Positions 1 through 34,778 of a stretch of DNA of 34,778 bases are shown here, in pieces. Positions within the stretch are counted from its first letter, which is position 1, and every line of letters starts with the position of its first letter. This stretch comes from a bacterium. GTDB taxonomy: Bacteria; Patescibacteriota; Gracilibacteria; Peribacterales; Peribacteraceae. The DNA lies in contig JAQBVR010000011.1 of the NCBI GenBank assembly GCA_027623015.1, positions 1-34,778 on the forward strand. Reading direction: 5' to 3'. Made by a program: the position numbers and the translations under genes. The notes under the pieces are model-generated. The model did no database searches and was not told the origin of the DNA. It was given only the letters and a program-made list of their open reading frames with translations.

Positions 1-44
1 AAATAGCTCTGACATTGTTCATTCTCTTGTATCATTGCACTATT

Positions 45-131
45 GCCGGAGTGGCGGAACTGGTAGACGCGCACGACTCAAAATCGTGTGAGCACACGCT
101 CGTGAGAGTTCAAGTCTCTCCTCCGGCACCA
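45..131 (+). tRNA. tRNA-Leu (anticodon CAA)
   Basis: The acceptor arms GCCGGAG and CTCCGGC pair perfectly. The anticodon stem CACGA/TCGTG encloses a 7-base loop with anticodon CAA. A long variable arm identifies a class II tRNA, and A plus CCA is encoded at the 3' end. It reads UUG leucine codons. A hairpin begins inside the CCA (see 130-152). Confidence 0.96.
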
Positions 132-180
132 GCCTTCGTACAACGAAGGCTGCCCACCGTAGCATTGGCGAAGGGGGGCA
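130..180 (+). repeat. two consecutive hairpins directly after tRNA-Leu
   Basis: The first hairpin pairs 130-138 with 144-152 (CAGCCTTCG/CGAAGGCTG, 9 bp, 5-nt loop), and its 5' arm starts in the last two bases of the tRNA CCA. The second pairs 151-158 with 173-180 with one mismatch. No U-tract follows, so it is not a classical terminator. The stretch to about 220 resembles the sequence after tRNA-Gly (33064-33165); both contain CTGCGCT followed by GGCA and GCCAC. Confidence 0.7.
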
Positions 181-225
181 CACTTGTACAATTATCTGCG
201 CTATGGCTGGCAAGCCACACACCCT

Positions 226-1542
226 ATGAAAGAATATACGTCATTCATCTTCGAATCCTATTCCTTTAACGAAAGGACGGGGATATTGAAGCTGCACTAC
301 AATCTCGATAACGAGATCTCCTTTACAGAAACTATCACTTTCCCTCGTGACGGCATGTTTCGAAGTGGCGTCGATAGTGAGCTACTCGACAGGGCATTCT
401 TTGCTCTGCATCTCATAGGAGGCATCAGCTACTACAAAACCTATTGTCCGAAAAGTATTGAAGTACGCTCTGGTAGCCTGTCTAGCACACAAGCTCTTTT
501 TTGGAATACAGTATACACCAAAGGTCTTGCAGAGTTCTTTTATAGAAACAACATCGATAGTAAGGGGCTCATCAACTTCCCTTTTGATACAACACTGGAT
601 CCAAAACCTATAGATTGGGATGCAGAACATGAACGCGTGCTCGTACCTGTTGGCGGAGGAAAAGACTCTATCGTTACGATCGAAATGCTGCGAGAGTCGA
701 AAATGGACATGCTTCTCATGCGAATGGGTAAACACCCACTAATAGAAGAGATCGCCAAGGTTGCAAAGCAGCCTATTCTCTATATAGAACGTGAACTAGA
801 CCCTCGATTATTTGAACTCAACAACCAAGATGCTTTCAATGGTCATGTGCCCATCACTGCATATGTATCGTTTCTCTCAATCATCACTGCTCTTCTTTAT
901 GGATGTGATTTTATTACATTCAGCAATGAGCGCAGTGCAAATGAAGGGAACATAGAAGGGCTCGAGGTAAATCACCAATGGAGCAAAAGCATGGAATGTG
1001 AACGGATGATCCAGCTCTACATCCATAGCTTCCTGACACCAAACCTCGACTACTTTAGTCTCCTGCGCACCATGAGTGAATTACTCATCAGTAGCAACTT
1101 CTCACAGCTTCCTCAGTATTTCCAATGCGCAACAAGCTGCAACACAAACTGGAAACTCGCAGGGCAGTCGGCAAAGAGGTGGTGCTGTACATGCCCTAAG
1201 TGTGCATTTGTCTACTCTCAGCTTGCTGCATTCCTTCCAAAAAAGACTCTCATGGAGATCTTCGGAAGTGATCTACTAGCAGAAGAAGCCCTGCTCCCTC
1301 TCTACCGTCAACTTCTTGGCCTAGAAGGCATAAAACCATTTGAATGTGTTGGCACACCACATGAGGTAGCAGCGGCCTTCTTACTCATAAAAGAACGAGG
1401 GGAGCATGCAGATACACCTGCCATGGAGATGTTCATATGCCAACATCTTGAATCTATCGCAGACCCGAAAGCACTCATCATGGAAACAATAGCTGTAGCA
1501 GAAGAACACGGAGTAAGCAGAAAGTTCCTAGAACAGCTATGA
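226..1542 (+). CDS. murL: MurL-type UDP-MurNAc-L-Ala-L-Glu epimerase
   Basis: A PP-loop-like motif GGGKDS lies near residue 145. FSNERSANEGN follows near 235, and a CCTCPKC cluster near 320-326. In Xanthomonas, MurL is an ATP-dependent epimerase that converts the terminal L-Glu of UDP-MurNAc-L-Ala-L-Glu to D-Glu, and it is encoded beside murD2. The next gene here is a MurD-type ligase whose ATG overlaps this stop (ATGA), which strongly supports the call. I chose ATG 226; the in-frame TTG at 184 lies in the post-tRNA repeat. An 8-codon ORF from ATG 203 ends in TGA overlapping ATG 226 and could couple translation. Family membership is from recalled motifs and context, not a search. Confidence 0.78.
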   Translation: MKEYTSFIFESYSFNERTGILKLHYNLDNEISFTETITFPRDGMFRSGVDSELLDRAFFALHLIGGISYYKTYCPKSIEVRSGSLSSTQALFWNTVYTKGLAEFFYRNNIDSKGLINFPFDTTLDPKPIDWDAEHERVLVPVGGGKDSIVTIEMLRESKMDMLLMRMGKHPLIEEIAKVAKQPILYIERELDPRLFELNNQDAFNGHVPITAYVSFLSIITALLYGCDFITFSNERSANEGNIEGLEVNHQWSKSMECERMIQLYIHSFLTPNLDYFSLLRTMSELLISSNFSQLPQYFQCATSCNTNWKLAGQSAKRWCCTCPKCAFVYSQLAAFLPKKTLMEIFGSDLLAEEALLPLYRQLLGLEGIKPFECVGTPHEVAAAFLLIKERGEHADTPAMEMFICQHLESIADPKALIMETIAVAEEHGVSRKFLEQL

Positions 1543-2843
1543 CCATAGAGGAACTCAACGGAAAGACGATCTGCATACTCGGCTACGGTCGAGAAGGAAA
1601 AGCAACAGTACAAGCTCTGGAGACATTTGCACCAGATGCTGAGCTAACTATTGCAGATGAAGATGAAAGTATTGAAGTGAGCAATGCAAAGCACTGGAAG
1701 CAACTTGGAACAGGTTGGCTAGAGAACCTCGACAAATTCGATGTTATCATCGCATCCCCCGGAATCCATCCAAATATCCTTTCAACGAGTAACGAGCAAC
1801 GAGTAACGAGTAACGCAACTAGCGCTACCCAAATCTTCCTCGATACAGTGCAAAACAAAGGCTCCACTGTTATCGGCGTGACTGGAACGAAAGGAAAAAG
1901 TACGACGGCGAGTCTTATCTACGAGATACTCAAAGCAGATGGAAAAGATGTGCACCTCGTCGGAAACATTGGGATCCCAGCAATAGGGTATATAGATGAA
2001 GCCAGTACGAACACAATATTTGTACAAGAGATCAGTAGTGCACAAGCCAAATATCTCACATCTGGTCCACAGATCGCAGTCATCACCAGCTTCTTTCCAG
2101 AGCACCTCGATTACCACGGATCTGAAGCGCAGTACCTCGAAGCCAAGCGAAAGGTCTGCCAATCCGCTACCCACATCTTTCACGCAAACAACAGAGCGAG
2201 AGAAATCTCATGTGGTCCTGCAAATACTATCATCGAATATGCAGAAAAAGATTCCCCTATCGCTATAGAAGATACGCAACTTATCGGCACACATAACCTT
2301 CTCAATATCGCAGGTGCATACACAGTTGCGACAAAAGCATTCGACGTTGATGGAAAGAAAGCAATCAAAGCAATCAAAAACTTCAAAGGTCTCCCTCATC
2401 GTCTTGAGTCTCTCGGTGTACATCATGGAATTGAATGGATCGACGACAGCATATCTACGACTCCTGAATCCACGATCGAAGCTATCAACGCACTAGGACC
2501 GAATCTTCACACCATCATTCTCGGAGGAAAAGACCGCGGGCTAGACTTCTCTGAGCTTGGAAAAGTAATTGAGGCTTCGTCTATAGAGCATGTGATCCTT
2601 CTTGGAGAGAATAGTGAAAAAATCACTGCAGCAATACAGAATACAAAAATATCAAAAGCGAGCTCTATGCAAAACGTTATACAAATCGCATTAGAAGATA
2701 ACGAGCAACTAGTAAACAGTAACGAGCAACGCGTTGTTCTATTGTCTCCATCAGCTTCGAGCTACGACATGTTCAAAAGCTTCGAAGAAAAGGGGGATGC
2801 TTTTAAGGCATGTATTAGCTCCCACTCCCCACTTTCACCTTAG
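1539..2843 (+). CDS. murD2: MurD2-type UDP-MurNAc-L-Ala--L-Glu ligase
   Basis: A Mur ligase of 434 residues that adds glutamate to UDP-MurNAc-L-Ala in the cytoplasm. An N-terminal Rossmann segment (ICILGYGREG) is followed by the ATP loop TGTKGKS at about 115-121, a central domain with FFPEHLDYHG, and a C-terminal domain with GGKDRG and LLSPSASSYDMFKSFEEKG, which is typical of MurD. The start overlaps the murL stop by 4 bases. Pairing with MurL suggests the L-Glu-specific MurD2 type rather than ordinary D-Glu MurD; that is inference. Two heptamer-repeat insertions fall in frame near residues 83-93 and 387-398. The 3' end overlaps the convergent grpE end by 29 bp. Confidence 0.85.
   Translation: MTIEELNGKTICILGYGREGKATVQALETFAPDAELTIADEDESIEVSNAKHWKQLGTGWLENLDKFDVIIASPGIHPNILSTSNEQRVTSNATSATQIFLDTVQNKGSTVIGVTGTKGKSTTASLIYEILKADGKDVHLVGNIGIPAIGYIDEASTNTIFVQEISSAQAKYLTSGPQIAVITSFFPEHLDYHGSEAQYLEAKRKVCQSATHIFHANNRAREISCGPANTIIEYAEKDSPIAIEDTQLIGTHNLLNIAGAYTVATKAFDVDGKKAIKAIKNFKGLPHRLESLGVHHGIEWIDDSISTTPESTIEAINALGPNLHTIILGGKDRGLDFSELGKVIEASSIEHVILLGENSEKITAAIQNTKISKASSMQNVIQIALEDNEQLVNSNEQRVVLLSPSASSYDMFKSFEEKGDAFKACISSHSPLSP
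1784..1816 (+). repeat. heptamer array (AACGAGY) inside murD2
   Basis: Four consecutive 7-base units, AACGAGT/AACGAGC/AACGAGT/AACGAGT, are followed by a partial AACGC. They encode SNEQRVTSN in the linker before the ATP-binding domain. Confidence 0.9.
2700..2732 (+). repeat. degenerate heptamer array (AACGAGC) inside murD2
   Basis: Units AACGAGC, AACTAGT, AAACAGT, AACGAGC and partial AACGC encode NEQLVNSNEQR just before the conserved LLSPSASSYDMF segment. This is the second array in the same gene and belongs to the family at 1784, 15647 and 17369. Confidence 0.85.
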
Positions 2844-3318
2844 CAGGCCGCAAGACGCGATCATTAAGCAAATAACCCTCTTCGAAGACTTTAAGAATCA
2901 TGTCCTTCTCCCCTTCTCCTGTCTGCAATATCTCATGAATATTGGGGTCTACAAGCTTTCCTAAACATTCCATCTTTTGAAGTCCAACGCTCTGAAGATC
3001 TGTAATCAACCCCTGCTCTACAGCCAGAAGGCCACCCACCCACTCATTGCCCTGAAGCTCCTTCGGTAAATGGTCAAAAGCACGTTGGAAGTTATCGACT
3101 GTCGGAAGAAGCTTCACGAGGAGTCCTGCGAGAGCAAACGCGCGGATCTCTGCTCCTTCCTTCTCCATCCTTACTTTTGCATTTTGCAAATCTGCCTGTG
3201 CACGCGCTGCAAGATCTTTGAGACGATTGGCTTCATCTTTCACTGCCTCAAGTTCTTGCGAGATCAAAGCGATATCATCTTCTCCCTGTGTTGAGCCCTT
3301 CTTGGATTGTGCAGTCAT
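2815..3318 (-). CDS. grpE: GrpE nucleotide-exchange factor
   Basis: A 167-residue protein. An N-terminal charged coiled coil (about 20-60) is followed by a segment with LLPTVDNFQRAFDHL and the C-terminal beta-domain signature GYLLNDRVLRPAKVKVG, diagnostic of GrpE. GrpE releases ADP from DnaK during the chaperone cycle. No dnaK or dnaJ is in the window and I see no CIRCE element upstream. The start is supported by TATACT ending 6 nt before the ATG. The gene is divergent from the antiporter at 3402 and convergent with murD2. Confidence 0.95.
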   Translation of the reverse strand: MTAQSKKGSTQGEDDIALISQELEAVKDEANRLKDLAARAQADLQNAKVRMEKEGAEIRAFALAGLLVKLLPTVDNFQRAFDHLPKELQGNEWVGGLLAVEQGLITDLQSVGLQKMECLGKLVDPNIHEILQTGEGEKDMILKVFEEGYLLNDRVLRPAKVKVGSGS

Positions 3319-3324
3319 ATGAGA

Positions 3325-3330
3325 AGTATA
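3325..3330 (-). promoter_or_regulatory. -10-like box of grpE
   Basis: TATACT on the minus strand, 6 nt before the ATG at 3318. No good -35 and no Shine-Dalgarno are visible, so the transcript may be leaderless. Confidence 0.55.
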
Positions 3331-3340
3331 ACAGCTTGTG

Positions 3341-3368
3341 TAGATTATAGACTCTAGATTTTAGATTT
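3341..3368 (+). repeat. heptamer array (TAGATTW) in the grpE/antiporter spacer
   Basis: Four units: TAGATTA, TAGACTC, TAGATTT, TAGATTT. It has the same 7-base period as the arrays in coding regions but a different word. Confidence 0.85.
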
Positions 3369-3388
3369 TTTAATAAGGGAAAATCACC

Positions 3389-3394
3389 TACACT
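3389..3394 (+). promoter_or_regulatory. -10-like box of the antiporter gene
   Basis: TACACT, 7 nt before the ATG at 3402. Confidence 0.5.
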
Positions 3395-3401
3395 ACATCC
3401 A

Positions 3402-4403
3402 ATGACTACCACTTTCACCCTTCTTCTCTTTGCATTCAGTGTCATTCTGCTTATAAAAGGAGCGGACTGGCTCGTAGAAGGTGCATCAGATATCGCACAG
3501 CGCCTTGGTGTATCAGACCTTGCCATTGGCCTTACAGTCGTATCGTTTGGTACGTCGATGCCAGAGCTTTTAGTAAACGTTATCGCGAGTCTAAACAGCA
3601 GTGCAGATATCGCCATTGGAAACATCCTCGGTAGTAATATCTCCAACACGTTACTCATCCTCGGTGCAACAGCGATCATCGCTCCACTTACCATCCAACG
3701 TAGTACCGTACTCAAAGAGATCCCCTTCTGTCTGCTCGCATCGTGTGTACTGTATGTCATGGCAAATGATGCAATGGTAAATAGATACCCTCTCTCTGAA
3801 CTAAGCCGTGGAGACGGCATCGTATTCATTGGATTCTTCCTCATCTTCCTTTACTACACGTTTGGCATGAGTAATAACGGCAAGGATAAAGAACATACGA
3901 AACCAAGCATGTCCGTTCCTCGTGCATGGCTCATGGTTATCGGAGGACTCATAGGACTAAGTCTCGGAGGAGGTATCGCAGTCGATACCGCACAAACCAT
4001 TGCGCTCAATCTTGGCATCTCCGAAGCACTTGTAGGACTAACTGCAGTTGCTATCGGGACATCGCTTCCTGAGCTTACTGCCTCTGTGATGGCTGCGTTA
4101 AAAGGCAAGTCCGACATAGCAATAGGTAACATCGTCGGAAGTAACATCTTCAACATCTTCTGGATACTTGGTATCTCTGCAACCATCAAACCTTTAACAT
4201 TTCAACCAGCACAAAACTTCGATCTCCTCGTCGTCGTTTTCTCTGCGTTACTCCTCTTCTTCCTCGTACAAAACGGCCACATTCACTACCGCGTACTCAT
4301 GTGGTGGAGGAAGCAACAAGAGTTCATTTTGAAGCGTTGGGAGGGAGGTGTCTTACTAGCCTCCTATGTCGCATACATCGCGTATATTAGTTGGCGTGGC
4401 TAA
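3402..4403 (+). CDS. calcium/sodium antiporter, CaxA/YrbG family
   Basis: A 333-residue polytopic inner-membrane protein built of two homologous halves, as in the Na+/Ca2+ exchanger superfamily. The first alpha-repeat reads GTSMPELLVN then GNILGSNISN (about 50-85). The second reads GTSLPELTASV then GNIVGSNIFN (about 220-255). These GTS-PE and GNxxGSN motifs line the cation path in the family. About ten hydrophobic segments are visible. It probably exports Ca2+ (or exchanges cations) against Na+; the ions cannot be read from the sequence. The gene stands alone between grpE and an inverted-repeat region. Confidence 0.93.
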   Translation: MTTTFTLLLFAFSVILLIKGADWLVEGASDIAQRLGVSDLAIGLTVVSFGTSMPELLVNVIASLNSSADIAIGNILGSNISNTLLILGATAIIAPLTIQRSTVLKEIPFCLLASCVLYVMANDAMVNRYPLSELSRGDGIVFIGFFLIFLYYTFGMSNNGKDKEHTKPSMSVPRAWLMVIGGLIGLSLGGGIAVDTAQTIALNLGISEALVGLTAVAIGTSLPELTASVMAALKGKSDIAIGNIVGSNIFNIFWILGISATIKPLTFQPAQNFDLLVVVFSALLLFFLVQNGHIHYRVLMWWRKQQEFILKRWEGGVLLASYVAYIAYISWRG

Positions 4404-4408
4404 TGCAT

Positions 4409-4660
4409 AAGGACCAAGGGCGGGAGGGCAAAGGGCGTTCTCTATAGTGATAGAATGTGTTTGTTGTTTATAATAAGCGATAAAATCACTTTTGGTATTT
4501 GTAAATATTTCTAGACTCTTTTATATGACTATTGTTTTGATAGAGGATATCAGTATGGATAATTCCTCTTCAACTCATCAGAAAGTCCAAAAACTGCTGA
4601 AACGCACAAAAGAAACTAAAGAGTTAAAGCTTTGCCTTAGTCCTCCCGCCCTTGGTCCTT
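4409..4660. repeat. 252-bp segment bounded by a 26-bp inverted repeat
   Basis: 4409-4434 and 4635-4660 are inverted copies matching at 24 of 26 positions; the outer 19 bp are perfect (core GGACCAAGGGCGGGAGG at 4411-4427). The segment fills the gap between two convergent genes. The right arm is followed by a second TTGGTCC word. I see no direct target duplication. The interior is A/T-rich and holds only a 47-codon ORF (4525-4668) that runs into the repeat. Confidence 0.8.
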
Positions 4661-4664
4661 GGTC

Positions 4665-5198
4665 CTAATCCAAAGGAGCCACACATGGCACAGCAGGATC
4701 TGCGATGCAGTTCTCTGCGGGAGGATCCCCTCTCCATGGACAGGTCTTGGAATACAAGCATGCATCATCTGTAAGAAGCTCTACTTGATGCAACACCTCT
4801 GCACTTCCTGCAGATGTTGTAAGCAGCACTGCATCCATGTCTTTGAATACATACGAAAGATCAAACTCCATCTCTTCGCCGTTCACGAACATAAGCCACG
4901 TTTTATCTGCAGCAAAATCATACTGCAATGAGTCAAAGAACTCCTGTAGAGAGAGGCCTGGCTTGTGCCTGTGTAGCACATCACCTATCTCATCGTGCAT
5001 ATGTAGATGCTTGTGATGATCAGCTTCATCGCTCGGAATGCCAGACATATACTCAGGACCAGAGAAGTCCACCTTCTCACCATCAAACCACACAGAAAAG
5101 TCTGCATGGGTATGGTTTGGATCTGGATTCTGCTCATAACTGCGCTGGATGCAAGCTGCAAGAAGGATAGTGAGGACGATGGGGGCGAATCGCTTCAT
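4665..5198 (-). CDS. predicted His-rich lipoprotein of unknown function
   Basis: A 177-residue protein with a lipoprotein signal peptide: MKRF, a hydrophobic core and lipobox LLAAC, with lipidated Cys near 16. The mature part begins with NHTHADFSVWFDG (about 27-40) and has a dense histidine stretch, DHHKHLHMHDEIGDVLHRH (about 60-80), then LMFVNGEEMEF and a four-Cys C-terminus. The histidines and acidic residues suggest metal binding; this is inference. I recall the HxHADF segment from uncharacterised CPR and archaeal proteins but cannot name a family. ATG 5198 is favoured by the signal peptide and by TACAAT 7 nt upstream. Confidence 0.75.
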   Translation of the reverse strand: MKRFAPIVLTILLAACIQRSYEQNPDPNHTHADFSVWFDGEKVDFSGPEYMSGIPSDEADHHKHLHMHDEIGDVLHRHKPGLSLQEFFDSLQYDFAADKTWLMFVNGEEMEFDLSYVFKDMDAVLLTTSAGSAEVLHQVELLTDDACLYSKTCPWRGDPPAENCIADPAVPCVAPLD

Positions 5199-5205
5199 AT
5201 GAGGC

Positions 5206-5211
5206 ATTGTA
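5206..5211 (-). promoter_or_regulatory. -10-like box of the His-rich lipoprotein gene
   Basis: TACAAT on the minus strand, 7 nt before the ATG at 5198. Confidence 0.5.
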
Positions 5212-5328
5212 GCAAATTTTGTTTTGTATGTGAATTGTTGGGCTCTTCGATTCGTCCGGCTTCGTCTCTGGACTACGCCGCGACTCACTCAGAGTCATTC
5301 GGCTCGCGACGAAAGTGGCCGGAGCGCC

Positions 5329-5374
5329 AGAGCGCGACGACCATGAGCGAGCTCCACAGAGCGAGTCGAATGGT
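5329..5374 (-). repeat. hairpin directly after tRNA-Met, starting in its CCA
   Basis: On the minus strand, ACCAT at the tRNA end pairs with ATGGT about 25 nt later; GCTC/GAGC pairs inside. The same ACCATTCGACT...GCTCATGGTC words follow tRNA-Lys at 34747. Confidence 0.6.
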
Positions 5375-5447
5375 GCCACAGGACAGAATTGAACTGTCGA
5401 CCTCGGGCTTATGAGTCCCGCGCTCTAACCAACTGAGCTACTGTGGC
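5371..5447 (-). tRNA. tRNA-Met (anticodon CAT)
   Basis: Acceptor GCCACAG pairs with CTGTGGC, followed by A and encoded CCA. The D arm AGCTCAGTTGGTTAGAGC and the T loop TTCAATT are present. The anticodon loop CTCATAA carries CAT. The anticodon stem has four GC pairs and an A-G mismatch next to the loop. Elongator Met is most likely; tRNA-Ile2, with a lysidine-modified CAT, cannot be excluded. Confidence 0.92.
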
Positions 5448-5608
5448 ATGAATAGTGTAAGAATAGGGTACCAGAATGTAAAATGACAGAGTGACCTACC
5501 CGCCGAAGCCGTAGCGTAGTAGGGCTGTGGCATACGTGATGACTGAATGATCTGACTAACTTCTTGTCGGCAATAGCTTAAGCGACGGATGATGAATTAT
5601 GAAGAGAA
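5448..5608. other. spacer without a gene between tRNA-Met and the SLH protein gene
   Basis: No credible ORF. It holds loosely repeated words (ATGACAGA, ATGACTGA, ATGATCTGA), possibly a decayed array, and an imperfect CCTAC...GTAGG pairing near 5500-5530. Nothing clearly functional. Confidence 0.5.
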
Positions 5609-6766
5609 TTATCGAATTTCTTCTCCATACTCATACAATCTCCACACCAACCAGACTACATCTTTTCGTTTCATAGGGGCGCTAGGGTCTAGATACGTAA
5701 AAAGAACATGGTTATCGATAGCGTGGCTCACATAACGGTCGAACCACTGACCACCTGTATCTCGTGTCTCTATCGCATTCGCTTCGTATGCCATCTTGAG
5801 TGCTTCAGCCACGTTCACCTCTTTACTTGGCTGAAACGTACCATCTGGGTAGCCCTCTACGATACCTAGTGCCTTAGCAGTTGCAATATACGGTATGTAC
5901 CAAGCACCCTGGTCAAGGTCAGGAAAGTTCGATTTGGCAGAAGAAACCTCCACGCCAAGTGCCTCTAGGATTATCTTGAGGAACTCAACACGATTTACGG
6001 TCTGCTCTGGCAAAAAATTGCCATCTGGGTACCCTCCAACTGTGCCTGTATTTTTTGCCCACACGATAGCATCAGCGTAAGGATGCTCTGGGGAAACATC
6101 TGAAAAGAGTGCAGATACACTGCCATCTGGAATGATCTGCTCCTCATTCCCTCCAACATCTTGGAGTGTCACTGAAGAAAGCATGTCCTCATAAAAGAAG
6201 TGGTTTTCCTCTATGAAGTCATCTAAGGAACGGAATCCCAACGTATAAAGATACCGACCATTGGAAAACCATGTCTCTTCTCTATACCCCGTCATGGTCG
6301 TAAAGCGAATAGTCCAAGCAGGCACATCAGCCACATGTGTAAACCGCTCCTCTAGACGTTCGTACTCACGAAAGCGTGGTCGTGTTTCGTCGTTTGCAAA
6401 TCTCTGCACCTCTTCGGAAGAGAGCTCATGTCCTATATCCCATACAAGAGCATAGAGCTCAAATATATAGTTATCGCGCTTTCCTAGACCCGCATCATGT
6501 GGAAGGAGACGAATATATGCATAATCTATAGATGCATCTTCAGATACTCCCCCTCGTTCTTTCAGTGGATCGTTCCAAGATTTAGGATACGTAAAACGCA
6601 ATCCCCAACCATCTGGTTCTGCGTACTTGTGGCGCCAATCTGCAGCAGTAGGACCATCTTCATCTGCCGTAGTTGCACTCTCACGAATAGAACGAAACGA
6701 CGGCCGCGCTTCTGCAGTATGTATACAGAGTAGTACGCCAACCAGAACGAGGAAGAATCTCTTCAT
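5609..6766 (-). CDS. secreted SLH-domain surface protein
   Basis: A 385-residue protein with a Sec signal peptide ending near TAEA (about 20). Residues 45-205 form a beta-rich module with WGLRFTYPKSW and MLSSVTLQD, reminiscent of PsbP-like or DUF1795-like folds; that resemblance is by eye. The C-terminal half has S-layer homology repeats, visible as FSDVSPEHPYADAIVWA, GYPDGNFLPEQTVNRVE, GYPDGTFQPSKEVNVAEAL and a third weaker copy. SLH repeats usually bind peptidoglycan-linked secondary polymers, so this is probably a cell-wall-bound protein. It is divergent from the glycosyltransferase at 6801, with a 34-bp gap carrying -10-like boxes for both. Confidence 0.88.
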   Translation of the reverse strand: MKRFFLVLVGVLLCIHTAEARPSFRSIRESATTADEDGPTAADWRHKYAEPDGWGLRFTYPKSWNDPLKERGGVSEDASIDYAYIRLLPHDAGLGKRDNYIFELYALVWDIGHELSSEEVQRFANDETRPRFREYERLEERFTHVADVPAWTIRFTTMTGYREETWFSNGRYLYTLGFRSLDDFIEENHFFYEDMLSSVTLQDVGGNEEQIIPDGSVSALFSDVSPEHPYADAIVWAKNTGTVGGYPDGNFLPEQTVNRVEFLKIILEALGVEVSSAKSNFPDLDQGAWYIPYIATAKALGIVEGYPDGTFQPSKEVNVAEALKMAYEANAIETRDTGGQWFDRYVSHAIDNHVLFTYLDPSAPMKRKDVVWLVWRLYEYGEEIR

Positions 6767-6774
6767 ATTGACCC

Positions 6775-6780
6775 ATCATA
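6775..6780 (-). promoter_or_regulatory. -10-like box of the SLH protein gene
   Basis: TATGAT on the minus strand, 8 nt before the ATG at 6766. Confidence 0.5.
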
Positions 6781-6786
6781 CCATGA

Positions 6787-6792
6787 TACAAT
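6787..6792 (+). promoter_or_regulatory. -10-like box of the first glycosyltransferase gene
   Basis: TACAAT, 8 nt before the ATG at 6801; it is packed against the divergent box at 6775. Confidence 0.5.
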
Positions 6793-6800
6793 TCTGAACA

Positions 6801-8168
6801 ATGAAGAAGTTCAATCCCATAGACCTCTGGACCATCATCATTCTTTTGACAGGAGTAGGGTTGCGTCTTTATTTTATAACAGACTATCTCTGGTTCGACG
6901 AGATATGGTCACTGAAACATGCAGACTCCATGACAAATACTTGGTCAGTATTTACTCTGCATCACGACAACAACCATTATCTCAATACATTGTGGTTGCG
7001 GCTTCTCGACACAAATGCAAGTGTGTATCTCCTACGACTTCCTGCACTTCTGTGTGGCATCACACTCCCCTTCCTCATCACATGGTGGGCACGCAAAAGC
7101 AGTGCTCGAGAAGGAGTGATAATAGCGTCACTTCTCAGTGTATCTTTCCTCTTTATAAAAACATCTATCGAAGCTCGAGGATATGCTCCAATGCTTCTAT
7201 GTGGATTCATCGCATATCTATTGATGATACAATTGCTTCAGAAACCAACCAAAAAAACAGCACTTCTTTACGGAGTGACAATCTCAATTGCATTTCTCTG
7301 GCATCTTACGGTCTTATTTCTCTTTATGGCACTGGGGATCCTTGCAACGTTTGTCTTGATCAATAGCAAAGATGCGAAAAAAATGTTCACACATCTATTT
7401 ATAGCACATAGCATTCCTCTCGTCACAATTGTGCTTCTGTACTCAATCGATATTAGATACTTCGACTTTGGTGTGCAAATCGGAATCCCTCGTGATGAAG
7501 CATTAGAAATCATCATTGGGGCTATAGTAGGTCCCTACCCAGCAGGAAAAATCACAGCAATAACAGAATGTGGAATATTACTCATATTGATACGACATTT
7601 CGACAGACTACTCCACACAGATAGCGAAGCATTTGTCTTCAAGACAAGTATCCTGTTCCTTGCTCCAGTACTGGGGCTCATCATATATTTGCCAACCATG
7701 CTCACTGTTCGCATGTTCCTGTTTCCCCTTTTGTTTGTACTCATATTGCTCAAACAAGAGCTGAAACATATGCATCATATAGTAGTCATAATCATCGTAT
7801 TCCTCTACAGTTTCGGAAACATCTATGGACTCCATTCAGACATAGAAAACTATCGCATTACCTACGTAAAAGAATTTGCATATGTTCTCAATGAAAGTGC
7901 ACCAGATGTCCCTACTATAGGAAGCAGCAGTGACCTTATGATGGAGATGCTGCTGTATCAACACCACAGAACACACAACACCAATGAAGAAATCATCTTC
8001 ATTCCAGAAAAGGAATTTCTGAAGCAAAAACCAGAATGGTTATTCATACAAACTCGGTATCGATACACATTCCCCAAAGAAATTGTAGAGAACATTGAGA
8101 AGAAGTACACTGTACAATCATCTCCTGCTCTAGAGGGTTCTCATTGGGAGATCTATCGTAAAAACTAA
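6801..8168 (+). CDS. GT-C-fold membrane glycosyltransferase (ArnT/PMT-like), paralog 1
   Basis: A 455-residue polytopic protein with roughly ten membrane segments. The first external loop has the acidic pair WFDEIWS (about 31-37), the position where GT-C enzymes carry catalytic acidic residues. HHDNNHYL follows, and ARGYAPML near 130 resembles the ArnT/PMT arginine motif. Such enzymes use polyprenyl-phosphate-linked sugars outside the membrane to modify lipids, glycans or proteins; donor and acceptor are unknown. The C-terminal soluble tail ends HWEIYRKN. It is a close paralog of the next gene, about 60% identical by eye in the core. Confidence 0.8.
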   Translation: MKKFNPIDLWTIIILLTGVGLRLYFITDYLWFDEIWSLKHADSMTNTWSVFTLHHDNNHYLNTLWLRLLDTNASVYLLRLPALLCGITLPFLITWWARKSSAREGVIIASLLSVSFLFIKTSIEARGYAPMLLCGFIAYLLMIQLLQKPTKKTALLYGVTISIAFLWHLTVLFLFMALGILATFVLINSKDAKKMFTHLFIAHSIPLVTIVLLYSIDIRYFDFGVQIGIPRDEALEIIIGAIVGPYPAGKITAITECGILLILIRHFDRLLHTDSEAFVFKTSILFLAPVLGLIIYLPTMLTVRMFLFPLLFVLILLKQELKHMHHIVVIIIVFLYSFGNIYGLHSDIENYRITYVKEFAYVLNESAPDVPTIGSSSDLMMEMLLYQHHRTHNTNEEIIFIPEKEFLKQKPEWLFIQTRYRYTFPKEIVENIEKKYTVQSSPALEGSHWEIYRKN

Positions 8169-8180
8169 TCTTAGACGTGC

Positions 8181-8186
8181 TACACT
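8181..8186 (+). promoter_or_regulatory. -10-like box of the second glycosyltransferase gene
   Basis: TACACT, 8 nt before ATG 8195. It favours this start over the in-frame GTG at 8177. Confidence 0.45.
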
Positions 8187-8194
8187 CTGCACCA

Positions 8195-9670
8195 ATGAAA
8201 AAAATGCACCCTCTGCATCTCTGGACTCTTCTCATCTTGTTTATAGGTATAGCTTTGCGCATAGCTGGGATACAAGACGAACTAAGTATAGACGAGATCT
8301 GGTCGATCGCTCATGTTGATGCAAGAACATCACCGTGGTCAATATTTACGATGCACCATGACAACAATCATTACCTGTACTCGCTCTATTTATGGCTACT
8401 TGGATCTAAGACAAGTGTTCTTCTTATCAAGCTACCCGGAATACTCTCTGGGCTTCTATTGCCATGTGTCATGACATGGTGGGCTCGAAAACGCAGTATA
8501 TACGAAGGACTTGTCATGGCCATACTGTCTAGCACATCCTTCTTACTCATCTCTCTATCTGCATTTGCACGAGGATACGCCCCCATGCTTCTCTTTGGAT
8601 TCCTAGCTTACATAGTCATGATGCATCACTTGAAGCGCCCTACGATACGTACCGCACTCCTCTACGGCGTCACTATGAGCATAGCTATACTGTGGCACCT
8701 TACTGTAATCCACTTGTTTGTTGCCTTAGGAATACTATCTATATATAAGCTGAGTAGAAGCACTACAAAGAAAATGTTTTTCATGCACATAGTCTTAGCA
8801 CATATCGTACCGCTAAGTGTATTGGCTCTACTCTATTACTTTGATATTAGACACATGGAAATAGGTGGTGGCATAGGAATGACTGCAAACGAAGTCCCCA
8901 TACTTACGCTATCCTCTCTTTTTGGACTACTTGAATCGGGTCTACTAAGTACCATCACAGCGTATGTACTGATGTTGGCTTTAGCTTTACGAATGGAACG
9001 CCTTGCTCACACCGATGATGAATGGAGTGTTTTCATCATCAGCATTGTGCTTATAGCTCCAATGCTCTGGCTTATCATTTGCATACCTCCCATCATTTAC
9101 ATACGGTACTTCATAATCTGTTTGCTCATGGGTATAGTAATAATGGGAAGAGAGATTACGACAGTACCACGAAAATACACCACAATAATCCTATTGTTAT
9201 ACTGCATAGGAAATCTGTACAGCCTGCAAGAATACTTGAGAAATAATGACGGAACACATCGAAAAACATTTACGTACATTCTCTCACAAAGCACACCTGG
9301 ATCTGTCCCTGTAGTGGGTAGCAATATGGATCTTCATACTCTTATGTACTTGTATGCATTCCACAAAAGAGATCATCGAAATACATCGATCTGGTATACC
9401 CAACATGAAAAAGACGATACATATGAACCAGAGTGGTTCTTGATACAAAAACCAGAATTTTCCTATGAAGGACAAGAGTATCTTTCTGAAGAAGAACTTA
9501 TGCAGTATACATTGCAATCAGATCCTTTGCTGGAGGATTCTCTGTGGAATGTATGGAAGAAGAATACCATTCGCCCAAAGAACATCACCTCAACTATGAT
9601 CAAACAGTACGATGCAGATTTGAAAAAACTACTCAACGAAACACACTGGTATATGTATCGACGAAACTAG
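8195..9670 (+). CDS. GT-C-fold membrane glycosyltransferase (ArnT/PMT-like), paralog 2
   Basis: A 491-residue tandem paralog of the preceding gene with the same landmarks: SIDEIWS in the first loop, HHDNNHYL, TWWARKRS, ARGYAPML and LLYGVTMSIAILWHLT. It keeps the acidic pair, so it may be active. The C-terminus is odd. After LWNVWKKN, which matches the end of paralog 1, it continues 34 residues and ends with a second version of the same ending, HWYMYRRN. This looks like the tail of a third paralog joined in frame by deletion. It begins 26 bp after paralog 1, which points to tandem duplication. Confidence 0.8.
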   Translation: MKKMHPLHLWTLLILFIGIALRIAGIQDELSIDEIWSIAHVDARTSPWSIFTMHHDNNHYLYSLYLWLLGSKTSVLLIKLPGILSGLLLPCVMTWWARKRSIYEGLVMAILSSTSFLLISLSAFARGYAPMLLFGFLAYIVMMHHLKRPTIRTALLYGVTMSIAILWHLTVIHLFVALGILSIYKLSRSTTKKMFFMHIVLAHIVPLSVLALLYYFDIRHMEIGGGIGMTANEVPILTLSSLFGLLESGLLSTITAYVLMLALALRMERLAHTDDEWSVFIISIVLIAPMLWLIICIPPIIYIRYFIICLLMGIVIMGREITTVPRKYTTIILLLYCIGNLYSLQEYLRNNDGTHRKTFTYILSQSTPGSVPVVGSNMDLHTLMYLYAFHKRDHRNTSIWYTQHEKDDTYEPEWFLIQKPEFSYEGQEYLSEEELMQYTLQSDPLLEDSLWNVWKKNTIRPKNITSTMIKQYDADLKKLLNETHWYMYRRN

Positions 9671-9678
9671 GAACATGC

Positions 9679-9684
9679 TACGCT
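9679..9684 (+). promoter_or_regulatory. possible -10-like box of the hydrolase gene
   Basis: TACGCT, 9 nt before ATG 9694; it is weaker than the others. Confidence 0.3.
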
Positions 9685-9693
9685 GACTGCAGT

Positions 9694-10431
9694 ATGCAGA
9701 CTATCCTCCTCTGTCTCCACGGTTGGGGTGGCTCAAAAGAGTCATTTACCGAGCTGCGTGCTGCCCTCCAAGGGTCAGATATACAGCTGCTCACACCAGA
9801 CCTCCCTGGCTTTGGCGATTCACCAGACCCTCAGAGTCCCCTGTCAGTTTCAGACTATGCAAACTGGGTAGAACAGTACCTTGTCGACCAACTTGGTGAC
9901 ACAGAGTACAAGCTCTCTATACTCGGACACTCACATGGGGGTCGCATCGCAATAGTTCTCGCAACGCGTCCAAAAGACTCTCGGTTCAGCGCACCTGTGC
10001 ACCTCTACCTCTGCGCAGCTGCAGGTATACGCCACCCACGGCACATCAAACGCATCATAGGACTGACACTTGCAAAGACTGGCAAGGCACTGCTTTCAAT
10101 CCCTGGCCTCAGCAAACTACAACCTCTCGGAAAGAAGCTCCTCTACAGACTCGTTCGTGTGCACGACTACGAGACAGCAAGCCCTGTCATGCAAAAAACT
10201 CTTGCAAAAGTTTCTGCAGAAGACTTACGACCATTGCTAGCAAAGATCCAAACGCCAACAGACATCTTCTGGGGTACAGACGATGGCATGACTCCCTACA
10301 ATGATGCGAAGATCATGAACACAGAGATCCCAAACAGCACACTGCACTCGTTCAAAGGTGTAAGACACCGCGTGCACAGAGACAGAGCACGCGAGATCGC
10401 AGCGCAGGTACAGAAGACGATTACTTTGTAA
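9694..10431 (+). CDS. alpha/beta-hydrolase fold protein
   Basis: A 245-residue protein. The oxyanion region is LHGWGG (about 7-12), the nucleophile elbow GHSHGG (Ser near 80), the acid WGTDDGMTP (Asp near 193-194), and the catalytic His lies in GVRHRVHRD near 220. All members of the Ser-Asp-His triad therefore appear present. The substrate cannot be inferred; an esterase or lipase-like role is typical. ATG 9694 starts right at the first beta-strand; an upstream frame to 9544 only shadows the glycosyltransferase tail. The 3' end overlaps the convergent kinase gene by 11 bp. Confidence 0.85.
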   Translation: MQTILLCLHGWGGSKESFTELRAALQGSDIQLLTPDLPGFGDSPDPQSPLSVSDYANWVEQYLVDQLGDTEYKLSILGHSHGGRIAIVLATRPKDSRFSAPVHLYLCAAAGIRHPRHIKRIIGLTLAKTGKALLSIPGLSKLQPLGKKLLYRLVRVHDYETASPVMQKTLAKVSAEDLRPLLAKIQTPTDIFWGTDDGMTPYNDAKIMNTEIPNSTLHSFKGVRHRVHRDRAREIAAQVQKTITL

Positions 10432-12895
10432 CGCCTGCGGTAATATTCTCTGGAGATTCCTCTTCAAGTCCCGACTTACCAGCATGGACTACCGCTTGCA
10501 CGTCTGCCATGAGATTTTTAGCTGCAGTCCTTGATTCTGCAGAGACCTTTTCACCCTCGACTAGAGTAAAGTCTGTTTGAGAGAATTCTTTATTTGCTCC
10601 TAGTTCTTGTAGCTTCCTCAAGAAATCAGAGGGATTATCGTATACCCAATCATGTCCGTTACTTTCATCTGCAACGTAATACATAGCTACATCCTCAGCA
10701 TCAGATTGAACAAATATAACCAATATATGAGATGCTCTATCATCACCATTCAAAGCAATCATATTCATAGAATATTCTGTGATTGATGGTTTAGCAGTTC
10801 CTTCCAAGCCTACTGACTTTCTATACCCTCGAATGCGCTGTGGAGTCATTGGCTCGCTACGAATTGCCTGAGCTCCACTTTGGAAACGAAGAGGTGTGCC
10901 ACCATTTGAATTTTGCATAAATACAACTCCTTTGCTTGGAGAAAAAGTCACTTGGCGTAAATCTCCTGTATTCTTAACGTATTCAGTTTGAACAAAAGGT
11001 GAATTTGGCACTTTTTTATCCTTACCACCAAACGAGTCAGCAAAATTGAAGAATGTACCATTGGGCGTTTCAGCTACGTGATTCGGTTGTAACGTCTTCC
11101 AAATCGTGAGTCGATCAGAAGGCTTCCTTGTAGTAAGAGCAGCTACTTGCACCGGTTCTTTAAGAGGCTCTGCAACAACTACCGAAGGCCCATTGTCTTC
11201 TCCTTCATCTTTTAGCTTATTTGCTACTGACTTATTAGGTTGATCTTCATCTACACGCTGCATGACCTGATGAGCAATACCACCAGCAATCATAGCAATA
11301 TCGAGTGCTGCTACCGTTGTTAGTCTTGCTACACTACTCTGACGCAAAAGTGCAACAGGGCTTCGTCTCCTTTGAACATATTGCCCTCCTCTATTTTGTA
11401 CATACGTTCTTTCAGCTGGAGCATATTTGCTAAAAACAGGATCTAATTTTGACTGTTCCATCATCTTTGCAGCCATTGTCTTTCCCATTTCATCCTTATC
11501 AAGATCCTCATCACTGTCCAAAAGTACTGGCAAATCTAGGAGATTCTCTTCTTCACCAAGCCCCTCACTGGCTACTGTCGATACAATAGAATGGCATTCA
11601 CTCAGCTCTGGCCGATCGTTAGGATCCTTTGCAAGCATACGTCCAAGTAGCTCTCGAATACGAGGATGTGTTATGAGCTCAAGAGCTGGCACAGCATTGG
11701 TATGAGCACTCATCACTTTTGTTATCGAACCAGTAAATGGCGGCTTTCCGGTAAGCATCTCAAAGAGCGTAATGCCAAATGCATAGACATCTGACTTTGT
11801 AGAAGCTCCACGAAGACCTTCTACAAATAGTTCAGGAGCCATGTACGCTGGAGACCCAGCAATAACCCCTGTTCCAGTAAGCTGGTTCGTTTCTCCTTCA
11901 TTTGAAGCCCCCTTCATGCCAAAGTCTGTGACTATTACCGCTCCATCACTTTTTACCATGATGTTACTTGGTTTAATATCTCTGTGCAGCACACCAGGAA
12001 GCAGTGATGCACTTGCTACAGATTCAGCATGAACTGCCTCTTCCAATAATTGAGAACGAGAATGGTACTCTGAAAGTTCTGCTACAGGCTTTTCGGATTC
12101 ATCTCCAGTAGGAAAATGTGCTTTACTCATCGTTGCCATAGCTGATGCAACCGTTTTATAAATCCAACGTTCAGGGCGTCTATTGCCTTCAATTTCTTTC
12201 GCATTAAATCCTTTATTGATCTGAGACAGATCGGGTCCATCTATGTACTCCATAATGAAGTACGGACGACCATCTACTTCTCCATGTTGCAAAACGGAAG
12301 GAACTCCTTCACCAATAGCAGTCATAGCTTCTGCCTCTCCAAGAAAGCGCATAGTAGCAATATCTGAAGCATCCTCACCAGAAATACCAACCTGCCATGT
12401 CTTGAGAATCTTCACTGCATATTTCTTCCCTTCATATAGTAGAAATGCAACGTAACCGAACCCGCCCTCTCCAAGTTTTCTAGGCATATATCCTTGTGTG
12501 TTGCGGTTTCTATCAGTCAAAACCAACTCATCCAAAGGCAAATGATTAAGTGCAGCATCATCAAAGAGTGTAGATCTATCTAGCAGCTGACGAAGCATGG
12601 CTTGATGATTACCAACAATAGCTTGTATATCTTCCCGTGCCATTAATTGTTTTGTAAGCTGATCGATCAACGTATTGATATCATCAAATGTTGAAGTGTC
12701 TATCAGGACCAACTCCTCACGCACAGCTGGAATGTTTGCTAATGCATATACTATACGATCCACTGCCTCAGATACCTCAAGAAGTACAGTCTCCTCACCC
12801 CTACTAGCTGGAACAAGTTTTGCCATACGCCCATCTTGTTCCAGAATTGTTCCATACATCTTCATCGATGGAGTATCATTATTTCCCTCTCCCAT
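10421..12895 (-). CDS. transmembrane Hanks-type Ser/Thr protein kinase
   Basis: An 824-residue receptor-like kinase. About 130 N-terminal residues of unknown type precede the kinase domain: P-loop GEGGFG (142-147), lysine in YAVKIL (162), catalytic loop HRDIKPSN (about 304-311), DFG (about 324-326), GSPAYMAPE, and DVYAFGITLFEMLTGKPPF. All key residues are intact. A hydrophobic segment after the kinase (about 520-545) would place the C-terminal 270 residues outside; they resemble no domain I recognise. It probably senses an external cue and phosphorylates cytoplasmic proteins. The start is uncertain: ATG 12865, with GATACT 6 nt upstream, is an alternative. It overlaps the hydrolase end by 11 bp. 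Confidence 0.9.
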   Translation of the reverse strand: MGEGNNDTPSMKMYGTILEQDGRMAKLVPASRGEETVLLEVSEAVDRIVYALANIPAVREELVLIDTSTFDDINTLIDQLTKQLMAREDIQAIVGNHQAMLRQLLDRSTLFDDAALNHLPLDELVLTDRNRNTQGYMPRKLGEGGFGYVAFLLYEGKKYAVKILKTWQVGISGEDASDIATMRFLGEAEAMTAIGEGVPSVLQHGEVDGRPYFIMEYIDGPDLSQINKGFNAKEIEGNRRPERWIYKTVASAMATMSKAHFPTGDESEKPVAELSEYHSRSQLLEEAVHAESVASASLLPGVLHRDIKPSNIMVKSDGAVIVTDFGMKGASNEGETNQLTGTGVIAGSPAYMAPELFVEGLRGASTKSDVYAFGITLFEMLTGKPPFTGSITKVMSAHTNAVPALELITHPRIRELLGRMLAKDPNDRPELSECHSIVSTVASEGLGEEENLLDLPVLLDSDEDLDKDEMGKTMAAKMMEQSKLDPVFSKYAPAERTYVQNRGGQYVQRRRSPVALLRQSSVARLTTVAALDIAMIAGGIAHQVMQRVDEDQPNKSVANKLKDEGEDNGPSVVVAEPLKEPVQVAALTTRKPSDRLTIWKTLQPNHVAETPNGTFFNFADSFGGKDKKVPNSPFVQTEYVKNTGDLRQVTFSPSKGVVFMQNSNGGTPLRFQSGAQAIRSEPMTPQRIRGYRKSVGLEGTAKPSITEYSMNMIALNGDDRASHILVIFVQSDAEDVAMYYVADESNGHDWVYDNPSDFLRKLQELGANKEFSQTDFTLVEGEKVSAESRTAAKNLMADVQAVVHAGKSGLEEESPENITAGVTK

Positions 12896-12967
12896 GGAGA
12901 GGCTCTACTTCTTTTAGGCCATCAGTGGCAGAATTTCTATCCATAAATCAGAGATACAGAGATAAGA

Positions 12968-12997
12968 AAAATACACGAAAATGGGCTATATTGTCAA
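12968..12997 (-). promoter_or_regulatory. candidate promoter of the kinase gene
   Basis: On the minus strand, TTGACA (12992-12997) and TATTTT (12968-12973) are separated by 18 bp and lie about 72 bp upstream of the ATG. This is one of few places with a consensus -35. Confidence 0.4.
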
Positions 12998-13068
12998 TTA
13001 GAAGTAACATTATGAATAGTTGCGTAAACATGTCAACTATGCCGTACGTCGCTTAAACTAAACAAATA

Positions 13069-13090
13069 GAGGTAAGGGAATCCTTACCTC
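13069..13090. terminator. bidirectional hairpin terminator
   Basis: GAGGTAAGG pairs with CCTTACCTC (9 bp, 4-nt loop). On the plus strand it is followed by a TTGTTTTT tract, and on the minus strand by TATTTGTTT. It lies just past the end of the Cys-rich gene and between it and the kinase promoter. Confidence 0.75.
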
Positions 13091-13108
13091 CTATCTTGTT
13101 TTTACATA

Positions 13109-13981
13109 TTACGCACTACTTGAAGCACCACAGGTAAATGCATCGTAGCCTGGGCAACTTACGTCACCACAGCTTCCGATGCTCATACAACCACAACTAA
13201 CTTCGTTATAGCCTGGGCAACTTACGTCACCACAGCTTCCGATGCTCATACAACCACAACTAACTTCGTCGTAGCCTGAACAGCTTACATCGCTACAAGA
13301 GTCTGTCTGACAACTACAAGCCATAGAGTCGTACATGCTTGATGTAGTATCACAGATATCCATACTGTCGCAATCTACAGAACACGTAAATGAGTCTTCT
13401 GATCCATTACACATACCATCGCCACAAGAAGTGCAGTCCATAGAACAAGAGATTACGTCTTCTGATCCATTACACATACCATCGCCACAGAAGTCAGCAC
13501 TACCACAGTCCATAGGACAGTCTGCTGAAGTCTCTGTTCCGTTACATATAGCATCTCCACAAGAGGAGCAGTCCATAGAACATGAAATAGCATCTTCAGA
13601 TCCGTTGCACATACCATCACCACAAGAGGCGCAATCTGAAGAGCAAGAGGTTACATCCTCTGAAGAGGAGCAAACCATATCTCCACAAAATCCACAGTCT
13701 ATGTCACAACTAAATACATCTTCTGTTCCGTTGCACATACCATCGCCACATGAAGCACAGTCCATAGGGCAAGATACAGAATCTTCAGATCCGTTGCACA
13801 TAGCGTCTCCACAGTATGTACAGTCTGCGGGGCAATTGAATTGGTCTTCTCCTACATCGCAAAGGAAGTCACCACAGATAGGGAATGGAGGTGTGCCTCC
13901 ACAGTCAGATGGACACGTCATAGAATCTTCAGAAGAAGAACACATTGCGTCTCCACAGATATCTGTAGGTGGGTCACCCAC
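13109..13981 (-). CDS. Cys-rich repeat protein (body of a frameshifted secreted protein)
   Basis: 290 residues read from GTG 13981. There are nine tandem repeats of about 20 residues with pattern CGDxxC-x3-E-x5-C-x2-DC, typically CGDGMCNGSED then SCxxDC. Three copies of a second unit follow, like SCGDVSCPGYDEVSCGCMSIG, encoded by 63-bp DNA repeats. Even cysteine counts and regular Asp/Glu suggest disulfide-bonded, possibly cation-binding modules; this is inference. Similar CGDGxC...CPxDC repeats occur in extracellular proteins of CPR bacteria and archaea. The GTG has no signal peptide: that lies one frame away in 13974-14102, so the intact gene would be 13109-14102. Nothing suggests a cytoplasmic role. 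Confidence 0.75.
   Translation of the reverse strand: MGDPPTDICGDAMCSSSEDSMTCPSDCGGTPPFPICGDFLCDVGEDQFNCPADCTYCGDAMCNGSEDSVSCPMDCASCGDGMCNGTEDVFSCDIDCGFCGDMVCSSSEDVTSCSSDCASCGDGMCNGSEDAISCSMDCSSCGDAICNGTETSADCPMDCGSADFCGDGMCNGSEDVISCSMDCTSCGDGMCNGSEDSFTCSVDCDSMDICDTTSSMYDSMACSCQTDSCSDVSCSGYDEVSCGCMSIGSCGDVSCPGYNEVSCGCMSIGSCGDVSCPGYDAFTCGASSSA
13146..13300 (-). repeat. 63-bp tandem repeats in the Cys-rich gene
   Basis: Units at 13146-13208 and 13209-13271 are nearly identical; a diverged third copy starts at 13272. The period of 21 codons keeps the frame. Near-identity implies recent duplication. Confidence 0.88.
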
Positions 13982-14102
13982 TTGTAGCCTCTAGGCCGAT
14001 CATTGTAGGCAAGAGAAGAAGGAAGAACGTATAGAAGATAGATGCCAATACGAATCCTTCAACGCGGTAGATAAAGACTGTGTGTGGAGTAATTTTCTTC
14101 AT
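13974..14102 (-). pseudogene. signal-peptide ORF cut from the Cys-rich protein by a frameshift
   Basis: ATG 14102 opens a 42-codon frame: MKKITPHT, then a hydrophobic run ASIFYTFFLLLLPTMIG, then LEATSG and TGA. The overlapping frame continues DPPTDICGD, the first Cys repeat. Removing one G from GGG in AGTGGGTGACCC joins the two as TSGDPPTDICGD without a gap, giving one secreted protein from 14102 to 13109. The break could be a true mutation, a sequencing or assembly error, phase variation, or a programmed +1 shift at GGG-TGA-C, similar in form to the prfB site. The sequence cannot decide. Confidence 0.7.
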
Positions 14103-14163
14103 AGATGTATGTGGGTATTTATCGACTTATTGTACCATTTACGACAAAATATAGCAAATCATG

Positions 14164-14169
14164 TACACT
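14164..14169 (+). promoter_or_regulatory. -10-like box of the MurF-type gene
   Basis: TACACT, 8 nt before ATG 14178. It decides between this start and the upstream GTG frame at 14082, which would overlap the divergent gene. Confidence 0.5.
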
Positions 14170-14177
14170 ACCAACTC

Positions 14178-15668
14178 ATGAATACACTGCTAACCATAGG
14201 CCTAATACTCGCGGCGAGTATTTCCCAGCTTCTCACACTCATAACGCTCTGGCAGCTTAAAGAATGGCGTATCGACCGTCTATATGAGCATCTCAGACGT
14301 GAAGGTACTCTTGGCATCCTCTTTGGGAGGATCCGACCTGTATTGCTAATCGTGCTATTTTCAAAGCCCGAAATCCTTCTACCGGCACTAGCAGTTCTCA
14401 ACCTCATTCAGATACTCCTACGCAAGCAACGATTCCCTGTTTGGACGAGTAAGGCAATGGCTATCACATTGCTCTCTATCGGAATTACAATTATAACCTC
14501 TTTTGGGATTTGGGATTTGGGATTTGGGATTTGGAATTTAGTACCGTTTGTTCAACCTATAATTATTACTTTGGCATGGACAACACTAGTCCCCCTAGAC
14601 ATCTACTTAAAGAGACGCATACTCAAAAGAGCAAAAGCTGTCCGCTCTTTACACCCAGACATCACGGTGATCGGTATAACCGGAAGTGTTGGGAAAACAA
14701 CGACAAAACAACTACTAAGTCACATACTTTCAGATCAAGACATCGCGACTACTCCTGCATATGTCAATGCAGAAATAGGAGTCGCCAGATGGATTATCGG
14801 TACATTGGAAGCCAAGAACTGCCCTAAATATCTTATCTGTGAGATGGGAGCATACCGAAAAGGAGAGATCGCATTGTTGTGTGATACTGTCCAACCAACC
14901 ATCGGTATCGTCACATTTATCGGAACACAACACATCGCTCTTTTTGGATCTCAGCGTGCACTTTGTGAAGCAAAAGCAGAACTGATCAAGTCCTTACCAA
15001 AAGATGGACATGCATTTGTAAATAACGACAGTGCTCTCTGTGCAAATATGGCTGAGCAAAGTCCTTGTCCCACTACAACAGTCGGCACAGGTGGACATGC
15101 GGACATTGAAGCATTTGGTATAGAAGAAACAAGTACAGGGATACGTTTCACGACACATAATACTGTATTTATACTCTCCCTCCATGGAACACAGAACGTC
15201 ACAAATGTGCTACTTGCCATTGCGACAGCAAGTCACCTCGGGCTCGAATACAAAGATATCGCAAACAAACTTCGTACATTTACGCCACCGGAGCATACAT
15301 TTTCTGTGCGCAAGGAAGGCAATTGCACAATCTTGGATGACACACACAACGCAAGTCCCGAGAGCTTCAAGTCCGCTCTAACTTGGGCACGAAGCCAGCC
15401 TATTGAAAACAAAGTCCTCCTATCAGCAGGTCTTATAGAGCTCGGGGCAGAACAAGATCGTATCTGCAATGAGCTCGGTGCCTTGGCATCTCAAATATGC
15501 GATAGAGTGATCTTTACGACTGCAAAGGCTGCAGAACCCTTCGCAAAACACTTAGACTCCTATGAAGTCGTACAGAAAGATACGAAGCCTGTCCCCGACC
15601 AATCTCTTGTACTCTGTATAGGGAGGATGAAACAATCAACCATACAACAAGTAACAAGTAACGCGTAA
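14178..15668 (+). CDS. murF: membrane-anchored MurF-type Mur ligase
   Basis: A 496-residue protein. The N-terminal 165 residues hold about four to five hydrophobic segments, which is unusual because MurF is normally soluble. A Mur ligase follows: ATP loop TGSVGKTTTK (about 168-177), YLICEMGAYRKGEI, IGTQHIALFGS, NNDSAL, and C-terminal DDTHNASPESF, typical of MurF. MurF joins D-Ala-D-Ala to the UDP-MurNAc-tripeptide. Membrane attachment may bring it near MraY or the femX-type enzyme two genes on. A heptamer array is inserted in the membrane region. The last codons and the TAA lie in another array. Another Mur-ligase-like role is possible, since the substrate is not proven. Confidence 0.78.
   Translation: MNTLLTIGLILAASISQLLTLITLWQLKEWRIDRLYEHLRREGTLGILFGRIRPVLLIVLFSKPEILLPALAVLNLIQILLRKQRFPVWTSKAMAITLLSIGITIITSFGIWDLGFGIWNLVPFVQPIIITLAWTTLVPLDIYLKRRILKRAKAVRSLHPDITVIGITGSVGKTTTKQLLSHILSDQDIATTPAYVNAEIGVARWIIGTLEAKNCPKYLICEMGAYRKGEIALLCDTVQPTIGIVTFIGTQHIALFGSQRALCEAKAELIKSLPKDGHAFVNNDSALCANMAEQSPCPTTTVGTGGHADIEAFGIEETSTGIRFTTHNTVFILSLHGTQNVTNVLLAIATASHLGLEYKDIANKLRTFTPPEHTFSVRKEGNCTILDDTHNASPESFKSALTWARSQPIENKVLLSAGLIELGAEQDRICNELGALASQICDRVIFTTAKAAEPFAKHLDSYEVVQKDTKPVPDQSLVLCIGRMKQSTIQQVTSNA
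14502..14532 (+). repeat. heptamer array (TTTGGGA) inside the MurF-type gene
   Basis: Four exact TTTGGGA units plus a partial one encode FGIWDLGFGIWNL between two hydrophobic segments. Confidence 0.92.
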
Positions 15669-15669
15669 C
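15647..15669 (+). repeat. heptamer array (AACAAGT/AACGCGT) at the MurF stop
   Basis: Repeated ACAAGTA/ACGCGTA words with period 7 belong to the AACGAGY family. The stop codon TAA (15666-15668) lies inside the array, so the repeat supplies the C-terminus QVTSNA. Confidence 0.75.
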
Positions 15670-15677
15670 ACGAATCT

Positions 15678-16907
15678 ATGTACCCCATCCATCACACCTT
15701 CGCGCCTCACGTAACACTACGATATTGCCTGAGCGTACTATGTATTCTCTTGCAGCCGTGGACTTGGTACCGAGAAACGTCCGTTGAGCAATTACGATTG
15801 GCTATTGCAAAAGATCTACGGGGAGATGTGGCACTCTTCTCCTCTGGTCGCGATGCTCTCCTTGCTCTCCTACGAGCGCTGGAGCTTACATCCGGAGCAG
15901 AGGTGATCATTCAAGCCTATACCTGTGTTGTTGTACCAAATGCGGTACAAGCTGCAAATGGTTCACCAATCTATGCAGACATAAACCGCAATTCCCTAAA
16001 CATCGACCCAGAAGCAGTAAAAAGAGCTATCACACACCGTACGCGAGCAGTCATCTGCCAGCATACATTTGGTATACCTGCAGATACTACTACGCTACGA
16101 AAGATTTGTGATGAACATAATATTCTCCTCATAGAAGACTGTGCGCACATCATTCCAGATAGGAAAGGTCCAGAAGGCATCGGTACTGTAGGAGATGCAA
16201 TGGTCCTAAGCTTTGGGCGAGACAAGGCGATCTCCAGTATCAGCGGTGGAGCTGCTGTCGTACGAGATGCAGCAATAGCTTCTGCACTAGCAAAAGAAGA
16301 AGAGCTCGCAATCAACATGAAATGGTATCATCTAGCCAAACTTCTGTTTTACCCACTCATCTATACGAAGGCAAAGCCGCTCTTTGGCATGGGTATTGGC
16401 AAAGCGTATCTCGTTCTCTGTAAAGCAATACACATGATACCCCCTGTAGTAACATCTGCAGAAAAAGCAGGGCAGATCTCCTCCCCTGTATTACAGAAGC
16501 TTCCTCATGCTCTGGCTACGATTGCAAGTAGTCAGTGGGCACAACGTGAGCAGATAAACGACCATCGACGCAATATCGTAGCGCTCTACGCAGAAGCATT
16601 TTCTGATGTGCACGTTTCGAAAGACCTTCCTTTGCAGAAGTTTCCATTGCTTACACAACATGCTGTAGAGATTCGAAAAACACTCAAAAAGAAAAACATC
16701 CACCTCGATGATGGCTGGGCAGGTTGTACTATTTGCCCCAGAAATGTTAGCACCGATGCGATCAACTATATCCCTGGTAGTGCCACCCAAGCAGATCGTG
16801 TGGGCAAGCAGATCCTCTCACTCCCCACACACCCCACGATGACTCTGAAACAAGCCAAAAGGCTCATAGCTGAATTGCAACGATTTCCATCGCTGAAACA
16901 GCAATAA
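15678..16907 (+). CDS. DegT/DnrJ/EryC1/StrS-type PLP aminotransferase
   Basis: A 409-residue fold-type I PLP enzyme. FSSGRDALLALLRAL (about 54-68) is the phosphate-binding region, LIEDCAH carries the PLP-nitrogen Asp (about 154), and LSFGRDKAISSISGG carries the probable Schiff-base Lys (about 183). Family members aminate keto sugars for glycans; some act on other carbonyls. It begins 9 bp after the murF-type gene and ends 18 bp before the FemX-type gene, so it is probably part of one envelope operon and may make an amino sugar or cross-bridge amine. The N-terminal 30 residues are hydrophobic and unusual. The substrate is unknown. Confidence 0.82.
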   Translation: MYPIHHTFAPHVTLRYCLSVLCILLQPWTWYRETSVEQLRLAIAKDLRGDVALFSSGRDALLALLRALELTSGAEVIIQAYTCVVVPNAVQAANGSPIYADINRNSLNIDPEAVKRAITHRTRAVICQHTFGIPADTTTLRKICDEHNILLIEDCAHIIPDRKGPEGIGTVGDAMVLSFGRDKAISSISGGAAVVRDAAIASALAKEEELAINMKWYHLAKLLFYPLIYTKAKPLFGMGIGKAYLVLCKAIHMIPPVVTSAEKAGQISSPVLQKLPHALATIASSQWAQREQINDHRRNIVALYAEAFSDVHVSKDLPLQKFPLLTQHAVEIRKTLKKKNIHLDDGWAGCTICPRNVSTDAINYIPGSATQADRVGKQILSLPTHPTMTLKQAKRLIAELQRFPSLKQQ

Positions 16908-16912
16908 ACCGT

Positions 16913-16918
16913 TAGGAT
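16913..16918 (+). promoter_or_regulatory. possible internal -10-like box before the FemX-type gene
   Basis: TAGGAT, 7 nt before ATG 16926 in the 18-bp intergenic gap. It may give the gene its own leaderless transcript. Confidence 0.3.
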
Positions 16919-16925
16919 ACTGCTG

Positions 16926-18002
16926 ATGGACATCATACATGCCACAGATCAAGAACAATGGGACAGCTTCCTCAGTACACAAACGTATCGTCCATTTCTC
17001 CAAAGCTGGACGATGGGAGAGGTGTACAGAAGCACAGGGCAAGACCCATTGCGACTACAGGTAATGGATGATGGAAAGATTGTAGGAATCTGCCAAGCGA
17101 TAGTCGTTCCAGCGAGAAGAGGACGTCATCTTGCCATTCATTACGGACCTATACTGTCGAAGACAGATGAGCAAACAGTCTCCGCGTTGATCTCCGCGTT
17201 GAAAGATGAAGCACAGGAGTACAACTGTAGCTTTGTTCGCATGAGTCCTTTTTGGATAGCAGATACTGCCATCGCAATGCCAAATACAAAAGCATCTCCT
17301 TTGCACCTACTAGCAGAACATCTCTGGTATATACCGCTAACAACCCCGAGTCTCTGGTCAGATGAAAAAACGAGTAACGAGCAACGAGTAACCAGTAACG
17401 AGTCAGATCTCATGATTGGCATGCGGAAAAATACGAGAAATCTCATCCGTCGGGCAGAAAAAGAAGGAGTGACTATCAAACGATGTAGCGATCCTCTCGC
17501 AAACCTAGAGCCATTTATCGCTCTGCATGAAGAAACACGGAGACGACATAAGTTCACGCCGTATACAAATGCGTTTTTTAGAGCACAGGTAGAGCACTTC
17601 TCCGCTCGCAATGAATGTACGATGTACCAAGCATGGTACAACAATGAAGTCATCGCATCGTCGATACACATGCATGCTTTTGGTGAAACCAGTTACCACC
17701 ACGGTGCAAGTACGCACAAATACGACAAGATCCCTGCAAGCTATCTACTCCAATGGACTGCGATCACCGATGCTCTCAAGCGTGGTGACCATGTGTACAA
17801 CTTCTGGGGTATAGCGCCAGTGATAGACAAAGAAAATGGCATGAGAGATAGAAATCATCCTTTCGCTGGTGTCACAACATTTAAAACAGGATTTGGTGGA
17901 GAGCTTCTCGAACTGACACACTGCAAAGACATACCAGTGAACAACAAGTACTATGCCACGCGTGCACTGGAGATAGTACGCAAATGGAAACGGGGGTTTT
18001 GA
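16926..18002 (+). CDS. FemX/FemAB-family aminoacyl transferase
   Basis: A 358-residue protein with the double-GNAT architecture of FemABX enzymes. The N-terminal part has FLQSWTMGEVYRSTGQ and HYGPIL. MRKNTRNLIRRAEKEGVTI (about 163-181) marks the start of the second half. SSIHMHAFGETSYHHGAS and VYNFWGIAP (about 300) are C-terminal family motifs. These enzymes use aminoacyl-tRNA to add cross-bridge residues to peptidoglycan precursors, here possibly on the product of the MurF-type enzyme upstream. A heptamer insertion at residues 149-160 sits between the two halves. The stop codon overlaps the first bases of the 18001-18101 repeat. Confidence 0.85.
   Translation: MDIIHATDQEQWDSFLSTQTYRPFLQSWTMGEVYRSTGQDPLRLQVMDDGKIVGICQAIVVPARRGRHLAIHYGPILSKTDEQTVSALISALKDEAQEYNCSFVRMSPFWIADTAIAMPNTKASPLHLLAEHLWYIPLTTPSLWSDEKTSNEQRVTSNESDLMIGMRKNTRNLIRRAEKEGVTIKRCSDPLANLEPFIALHEETRRRHKFTPYTNAFFRAQVEHFSARNECTMYQAWYNNEVIASSIHMHAFGETSYHHGASTHKYDKIPASYLLQWTAITDALKRGDHVYNFWGIAPVIDKENGMRDRNHPFAGVTTFKTGFGGELLELTHCKDIPVNNKYYATRALEIVRKWKRGF
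17369..17403 (+). repeat. heptamer array (AACGAGY) inside the FemX-type gene
   Basis: Five units: AACGAGT, AACGAGC, AACGAGT, AACCAGT, AACGAGT. They encode TSNEQRVTSNES, almost the same peptide as the array at 1784 in murD2. Confidence 0.92.
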
Positions 18003-18101
18003 CCTCACCCCCTAACCCCCTCTGCTCTTCGAAGAAGAGGGGGAAATACAGTAACAAAACAGCTCCCTCTCCTTCGCAAAGGAGAGGGTTAGGGTGAGGT
18101 C
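18001..18101. repeat. 101-bp imperfect palindromic element
   Basis: The ends are inverted copies (GACCTCACCC...TAACCC... against GGGTTAGGGTGAGGTC). Two internal hairpins are present: CTCTTC/GAAGAG, and CCCTCTCCTT with AAGGAGAGGG at 18065-18088. 18054-18101 is repeated inverted at 32532-32579 with 43 of 48 matches. It lies between the envelope operon and the next gene, so it may also terminate transcription. Confidence 0.85.
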
Positions 18102-18113
18102 GTCCTAAAGTGC

Positions 18114-18119
18114 TACTAT
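18114..18119 (+). promoter_or_regulatory. -10-like box of the small membrane protein gene
   Basis: TACTAT, 6 nt before ATG 18126. Confidence 0.45.
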
Positions 18120-18125
18120 GTGCTC

Positions 18126-18413
18126 ATGAAAAAGATTGCCCCCCAAAATACAGAAGACAAACTTGATGTCATCATTCTGCATCTCGAGCGCATGGACAGA
18201 CGCGACCGCATTCGCATGATCGGTGGATTTTTTCGCTCCATCCTTGGATTGCTCCCCATACTCCTAACACTATTTGCTCTGTGGTACACCTACAACCATG
18301 GAGATGAGCTCTTAGAAAAGATCACAAAGCAAGCAGCGCAAGAGGCTGCAAATATCACTACAGAGAGCGCAGGTAGCATCGTTCGACAATTTGAGAACGT
18401 ATTCCCTAAATAG
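18126..18413 (+). CDS. small single-pass membrane protein of unknown function
   Basis: 95 residues. A charged N-terminus (LDVIILHLERMDRRDRIRM) is followed by one membrane segment (FFRSILGLLPILLTLFALW, about 38-57) and a C-terminal amphipathic stretch rich in Ala, Glu and Lys (LLEKITKQAAQEAANITTE). I do not recognise a family. ATG 18126 is preferred over GTG 18120 because of the TACTAT spacing. It stands between a repeat element and a convergent gene. Confidence 0.6.
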   Translation: MKKIAPQNTEDKLDVIILHLERMDRRDRIRMIGGFFRSILGLLPILLTLFALWYTYNHGDELLEKITKQAAQEAANITTESAGSIVRQFENVFPK

Positions 18414-18420
18414 GACGAAG

Positions 18421-19842
18421 TTACTCTCCTACGATGATTGTAAACACATCCTCATCAGTCATACTTGAAGTGATGGAGTAGCTCGGCATACGCAAGAGCT
18501 GTTCACGAGTGAATAGTTTGGTCGGCGTAGCACTTACTCCCATCAAAAACCCCGCATCTGCTGCAATATCTGCAACGCGCTGGTTTACCCCGCCAAGGGG
18601 AAATGCGACAGCAAAGATATCCTTGCCAGTTTTCTGCTCAAGGATCTGCCTGCTCTGCTTTAACTCTAGATCCACTTGTGAGTCGGTAAGAGATCGAAGG
18701 TCATCTCCAGTGTGCCCCGCTGATTGTATATCATGACCATTGGCCACCTGCGTAAGGAGAAGTGCATCAGTAATACCATCATCACGCAATTGAGCAGTCT
18801 CTATAAAAAGTGTTGCACTTATGCCACTTGCACGAAGTACATCGGACACCGATCGTAGGTTACTACTAGTCAAGCCAGAGATTCCTAACAGTACACTTCG
18901 TGGCTCAATTCGAATATCACGATCTTCTTGTTGAAGAAGTGACGTACGGAATTCTTTAAATGTCATAATGTTTACACCTTCACTTTGTAGCTTTGCAAGG
19001 TGCCGAACTAAACTATCTTCAAGACCATTTGTCCCCAAACGATAATGCAGAATTGGCAACCGATATTGATCTTGTCGCACCAAGAAGTTTGGCAAAAACG
19101 GCTTTAGATACTGCACTGCGACGTATCCCTCCCCACCGTCAAATGGCACACGAGCCCACACATCATCTGTACTAAGTGGACGAACAAGAGCCTGACTCTG
19201 TAATTCTCCAAGCTTTACACTGTTGGCATCTGGGTCTTTGCGAACATTGAGAAAACCAAAGTTTACGAGATAGAGTCCTTCAAACTGCTTTTTTTCTGCT
19301 GCAAGATTTTCTTCTGATGTGTTTTTTGCAATGTATCGAGTGGCAACATACCCCTCACGACCATTTGGCAAACGAATTTTTGCCCATGCTGCATCATGAA
19401 ATTCAATCAAAACAAAAGAAGTGCCTTTCTCCATTCGATCTATAAACTCTCCAGTCACGCGCGGCTGAGCTCGCATATTCACAAAAGCATTTGTTACTCG
19501 ATAAATATCTTCTCCATCACCTCCTGCACCCATTCGCACTGCGTTGTAGGTATCTACCAATGACAAATCTAAAACGGGTATATCTGTTTTGCCTGTTTCA
19601 GGCACGTCATCCTCTGTAAAAATGTGCGGAATCAATGTATCTCCACTACCCTCTTCGCCTATCACAAGCTCACGAAATCGTGCGACGTCGTCTTCCGTAA
19701 AGGAAAATTCGTCGGCGCCTTCATTTGCAGGAGTGGCTCCGCAACCTGCGAACATAATACCAAAACAAGAGATGAGTAGGAATGCTACAACAGAACGGCT
19801 ATCTGCTGTCTGTGGTCGGCGGCGAGTACGATAATGGGGCAT
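18421..19842 (-). CDS. lipoprotein with two SH3b domains and a degenerate NodB-like domain
   Basis: 473 residues from ATG 19842. A twin-Arg-rich start (HYRTRRRP) precedes a hydrophobic segment and lipobox FAGC (Cys near 34). SH3b 1 (about 117-171) has VNMRAQPRVTG and GREGYVATRYI. SH3b 2 (about 190-246) has LNVRKDPDANSVKLG and GEGYVAVQYL. The C-terminal 220 residues follow a polysaccharide-deacetylase plan (PILHYRLG, ISATLFIETAQL, FPLGG). However, the metal-binding TFDDG is replaced by LGISG, and HTxxH reads HTGDD, so catalysis is doubtful. It may bind cell-wall glycan. It begins 17 bp after argS on the same strand and is probably cotranscribed with it. Confidence 0.78.
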   Translation of the reverse strand: MPHYRTRRRPQTADSRSVVAFLLISCFGIMFAGCGATPANEGADEFSFTEDDVARFRELVIGEEGSGDTLIPHIFTEDDVPETGKTDIPVLDLSLVDTYNAVRMGAGGDGEDIYRVTNAFVNMRAQPRVTGEFIDRMEKGTSFVLIEFHDAAWAKIRLPNGREGYVATRYIAKNTSEENLAAEKKQFEGLYLVNFGFLNVRKDPDANSVKLGELQSQALVRPLSTDDVWARVPFDGGEGYVAVQYLKPFLPNFLVRQDQYRLPILHYRLGTNGLEDSLVRHLAKLQSEGVNIMTFKEFRTSLLQQEDRDIRIEPRSVLLGISGLTSSNLRSVSDVLRASGISATLFIETAQLRDDGITDALLLTQVANGHDIQSAGHTGDDLRSLTDSQVDLELKQSRQILEQKTGKDIFAVAFPLGGVNQRVADIAADAGFLMGVSATPTKLFTREQLLRMPSYSITSSMTDEDVFTIIVGE

Positions 19843-19858
19843 GGGATGGGGGGGGTAG

Positions 19859-21550
19859 TTACATTCTGTCTGGTACACGCAGAGTGAGGATCTCTGCACC
19901 GACTTTCAAAACAGTCGTGGTAAGAGAAGTCAGTGAAAGCCGCAAGCTACGCTGTGGCTCCTCTGCTTTGAGTATTGGTGTGTCGTTATAAAAGGCGTTG
20001 TAGTCTTGGCACAGCGCAAACAAGTAATTACAAAGTGTGTGTGGCATGTGCGTAGCACGTGCTTCTTCCAAAATCCTCTCAAACTGCAGCAACGTATTGA
20101 GAAGCTGTCGTTCTTTTCCTGCAAAGTTCGTGATGTCCGTTGGCTCTGTAAACTCTCCTCCTTTACGAAGAACTGACTTTGCTCTTGCATGTGTGTATTG
20201 CAAATATGGTGCGCTGTTCCCATCGAAGCTGAGCATCTTATCCCAATCAAAGATCATATCCATCCGTCTGTTTTGACTCAAGGTTCCGTATGCCACAGAA
20301 CCGACGCCCATCATCTCAGCAAGATCTTCCTTATTGTCAGTCTGAATACTCTCGCCATGTTCATCAATTATTTTTTTAGCACGTTCTACTGCCTCATCCA
20401 ATACATGTTCCAATCGCAACATGTTCCCTTTTCGGGTACTCATATTTTTATCTACAAAACGCATTCTTCCAAAGATGATGTGTTCCCAAGTAGGGAGGTC
20501 ATCCCATAGCATGTTTCCCATCGCAATCAGCTGCTTAAAATACAATTCTTGCGCGACATCAACTACGTGATATACCGCTTGTGGATGCCATCGATCAGTT
20601 CTGTAACGAATTGCTGCTAGATCACGAGTGTGATAAATCGTTGCCCCATCTCCCTTGAGAACAATTGCTGGAGGCATATGCGAGTCCTCAGGAAATTCCG
20701 CAATAAGAGCCCCTTCTTTTCCTTCAGTAAAAACTCCTTTCTCTTTACCGATATCAAGGACTGGCTTCATCAAATCTTCATACAAACTTTCTCCATGCTG
20801 ATGTTCAATAGTAACACCAAGACGCTCGTACATCTTTAGTAATGCCTTCATAGAAATATCTACTGCTGCTAAACGAAAAGTACTCATCTCGTCATCCCCT
20901 TTTTCCAGCAGTGCAAAAGCTGCACGTGCTTCATCTTCTAACGTGGAATCTTTCTCTGCTTCTTCATGGAACCGCACATACATATCGAGTAGGTCCTCGA
21001 TGTCACACTCCTCTACAGGCTTTGTGGCCCACGTACGAAAAGCAACAAACAACTTTCCAAACTGTGTCCCCCAGTCGCCTATATAGTTTACTTTGACAAC
21101 GTTGTATCCTTGATAATCATACAAATTGGCTATCGCTTGCCCAATAACAGTAGACATGACATGGTGAATTCCAAGGGGCTTTGCAATATTTGGCCCTGAA
21201 TACTCTACAATCACAGGGGCTTCATCCTTTCTCTTCACACGAGGAGTGCATGCCTCTCGTGTTTTACTAAGCTCTGCAATAAGAGCAGAAGTTGTAAGCC
21301 ATACGTTTACATACCCAGGACCTGCAACCTCGCATCGCTCCACTGTCTCAAGCTTCTGCAAAGCATCTACGAGAACTTGAGCTATCTCTTGTGGCTTTTT
21401 ACCTGCCTTTTTTGCAATCTGCAGTGCTACTGCCGTTGCACTATCACCGTGACTACTTTCTTGAGGACGTTGCCAATGTACAGAAACATCATCGAGATCA
21501 TATTGATCTTTCAAGATTTTTTGGACCCGTTCTGTCAGAGATAAAAACAT
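19859..21550 (-). CDS. argS: arginyl-tRNA synthetase
   Basis: 563 residues from ATG 21550; TTG 21562 is a poorer alternative. An N-terminal Add-1-like domain is followed by a class I catalytic domain: VEYSGPNIAKPLGIHH, YIGDWGTQFGKL, and KNMSTRKGNMLRLE, the ArgS version of KMSKS. The C-terminal helical anticodon domain ends LTTTVLKVGAEILTLRVPDRM. It charges tRNA-Arg. The HIGH signature, normally HVGH in this position, reads GIHH, so the first His and the Gly are replaced. The enzyme is otherwise complete and should be functional. A weak promoter (TTGTCT, 17 bp, TTTTAT) lies upstream near 21600-21630. Confidence 0.95.
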   Translation of the reverse strand: MFLSLTERVQKILKDQYDLDDVSVHWQRPQESSHGDSATAVALQIAKKAGKKPQEIAQVLVDALQKLETVERCEVAGPGYVNVWLTTSALIAELSKTREACTPRVKRKDEAPVIVEYSGPNIAKPLGIHHVMSTVIGQAIANLYDYQGYNVVKVNYIGDWGTQFGKLFVAFRTWATKPVEECDIEDLLDMYVRFHEEAEKDSTLEDEARAAFALLEKGDDEMSTFRLAAVDISMKALLKMYERLGVTIEHQHGESLYEDLMKPVLDIGKEKGVFTEGKEGALIAEFPEDSHMPPAIVLKGDGATIYHTRDLAAIRYRTDRWHPQAVYHVVDVAQELYFKQLIAMGNMLWDDLPTWEHIIFGRMRFVDKNMSTRKGNMLRLEHVLDEAVERAKKIIDEHGESIQTDNKEDLAEMMGVGSVAYGTLSQNRRMDMIFDWDKMLSFDGNSAPYLQYTHARAKSVLRKGGEFTEPTDITNFAGKERQLLNTLLQFERILEEARATHMPHTLCNYLFALCQDYNAFYNDTPILKAEEPQRSLRLSLTSLTTTVLKVGAEILTLRVPDRM

Positions 21551-21762
21551 TGGCTTGAACAAAAGTGATACTCAAAGTACTGCGCAAATGTACCACATAA
21601 AACCGACTTTGCCACTTGTAGACAAAATTTGATCTTGATCACAGTTTAACCTCATTGTTTGAACACAAATTGTGTGCACGATCGTCCACCTATGTAGTTG
21701 GCGACAAAACGTGTTCAGTAAGCCATTTGCTGAACTCTATTGTTATACAACCCTAAAAACTG

Positions 21763-21768
21763 TACAAT
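21763..21768 (+). promoter_or_regulatory. -10-like box of the coiled-coil lipoprotein gene
   Basis: TACAAT directly before three consecutive in-frame ATG-type codons. The usual 6-nt spacing picks the third (21775) as start. Confidence 0.45.
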
Positions 21769-21774
21769 ATGATG

Positions 21775-22617
21775 ATGCGATACACATATCTACTACTTCC
21801 TATCTTATTCTTAGGACTCACTGCGTGTGGGGACTCCGAAAATACAGAAGAATCTACTGAGGCAGATGTAATAGTAGAAGATAGAGTTGCCCGTCCAAGT
21901 GAGGCAATGGGCATCTTCGCAAGTACATATCTTTCTCAGGGGGCGTTTATAAATGTGCAGTCTGCAATACTGGGAATAGAAACACAGATGAAGATCAATG
22001 CAGGTCAGCAAATACCAGCAACCGATGAGACTTTTTCCCTTCTTCGTGACCTTGGAACCATTTTGCAAATAGATTTTGTCGATGAGATGAACCGCAGTAC
22101 AAACCGAACGGAAACACTGGATCAGTACATCAAGTCTCTCAAGGGTGTAGGTCAGATAGCTGACAGAAAACGTAAAGAGCTCGAAGCAAAAGTAGGAACT
22201 CTTAAAGAGGATCGAAAGGTACAGAAGAAAGAGTCGAGCAATTTGGAACGAGAAGTAAAAAACCTTCTAAGAGATGAAGACTACGCACGAGCTGGAGATA
22301 AACAACAAGAAGTAACAAAAGCGAGTTCACAGCTCTCTGAGACAGAATCCCTTCTGGAGCAGACTGAAGATATACTCGAACGATTTGAAAGCCTTCTAGA
22401 GATCACCAAAGAGCGAATCTTTGCTATCCAATCAAACCGAGAGGTATTGATAGCAGGTGTAAAAGTACGTGAAGTTCCAGGCATAGAAGATCTCGACATC
22501 CTCGATGATACAAAGCGCTTTAGCAGAAATGAGCGAAAGAAGCTCGATGAGGAGCAAAGTGATATATTTGGCATCAATAAAGTCCCCAACGAAAGCCTTA
22601 TAAAGAAGGACGAATAG
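21775..22617 (+). CDS. coiled-coil lipoprotein of unknown function
   Basis: 280 residues. Signal peptide MRYTYLLLPILFLGL is followed by lipobox LTAC (Cys near 19) and an acidic linker. Residues 115-215 are a long, highly charged coiled coil (RKRKELEAKVGTLKEDRKVQ and following). The C-terminal tail is charged. No family recognised. It precedes the VirB4-like ATPase on the same strand by 87 bp, so it may belong to the same envelope machine, but the ATPase has its own -10-like box. The upstream gap 21563-21768 holds a TTGATC direct repeat and an ACACAA/TTGTGT palindrome but no gene. Confidence 0.7.
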   Translation: MRYTYLLLPILFLGLTACGDSENTEESTEADVIVEDRVARPSEAMGIFASTYLSQGAFINVQSAILGIETQMKINAGQQIPATDETFSLLRDLGTILQIDFVDEMNRSTNRTETLDQYIKSLKGVGQIADRKRKELEAKVGTLKEDRKVQKKESSNLEREVKNLLRDEDYARAGDKQQEVTKASSQLSETESLLEQTEDILERFESLLEITKERIFAIQSNREVLIAGVKVREVPGIEDLDILDDTKRFSRNERKKLDEEQSDIFGINKVPNESLIKKDE

Positions 22618-22688
22618 ATAATAGAAGCACAATCGGACTCTTCGAAACTACAAGAAGGAGTCTTCTGGCTTAAAAACGCATTTTCTGC

Positions 22689-22694
22689 TACAAT
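22689..22694 (+). promoter_or_regulatory. -10-like box of the VirB4-like gene
   Basis: TACAAT, 10 nt before ATG 22705, slightly farther than in the other genes. Confidence 0.4.
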
Positions 22695-22704
22695 AAATAG
22701 ATTT

Positions 22705-25185
22705 ATGTCACCAAAAAACATCAAACAAGAGCTGGCTCAAAAAGCAAAACAACAGAAGCGTAAGGGGGCGTTTATGCTCGCTCTCGATGAGCTACTTGGC
22801 GTAAAGAAAGATGTGCGAGAATCTGTGGTCTCCAACAAGGTTGGTAAGACGCGTGTAAAACAATCAAAACTCACCCCAGAAGAACGCGAAGCCCTGAAAC
22901 ACTACGAAGAAGGTATCCAAAAGACGCTCGACATCATCGCACCTGCAGCTATAGAAGTGAAGCGTAATGAGATCATTCTCAACAACCTGCACGCACGAAC
23001 ATACTTCGTCTACAACTGGCCCGCATACATCTTCCCGAACTGGCTATCGCCTACCATCAACTACGATGCGGAGATGGACATAGCTCACTACATCTACCCT
23101 GTAAATAACAAGGCAATCATGAAAATGTTACGAAAGAAAGTTGCAGAAATGCGTTCATCTATTCGTATGCTTGAGCAACGTGGTGTTGTTCGGGATCCTG
23201 GACTAGAAGCAGCGCTACAAGATGCAGAAGAGCTTCGTGACCTACTCGCCCGCGGACAAGAGAAACTGTATCAATTTGGTATGTACATTACGATATATAC
23301 CGATGACGAAGATAAGCTTAAGAAAATGGAAGCAGACCTTGAGTCTCTCCTCGGTGGAAAACTTGTGATGACAAAACCTGCGATGTTCCAGATGGAACAC
23401 GCATGGATCTCTACACTTCCCTTCTGCCAAGATGAACTAGAGATCAGTAGAAACATGAACACGAGTCCACTTGCGACAAGCTTTCCGTTTACCAGCTCTG
23501 ACCTAACAGATGACCATGGAATTCTCTACGGAATCAACAGACACAATGATAGTTTAGTCATCTTTGATCGGTTCGATCTCGCAAATGCAAACGCGACAGT
23601 CTTTGCAACATCTGGTGCTGGTAAATCCTTTACCGTAAAACTAGAAATCTTACGATCAATGATGTTAAACACTGAGGTCTTTGTTATCGACCCAGAAAAT
23701 GAATACGTAGAACTTGCAAAAACAGTAGGAGGAACATTTATTCCTATGTCACTGCAAAGTAGTAACTGCATCAACCCATTTGACCTACCCGAAGCTGTGC
23801 GTGGAGCAGATGCAAAAACTGGAGAAGTGCTTCGTTCAGCTGTCATCAATCTACATGGACTATTCAAACTCATGCTCGGCACTCTAACTCCCGCTGAAGA
23901 TGGAATCCTCGACAAAGCAATCCTCGACACATACGCACTCAAAGACATTCATCTCGAAACTGAGGAACCAGGAAAACTAGAGCCACCGACAATGCATGAA
24001 CTTGTCGATGTTTTGATGACCACAGATGGTGGAGAAAGCATGGCACAAACTCTCCAAAAGTATACTGATGGAAGCTATGCCGGACTCTTTAACAAGCGAA
24101 CAAATGTCGACCTTTCAAACCAGTTAGTTGTTTTCCAAATTCGTGATCTCGAAGAAGTGCTCAGGCCTACAGCGATGTATATCGTCCTTAACTTTCTGTG
24201 GAATCGGATCCGTGCTGACATGAAACGTCGATACCTAGTCATCGACGAGGCATGGAACCTTATGCAGCACGACGACTCTGCGAAGTTTCTCTATGGACTC
24301 ATCAAACGAGCACGTAAGTACTACCTTGGTGTGACGACGATCACGCAGGATGTAGAAGACTTTGTAAATTCACCGTATGGAAAACCAATTGTAACAAATG
24401 CACAAATGACCGTGCTACTGAAGCAATCCCCCACCGCTGTCGACAACCTCCAGAAACTCTTCTACCTTACAGACGGAGAAAAGTATCTTCTTCTCAACTC
24501 CGACGTAGGACAAGGGCTCTTCTTTGCTGGAAATAAGCATGTAGCAATCCAGATCATCGCAAGTCCAGAAGAAGAATCCATAATCAGTACAAAACCACAA
24601 GATGCAGAGAAGAACGAAGAGGCTCGAGAGTCTAACAAAGGAGATGCCGCTAAAGCCAAAGATGCTAAGGATGCTAAGGATGCAAAAGATGCAGAAAATG
24701 CAGAAAATGCAAAAGATGCAAAAGATGCATTAGCCCAAACAGAACTGTTGAGTATGTCAAAGAAAAAAGATGAACCAAAGGTAGAGGACGATGTAGCAGA
24801 AGAAGATAATCCTGCTTCAGATGCAGATCTTACATTGGCTCCAGAGCCAGAAGAAGAGATAGAAGAATCGAAAGATGCTTCATCTGAAGAGGAAGACCAG
24901 GAAAAGATAAAAAATTTAGATCCAATTGATCACAATGAACAAAACGAAAAACAAAGGAAAGAAAACGATGAATCTCGAGCTAAAAGTTTTATCGAACCCC
25001 ATACCCCCAGCTCACAAGCTACGACTCCCAACCCTGAACCAGAACCTCTTCCAGAAGATCCGCTCGACGCTATTGACCCTGTAGAAGATGTAACATCAGC
25101 ACCGAACTCCATGTACTCCATGAGAGATAATCCATCACCTACAGCTTCCGAAGAAGAGAGCGAGGACGAAGACAAAGCGCAGTAA
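22705..25185 (+). CDS. VirB4/TraC-type conjugation ATPase
   Basis: 826 residues. An N-terminal VirB4-like region is followed by Walker A TSGAGKSFTVK (about 303-313), VFVIDPENEYVELAK, Walker B YLVIDEAWNLM (about 509-519), and GVTTITQDVEDFVNS with NAQMTVLLKQSP, all typical of VirB4/TraC hexameric ATPases that power type IV secretion or pilus assembly. From about residue 625 a 200-residue acidic, low-complexity tail begins, with a KDA repeat (650-677) and Pro/Glu/Asp-rich stretches; VirB4 proteins normally lack this. VirB2-like proteins are at 31055-32461, but no VirB3, VirB6, VirB8, VirB10 or coupling protein is seen. It ends 1 bp before the convergent nrnA-like gene. Confidence 0.88.
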   Translation: MSPKNIKQELAQKAKQQKRKGAFMLALDELLGVKKDVRESVVSNKVGKTRVKQSKLTPEEREALKHYEEGIQKTLDIIAPAAIEVKRNEIILNNLHARTYFVYNWPAYIFPNWLSPTINYDAEMDIAHYIYPVNNKAIMKMLRKKVAEMRSSIRMLEQRGVVRDPGLEAALQDAEELRDLLARGQEKLYQFGMYITIYTDDEDKLKKMEADLESLLGGKLVMTKPAMFQMEHAWISTLPFCQDELEISRNMNTSPLATSFPFTSSDLTDDHGILYGINRHNDSLVIFDRFDLANANATVFATSGAGKSFTVKLEILRSMMLNTEVFVIDPENEYVELAKTVGGTFIPMSLQSSNCINPFDLPEAVRGADAKTGEVLRSAVINLHGLFKLMLGTLTPAEDGILDKAILDTYALKDIHLETEEPGKLEPPTMHELVDVLMTTDGGESMAQTLQKYTDGSYAGLFNKRTNVDLSNQLVVFQIRDLEEVLRPTAMYIVLNFLWNRIRADMKRRYLVIDEAWNLMQHDDSAKFLYGLIKRARKYYLGVTTITQDVEDFVNSPYGKPIVTNAQMTVLLKQSPTAVDNLQKLFYLTDGEKYLLLNSDVGQGLFFAGNKHVAIQIIASPEEESIISTKPQDAEKNEEARESNKGDAAKAKDAKDAKDAKDAENAENAKDAKDALAQTELLSMSKKKDEPKVEDDVAEEDNPASDADLTLAPEPEEEIEESKDASSEEEDQEKIKNLDPIDHNEQNEKQRKENDESRAKSFIEPHTPSSQATTPNPEPEPLPEDPLDAIDPVEDVTSAPNSMYSMRDNPSPTASEEESEDEDKAQ
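24650..24730 (+). repeat. 9-bp coding repeat in the VirB4 tail
   Basis: About nine in-frame units of GCN-AAR-GAT type (Ala-Lys-Asp, some Ala-Glu-Asn). Slipped-strand length variation is plausible. Confidence 0.88.
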
Positions 25186-25186
25186 A

Positions 25187-26164
25187 TTAAGTATCTGCTT
25201 CTACAACTTTCCAACGCACCTCGGATTGGAGTTTTCCAGGTAGAGAAAAGCCTGCAGCCTTCTTGTGCCCACCCCCACTAAACTTCCCTGCCATCTTTGC
25301 AACATCAACATCGTCTCGTAAAGTACGCAATGACCCTTTGACCACACCACCTTCACGTTCAGAGAGAATGAGAGAGAAACGCATGCCGGGTATAGCATTC
25401 ACATAATCAATTGCTCCTGTAAGTTCACTATGGTGCGCACCTGTAGCACGAAAGTCCCCTTGTGTAAGTGCGGAGATAGCCCCACCTTCGTCGGTTAGAC
25501 TGATCTTCTCTAGTACCCTTCCCCAAAGCTTGAGGGTACTGAGTTTCGCAGTACGGAATACTGCATCAACAATCTCTTGTCTCCTCGCACCTGCACGAAG
25601 TAGTCTTGCCACCGTTCGATAGACACTTGTAGTAGTGTTGCTATGAAGCAAACCTCCTGTATCGGTATACACACCAGTCAGTAAACAAGTAGCAATGTCT
25701 CCATCGATGGTCCACTTGAGCGCATCTGCAAGAGCTACGACGATCTCACATGCAGAAGCAGCTTCACTATAAACAAAATTAGCTGTGCCATAGAGTGGAT
25801 TACTCGGATGATGGTCGATATTGATACATGGATACGTGCCATCGAAAAGATCAGGATGCGACTCGTGTAGTCCAGTTTGCTTTGGCTCTGCACAGTCAAC
25901 GATCACCACAGCATCTCCTTCAAGCAGTGGTGGAAGAGGCTTCATTCGCAACGCGCCATACAGAAAATGAAATGTTTCTGGCAGAGGGTCTTCACAATGC
26001 ATCGAGACACGCTTGCCAGGGAATGCTTTTTCTATAAAGAGACTAACACCTACGACAGAACCAATCGCATCACCATCGGGATTACGATGGCAGATACACA
26101 GAATACGTTTCGCGTCTTGCAATATCTGTTCTGCCTTCTGTGACTCTTTTGATGCGATGACCAT
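25187..26164 (-). CDS. nrnA: DHH/DHHA1 phosphoesterase (NrnA-like)
   Basis: 325 residues. The DHH domain has HRNPDGDAIGS (about 34-44), VIVDCAE (about 90), the DHH signature NIDHHPSN (about 115) and GVYTDTGGLLHSNT (about 165), all Mn2+-binding motifs. The DHHA1 domain ends with GGGHKKAAGF. This family degrades nanoRNA and/or cyclic dinucleotides and pAp. It is downstream of rbfA on the same strand, a common bacterial arrangement, but 123 bp apart and with its own TATTTT box 6 nt before the ATG. The gap between them has no gene. Confidence 0.92.
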   Translation of the reverse strand: MVIASKESQKAEQILQDAKRILCICHRNPDGDAIGSVVGVSLFIEKAFPGKRVSMHCEDPLPETFHFLYGALRMKPLPPLLEGDAVVIVDCAEPKQTGLHESHPDLFDGTYPCINIDHHPSNPLYGTANFVYSEAASACEIVVALADALKWTIDGDIATCLLTGVYTDTGGLLHSNTTTSVYRTVARLLRAGARRQEIVDAVFRTAKLSTLKLWGRVLEKISLTDEGGAISALTQGDFRATGAHHSELTGAIDYVNAIPGMRFSLILSEREGGVVKGSLRTLRDDVDVAKMAGKFSGGGHKKAAGFSLPGKLQSEVRWKVVEADT

Positions 26165-26170
26165 TGCGAA

Positions 26171-26176
26171 AAAATA
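26171..26176 (-). promoter_or_regulatory. -10-like box of the nrnA-like gene
   Basis: TATTTT on the minus strand, 6 nt before the ATG at 26164. Confidence 0.4.
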
Positions 26177-26287
26177 GGTAAGGAATCTATTGTACGAGAA
26201 ATTTTTTCATCACAGCAATTCAATGCTGTTGCACGTTATCCACACTGCGATTCTTGCCGCACTCTGTACAGAAAACTATTGTAAATA

Positions 26288-26596
26288 TTACCGAAGAAGT
26301 TCATCCATACGAGCGCCTGTGTTTCCCCTGCCATCAATGCGAAACCGTAACTCAGGAATGCGTTTTCGATAGAGCTGCCCCAGTGAGGATTGCAACCTCT
26401 TTGTTTGACGATTTAGAAATTGTAATGCGTCTTCTTCATGGTCTAATGCTGAAATAAATACAGTAGCATACGAGAACTCAGACGTTACGATGACTTCAGA
26501 GATAGAAACCATCCCGCATTTAGTCGGGCACTCTCGCAGCACAGGTGCGATACAGTCGCGGATAACCGCTGCCAGCATTTTTGGACGTTTACCCAT
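26288..26596 (-). CDS. rbfA: ribosome-binding factor A
   Basis: 102 residues with the KH-like fold pattern of RbfA: an N-terminal helix with AAVIRDCIAPVL, GMVSISEVIVTSEFSYATVFISAL, and C-terminal LGQLYRKRIPELRFRIDGRG. It binds 30S precursors during 16S rRNA maturation. It is shorter than many homologues, lacking the usual C-terminal tail. The start is 5 bp from a nonamer-repeat island, so its promoter must lie in or beyond that island. Confidence 0.88.
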   Translation of the reverse strand: MGKRPKMLAAVIRDCIAPVLRECPTKCGMVSISEVIVTSEFSYATVFISALDHEEDALQFLNRQTKRLQSSLGQLYRKRIPELRFRIDGRGNTGARMDELLR

Positions 26597-26600
26597 AGAA

Positions 26601-26717
26601 GACCGAAAAGATGTAGAAGACTAAAAAGACTGAAAGGAATGTAGCATATCAATCCATTCAATTATAAATCTTTCTCCTTTTAGTCCTTTCAGTCGTCTAA
26701 GTCCTTTCAGTCCTTAC
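26601..26717. repeat. nonamer-array hairpin between rbfA and fmt
   Basis: The left arm 26601-26636 has four 9-base units (GACCGAAAA, GATGTAGAA, GACTAAAAA, GACTGAAAG). The right arm has AGTCCTTTC, AGTCGTCTA, AGTCCTTTC, AGTCCTTAC at 26682-26717. The arms are mutually complementary: GACTGAAAGGA (26628-26638) pairs with either TCCTTTCAGTC at 26684 or 26702. It fills most of the divergent gap. Confidence 0.85.
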
Positions 26718-26727
26718 AAGAGAAGGT

Positions 26728-26733
26728 TAGAAT
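26728..26733 (+). promoter_or_regulatory. -10-like box of fmt
   Basis: TAGAAT, 7 nt before ATG 26741, directly after the repeat island. Confidence 0.5.
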
Positions 26734-26740
26734 CTTACTA

Positions 26741-27598
26741 ATGCCCATTACAATAGTTTTTGCTGGCACACCCGAGTTTGCAGTCCCTTCACTGCAAGCA
26801 TTGATAGACGATGACGCCTTTGAGGTAGTTTGTGTCATCACACAGCCAGATAAGCCAATAGGCAGAAAGAGGGTTATCACCCCATCTCCAGTAAAAGTAC
26901 TAGCGGAAGAAGCAGGCATCCTCATCTGGCAACCAGGCAATATAAACGAAGAATGGGCAGATCGACCCTGTGTAGAGCCTCCAGACTTCCTTGTTGTTGC
27001 TGCATATGGCCAACTTTTGACACAAGAGATCCTCGACTTCCCTTCCATCGCTCCTGTGAACGTCCATGCATCACTCCTTCCACTCTGGAGAGGTGCCGCT
27101 CCGATCCATCATGCGATTCTCCATGGTGACAGCGAAACAGGAGTCACGATTCAACGCATGGTACGGAAGCTAGACCAAGGGCCCATATTGCATCAGGCAT
27201 CTATAAGCATCCATGACCAAGAGCATACAGGCGCTCTCTACGATCGTCTATCACACCTTGGTGCTACCACTCTTATAGACACACTAAAAGCTCCTCTGAC
27301 ACCAGTAGAACAGGCTAACAACAACGCGACATTTTGCACTAAGCTCAAACGCAGTGATGGCATCGTGGACCCAACGACCATGACTGCACAACAAATAGAT
27401 CGTCATGTCCGTGCACTTATTCCGTGGCCAGGAGTAACATGCACTATCGGTGATACGACTATCAAGATACTTGAAACAACACTGGAAGAATCACCAGATG
27501 CATACGATTTACTTTGCAAAGACGATACACATCTCTCTATTACCAAGCTACAAGTGCCAGGGAAAAAACCCACTAAGGGTTCTGAGTGGAGCGCTTAA
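26741..27598 (+). CDS. fmt: methionyl-tRNA formyltransferase
   Basis: 285 residues. The N-terminal formyltransferase domain starts ITIVFAGTPEFAVPSLQAL, has the folate-site signature NVHASLLPLWRGAAPIHHAI (about 106-125, with the Asn and His of the catalytic set) and GDSETGVTI, which carries the Asp. A short C-terminal OB-like domain follows (IPWPGVTCTIG). It formylates initiator Met-tRNA using 10-formyl-THF. It is somewhat shorter than typical homologues of about 310 residues, mostly at the C-terminus. Confidence 0.95.
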   Translation: MPITIVFAGTPEFAVPSLQALIDDDAFEVVCVITQPDKPIGRKRVITPSPVKVLAEEAGILIWQPGNINEEWADRPCVEPPDFLVVAAYGQLLTQEILDFPSIAPVNVHASLLPLWRGAAPIHHAILHGDSETGVTIQRMVRKLDQGPILHQASISIHDQEHTGALYDRLSHLGATTLIDTLKAPLTPVEQANNNATFCTKLKRSDGIVDPTTMTAQQIDRHVRALIPWPGVTCTIGDTTIKILETTLEESPDAYDLLCKDDTHLSITKLQVPGKKPTKGSEWSA

Positions 27599-27612
27599 TA
27601 TTTTATTATAAA

Positions 27613-27690
27613 CAGGATAAGTAATACGAGGAATAAAGGAAATAAGGGGCTCACTTATTTCTCTTATTTCACTTATTACCCTTATTTCCC
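27613..27690. repeat. nonamer-array hairpin before the TSP3/SLH gene
   Basis: The left arm 27613-27648 includes GAATAAAGG and AAATAAGGG. The right arm 27652-27687 is CACTTATTT, CTCTTATTT, CACTTATTA, CCCTTATTT. GGAAATAAGGG pairs with CCCTTATTTCC. It occupies nearly the whole gap after fmt. Confidence 0.88.
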
Positions 27691-27696
27691 TAAAAT
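27691..27696 (+). promoter_or_regulatory. -10-like box of the TSP3/SLH gene
   Basis: TAAAAT, 7 nt before ATG 27704, abutting the repeat island. Confidence 0.45.
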
Positions 27697-27703
27697 AATA
27701 AAG

Positions 27704-28957
27704 ATGAAACTACTTCTGACACTACTTCTCATAAGTTCGACTGCCTTCGCTCAGTCTACTGAGAGCATCGACACCGATGGAGATGGGCTTCTAGACCGTG
27801 AAGAAGATGTAAACGCTAATCTCATCTTCGATGACGGAGAAACAAATCTTTTCGATGCCGATACGGACGATGGGGGTGAAGCAGATGGTGCAGAGATACG
27901 TGCTGGTCGCGACCCTCTCAATCGCATAGACGACATCACGTTCGACCTTGATGGAGATGGCTTAAACAATGGACAAGAATATAAACTAGGCACAGACCCC
28001 GCAAAAGCAGACTCAGACGGTGATGGATCTGATGACAAGACAGACCCTTTTGCTCTCGATTCTCGCTACAGCCAAGACCTCGATGGAGATGGGCTACCCG
28101 ATGAATATGAAGCACTCCATGGACTCGATAATACAAACCCAAATGATGCCACTAGAGACACAGATAATGACGGACTCAATACCGTAGAAGAATTTATCTA
28201 CGAGACAGATATGCTAGACGCAGATACAGACAATGATGGTATCAACGATGGTACAGAAGTAGAAAATGGAACAGACCCTCAAGAAAACCCCTGCTTGATG
28301 TATGGTGGAGTAGGCACACCATTTGCAGACATAGAAGATCACTGGGGAAAAGACTTCATCACCCATATAGACCAGATTCGCGCTAAACCTACAGGTGCAC
28401 ACCTCATAGAAGGAGAAACTCAAATTGATCGTGAAGTTTTTATTCCCGATGAGAACATCACACGATACGAACTTCTCCGAATGATCCTTCTAGGAAGTTG
28501 TGTACCGTTAATAAATGATACAGAAAGTATCGGTATCGAATTCCGTGACTTCTCTCCAAGGTCTCGTCCACGAGAAAGCACAGACCGTAGTATCAAAAGA
28601 CAGATCATCTACACTGCTACATCACTAGGTATCATCCAAGGATACAAAGACGGCACCATTCAGCCTGATGCAACGATAAACCGTGCAGAAGCGATGAAGA
28701 TACTCATACTAGCATCACAACTCCAACCGCTCGACGACCCCTACGCCTCCAGTACATTTAGCGATGTACCAAAAGATGCTTGGTTTGAACCCTTTATACG
28801 ACAAATGGTAGAGTATGCGATCATCGATGGTTACGGAGATGGAACTATTCGCCCAGGCAATAACATCACACGAGCAGAAGCAAGTAAGATCGTTCTCCTC
28901 ATCATCATCAGCAACCCCCACGTCAACGGATATGTCATCCCTGCAGAAGAATTATAG
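27704..28957 (+). CDS. secreted Ca2+-binding (TSP3-type) and SLH-domain surface protein
   Basis: 417 residues. The signal peptide ends STAFAQS (about 18). Residues 20-195 carry thrombospondin-type-3-like calcium repeats, with units such as DTDGDGLLDREED, DLDGDGLNNGQE, DSDGDGSDDKTD and DTDNDGINDGTE. Residues 205-410 hold SLH repeats: FADIEDHWGKDFI, GYKDGTIQPDATINRAEA, FSDVPKDAWFEPFI and GYGDGTIRPGNNITRAEA. It is probably a wall-anchored adhesive or structural protein. It is a second SLH protein beside the one at 5609, with a different N-terminal domain. Nonamer islands with the same CCCTTATTT word flank it on both sides. Confidence 0.9.
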   Translation: MKLLLTLLLISSTAFAQSTESIDTDGDGLLDREEDVNANLIFDDGETNLFDADTDDGGEADGAEIRAGRDPLNRIDDITFDLDGDGLNNGQEYKLGTDPAKADSDGDGSDDKTDPFALDSRYSQDLDGDGLPDEYEALHGLDNTNPNDATRDTDNDGLNTVEEFIYETDMLDADTDNDGINDGTEVENGTDPQENPCLMYGGVGTPFADIEDHWGKDFITHIDQIRAKPTGAHLIEGETQIDREVFIPDENITRYELLRMILLGSCVPLINDTESIGIEFRDFSPRSRPRESTDRSIKRQIIYTATSLGIIQGYKDGTIQPDATINRAEAMKILILASQLQPLDDPYASSTFSDVPKDAWFEPFIRQMVEYAIIDGYGDGTIRPGNNITRAEASKIVLLIIISNPHVNGYVIPAEEL

Positions 28958-28962
28958 ATTTG

Positions 28963-28998
28963 AGAAATAAGGGAATTCCCTTATTTCCCTTATTTCTC
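28963..28998. repeat. nonamer repeat and perfect 24-bp palindrome after the TSP3/SLH gene
   Basis: 28964-28987 is a perfect palindrome centred on GGGAATTCCC. Two CCCTTATTT units at 28978-28995 match those at 27679. An alternative hairpin pairs 28962-28972 with 28988-28998. It may act as a bidirectional terminator between convergent genes. Confidence 0.85.
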
Positions 28999-29003
28999 GT
29001 AGA

Positions 29004-29321
29004 TTACACGTGACTTTTCATCTCGGTGAATGCCTGGATGAACTGATCGAGGTCCTCTGCATCAAACATGATAGTCGTCTTCTGACCACCGCGAGACTTC
29101 TCCGATAGCTTGAAGAACTTACCGTGACCAGACTCCTTCAGGTCGATGTAAAATGTGCGCTGACGAGCGTGGATAGTTGCTGAGTGAAGCTCAGAAGCGT
29201 AACTGCCTCCACCGCCACCGCCGCCACCGCCACTACTACTACGTACAGGAGGAGGGGAAGAAGCTGGACTGTCATCAGAGATACCTCCATCATCTGAAAG
29301 TTCTGACATAGGATCAAACAT
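29004..29321 (-). CDS. PUR-domain-like (PurA/BpuR-type) nucleic-acid-binding protein
   Basis: 105 residues from ATG 29321; the longer frame to 29471 overlaps metG and has no family similarity. An acidic Ser/Pro-rich N-terminus and a run of nine glycines (about 30-38) lead to a C-terminal PUR repeat: RTFYIDLKESGHGKFFKLSE, then KTTIMFDAEDLDQFIQAF. Single-PUR bacterial proteins such as Borrelia BpuR bind DNA and RNA and regulate expression. The flexible Gly linker is unusual. It lies 86 bp downstream of metG on the same strand. The identification is by recalled motif. Confidence 0.72.
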   Translation of the reverse strand: MFDPMSELSDDGGISDDSPASSPPPVRSSSGGGGGGGGGSYASELHSATIHARQRTFYIDLKESGHGKFFKLSEKSRGGQKTTIMFDAEDLDQFIQAFTEMKSHV

Positions 29322-29406
29322 AATAATATGTGGAAAATAAGTAGGGTTGCCTCTCCGGTGCTTTGCACTTGCGACGAATCTTGTCTTTTCGACTTTTCCG
29401 TCTCTT

Positions 29407-30945
29407 CTAAGAAAGAGGCGGAAAGAGGATAGACGGCTCACCAATAGTTTGCCAATCCTTTTGTCCACCAAATTCTTTCATCTGCTCTGTGATCACAAAA
29501 TCTTTCTCTAACATTGATTTGGCATAGGGTACTCCGAGCTGTTTCGCTATAGCCTGCGCAGTCTGAGGTACGAAGGGCAGAAGCATAAGCGATACATGAC
29601 GAAGGGATTCAGCAAATCTCGAAAGAAGTGTCACCTTCTCTTCACCTTCCAATGTCCAAGGTTTCGTAGTGTCGATAGCACCATTGAGGACATCTACCAG
29701 TGCCAGTGCCTGCTGGATACCATTGTGTACTTCAAAACTGTCCATAGACTCTCCAAATTTTTTCCATCCATCCTCCGCTTGTGTCGTATCAGATGGCGAA
29801 TCAGGAATGGCTATCTTGCCTCCTTCTTTTTGAATCAAGATAAGAACACGATTGAGTAGATTACCAAGTGCATTACGCATTCTTGCATCATAGAGCTTCT
29901 CAAAACGATCCCAAGAGAAGTCACCATCACTACCTACTGAGATCTCATGACTTAAGTAAAACCGAATAGGATCTGGATTACCATCAAACTTTTCAAGTAC
30001 ATCATCTGGAACAACTACGTTCCCCGTAGACTTACTCATCTTCTGTCCTTCACTAGTGAGAAATCCATGAATAAGTAACTCATCTGGCGTTCGCACTCCT
30101 ACATGCTTCAGCATACTTGGCCAGATAAGCGCGTGAAAACGTGCGATGTCTTTACCAATAACATGTGTAACCGTAGCATCATCCCACCACTCTCTCTCCT
30201 CGTGATCTGTGAATAATCCCAAACCAGAAATATAGTTCGTGAGAGCATCACACCAGACATACATGGTGTGTTCATCATCCTCAGGAACTGGGATACCCCA
30301 ATCGAGAGATGACTTCGGACGAGAGAATGAAACATCTTCCAATCCTTGATCAAGCAAAGCCAATGTTTCCTTCTCACGATTATTGGGAATTATTCTGTAT
30401 GACTCTCCATCCCATTCTTTCGTCAGAAGGTTTTTTAAGTTCTCCGTGTCTTTACTCATCAGGAAAAAATAATTCTCTTCTTCTACCTCCTCAGGAGCTA
30501 CTTGATGATTTGGACAGATGCCATCTGTAAGATCCCGAGCAGTCATGAACCGTTCACACCCACTACAATACAAACCCTTATAACTGCGCTTTTCTAGCAT
30601 TCCCGCATCGGCAAGCTTCTTCCAAATCACCTGAACAGTAGGCCAATGAACCTTTTGATCTGTCGTACGGATAAAAAGATCATGCGAGATCTGCAAACGA
30701 TCATATAAACCCGTAAATAATTCTACGTTTCGATCTGCCAATTCTTGTGGTGTCACACCTTCTTTGTCCGCAGCTCTTTGCATCTTCGTACCATGCTCAT
30801 CTGTACCAATCTGAAATCGCACGTCATCCCCCTTCAGGCGAAACCACCGTGCACAGACATCTGCAAGTACCTTCTCAAGTACATGCCCCATGTGTGGAGC
30901 CGCATTTGGATAATCGATAGCCGTAGTGATGTATCGCCGAGACAT
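29407..30945 (-). CDS. metG: methionyl-tRNA synthetase
   Basis: 512 residues. The class I HIGH motif is in PNAAPHMGHVLEKVLAD (about 14-30). The connective peptide has one zinc knuckle, YCSGCERF, with a second CPNH half. KMSKSTGNVV (about 300) is the KMSKS loop, and the anticodon-binding helix bundle follows (HVSLMLLPFVPQTA). The C-terminal EMAP-like dimerisation domain of some MetG proteins is absent, as in compact forms. TAAGAT ends 6 nt before the ATG and overlaps a nonamer island upstream. Confidence 0.96.
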   Translation of the reverse strand: MSRRYITTAIDYPNAAPHMGHVLEKVLADVCARWFRLKGDDVRFQIGTDEHGTKMQRAADKEGVTPQELADRNVELFTGLYDRLQISHDLFIRTTDQKVHWPTVQVIWKKLADAGMLEKRSYKGLYCSGCERFMTARDLTDGICPNHQVAPEEVEEENYFFLMSKDTENLKNLLTKEWDGESYRIIPNNREKETLALLDQGLEDVSFSRPKSSLDWGIPVPEDDEHTMYVWCDALTNYISGLGLFTDHEEREWWDDATVTHVIGKDIARFHALIWPSMLKHVGVRTPDELLIHGFLTSEGQKMSKSTGNVVVPDDVLEKFDGNPDPIRFYLSHEISVGSDGDFSWDRFEKLYDARMRNALGNLLNRVLILIQKEGGKIAIPDSPSDTTQAEDGWKKFGESMDSFEVHNGIQQALALVDVLNGAIDTTKPWTLEGEEKVTLLSRFAESLRHVSLMLLPFVPQTAQAIAKQLGVPYAKSMLEKDFVITEQMKEFGGQKDWQTIGEPSILFPPLS

Positions 30946-30951
30946 GGCTCT

Positions 30952-30957
30952 ATCTTA
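30952..30957 (-). promoter_or_regulatory. -10-like box of metG
   Basis: TAAGAT on the minus strand, 6 nt before the ATG at 30945. Confidence 0.5.
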
Positions 30958-31046
30958 AGGAACAAGAGGAGAGAAAGGAACAAAAAGAACTAGATGAGTT
31001 CGCCTGCGTCTTTTTGATCTTTTAGTTCATGTAGATCCTTTAGATC
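30957..31046. repeat. nonamer-array hairpin between the VirB2-like operon and metG
   Basis: The left arm units are AAGGAACAA, GAGGAGAGA, AAGGAACAA, AAAGAACTA, GATGAGTTC (30957-31001). The right arm units are TTTTTGATC, TTTTAGTTC, ATGTAGATC, CTTTAGATC (31011-31046). The arms are loosely complementary. Confidence 0.8.
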
Positions 31047-31054
31047 TTCTGCCC

Positions 31055-31411
31055 TTAGTTCGCCGATGTTACATCGGTTGCTAGTGTATCAACAAAGTTG
31101 ATCAATCCACTAGAGATGATAGCTAAGATGAGACCTCCAACCGCGAATATGACGATCTTCTTTGCTTTCTCTCTTCCTTCTTCATTCCCACCAGAATTGA
31201 TCATACCTGTTGCACCCCACATAATTGCAAGGACCGCTCCACCAGAAATAAACTGAAGAAAGAGTGAACCCACATTGCCTGCCAACCTAGCAATAAAGTC
31301 TGGGTTACCAGGAGAAGCACCCATAGGAATACTGTAGTTATCCCATACACTACTAGCAGCGTATGCTACTTGGATGAAAATTTTACTGAGGATAGTATTG
31401 AGGAGTGACAT
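31055..31411 (-). CDS. VirB2/TrbC-like membrane protein 3
   Basis: 118 residues. A leader with hydrophobic core and AYAAS (about 16-20) is followed by two membrane segments (AGNVGSLFLQFISGGAVLAI and KKIVIFAVGGLILAIISSGL) joined by the polar loop GMINSGGNEEGREKA. This two-helix plan is that of VirB2/TrbC pilin-type subunits. Its ATG overlaps the stop of the gene before by one base (TAATG), implying translational coupling. It is probably a partner of the VirB4-like ATPase at 22705; this is inference. Confidence 0.78.
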   Translation of the reverse strand: MSLLNTILSKIFIQVAYAASSVWDNYSIPMGASPGNPDFIARLAGNVGSLFLQFISGGAVLAIMWGATGMINSGGNEEGREKAKKIVIFAVGGLILAIISSGLINFVDTLATDVTSAN

Positions 31412-32022
31412 TAGATAGGGGCGTTGAAAATACCTCGAACGAGAACATGTGCAGTGTTTATAACAAGGGCACCAATCACAGCCCAGATTATCATGGTCTT
31501 GGCTTTTTGTGCCTCATCTGTTTTACCATGACTTATAACAAAACGGATACCAGCAACTACTGCAATCAAAGCAAAGACTGCATTGAATGCCCCAAGCATG
31601 ATACCAACCGATATCTCCATGACATCGATGAGCGGACCACCTGAGCTTGGTGCCGCACCTGCAAGGCTGCCATATTTGGTGACAACAAATGATACAATGG
31701 TCTGTGACACAAGAGTCAGAGCAAAACCTCCAAGGCTAAAGATGACTGCATTGCGCCCCTTCGTAACTTTACTCTCATCACCGAAACTCATAAGCATCAT
31801 AAAACCTCCATACACAACGAACAATATGGCAAAACCAGCAGCACCAGCAAGAAATATTTTACCAAGAGACTCAAGAAGTGAACTGATCATTCCACTACCG
31901 AGTGTGCCATCACATGCAACACTACCAACCGAACAAGCAGTAGCTCCCAGAGATGCTGCAAGAGCATCAAATGGGAAGAGTATGAAGGCAAAAGCGGTAA
32001 TAACGGGGAAAGAATGTTTCAT
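31411..32022 (-). CDS. VirB2-like multi-pass membrane protein 2
   Basis: 203 residues. The signal sequence ends FDALAAS (about 22). A Cys pair (ACSVGSVACDG) is followed by four hydrophobic segments arranged as two VirB2-like pairs: FLAGAAGFAILFVVYGG with a loop SFGDESKVTKGR and NAVIFSLGGFALTLV; then MLGAFNAVFALIAVVAG with SHGKTDEAQKAK and MIIWAVIGALVINTA. It therefore looks like an internal duplication or fusion of two pilin-type units. It is the middle gene of a three-gene operon and starts 5 bp after the stop of gene 1. Confidence 0.72.
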   Translation of the reverse strand: MKHSFPVITAFAFILFPFDALAASLGATACSVGSVACDGTLGSGMISSLLESLGKIFLAGAAGFAILFVVYGGFMMLMSFGDESKVTKGRNAVIFSLGGFALTLVSQTIVSFVVTKYGSLAGAAPSSGGPLIDVMEISVGIMLGAFNAVFALIAVVAGIRFVISHGKTDEAQKAKTMIIWAVIGALVINTAHVLVRGIFNAPI

Positions 32023-32026
32023 AATT

Positions 32027-32461
32027 CTAGATATAATAGGCGTTATTGATTGATTGTAAAATAAATCCTGCAAAAAGCATCATAAGTAAACCAGCAATAG
32101 CCCACGTCATTCTGTTGATAGCAGAAGACCGACGGCCTTGATCATTCCCAGAAGTCATATACATCATTCCAGCTATAAGAACCCAGATGATACAAAAGCT
32201 AATCGCAATATTGAAAATCCACGTTGAAGAACGGATGAAATACTCCTCAAACGTCCCTGTTGAAGTTGAAATAACTAAAGGAGTACCAAAATTATCATCA
32301 AGTGGTTGGATAAGGCAAAGAACACCCGTTTCCTGCTCATTAGGTTTTGTGCTTGGGCAAGTATCAGGAGTGGCATGAGATGCAAGCGCATGCATTGGTA
32401 GCGCTGCAAAAATGAGACAGAAACACGCGACCCTGTGAAATGTTGTTATAACTCGATTCAT
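32027..32461 (-). CDS. VirB2-like membrane protein 1
   Basis: 144 residues from ATG 32461; a perfect TATAAT 6 nt upstream chooses it over GTG 32464. A signal peptide (MHALAS, about 28) is followed by a short external part with two Cys (CPSTKPNEQETGVLC) and two membrane segments (WIFNIAISFCIIWVLIAGMM and MTWAIAGLLMMLFAGFIL) around the loop TSGNDQGRRSSAINR. It has the same architecture as the two genes that follow, so the three look like paralogs or parts of one membrane assembly. Confidence 0.75.
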   Translation of the reverse strand: MNRVITTFHRVACFCLIFAALPMHALASHATPDTCPSTKPNEQETGVLCLIQPLDDNFGTPLVISTSTGTFEEYFIRSSTWIFNIAISFCIIWVLIAGMMYMTSGNDQGRRSSAINRMTWAIAGLLMMLFAGFILQSINNAYYI

Positions 32462-32467
32462 CACATT

Positions 32468-32473
32468 ATTATA
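32468..32473 (-). promoter_or_regulatory. -10 box of the VirB2-like operon
   Basis: Perfect TATAAT, 6 nt before ATG 32461. The mobile element at 32508 begins about 35 bp upstream, so its insertion may have replaced the native -35 or upstream region. Confidence 0.6.
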
Positions 32474-32499
32474 GCAGAAATCAGCTTCTGGCGCTAGTC

Positions 32500-32928
32500 C
32501 TGAAAACGTAACTGCTCACTGACCGCAGTCCGACCTCACCCTGACCCTCTCCTCTTCGGAGGAGAGGGAACTGTTTTGTGTGTGTTTGAATAATGTCTTA
32601 AAGCACGTTTTTTGATATATGACGCTCCAAACCTAGAATGCTGATTCACTTGCCAGCCGCCCTTGTTTGAGCGAGGGCATGAGATTATTGGCTCATCCAG
32701 TCACTGAGTGCCAAGTGACCGCAGTCAGCTTGGTCGAAGTGCGCACAGTACTGATGAGCAAGTATGGCCCGAGTGAGGCTCGGCTGGCAGGCGTTTTTGG
32801 CTCCACCTTTTGAAGTTTATCCTGAGCCTGATGAAGGGCGGAAAAAAGGTGGAATAGTGTTTGCAGTATAAATCTGAGGGAGAATCATAAATAGGAAGTG
32901 CAGAGTCAGTGAGCAGTTACCTGAAAAC
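32500..32928. mobile_element. 413-bp non-coding MITE-like element, IS66-like ends
   Basis: Perfect 16-bp terminal inverted repeats GTAACTGCTCACTGAC (32508-32523) and GTCAGTGAGCAGTTAC (32905-32920) are flanked by an 8-bp direct repeat CTGAAAAC (32500-32507 and 32921-32928). Ends in GTAA and an 8-bp target duplication are typical of the IS66 family. There is no transposase ORF, so it would need to move in trans. Inside are an inverted copy of part of the 18001 element (32532-32579) and an inverted repeat GCCAGCCG/CGGCTGGC (32652-32659 and 32782-32789). It explains the only gap of more than 300 bases without a gene. Confidence 0.85.
32532..32579 (-). repeat. inverted copy of 18054-18101
   Basis: 43 of 48 positions match the reverse complement of 18054-18101. 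It contains a CCCTCTCCTC/GAGGAGAGGG hairpin and lies inside the MITE-like element. Confidence 0.85.
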
Positions 32929-32988
32929 CAAATTCTCCTCAGCCAAAACTTGCATATACTGCAGAATATTCGTAGGATCTCCACTACT

Positions 32989-33065
32989 GCGGATGTAGCT
33001 CAGTTGGCTAGAGCGTCTCCTTGCCATGGAGAAGGTCGCGAGTTCGAATCTCGTCATCCGCTCCA
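32989..33065 (+). tRNA. tRNA-Gly (anticodon GCC)
   Basis: Acceptor GCGGATG pairs with CATCCGC, with discriminator T and encoded CCA. The anticodon stem TCTCC/GGAGA holds the loop TTGCCAT. The T arm has GTTCGAATC. Confidence 0.96.
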
Positions 33066-33180
33066 ACCTGCGCGCAGCGTAGGTTGCCATCCGAAGCACG
33101 GAGTACGCAGGATGGTTATTTGTCAAACAGGTTCGCTGCGCTTCGGTTGGCAGGCCACTTCGAATCTCGCCAAATAGCTG
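33064..33180 (+). repeat. hairpin and repeat tract directly after tRNA-Gly
   Basis: 33064-33073 pairs with 33077-33086 (10 bp with one G-U, 3-nt loop), starting in the last two bases of the CCA. The tract to about 33165 resembles the one after tRNA-Leu. TTCGAATCTCG near 33163 repeats part of the tRNA-Gly T arm. Confidence 0.7.
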
Positions 33181-33266
33181 TGAATATAGTTGCCAAATAG
33201 AAAATTTCATCTTTAATATACTCTTTGATCTTTCCCTGCATATTGGGAGAGCTAACCGATTCCTCG

Positions 33267-33308
33267 TGGGCATGTGCCCATTCTAACTTAGAGGGATCTG
33301 ATCCCTCT
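33267..33308 (+). promoter_or_regulatory. two hairpins upstream of the unknown ORF at 33334
   Basis: TGGGCA/TGCCCA (33267-33280) and AGAGGGAT/ATCCCTCT (33290-33308, 3-nt loop). There is no U-tract. They could be a leader structure or simple repeats. The rest of 33181-33333 shows nothing else. Confidence 0.4.
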
Positions 33309-33333
33309 CCCTACCCGATGAAAGGTAAGTCAA

Positions 33334-33738
33334 TTGTCACAGAAACTCCCAATAAAACTCACCTACCGAAATCCAGACATGAAACATGCTGTGACCTTGT
33401 TCCCCATTGAAAGTGGCGGAACAAGAATCAGCAAAATGGTCGTGAAAGGCGAAAACATTGAAACGCTGCCACTTGTTGATGTTCCAGACGACATGTCTGC
33501 GATCGCAAACGCATGGGCAGCTCAAGAAGAGGCAGAAATTCCCATCACAGAAGTTGCCATCGCATTAAATCCCTTCCTCCAAGGAAGGGTGCAGTTCGTT
33601 CTGGAAAAAGGAGTTGTATTTCTGGTCGTTTGCCATTTGGCACTACCAGACGAGTCAACTATCTCGATTGACAGGATGAAGTATATCGAAGGTTTTTGCA
33701 TTCGGGAAGGTGTACTTGCACCGATCAAAGCCGATTGA
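33334..33738 (+). CDS. hypothetical protein
   Basis: Up to 134 residues from TTG 33334 (AAAGGTAAG precedes it), or 119 from ATG 33379 (MKHAVTLFPIES). It is soluble, with no signal peptide or membrane segment. It reads as alternating beta-strands with KMVVKGENIETLPLVDVP, a short helix DMSAIANAWAAQEEAEI, then VQFVLEKGVVFLVVCHLALP. I do not recognise a family. It lies alone between tRNA-Gly and tatD, convergent with tatD. Regular codon use and a long open frame make it probably real. Confidence 0.55.
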   Translation: MSQKLPIKLTYRNPDMKHAVTLFPIESGGTRISKMVVKGENIETLPLVDVPDDMSAIANAWAAQEEAEIPITEVAIALNPFLQGRVQFVLEKGVVFLVVCHLALPDESTISIDRMKYIEGFCIREGVLAPIKAD

Positions 33739-33800
33739 CCCTTCGTCAAAACAAAGAGAGGGAATCAGGGCACGCGACTTTTATAGTTGTGGGCCCTGTT

Positions 33801-34580
33801 TCATATACCGTAAAACTTCTCTGCATTCTCTGTAGTAGCCTTTGCTACTTCTTCGAGAGCTATCCCCTTCACCTCTGCGATACACTTTGCAACTTCTATT
33901 ACAAACGCAGGCTCATTGCGCTTTCCTCTATATGGAATAGGCGCAAGGTACGGCGCATCTGTCTCGATCATCATCTGCTTAAGAGGACACTCTGCAATCG
34001 TTCTTCGGATCTCTTCAGACTTCGGATACGTAGCGATACCTGTAAACGACAAAAGGCATCCTCTATCAACTACCCAAGACACATCTTCCCACTTCTCCGT
34101 ACAGCAATGGATGACAAACATAGGTGGATCGATGCGCTCAATAATTTCACGTACATCGACCATTGATTCCCTGCAATGGATGACTGCAGGAATATTTAAC
34201 TCTTTGGCTATCTTCAACTGCTCTTCAAAAACAGATCTTTGCACGTCTCGAGGAGAATTATCGTAATGATAGTCCAACCCGATCTCCCCAATGGCGACAA
34301 CTTTTGGTGAAGAGGAGACAAGTTTCAACATCATATCCCTACTCCCTACTCCCGACTCCCGACTCCCTGACCCCCACGCGCTAGCGTGATGCGGATGCAC
34401 CCCTACTGTACAAAATATGTGTTCATACTTTTCAGCTATCTGTAGACAATCTTTAGCCTCAGGTAGTGAATCAGCTATACAGACCATCTTAGCTACCCCA
34501 GCCTCCCCTGCACGCTCAATAACGGCATCCAGATCTTTGGAAAACTGCTTGTCTGCGAGGTGGCAATGGGAATCTATCAT
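33801..34580 (-). CDS. tatD: TatD-family metal-dependent DNase
   Basis: 259 residues with the TIM-barrel amidohydrolase-type metal site: DSHCHLA (3-9), GVHPHHA (about 60), GEIGLDYHYD (about 98-107), VIHCRE (about 133), FVIHCC (about 155) and ETDAPYLAP (about 206-214). It is a 3'-5' exonuclease involved in DNA repair or turnover. Length is normal for the family, but residues about 68-80 (WGSGSRESGVGSRD) are an extra loop made by a heptamer array. TAGAAT lies 6 nt before the ATG. Confidence 0.95.
   Translation of the reverse strand: MIDSHCHLADKQFSKDLDAVIERAGEAGVAKMVCIADSLPEAKDCLQIAEKYEHIFCTVGVHPHHASAWGSGSRESGVGSRDMMLKLVSSSPKVVAIGEIGLDYHYDNSPRDVQRSVFEEQLKIAKELNIPAVIHCRESMVDVREIIERIDPPMFVIHCCTEKWEDVSWVVDRGCLLSFTGIATYPKSEEIRRTIAECPLKQMMIETDAPYLAPIPYRGKRNEPAFVIEVAKCIAEVKGIALEEVAKATTENAEKFYGI
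34334..34375 (-). repeat. heptamer array (GGGAGTM) inside tatD
   Basis: Plus-strand units TATCCCT, ACTCCCT, ACTCCCG, ACTCCCG, ACTCCCT, GACCCCC. They encode SGSRESGVGSRD between the GVHPHHA and GEIGLDYH motifs, where TatD homologues have a short loop. Confidence 0.9.
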
Positions 34581-34586
34581 AGGAAG

Positions 34587-34592
34587 ATTCTA
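34587..34592 (-). promoter_or_regulatory. -10-like box of tatD
   Basis: TAGAAT on the minus strand, 6 nt before the ATG at 34580. Confidence 0.5.
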
Positions 34593-34675
34593 CTATTTTC
34601 TGTGCAAAGACCCTATAGATAAGGAATAATATCGCCAGTTTAATCGGATTGATCTTTCGTTTATATCATCATTCT

Positions 34676-34750
34676 GGGTCGGTAGCTCAGTGGTAGAGCA
34701 GGAGACTTTTAATCTCTTGGCCGTGGGTTCAAATCCCACCCGACCCACCA
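34676..34750 (+). tRNA. tRNA-Lys (anticodon TTT)
   Basis: Acceptor GGGTCGG pairs with CCGACCC, followed by A and encoded CCA. The anticodon loop CTTTTAA carries TTT. The D arm and the T arm GTGGGTTCAAATCCCAC are complete. Confidence 0.96.
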
Positions 34751-34769
34751 TTCGACTGCGCTCATGGTC
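34747..34769 (+). repeat. hairpin directly after tRNA-Lys, starting in its CCA
   Basis: ACCAT (34747-34751, using the CCA) pairs with ATGGT (34764-34768). The word ACCATTCGACT...GCTCATGGTC is shared with the tRNA-Met 3' flank. The window ends soon after. Confidence 0.6.
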
Positions 34770-34778
34770 TTTATAGCT

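What the first reader, a model, noticed from the sequence alone, without database searches (positions are those of the whole stretch)
3318..34592. Window-wide leaderless promoter signature: TANNNT ending 6-9 nt before the start codon
By eye, 17 genes on both strands have TANNNT ending 6-9 nt before the chosen start: grpE TATACT(6), 3402 TACACT(7), 5198 TACAAT(7), 6766 TATGAT(8), 6801 TACAAT(8), 8195 TACACT(8), 9694 TACGCT(9), 14178 TACACT(8), 16926 TAGGAT(7), 18126 TACTAT(6), 21775 TACAAT(6), 26164 TATTTT(6), fmt TAGAAT(7), 27704 TAAAAT(7), metG TAAGAT(6), 32461 TATAAT(6), tatD TAGAAT(6). VirB4 has TACAAT at 10. Shine-Dalgarno and -35 consensus are not evident at these sites, while operon-internal starts (murD2, the DegT gene, the SH3b gene) lack the box. 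Transcripts would begin at or near the AUG. Leaderless mRNAs with such boxes are known from Deinococcus. Some starts were chosen with the box in mind, which inflates the count slightly.
Basis: partly seen in the sequence, partly recalled or inferred. Interest (0 to 1): 0.75.

Follow-up and report, generated by a model that had tools for sequence, protein, structure and literature searches.

The report
Leaderless promoters in a Peribacteria genome
In this tiny uncultured bacterium (a Peribacteria member of the Candidate Phyla Radiation) about a third or more of genes carry the promoter's -10 box right against the start codon, so their messages probably begin at the AUG itself, while the usual ribosome-binding (Shine-Dalgarno) signal and its partner in ribosomal RNA have been lost.

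Summary
With starts chosen blind to the box over 615 kb of the genome, 159 of 457 genes have TANNNT ending 6-9 nt before the start, against 50±7 in shuffles; the modal gap of 6 puts +1 on the A of AUG. De novo motif search recovers (G)CTACAAT at that place. Box and spacing persist among relatives although flanks diverge (metG 8/8 at gap 6). Shine-Dalgarno 4-mers are depleted, not enriched. The 16S anti-SD is mutated in this genome (CUUCC for CCUCC) and in 25 of 27 family members. Nitrospirota-like controls and E. coli show SD and no box. Best explanation: sigma-A leaderless promoters, as in Deinococcus and Actinobacteria, in a lineage that gave up SD pairing. Unexpected addition: family genes, notably operon-internal ones, carry UUCC(C/A) about 15 nt before the AUG, a candidate replacement signal of unknown reader. 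Transcript 5' ends remain unmapped.

The parts
3325..3330 (-). -10 box TATACT, 6 nt before grpE start (3318)
   Evidence: GrpE by Pfam
3389..3394 (+). -10 box TACACT, 7 nt before Na/Ca exchanger start (3402)
5206..5211 (-). -10 box TACAAT, 7 nt before ORF start 5198; best -35 TTCACA at 17 bp
6775..6780 (-). -10 box TATGAT, 8 nt before SLH-domain gene (6766); back-to-back with the next
6787..6792 (+). -10 box TACAAT, 8 nt before PMT_2 glycosyltransferase gene (6801)
8181..8186 (+). -10 box TACACT, 8 nt before ORF start 8195
9679..9684 (+). -10 box TACGCT, 9 nt before alpha/beta hydrolase (9694)
14164..14169 (+). -10 box TACACT, 8 nt before Mur ligase (14178)
16913..16918 (+). -10 box TAGGAT, 7 nt before FemAB gene (16926)
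18114..18119 (+). -10 box TACTAT, 6 nt before ORF 18126
21763..21768 (+). -10 box TACAAT, 6 nt before ORF start 21775 (an ATG also at 21769)
22689..22694 (+). -10 box TACAAT, 10 nt before VirB4/TraG-like ATPase (22705)
26171..26176 (-). -10 box TATTTT, 6 nt before DHH phosphoesterase (26164)
26728..26733 (+). -10 box TAGAAT, 7 nt before fmt (26741); a TANNNT box also 7 nt before the ATG in relatives L041, L043, L047
27691..27696 (+). -10 box TAAAAT, 7 nt before SLH/TSP3 gene (27704)
30952..30957 (-). -10 box TAAGAT, 6 nt before metG (30945); TANNNT at gap 6 in all 7 named relatives
32468..32473 (-). -10 box TATAAT, 6 nt before T4SS pilin gene (32461)
34587..34592 (-). -10 box TAGAAT, 6 nt before tatD (34580); gaps 6, 8, 8, 10 in relatives
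1525..1528 (+). TTCC element 14 nt before operon-internal start 1539 (4-nt overlap with upstream gene, no box, no SD)
29332..29335 (-). TTCC element 14 nt before the start of the unboxed gene 29004-29321

Best explanation
The boxes are the -10 elements of ordinary sigma-A (RpoD) promoters placed so that transcription starts on, or 1-3 nt before, the A of the start codon. The mRNAs of most first genes of transcription units are therefore leaderless and would be started by ribosomes recognising a 5'-terminal AUG with fMet-tRNA, without a Shine-Dalgarno duplex. The organism belongs to Peribacteria (Candidate Phyla Radiation), where SD signals have vanished and the 16S anti-SD core has decayed, so leaderless initiation is the main recognisable way of starting translation. 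Shown: box, spacing, genome-wide and family-wide enrichment, conservation, weak -35, intact RpoD regions 1.1-4, SD absence, anti-SD mutation. Inferred: transcript 5' ends at the AUG, and 5'-AUG ribosome loading.
For: Box-blind enrichment 159/457 versus 50±7. EM motif GCTACAATA in about 55% of upstream regions, commonest with the box ending 6 nt before the start. -35 TTG at 16-17 bp and extended -10 TG. RpoD with sigma regions 1.1, 1.2, 2, 3 and 4. Orthologue conservation: when own gene is boxed 22 of 23 start-aligned relatives are too, otherwise 9 of 31 (p=7e-7; one relative per gene p=3e-4), with upstream identity only 38%; metG gap 6 in 8 of 8. Present in all 10 sampled family genomes at GC 0.38-0.63, pooled 29.5% versus 5.3%. 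SD 4-mers 4.2% versus 8.0% background. Own 16S tail GGAACACUUCC. Controls: 696 Nitrospirota/Deltaproteobacteria-type genes have box 8.6% versus 7.3% and SD 42% versus 15%; E. coli box 5.7% and SD 63%.
Against: No 5' end data. Strictly, 35% of genes (about 28% after subtracting background) are boxed; the rest use something else or have wrongly called starts. Some boxes (gap 8-10) would leave 2-4 nt leaders. The gene caller covers only 72% of the sequence and its starts are imperfect. The -35 is weak.
Confidence: 0.87

Rival explanations
1. The box is a translation signal in the mRNA (an A/U-rich element read by the ribosome or S1), not a promoter.
For: It sits at a fixed distance from the start codon, and the organism lacks SD.
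Against: The motif is the sigma-70 hexamer with extended -10 TG and a -35 at 16-17 bp. It is most frequent at divergent starts and least at operon-internal starts, the reverse of what a translation signal should show.
Confidence: 0.05
2. Base composition or start-choice artefact: TANNNT is common in AT-rich upstream DNA and starts were picked to fit.
Against: Box-blind starts still give 35% against 10%, 16 sd above shuffles. The signal holds in relatives with 57-63% GC where background is 3-5%. The same caller finds nothing in E. coli or the Nitrospirota-type set.
Confidence: 0.01
3. The boxes are real promoters, but mRNAs of these genes are mostly made from additional upstream promoters with longer leaders, so leaderless transcripts are minor.
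For: Extra TANNNT occurrences upstream of several genes; a small secondary peak at a gap of about 25.
Against: Tight spacing at 6-9 is kept across orthologues, which selection on a minor start would hardly maintain; leaders would lack any SD.
Confidence: 0.12

Closest known systems
TA-led (leaderless) genes of bacteria, Zheng et al. 2011 (PMC3160421)
   Same: TANNNT -10-like motif about 12 bp upstream of the start, interpreted as a promoter of leaderless genes; prominent in Actinobacteria and Deinococcus-Thermus.
   Different: Those lineages also use SD; here SD is absent in every gene class tested. The survey predates most CPR genomes (my knowledge).
The -10-motif of Deinococcus-Thermus (PMC12340547)
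   Same: TANNNT 6-7 bp before the ORF, most often TACACT, in about a third of genes; here TACACT (20) and TACAAT (17) are commonest in 35% of genes.
   Different: Deinococcus keeps a GGAG ribosome-binding motif as second motif; here the second motif is UUCC(C/A), not SD.
SD-scarce organisms lacking CCUCC (PMC10783764, Table 4), which lists Candidatus Peribacter riflensis at 7% SD
   Same: Same lineage, low SD, no conserved CCUCC.
   Different: In the passages read, that paper reports no -10 box or leaderless promoters for Peribacter; this work links the loss to leaderless promoters, extends it to 25 of 27 family genomes and shows SD loss also in class members that keep CCUCC.
Flavobacteria/Bacteroidota with lost SD use (discussed in PMC10783764)
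   Same: Bacteria without SD signals.
   Different: No comparison of -10 boxes at their start codons was made here; from general knowledge they are thought to use A-rich leaders.

Membership tests
TA-led leaderless genes (sigma-70 type) | TANNNT motif at a fixed short distance upstream of the start codon, above chance | tested here: met
TA-led leaderless genes (sigma-70 type) | No SD at those genes | tested here: met
   boxed genes 1.9% SD 4-mers versus 6.0% shuffled
TA-led leaderless genes (sigma-70 type) | Housekeeping sigma factor with -10 and -35 reading regions | tested here: met
   RpoD with regions 1.1-4; weak -35
TA-led leaderless genes (sigma-70 type) | Transcript 5' end at or within a few nt of the AUG | not testable with these tools
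   no RNA data
Deinococcus -10-motif | -10 motif coexists with a GGAG ribosome-binding motif | tested here: not met
   SD 4-mers below background in all gene classes
SD-scarce organisms lacking CCUCC | 16S 3' tail without CCUCC | tested here: met
   own tail GGAACACUUCC at G000:C10 end; 25 of 27 family genomes
SD-scarce organisms lacking CCUCC | Few genes with SD | tested here: met
   4.2% own, 3.7% family, below background

The most novel reading that the evidence does not exclude
Peribacteria run on two non-SD start modes: leaderless AUGs for first genes and, for operon-internal and leadered genes, a new pyrimidine ribosome-recruiting element UUCC(C/A) about 15 nt before the AUG that took over the SD slot. 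It would be read either by a protein or by the family-specific GGAA in the 16S tail (GGAUC changed to GGAAC), while the old anti-SD core drifts.
Probability: 0.35. Interest if true: 0.88.

Novelty: new variant of a known kind. Interest (0 to 1): 0.62.

Why it matters
Leaderless promoters are known in Actinobacteria and Deinococcus, and SD loss in Flavobacteria, but a bacterial lineage that combines genome-wide leaderless promoters with loss of both SD and anti-SD, resembling some archaea, would be a natural test of how bacterial ribosomes choose starts without SD. It gives an order of events: class members that keep CCUCC already show no SD use, so use was probably lost before the rRNA partner decayed. 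It also matters in practice: gene finders that weight SD will misplace starts in these genomes, and the -10/AUG rule can fix them. The UUCC element makes a new start signal testable.

Tried and rejected
Extended 16S 3' end: the pre-16S trailer GGGAA is complementary to UUCCC, suggesting an inverted SD. Genomes whose trailer is GGGAG should then use CUCCC, but they still use UUCCC (14 versus 1.3 expected; CUCCC 1 versus 0.9). G.U pairing keeps this from being a full refutation, but no compensation is seen. UUCC as a promoter element: no other element lies at a fixed distance upstream and it occurs inside upstream coding sequence in 4-nt overlaps, so judged unlikely. Pairing of UUCC with 16S tail GGAA: two of three GGAA-tailed CPR genomes outside the family lack UUCC and G113 has 3 of 26, flanking bases do not extend the pairing, and in the canonical SD register GGAA would face mRNA nearer the AUG; left open. 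SD adapted to the mutated anti-SD (GGAA, GAAG): not enriched.

Full report
What it is in. The window is contig C24 of a 1.1 Mb, 46-contig genome. Its metG is 68-78% identical to genomes named Candidatus Peribacter or Peregrinibacteria and then drops to 40% elsewhere, so the organism is a Peribacteria member of the Candidate Phyla Radiation.

The observation. To remove start-choice bias I wrote a codon-usage gene caller that ignores upstream sequence and ran it on 615 kb of the genome. TANNNT ends 6-9 nt before the chosen start in 34.8% of 457 genes; other 4-nt offsets give about 10%. Dinucleotide shuffles give 50±6.8, never above 71, against 159 observed. In the window alone it is 13 of 27, p=5e-7. 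Unsupervised EM on the 40 nt upstream returns GCTACAATA with the box most often 6 nt from the start. The commonest hexamers are TACACT and TACAAT.

It is a promoter. Aligned on the box, TTG is enriched at spacers of 16-17 bp, matches to TTGACA peak at 17 bp, and TG of an extended -10 occurs in 18% against 5.5%. The genome encodes a complete RpoD with regions 1.1, 1.2, 2, 3 and 4. The box is commonest at divergent starts (41%) and least common at starts within 20 nt of an upstream gene on the same strand (23%). With a sigma-70 promoter, a hexamer ending 6 nt upstream puts +1 on the A of AUG; this step is established knowledge plus inference, not measured.

Conservation. For metG, seven named relatives all have TANNNT exactly 6 nt before ATG although the flanks do not align. 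A TANNNT box stands 7 nt before the fmt ATG in three relatives, and tatD has gaps of 6, 8, 8 and 10 in four. Over 54 start-aligned pairs with family loci, 22 of 23 relatives of boxed genes are boxed, against 9 of 31 relatives of unboxed genes (p=7e-7); with one relative per gene p=3e-4. Mean upstream identity is 38%.

Spread and controls. All ten sampled genomes of the same family show it at GC 0.38-0.63, pooled 29.5% versus 5.3%. Eight genomes of other families in the class: 26% versus 11%. Nineteen other CPR genomes: 23% versus 11%, together with SD at 25% versus 9%. A 696-gene set from Nitrospirota- and Deltaproteobacteria-type contigs and 50 kb of E. coli show no box excess but strong SD, so the caller does not create the signal.

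SD and anti-SD. SD 4-mers are below background in own genome (4.2% versus 8.0%), family (3.7% versus 12.8%) and class (3.8% versus 8.4%), including operon-internal genes. A pattern search found the 16S 3' end of this genome at a contig edge: GGAACACUUCC, not GGAUCACCUCC. Among 27 family genomes only two keep CCUCC; the others read CUUCC, UCUCC, UUUCC or UUUCU. Outside the family 34 of 40 keep CCUCC. Since class members with intact CCUCC already lack SD enrichment, SD use was probably lost first. One base of the core co-varies with the trailer (CUCC with GGGAG, UUCC with GGGAA), so a pre-rRNA hairpin appears to be maintained while pairing with mRNA is not, which also argues against sequencing error. 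Candidatus Peribacter riflensis was already listed as SD-scarce without CCUCC (PMC10783764); I found no report of leaderless promoters in Peribacteria or other CPR in the searched library, which is limited to open-licence papers.

An unexpected second signal. Genes without the box show YTTCC(C/A) at a tight position: TTCC begins at -15 or -14. At -16..-13 it occurs in 9.0% of own genes (2.1% background, p=3e-14) and 11.4% of other family genes (3.2%, p=4e-11), and not in the class, other CPR, Nitrospirota-type or E. coli sets. The seven named Peribacteria loci give only 4.6% (not significant). It is frequent where genes overlap (own 6 of 33, expected 0.4; family 6 of 28, expected 0.5). A run of overlapping genes with chorismate synthase and trpD, trpC, trpF and trpB type domains (L003:2595-7078) has it before each start; ftsZ, rplL and a ribosome-hibernation-type gene have TTCCC(C) there. 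This points to an mRNA-level start signal. What reads it is unknown; the trailer-pairing idea was tested and not supported.

How it most likely works. First genes: sigma-A promoter abutting the AUG, 5'-terminal AUG recognised by fMet-tRNA-loaded ribosomes (inferred from work on leaderless mRNAs elsewhere). Operon-internal and leadered genes: no SD; termination-reinitiation at overlaps and perhaps the UUCC element (inferred). S1 and IF3 are present and no bS21 was found; the same bS21 search is also negative in the Deinococcus-Thermus, Corynebacterium and Thermotoga control genomes.

Verdict. Observation confirmed; interpretation supported with a correction on -35 and on operon-internal genes. 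The kind of promoter is known; the combination with complete SD loss and anti-SD decay, and the UUCC element, are new as far as could be searched.

Noticed in passing
L003:2595-7078 and 44 genes listed; window 1525-1528 and 29332-29335: Family-specific UUCC(C/A) element starting 14-15 nt before the AUG in genes without the -10 box, strong at gene overlaps including a trp/aroC operon.
   Followed up: partly
16S 3' ends, e.g. L170 (own), L124-L147: Decayed anti-SD core co-varies with the GGGAA/GGGAG trailer (hairpin in pre-16S); the adjacent GGAA (GGAUC elsewhere) is invariant in the family.
   Followed up: partly
window 6766-6801: Two divergent genes only 34 bp apart, each with its own -10 box in the gap; promoters overlap back to back.
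   Followed up: no
L287, minus strand: The infC (IF3) frame has no ATG before its conserved N-terminus; an ATT preceded directly by TTTCCCC is a possible start.
   Followed up: no
L034, L038, L031, L009 upstream regions: Short intergenic tandem repeats of the type CCCTACTCCC before several genes.
   Followed up: no
G041, G048, G100, G115, G117, G118: Some sampled class or phylum genomes read more open frame with TGA as sense, hinting at recoded TGA; some may reflect small samples.
   Followed up: no
own genome, Ribosomal_S21 search: No bS21 found; the same search was positive in 6 of 14 controls and negative in Corynebacterium, Thermus, Deinobacterium and Thermotoga.
   Followed up: partly

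Follow-up and report, generated by a model that had tools for sequence, protein, structure and literature searches.

Convergent arrays of nonamer and heptamer words in the intergenic spacers of a Peribacteraceae genome

Four Nonamer Islands Around rbfA, fmt and metG

The window analyzed here (the whole stretch of 34,778 nucleotides, contig JAQBVR010000011.1 of the Peribacteraceae assembly GCA_027623015.1) contains four intergenic islands. According to Pfam, the genes around them encode a DHH phosphoesterase, rbfA, fmt, an S-layer/TSP3 protein, a PUR-domain protein, metG and three type IV secretion pilins. The nearest relatives of metG are found in Candidatus Peribacter / Peregrinibacteria (68-78% identity). 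Island 1 lies in a divergent gap and makes up almost the entire content of the spacer between rbfA and fmt, island 3 lies in a convergent gap, and islands 2 and 4 lie in co-directional gaps. The arms and the gene referred to below are as follows:

26601..26638, + strand: purine arm of island 1, units of the GACTAAAAA GACTGAAAG type
26675..26717, - strand: pyrimidine arm of island 1, CTTTTAGTC CTTTCAGTC and further units
27621..27646, + strand: purine arm of island 2, word GAAATAAGG
27654..27690, - strand: pyrimidine arm of island 2, word CCTTATTTC
28962..28975, + strand: purine arm of island 3, within a 46-bp convergent gap
28979..28998, - strand: pyrimidine arm of island 3, two CCCTTATTT units
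29004..29471, - strand: PUR-domain gene (purine-rich nucleic-acid binding), candidate binder only
30952..30988, + strand: purine arm of island 4, degenerate, GAACAAGAG, GAACAAAAA
31009..31045, - strand: pyrimidine arm of island 4, degenerate, GATCTAAAG, GAACTAAAA on the - strand

The arms pair as 26601-26638/26675-26712 in island 1 and as 27621-27646/27654-27679 in island 2. In island 3, the segments 28962-28975 and 28985-28998 are complementary at 14 of 14 positions and the right side carries one additional nonamer; the inner of the two CCCTTATTT units provides an alternative pairing partner for the left arm. The arms of island 4 (30952-30988/31009-31045) are 73% complementary.

A preliminary description of this locus, based on the letters alone, proposed that the islands consist almost wholly of nine-base units arranged as giant hairpins, with inverse versions of one word in a purine-rich left and a pyrimidine-rich right arm in the three larger islands. 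The nine-base make-up holds for all four islands. The fraction of matches at lag 9 is 0.51 in spacer 26597-26740 (shuffled 0.27), 0.55 in 27599-27703 (0.30), 0.62 in 28958-29003 (0.25) and 0.51 in 30946-31054 (0.26; 500 dinucleotide shuffles and p = 0.002 in each case). Ungapped inverted-repeat scores of 20.4, 15.9, 14.0, and 14.4 for islands 1-4 exceed the shuffle means of 5.7-8.0 (p = 0.002-0.004) and thus bear out the inverse arms. In RNA folding, islands 1-3 beat shuffles (z -2.6 to -5.1), but island 4 shows no advantage over them on the one strand or the other (z -0.87 and +0.29). Island 4 is a degenerate, decayed example. In a blind scan of the window at lags 4-30, nearly all multi-unit arrays have a lag of 7, of 9 or of a multiple of either, and there is one lag-6 run. 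An Rfam search of the window returned four tRNAs only, and the islands match no curated RNA family.

A Genome-Wide Family With Two Periods

The genome comprises 1.10 Mb in 46 contigs, and the family was surveyed in a 616-kb sample of stretches (56% of the genome). The autocorrelation of pooled spacers (286-kb sample) is highest at a lag of 9 (z 10), followed by a lag of 7 (z 8.8), and has weaker peaks at most multiples of the two, in agreement with the earlier suggestion of a repeat family. Within the 616 kb, one detector finds arrays or tandem-armed hairpins in approximately 60 spacers, while a looser detector finds period-9 or period-7 arrays in 81 of 307 oriented spacers (~26%). Nonamer words include GAAATA+RRR and GACTGA+RRR, and heptamer words include GTTRTAR, GTTCTGT, and AAATCCC. 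The nonamer consensus, first given loosely as GANNTAAAG, is better rendered by the general scheme RRRGA+NNNN. A word common to both islands flanking 27704-28957 had been noticed from the outset; this word, RRRGAAATARRRGAAATARRRG, is confirmed there and recurs genome-wide, with 40 matches in the studied genome vs 1 in a reversed control, and is present in 15 of 74 family members. With head-to-tail units of 5-11 nt, a mainly intergenic location and genome-wide amplification, the arrays are tandem-word repeats. The heptamer class lies beyond the preliminary description, and so do two features described below, the uniform direction of the arms and the substitution of entire words in orthologous spacers.

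Arrays of at least three RRRGANNNN units are found in spacers of the studied genome (23), of genome G018 (33) and of genome G081 (10); generic arrays of the same style at periods 8 and 10 number only 0-2 per genome. A reversed-scheme control yields 5 arrays in G018 (vs 33) and 11 in the studied genome, whose excess by this loose count is thus only about twofold. Spacers of other phyla contained no RRRGANNNN arrays (1.23 Mb scanned). A strict CGCAGATT family pattern matched 0 of 240 genomes of the phylum because it was too strict, missing even the studied genome's own copies. The RRRGAAATA three-unit pattern matched one of 116 genomes in a phylum sample, namely the studied genome. The GACTCA/GACTGA pattern has 101 matches in G018 and nine in its congener G066, a contrast that is a lineage-specific amplification.

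Units, Arms and Polarity

The three variable purines of the nonamer allow neighboring units to be compared with distant ones. Among units with an exact core, RRR identity in the studied genome is 0.494 within the same arm, 0.500 with the other arm and 0.484 with other islands; the respective values in G018 are 0.534, 0.582, and 0.584. Since RRR is as different between neighbors as between islands, the nonamer units bear no trace of recent duplication. In a second column analysis, which counted extension units without requiring an exact core, the RRR columns are 84-93% purine, G4 is conserved in 88-93% of units, and A5 in 95% of units in G018 and 62% in the studied genome. Nonamer units vary largely, though not wholly, in particular columns, and the variants come from a single pool shared across the genome. 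Copying from arm to arm would be expected to leave partner units alike, which the RRR identities do not show. Heptamer neighbors are slightly more alike (0.41 vs 0.31 and 0.44 vs 0.38).

Covariation between arms is absent in the RRR columns, where pairing is at chance level. Nor is the order of units matched between arms in a permutation test, whose power is limited by the 2-4 units per arm: nonamer arms lose 0.65 score units on permutation, where an exact copy would lose 13, and for heptamers the exact-copy power check was not passed. In co-directional spacers oriented by their genes, stem mismatches of the G-T and A-C types are equally frequent (36 vs 34 and 25 vs 25), which gives no indication of selection on RNA pairing, under which the G-U type would be expected to predominate. 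The hairpin appearance is probably a by-product of convergent word arrays. The islands had been suggested to grow by unit duplication while keeping their arms complementary. The arms do share a word, and one compensatory pair change is seen between congeners, but the RRR columns and the unit order do not follow; similarly, unit number differs between species, but neighboring units resemble each other no more than they resemble those of other islands. This interpretation is partly supported.

The polarity of the nonamer hairpins is uniform. The purine arm comes first in 34 of 34 cases across all data sets, and arm pairs defined by five words show the R-then-Y order in 27 of 27 (a set overlapping the 34 hairpins). 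Ordinary non-tandem hairpins of the same and other genomes have no polarity bias (9 vs 8 and 14 vs 13). Because the island structure is symmetric, the R-then-Y order is valid for both strands, and the units are always directed into the spacer. Heptamers show a single polarity per word in the cases observed and no base rule common to the words; their first arm has more G than C in 41 of 49. We also considered whether the Y-arms keep false Shine-Dalgarno sites away from starts, an idea that was dropped as the AAATCCC heptamer is laid out oppositely. Island occurrence is blind to gene orientation, with islands in 14 of 55 convergent (25%), 49 of 183 tandem (27%) and 18 of 69 divergent spacers (26%; chi-square p = 0.98), and the same applies to G018 (chi-square p 0.61). 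This indifference agrees with the initial view that the islands are not classical terminators.

Word Turnover in Orthologous Spacers

G018 and G066 belong to the same genus and their orthologous proteins are on average 82-83% identical; the two have 27 comparable spacers in common (scored by eye). Both genomes have an array in 12 of these, only one has it in four and neither in 11 (Fisher p = 0.0003; spacer length not controlled), a co-occurrence that could mean selection. Among the 12 spacers that keep an array, the word is kept in five and different in about seven, once together with the period: the nonamer hairpin GTAAGGTAG at L165:19234-19340 (107 bp) corresponds to a CGAATTA heptamer hairpin at L205:4887-4994 (108 bp). 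Swaps from one heptamer to another are seen at L207:4646-4788 and L210:2827-2971. At L207:19331-19458, a whole island stands opposite a 14-bp gap in the orthologous position. More conservative pairs exist as well. L165:1376-1626 and L204:1472-1611 have word and loop in common and differ in unit number, and between L165:11920-11994 and L204:16750-16808 one T-A pair has become G-C and another pair is broken.

Proposed Writing of Words Versus Possible Recognition of Sites

The islands thus belong to a spacer-borne, polar and orientation-blind family whose nonamers have no memory of their neighbors and whose words turn over between congeners. We tentatively interpret them, with slightly less than even confidence, as convergent tandem-word arrays at the DNA level that would be written at 3' ends by a putative repair-type synthesis. 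The 9-bp units (RRRGA+NNNN, with a word common to many islands of a genome) or 7-bp units point inward (-> -> -> <- <- <-), and the 3' ends would be exposed in the spacer by a break or a stalled fork. Aberrant repair-type synthesis may add the word to these ends from both sides, and the extended ends may then be joined. Repeated rewriting would let one word or period supersede another in the same spacer, and the array hairpin would mainly be a by-product of writing from both sides. The arrays may be tolerated in spacers and mostly not in genes, and a host function need not be assumed. Word addition at both 3' ends would account for the R-first/Y-last order on both strands, for unequal arms, for single-armed cases and for unrelated loops. 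It would not account for the loop conserved between L165:1376-1626 and L204:1472-1611, where the arms flank old spacer rather than a fresh junction. The co-occurrence of arrays in the two congeners, which could mean selection, also counts against it. A more specific version, in which a putative cell activity writes genome-specific words on spacer 3' ends, whether by break healing of a telomere-like kind or by some other template-directed addition, with words succeeding each other, is improbable in our estimate.

The synthesis model alone leaves random-purine RRR beside fixed columns unexplained, and recognition by a factor would explain it. In the main rival reading, the islands might be arrays of degenerate, convergent binding sites (a fixed word with free purines) for a nucleic-acid-binding factor, a reading that we hold to be rather unlikely. 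Variation largely in purine-class columns and the lack of unit memory are as expected under a common constraint. The PUR-domain protein is a candidate binder, as RRRGA is purine-rich and island 3 and island 4 have its gene between them. Its relative in Borrelia, Bpur, binds purine-rich RNA (KD 13 nM), prefers purine-rich RNA and ssDNA over the complement and is able to separate the strands of DNA (PMC3764826). However, the PUR gene is conserved at metG or in sampled loci of relatives, including those with few or no arrays. It hence does not track array abundance, and the PUR protein was marked down as a driver of it. Several unrelated words and two periods per genome, together with word turnover between congeners, likewise speak against a site code.

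The remaining explanations concern RNA function, slippage and mobility. RNA hairpins acting as bidirectional terminators or as transcript insulators between neighboring genes would fit the folding of islands 1-3, the 46-bp convergent gap that contains island 3 alone, the apparent scarcity of canonical terminators in the studied genome (strict scan) and one orthologous convergent spacer in which G018 has a canonical terminator and G066 has a heptamer array instead. Such a role is quite improbable, given that islands are neither enriched in convergent nor depleted in divergent spacers, that G-T equals A-C mismatches on the transcribed strand and that island 4 has no folding advantage over shuffles. 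A generic terminator scan flagged island 3 once and no other island, at background level (18 sites vs 16 expected), and a stricter scan found almost none in island spacers. Ordinary slippage-born simple sequence repeats, with the second arm copied by foldback, would yield tandem units, unit numbers that differ between species and the weak likeness of heptamer neighbors. This origin seems very doubtful for arrays whose nonamers have no neighbor memory and whose arms do not match in unit order (0.65 lost vs 13 for an exact copy); foldback copying, moreover, does not predict a single polarity. A mobile hairpin element of the REP/REPIN or MITE type that spreads as a unit could explain one word in many dispersed copies and the appearance or loss of an entire island opposite a 14-bp gap. 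The loops of same-word islands, however, differ in sequence and length (few to 90 bases), and the RAYT/Y1 transposase (PF01797) is absent from the genome while control genomes are positive, making this the least credible case and highly improbable. A plasmid search with island 1 and a phage search with an island of G018 were both negative.

Relation to Known Repeats

REPINs depend on RAYT. The arrays resemble REP/REPIN as dispersed intergenic inverted repeats, whereas REP/REPIN are not built of tandem words and RAYT is missing here. The closest known system is that of the convergent GGGAATC heptamer pairs of Xanthomonas, of which 70 and 75 have been counted in two species (Rehm et al., 2015; PMC4692102). 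They are likewise intergenic, with degenerate tandem units in convergent pairs, vary in length and sequence between related species, and lie near ORF ends, close to the ORF that is on the 5' side of the array (PMC4692102). In contrast, the Xanthomonas repeats have a single G-rich heptamer word and were studied for G-quadruplexes, and the sections consulted describe neither nonamers, nor word or period replacement in orthologous spacers, nor a test of unit memory (PMC4692102).

In marine Beggiatoaceae and in cyanobacteria, the direct repeat TAACTGA, common to distant phyla, is also a short word in intergenic tandem arrays that has been amplified in one lineage, but its sets mostly face one way and sit immediately upstream of start codons, with one of 170 sets inverted (PMC4679880). 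Heptamers are the commonest units among the cyanobacterial STRR / long simple sequence repeats (cited in PMC4679880 and PMC4692102). These intergenic period-7 arrays correspond to our heptamer class, and the second period of 9, the convergent pairing and the column-confined degeneracy set the present arrays apart. A slippage origin as for STRR/LSSR would make neighbors most alike, which does not apply to the nonamers and applies weakly to the heptamers. The literature searched yielded no account of the nonamer scheme, of such polarity statistics, of units that lack memory or of word replacement, and no known bacterial repeat class explains the arrays fully.

The arrays occupy about a quarter of the gene gaps in a 1.1-Mb genome. 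Neither slippage nor terminators nor mobile palindromes predict the polarity, the missing memory and the word replacement, so that the system makes it possible to choose between the writing of words and a binding-site code. Polarity combined with neighbor memory moreover offers a general test that can be applied to the heptamer repeats of Xanthomonas, Nostoc, and Beggiatoaceae, which are poorly understood.

Terminators in the genome and further features of the window

Canonical T-run terminators look scarce in the spacers of the genome from which the window derives, where a strict scan found them in two of the 41 convergent spacers without islands.

24651-24728, in-frame nonamer array within a VirB4/TraG-like gene, encoding (AKD)n
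29004-29471, gene for a PUR-domain protein with a Gly-rich linker
1782-1841, 14479-14560, 15620-15678, 17347-17421 and 34311-34389, heptamer arrays or array-like stretches (words ATTTGGG, GTAACGA and others)

The heptamer stretches are a period-7 sister class of the nonamer islands, and some of them overlap called genes. Many units of the coding array read RRRGATGCW, which is the scheme of the spacer nonamers. The PUR-domain protein is a bacterial relative of Pur-alpha, and the position of its gene adjoining metG is kept among Peribacteria relatives.

Arrays in other sampled stretches

L004:12863-13119, L015:3972, L139:1712-1857, L140:18582, L148:2668-3083 and L148:17688-17866, capped palindromes
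L087:1055-1179, nonamer hairpin on a Nitrospirae contig, purine-first, with AAAGAGTTC-type units

The capped palindromes have the outer ends TGTCTGAACCRCAGATT...ATCTGYGGTTCAGACA and an interior with CGCAGATTN nonamers. Because these outer ends are conserved, in contrast to those of the islands, the family may be a true mobile element. Hairpins whose arms consist of tandem word units are very dense in stretches L217, L218 and L219 of another genome (G081), at about 29 per 100 kb, a value biased upwards as the regions were picked around word matches; AACC/ATCC, AATA and GTAAGGTA nonamers occur there side by side. The Nitrospirae hairpin hints that the nonamer class extends to other phyla.
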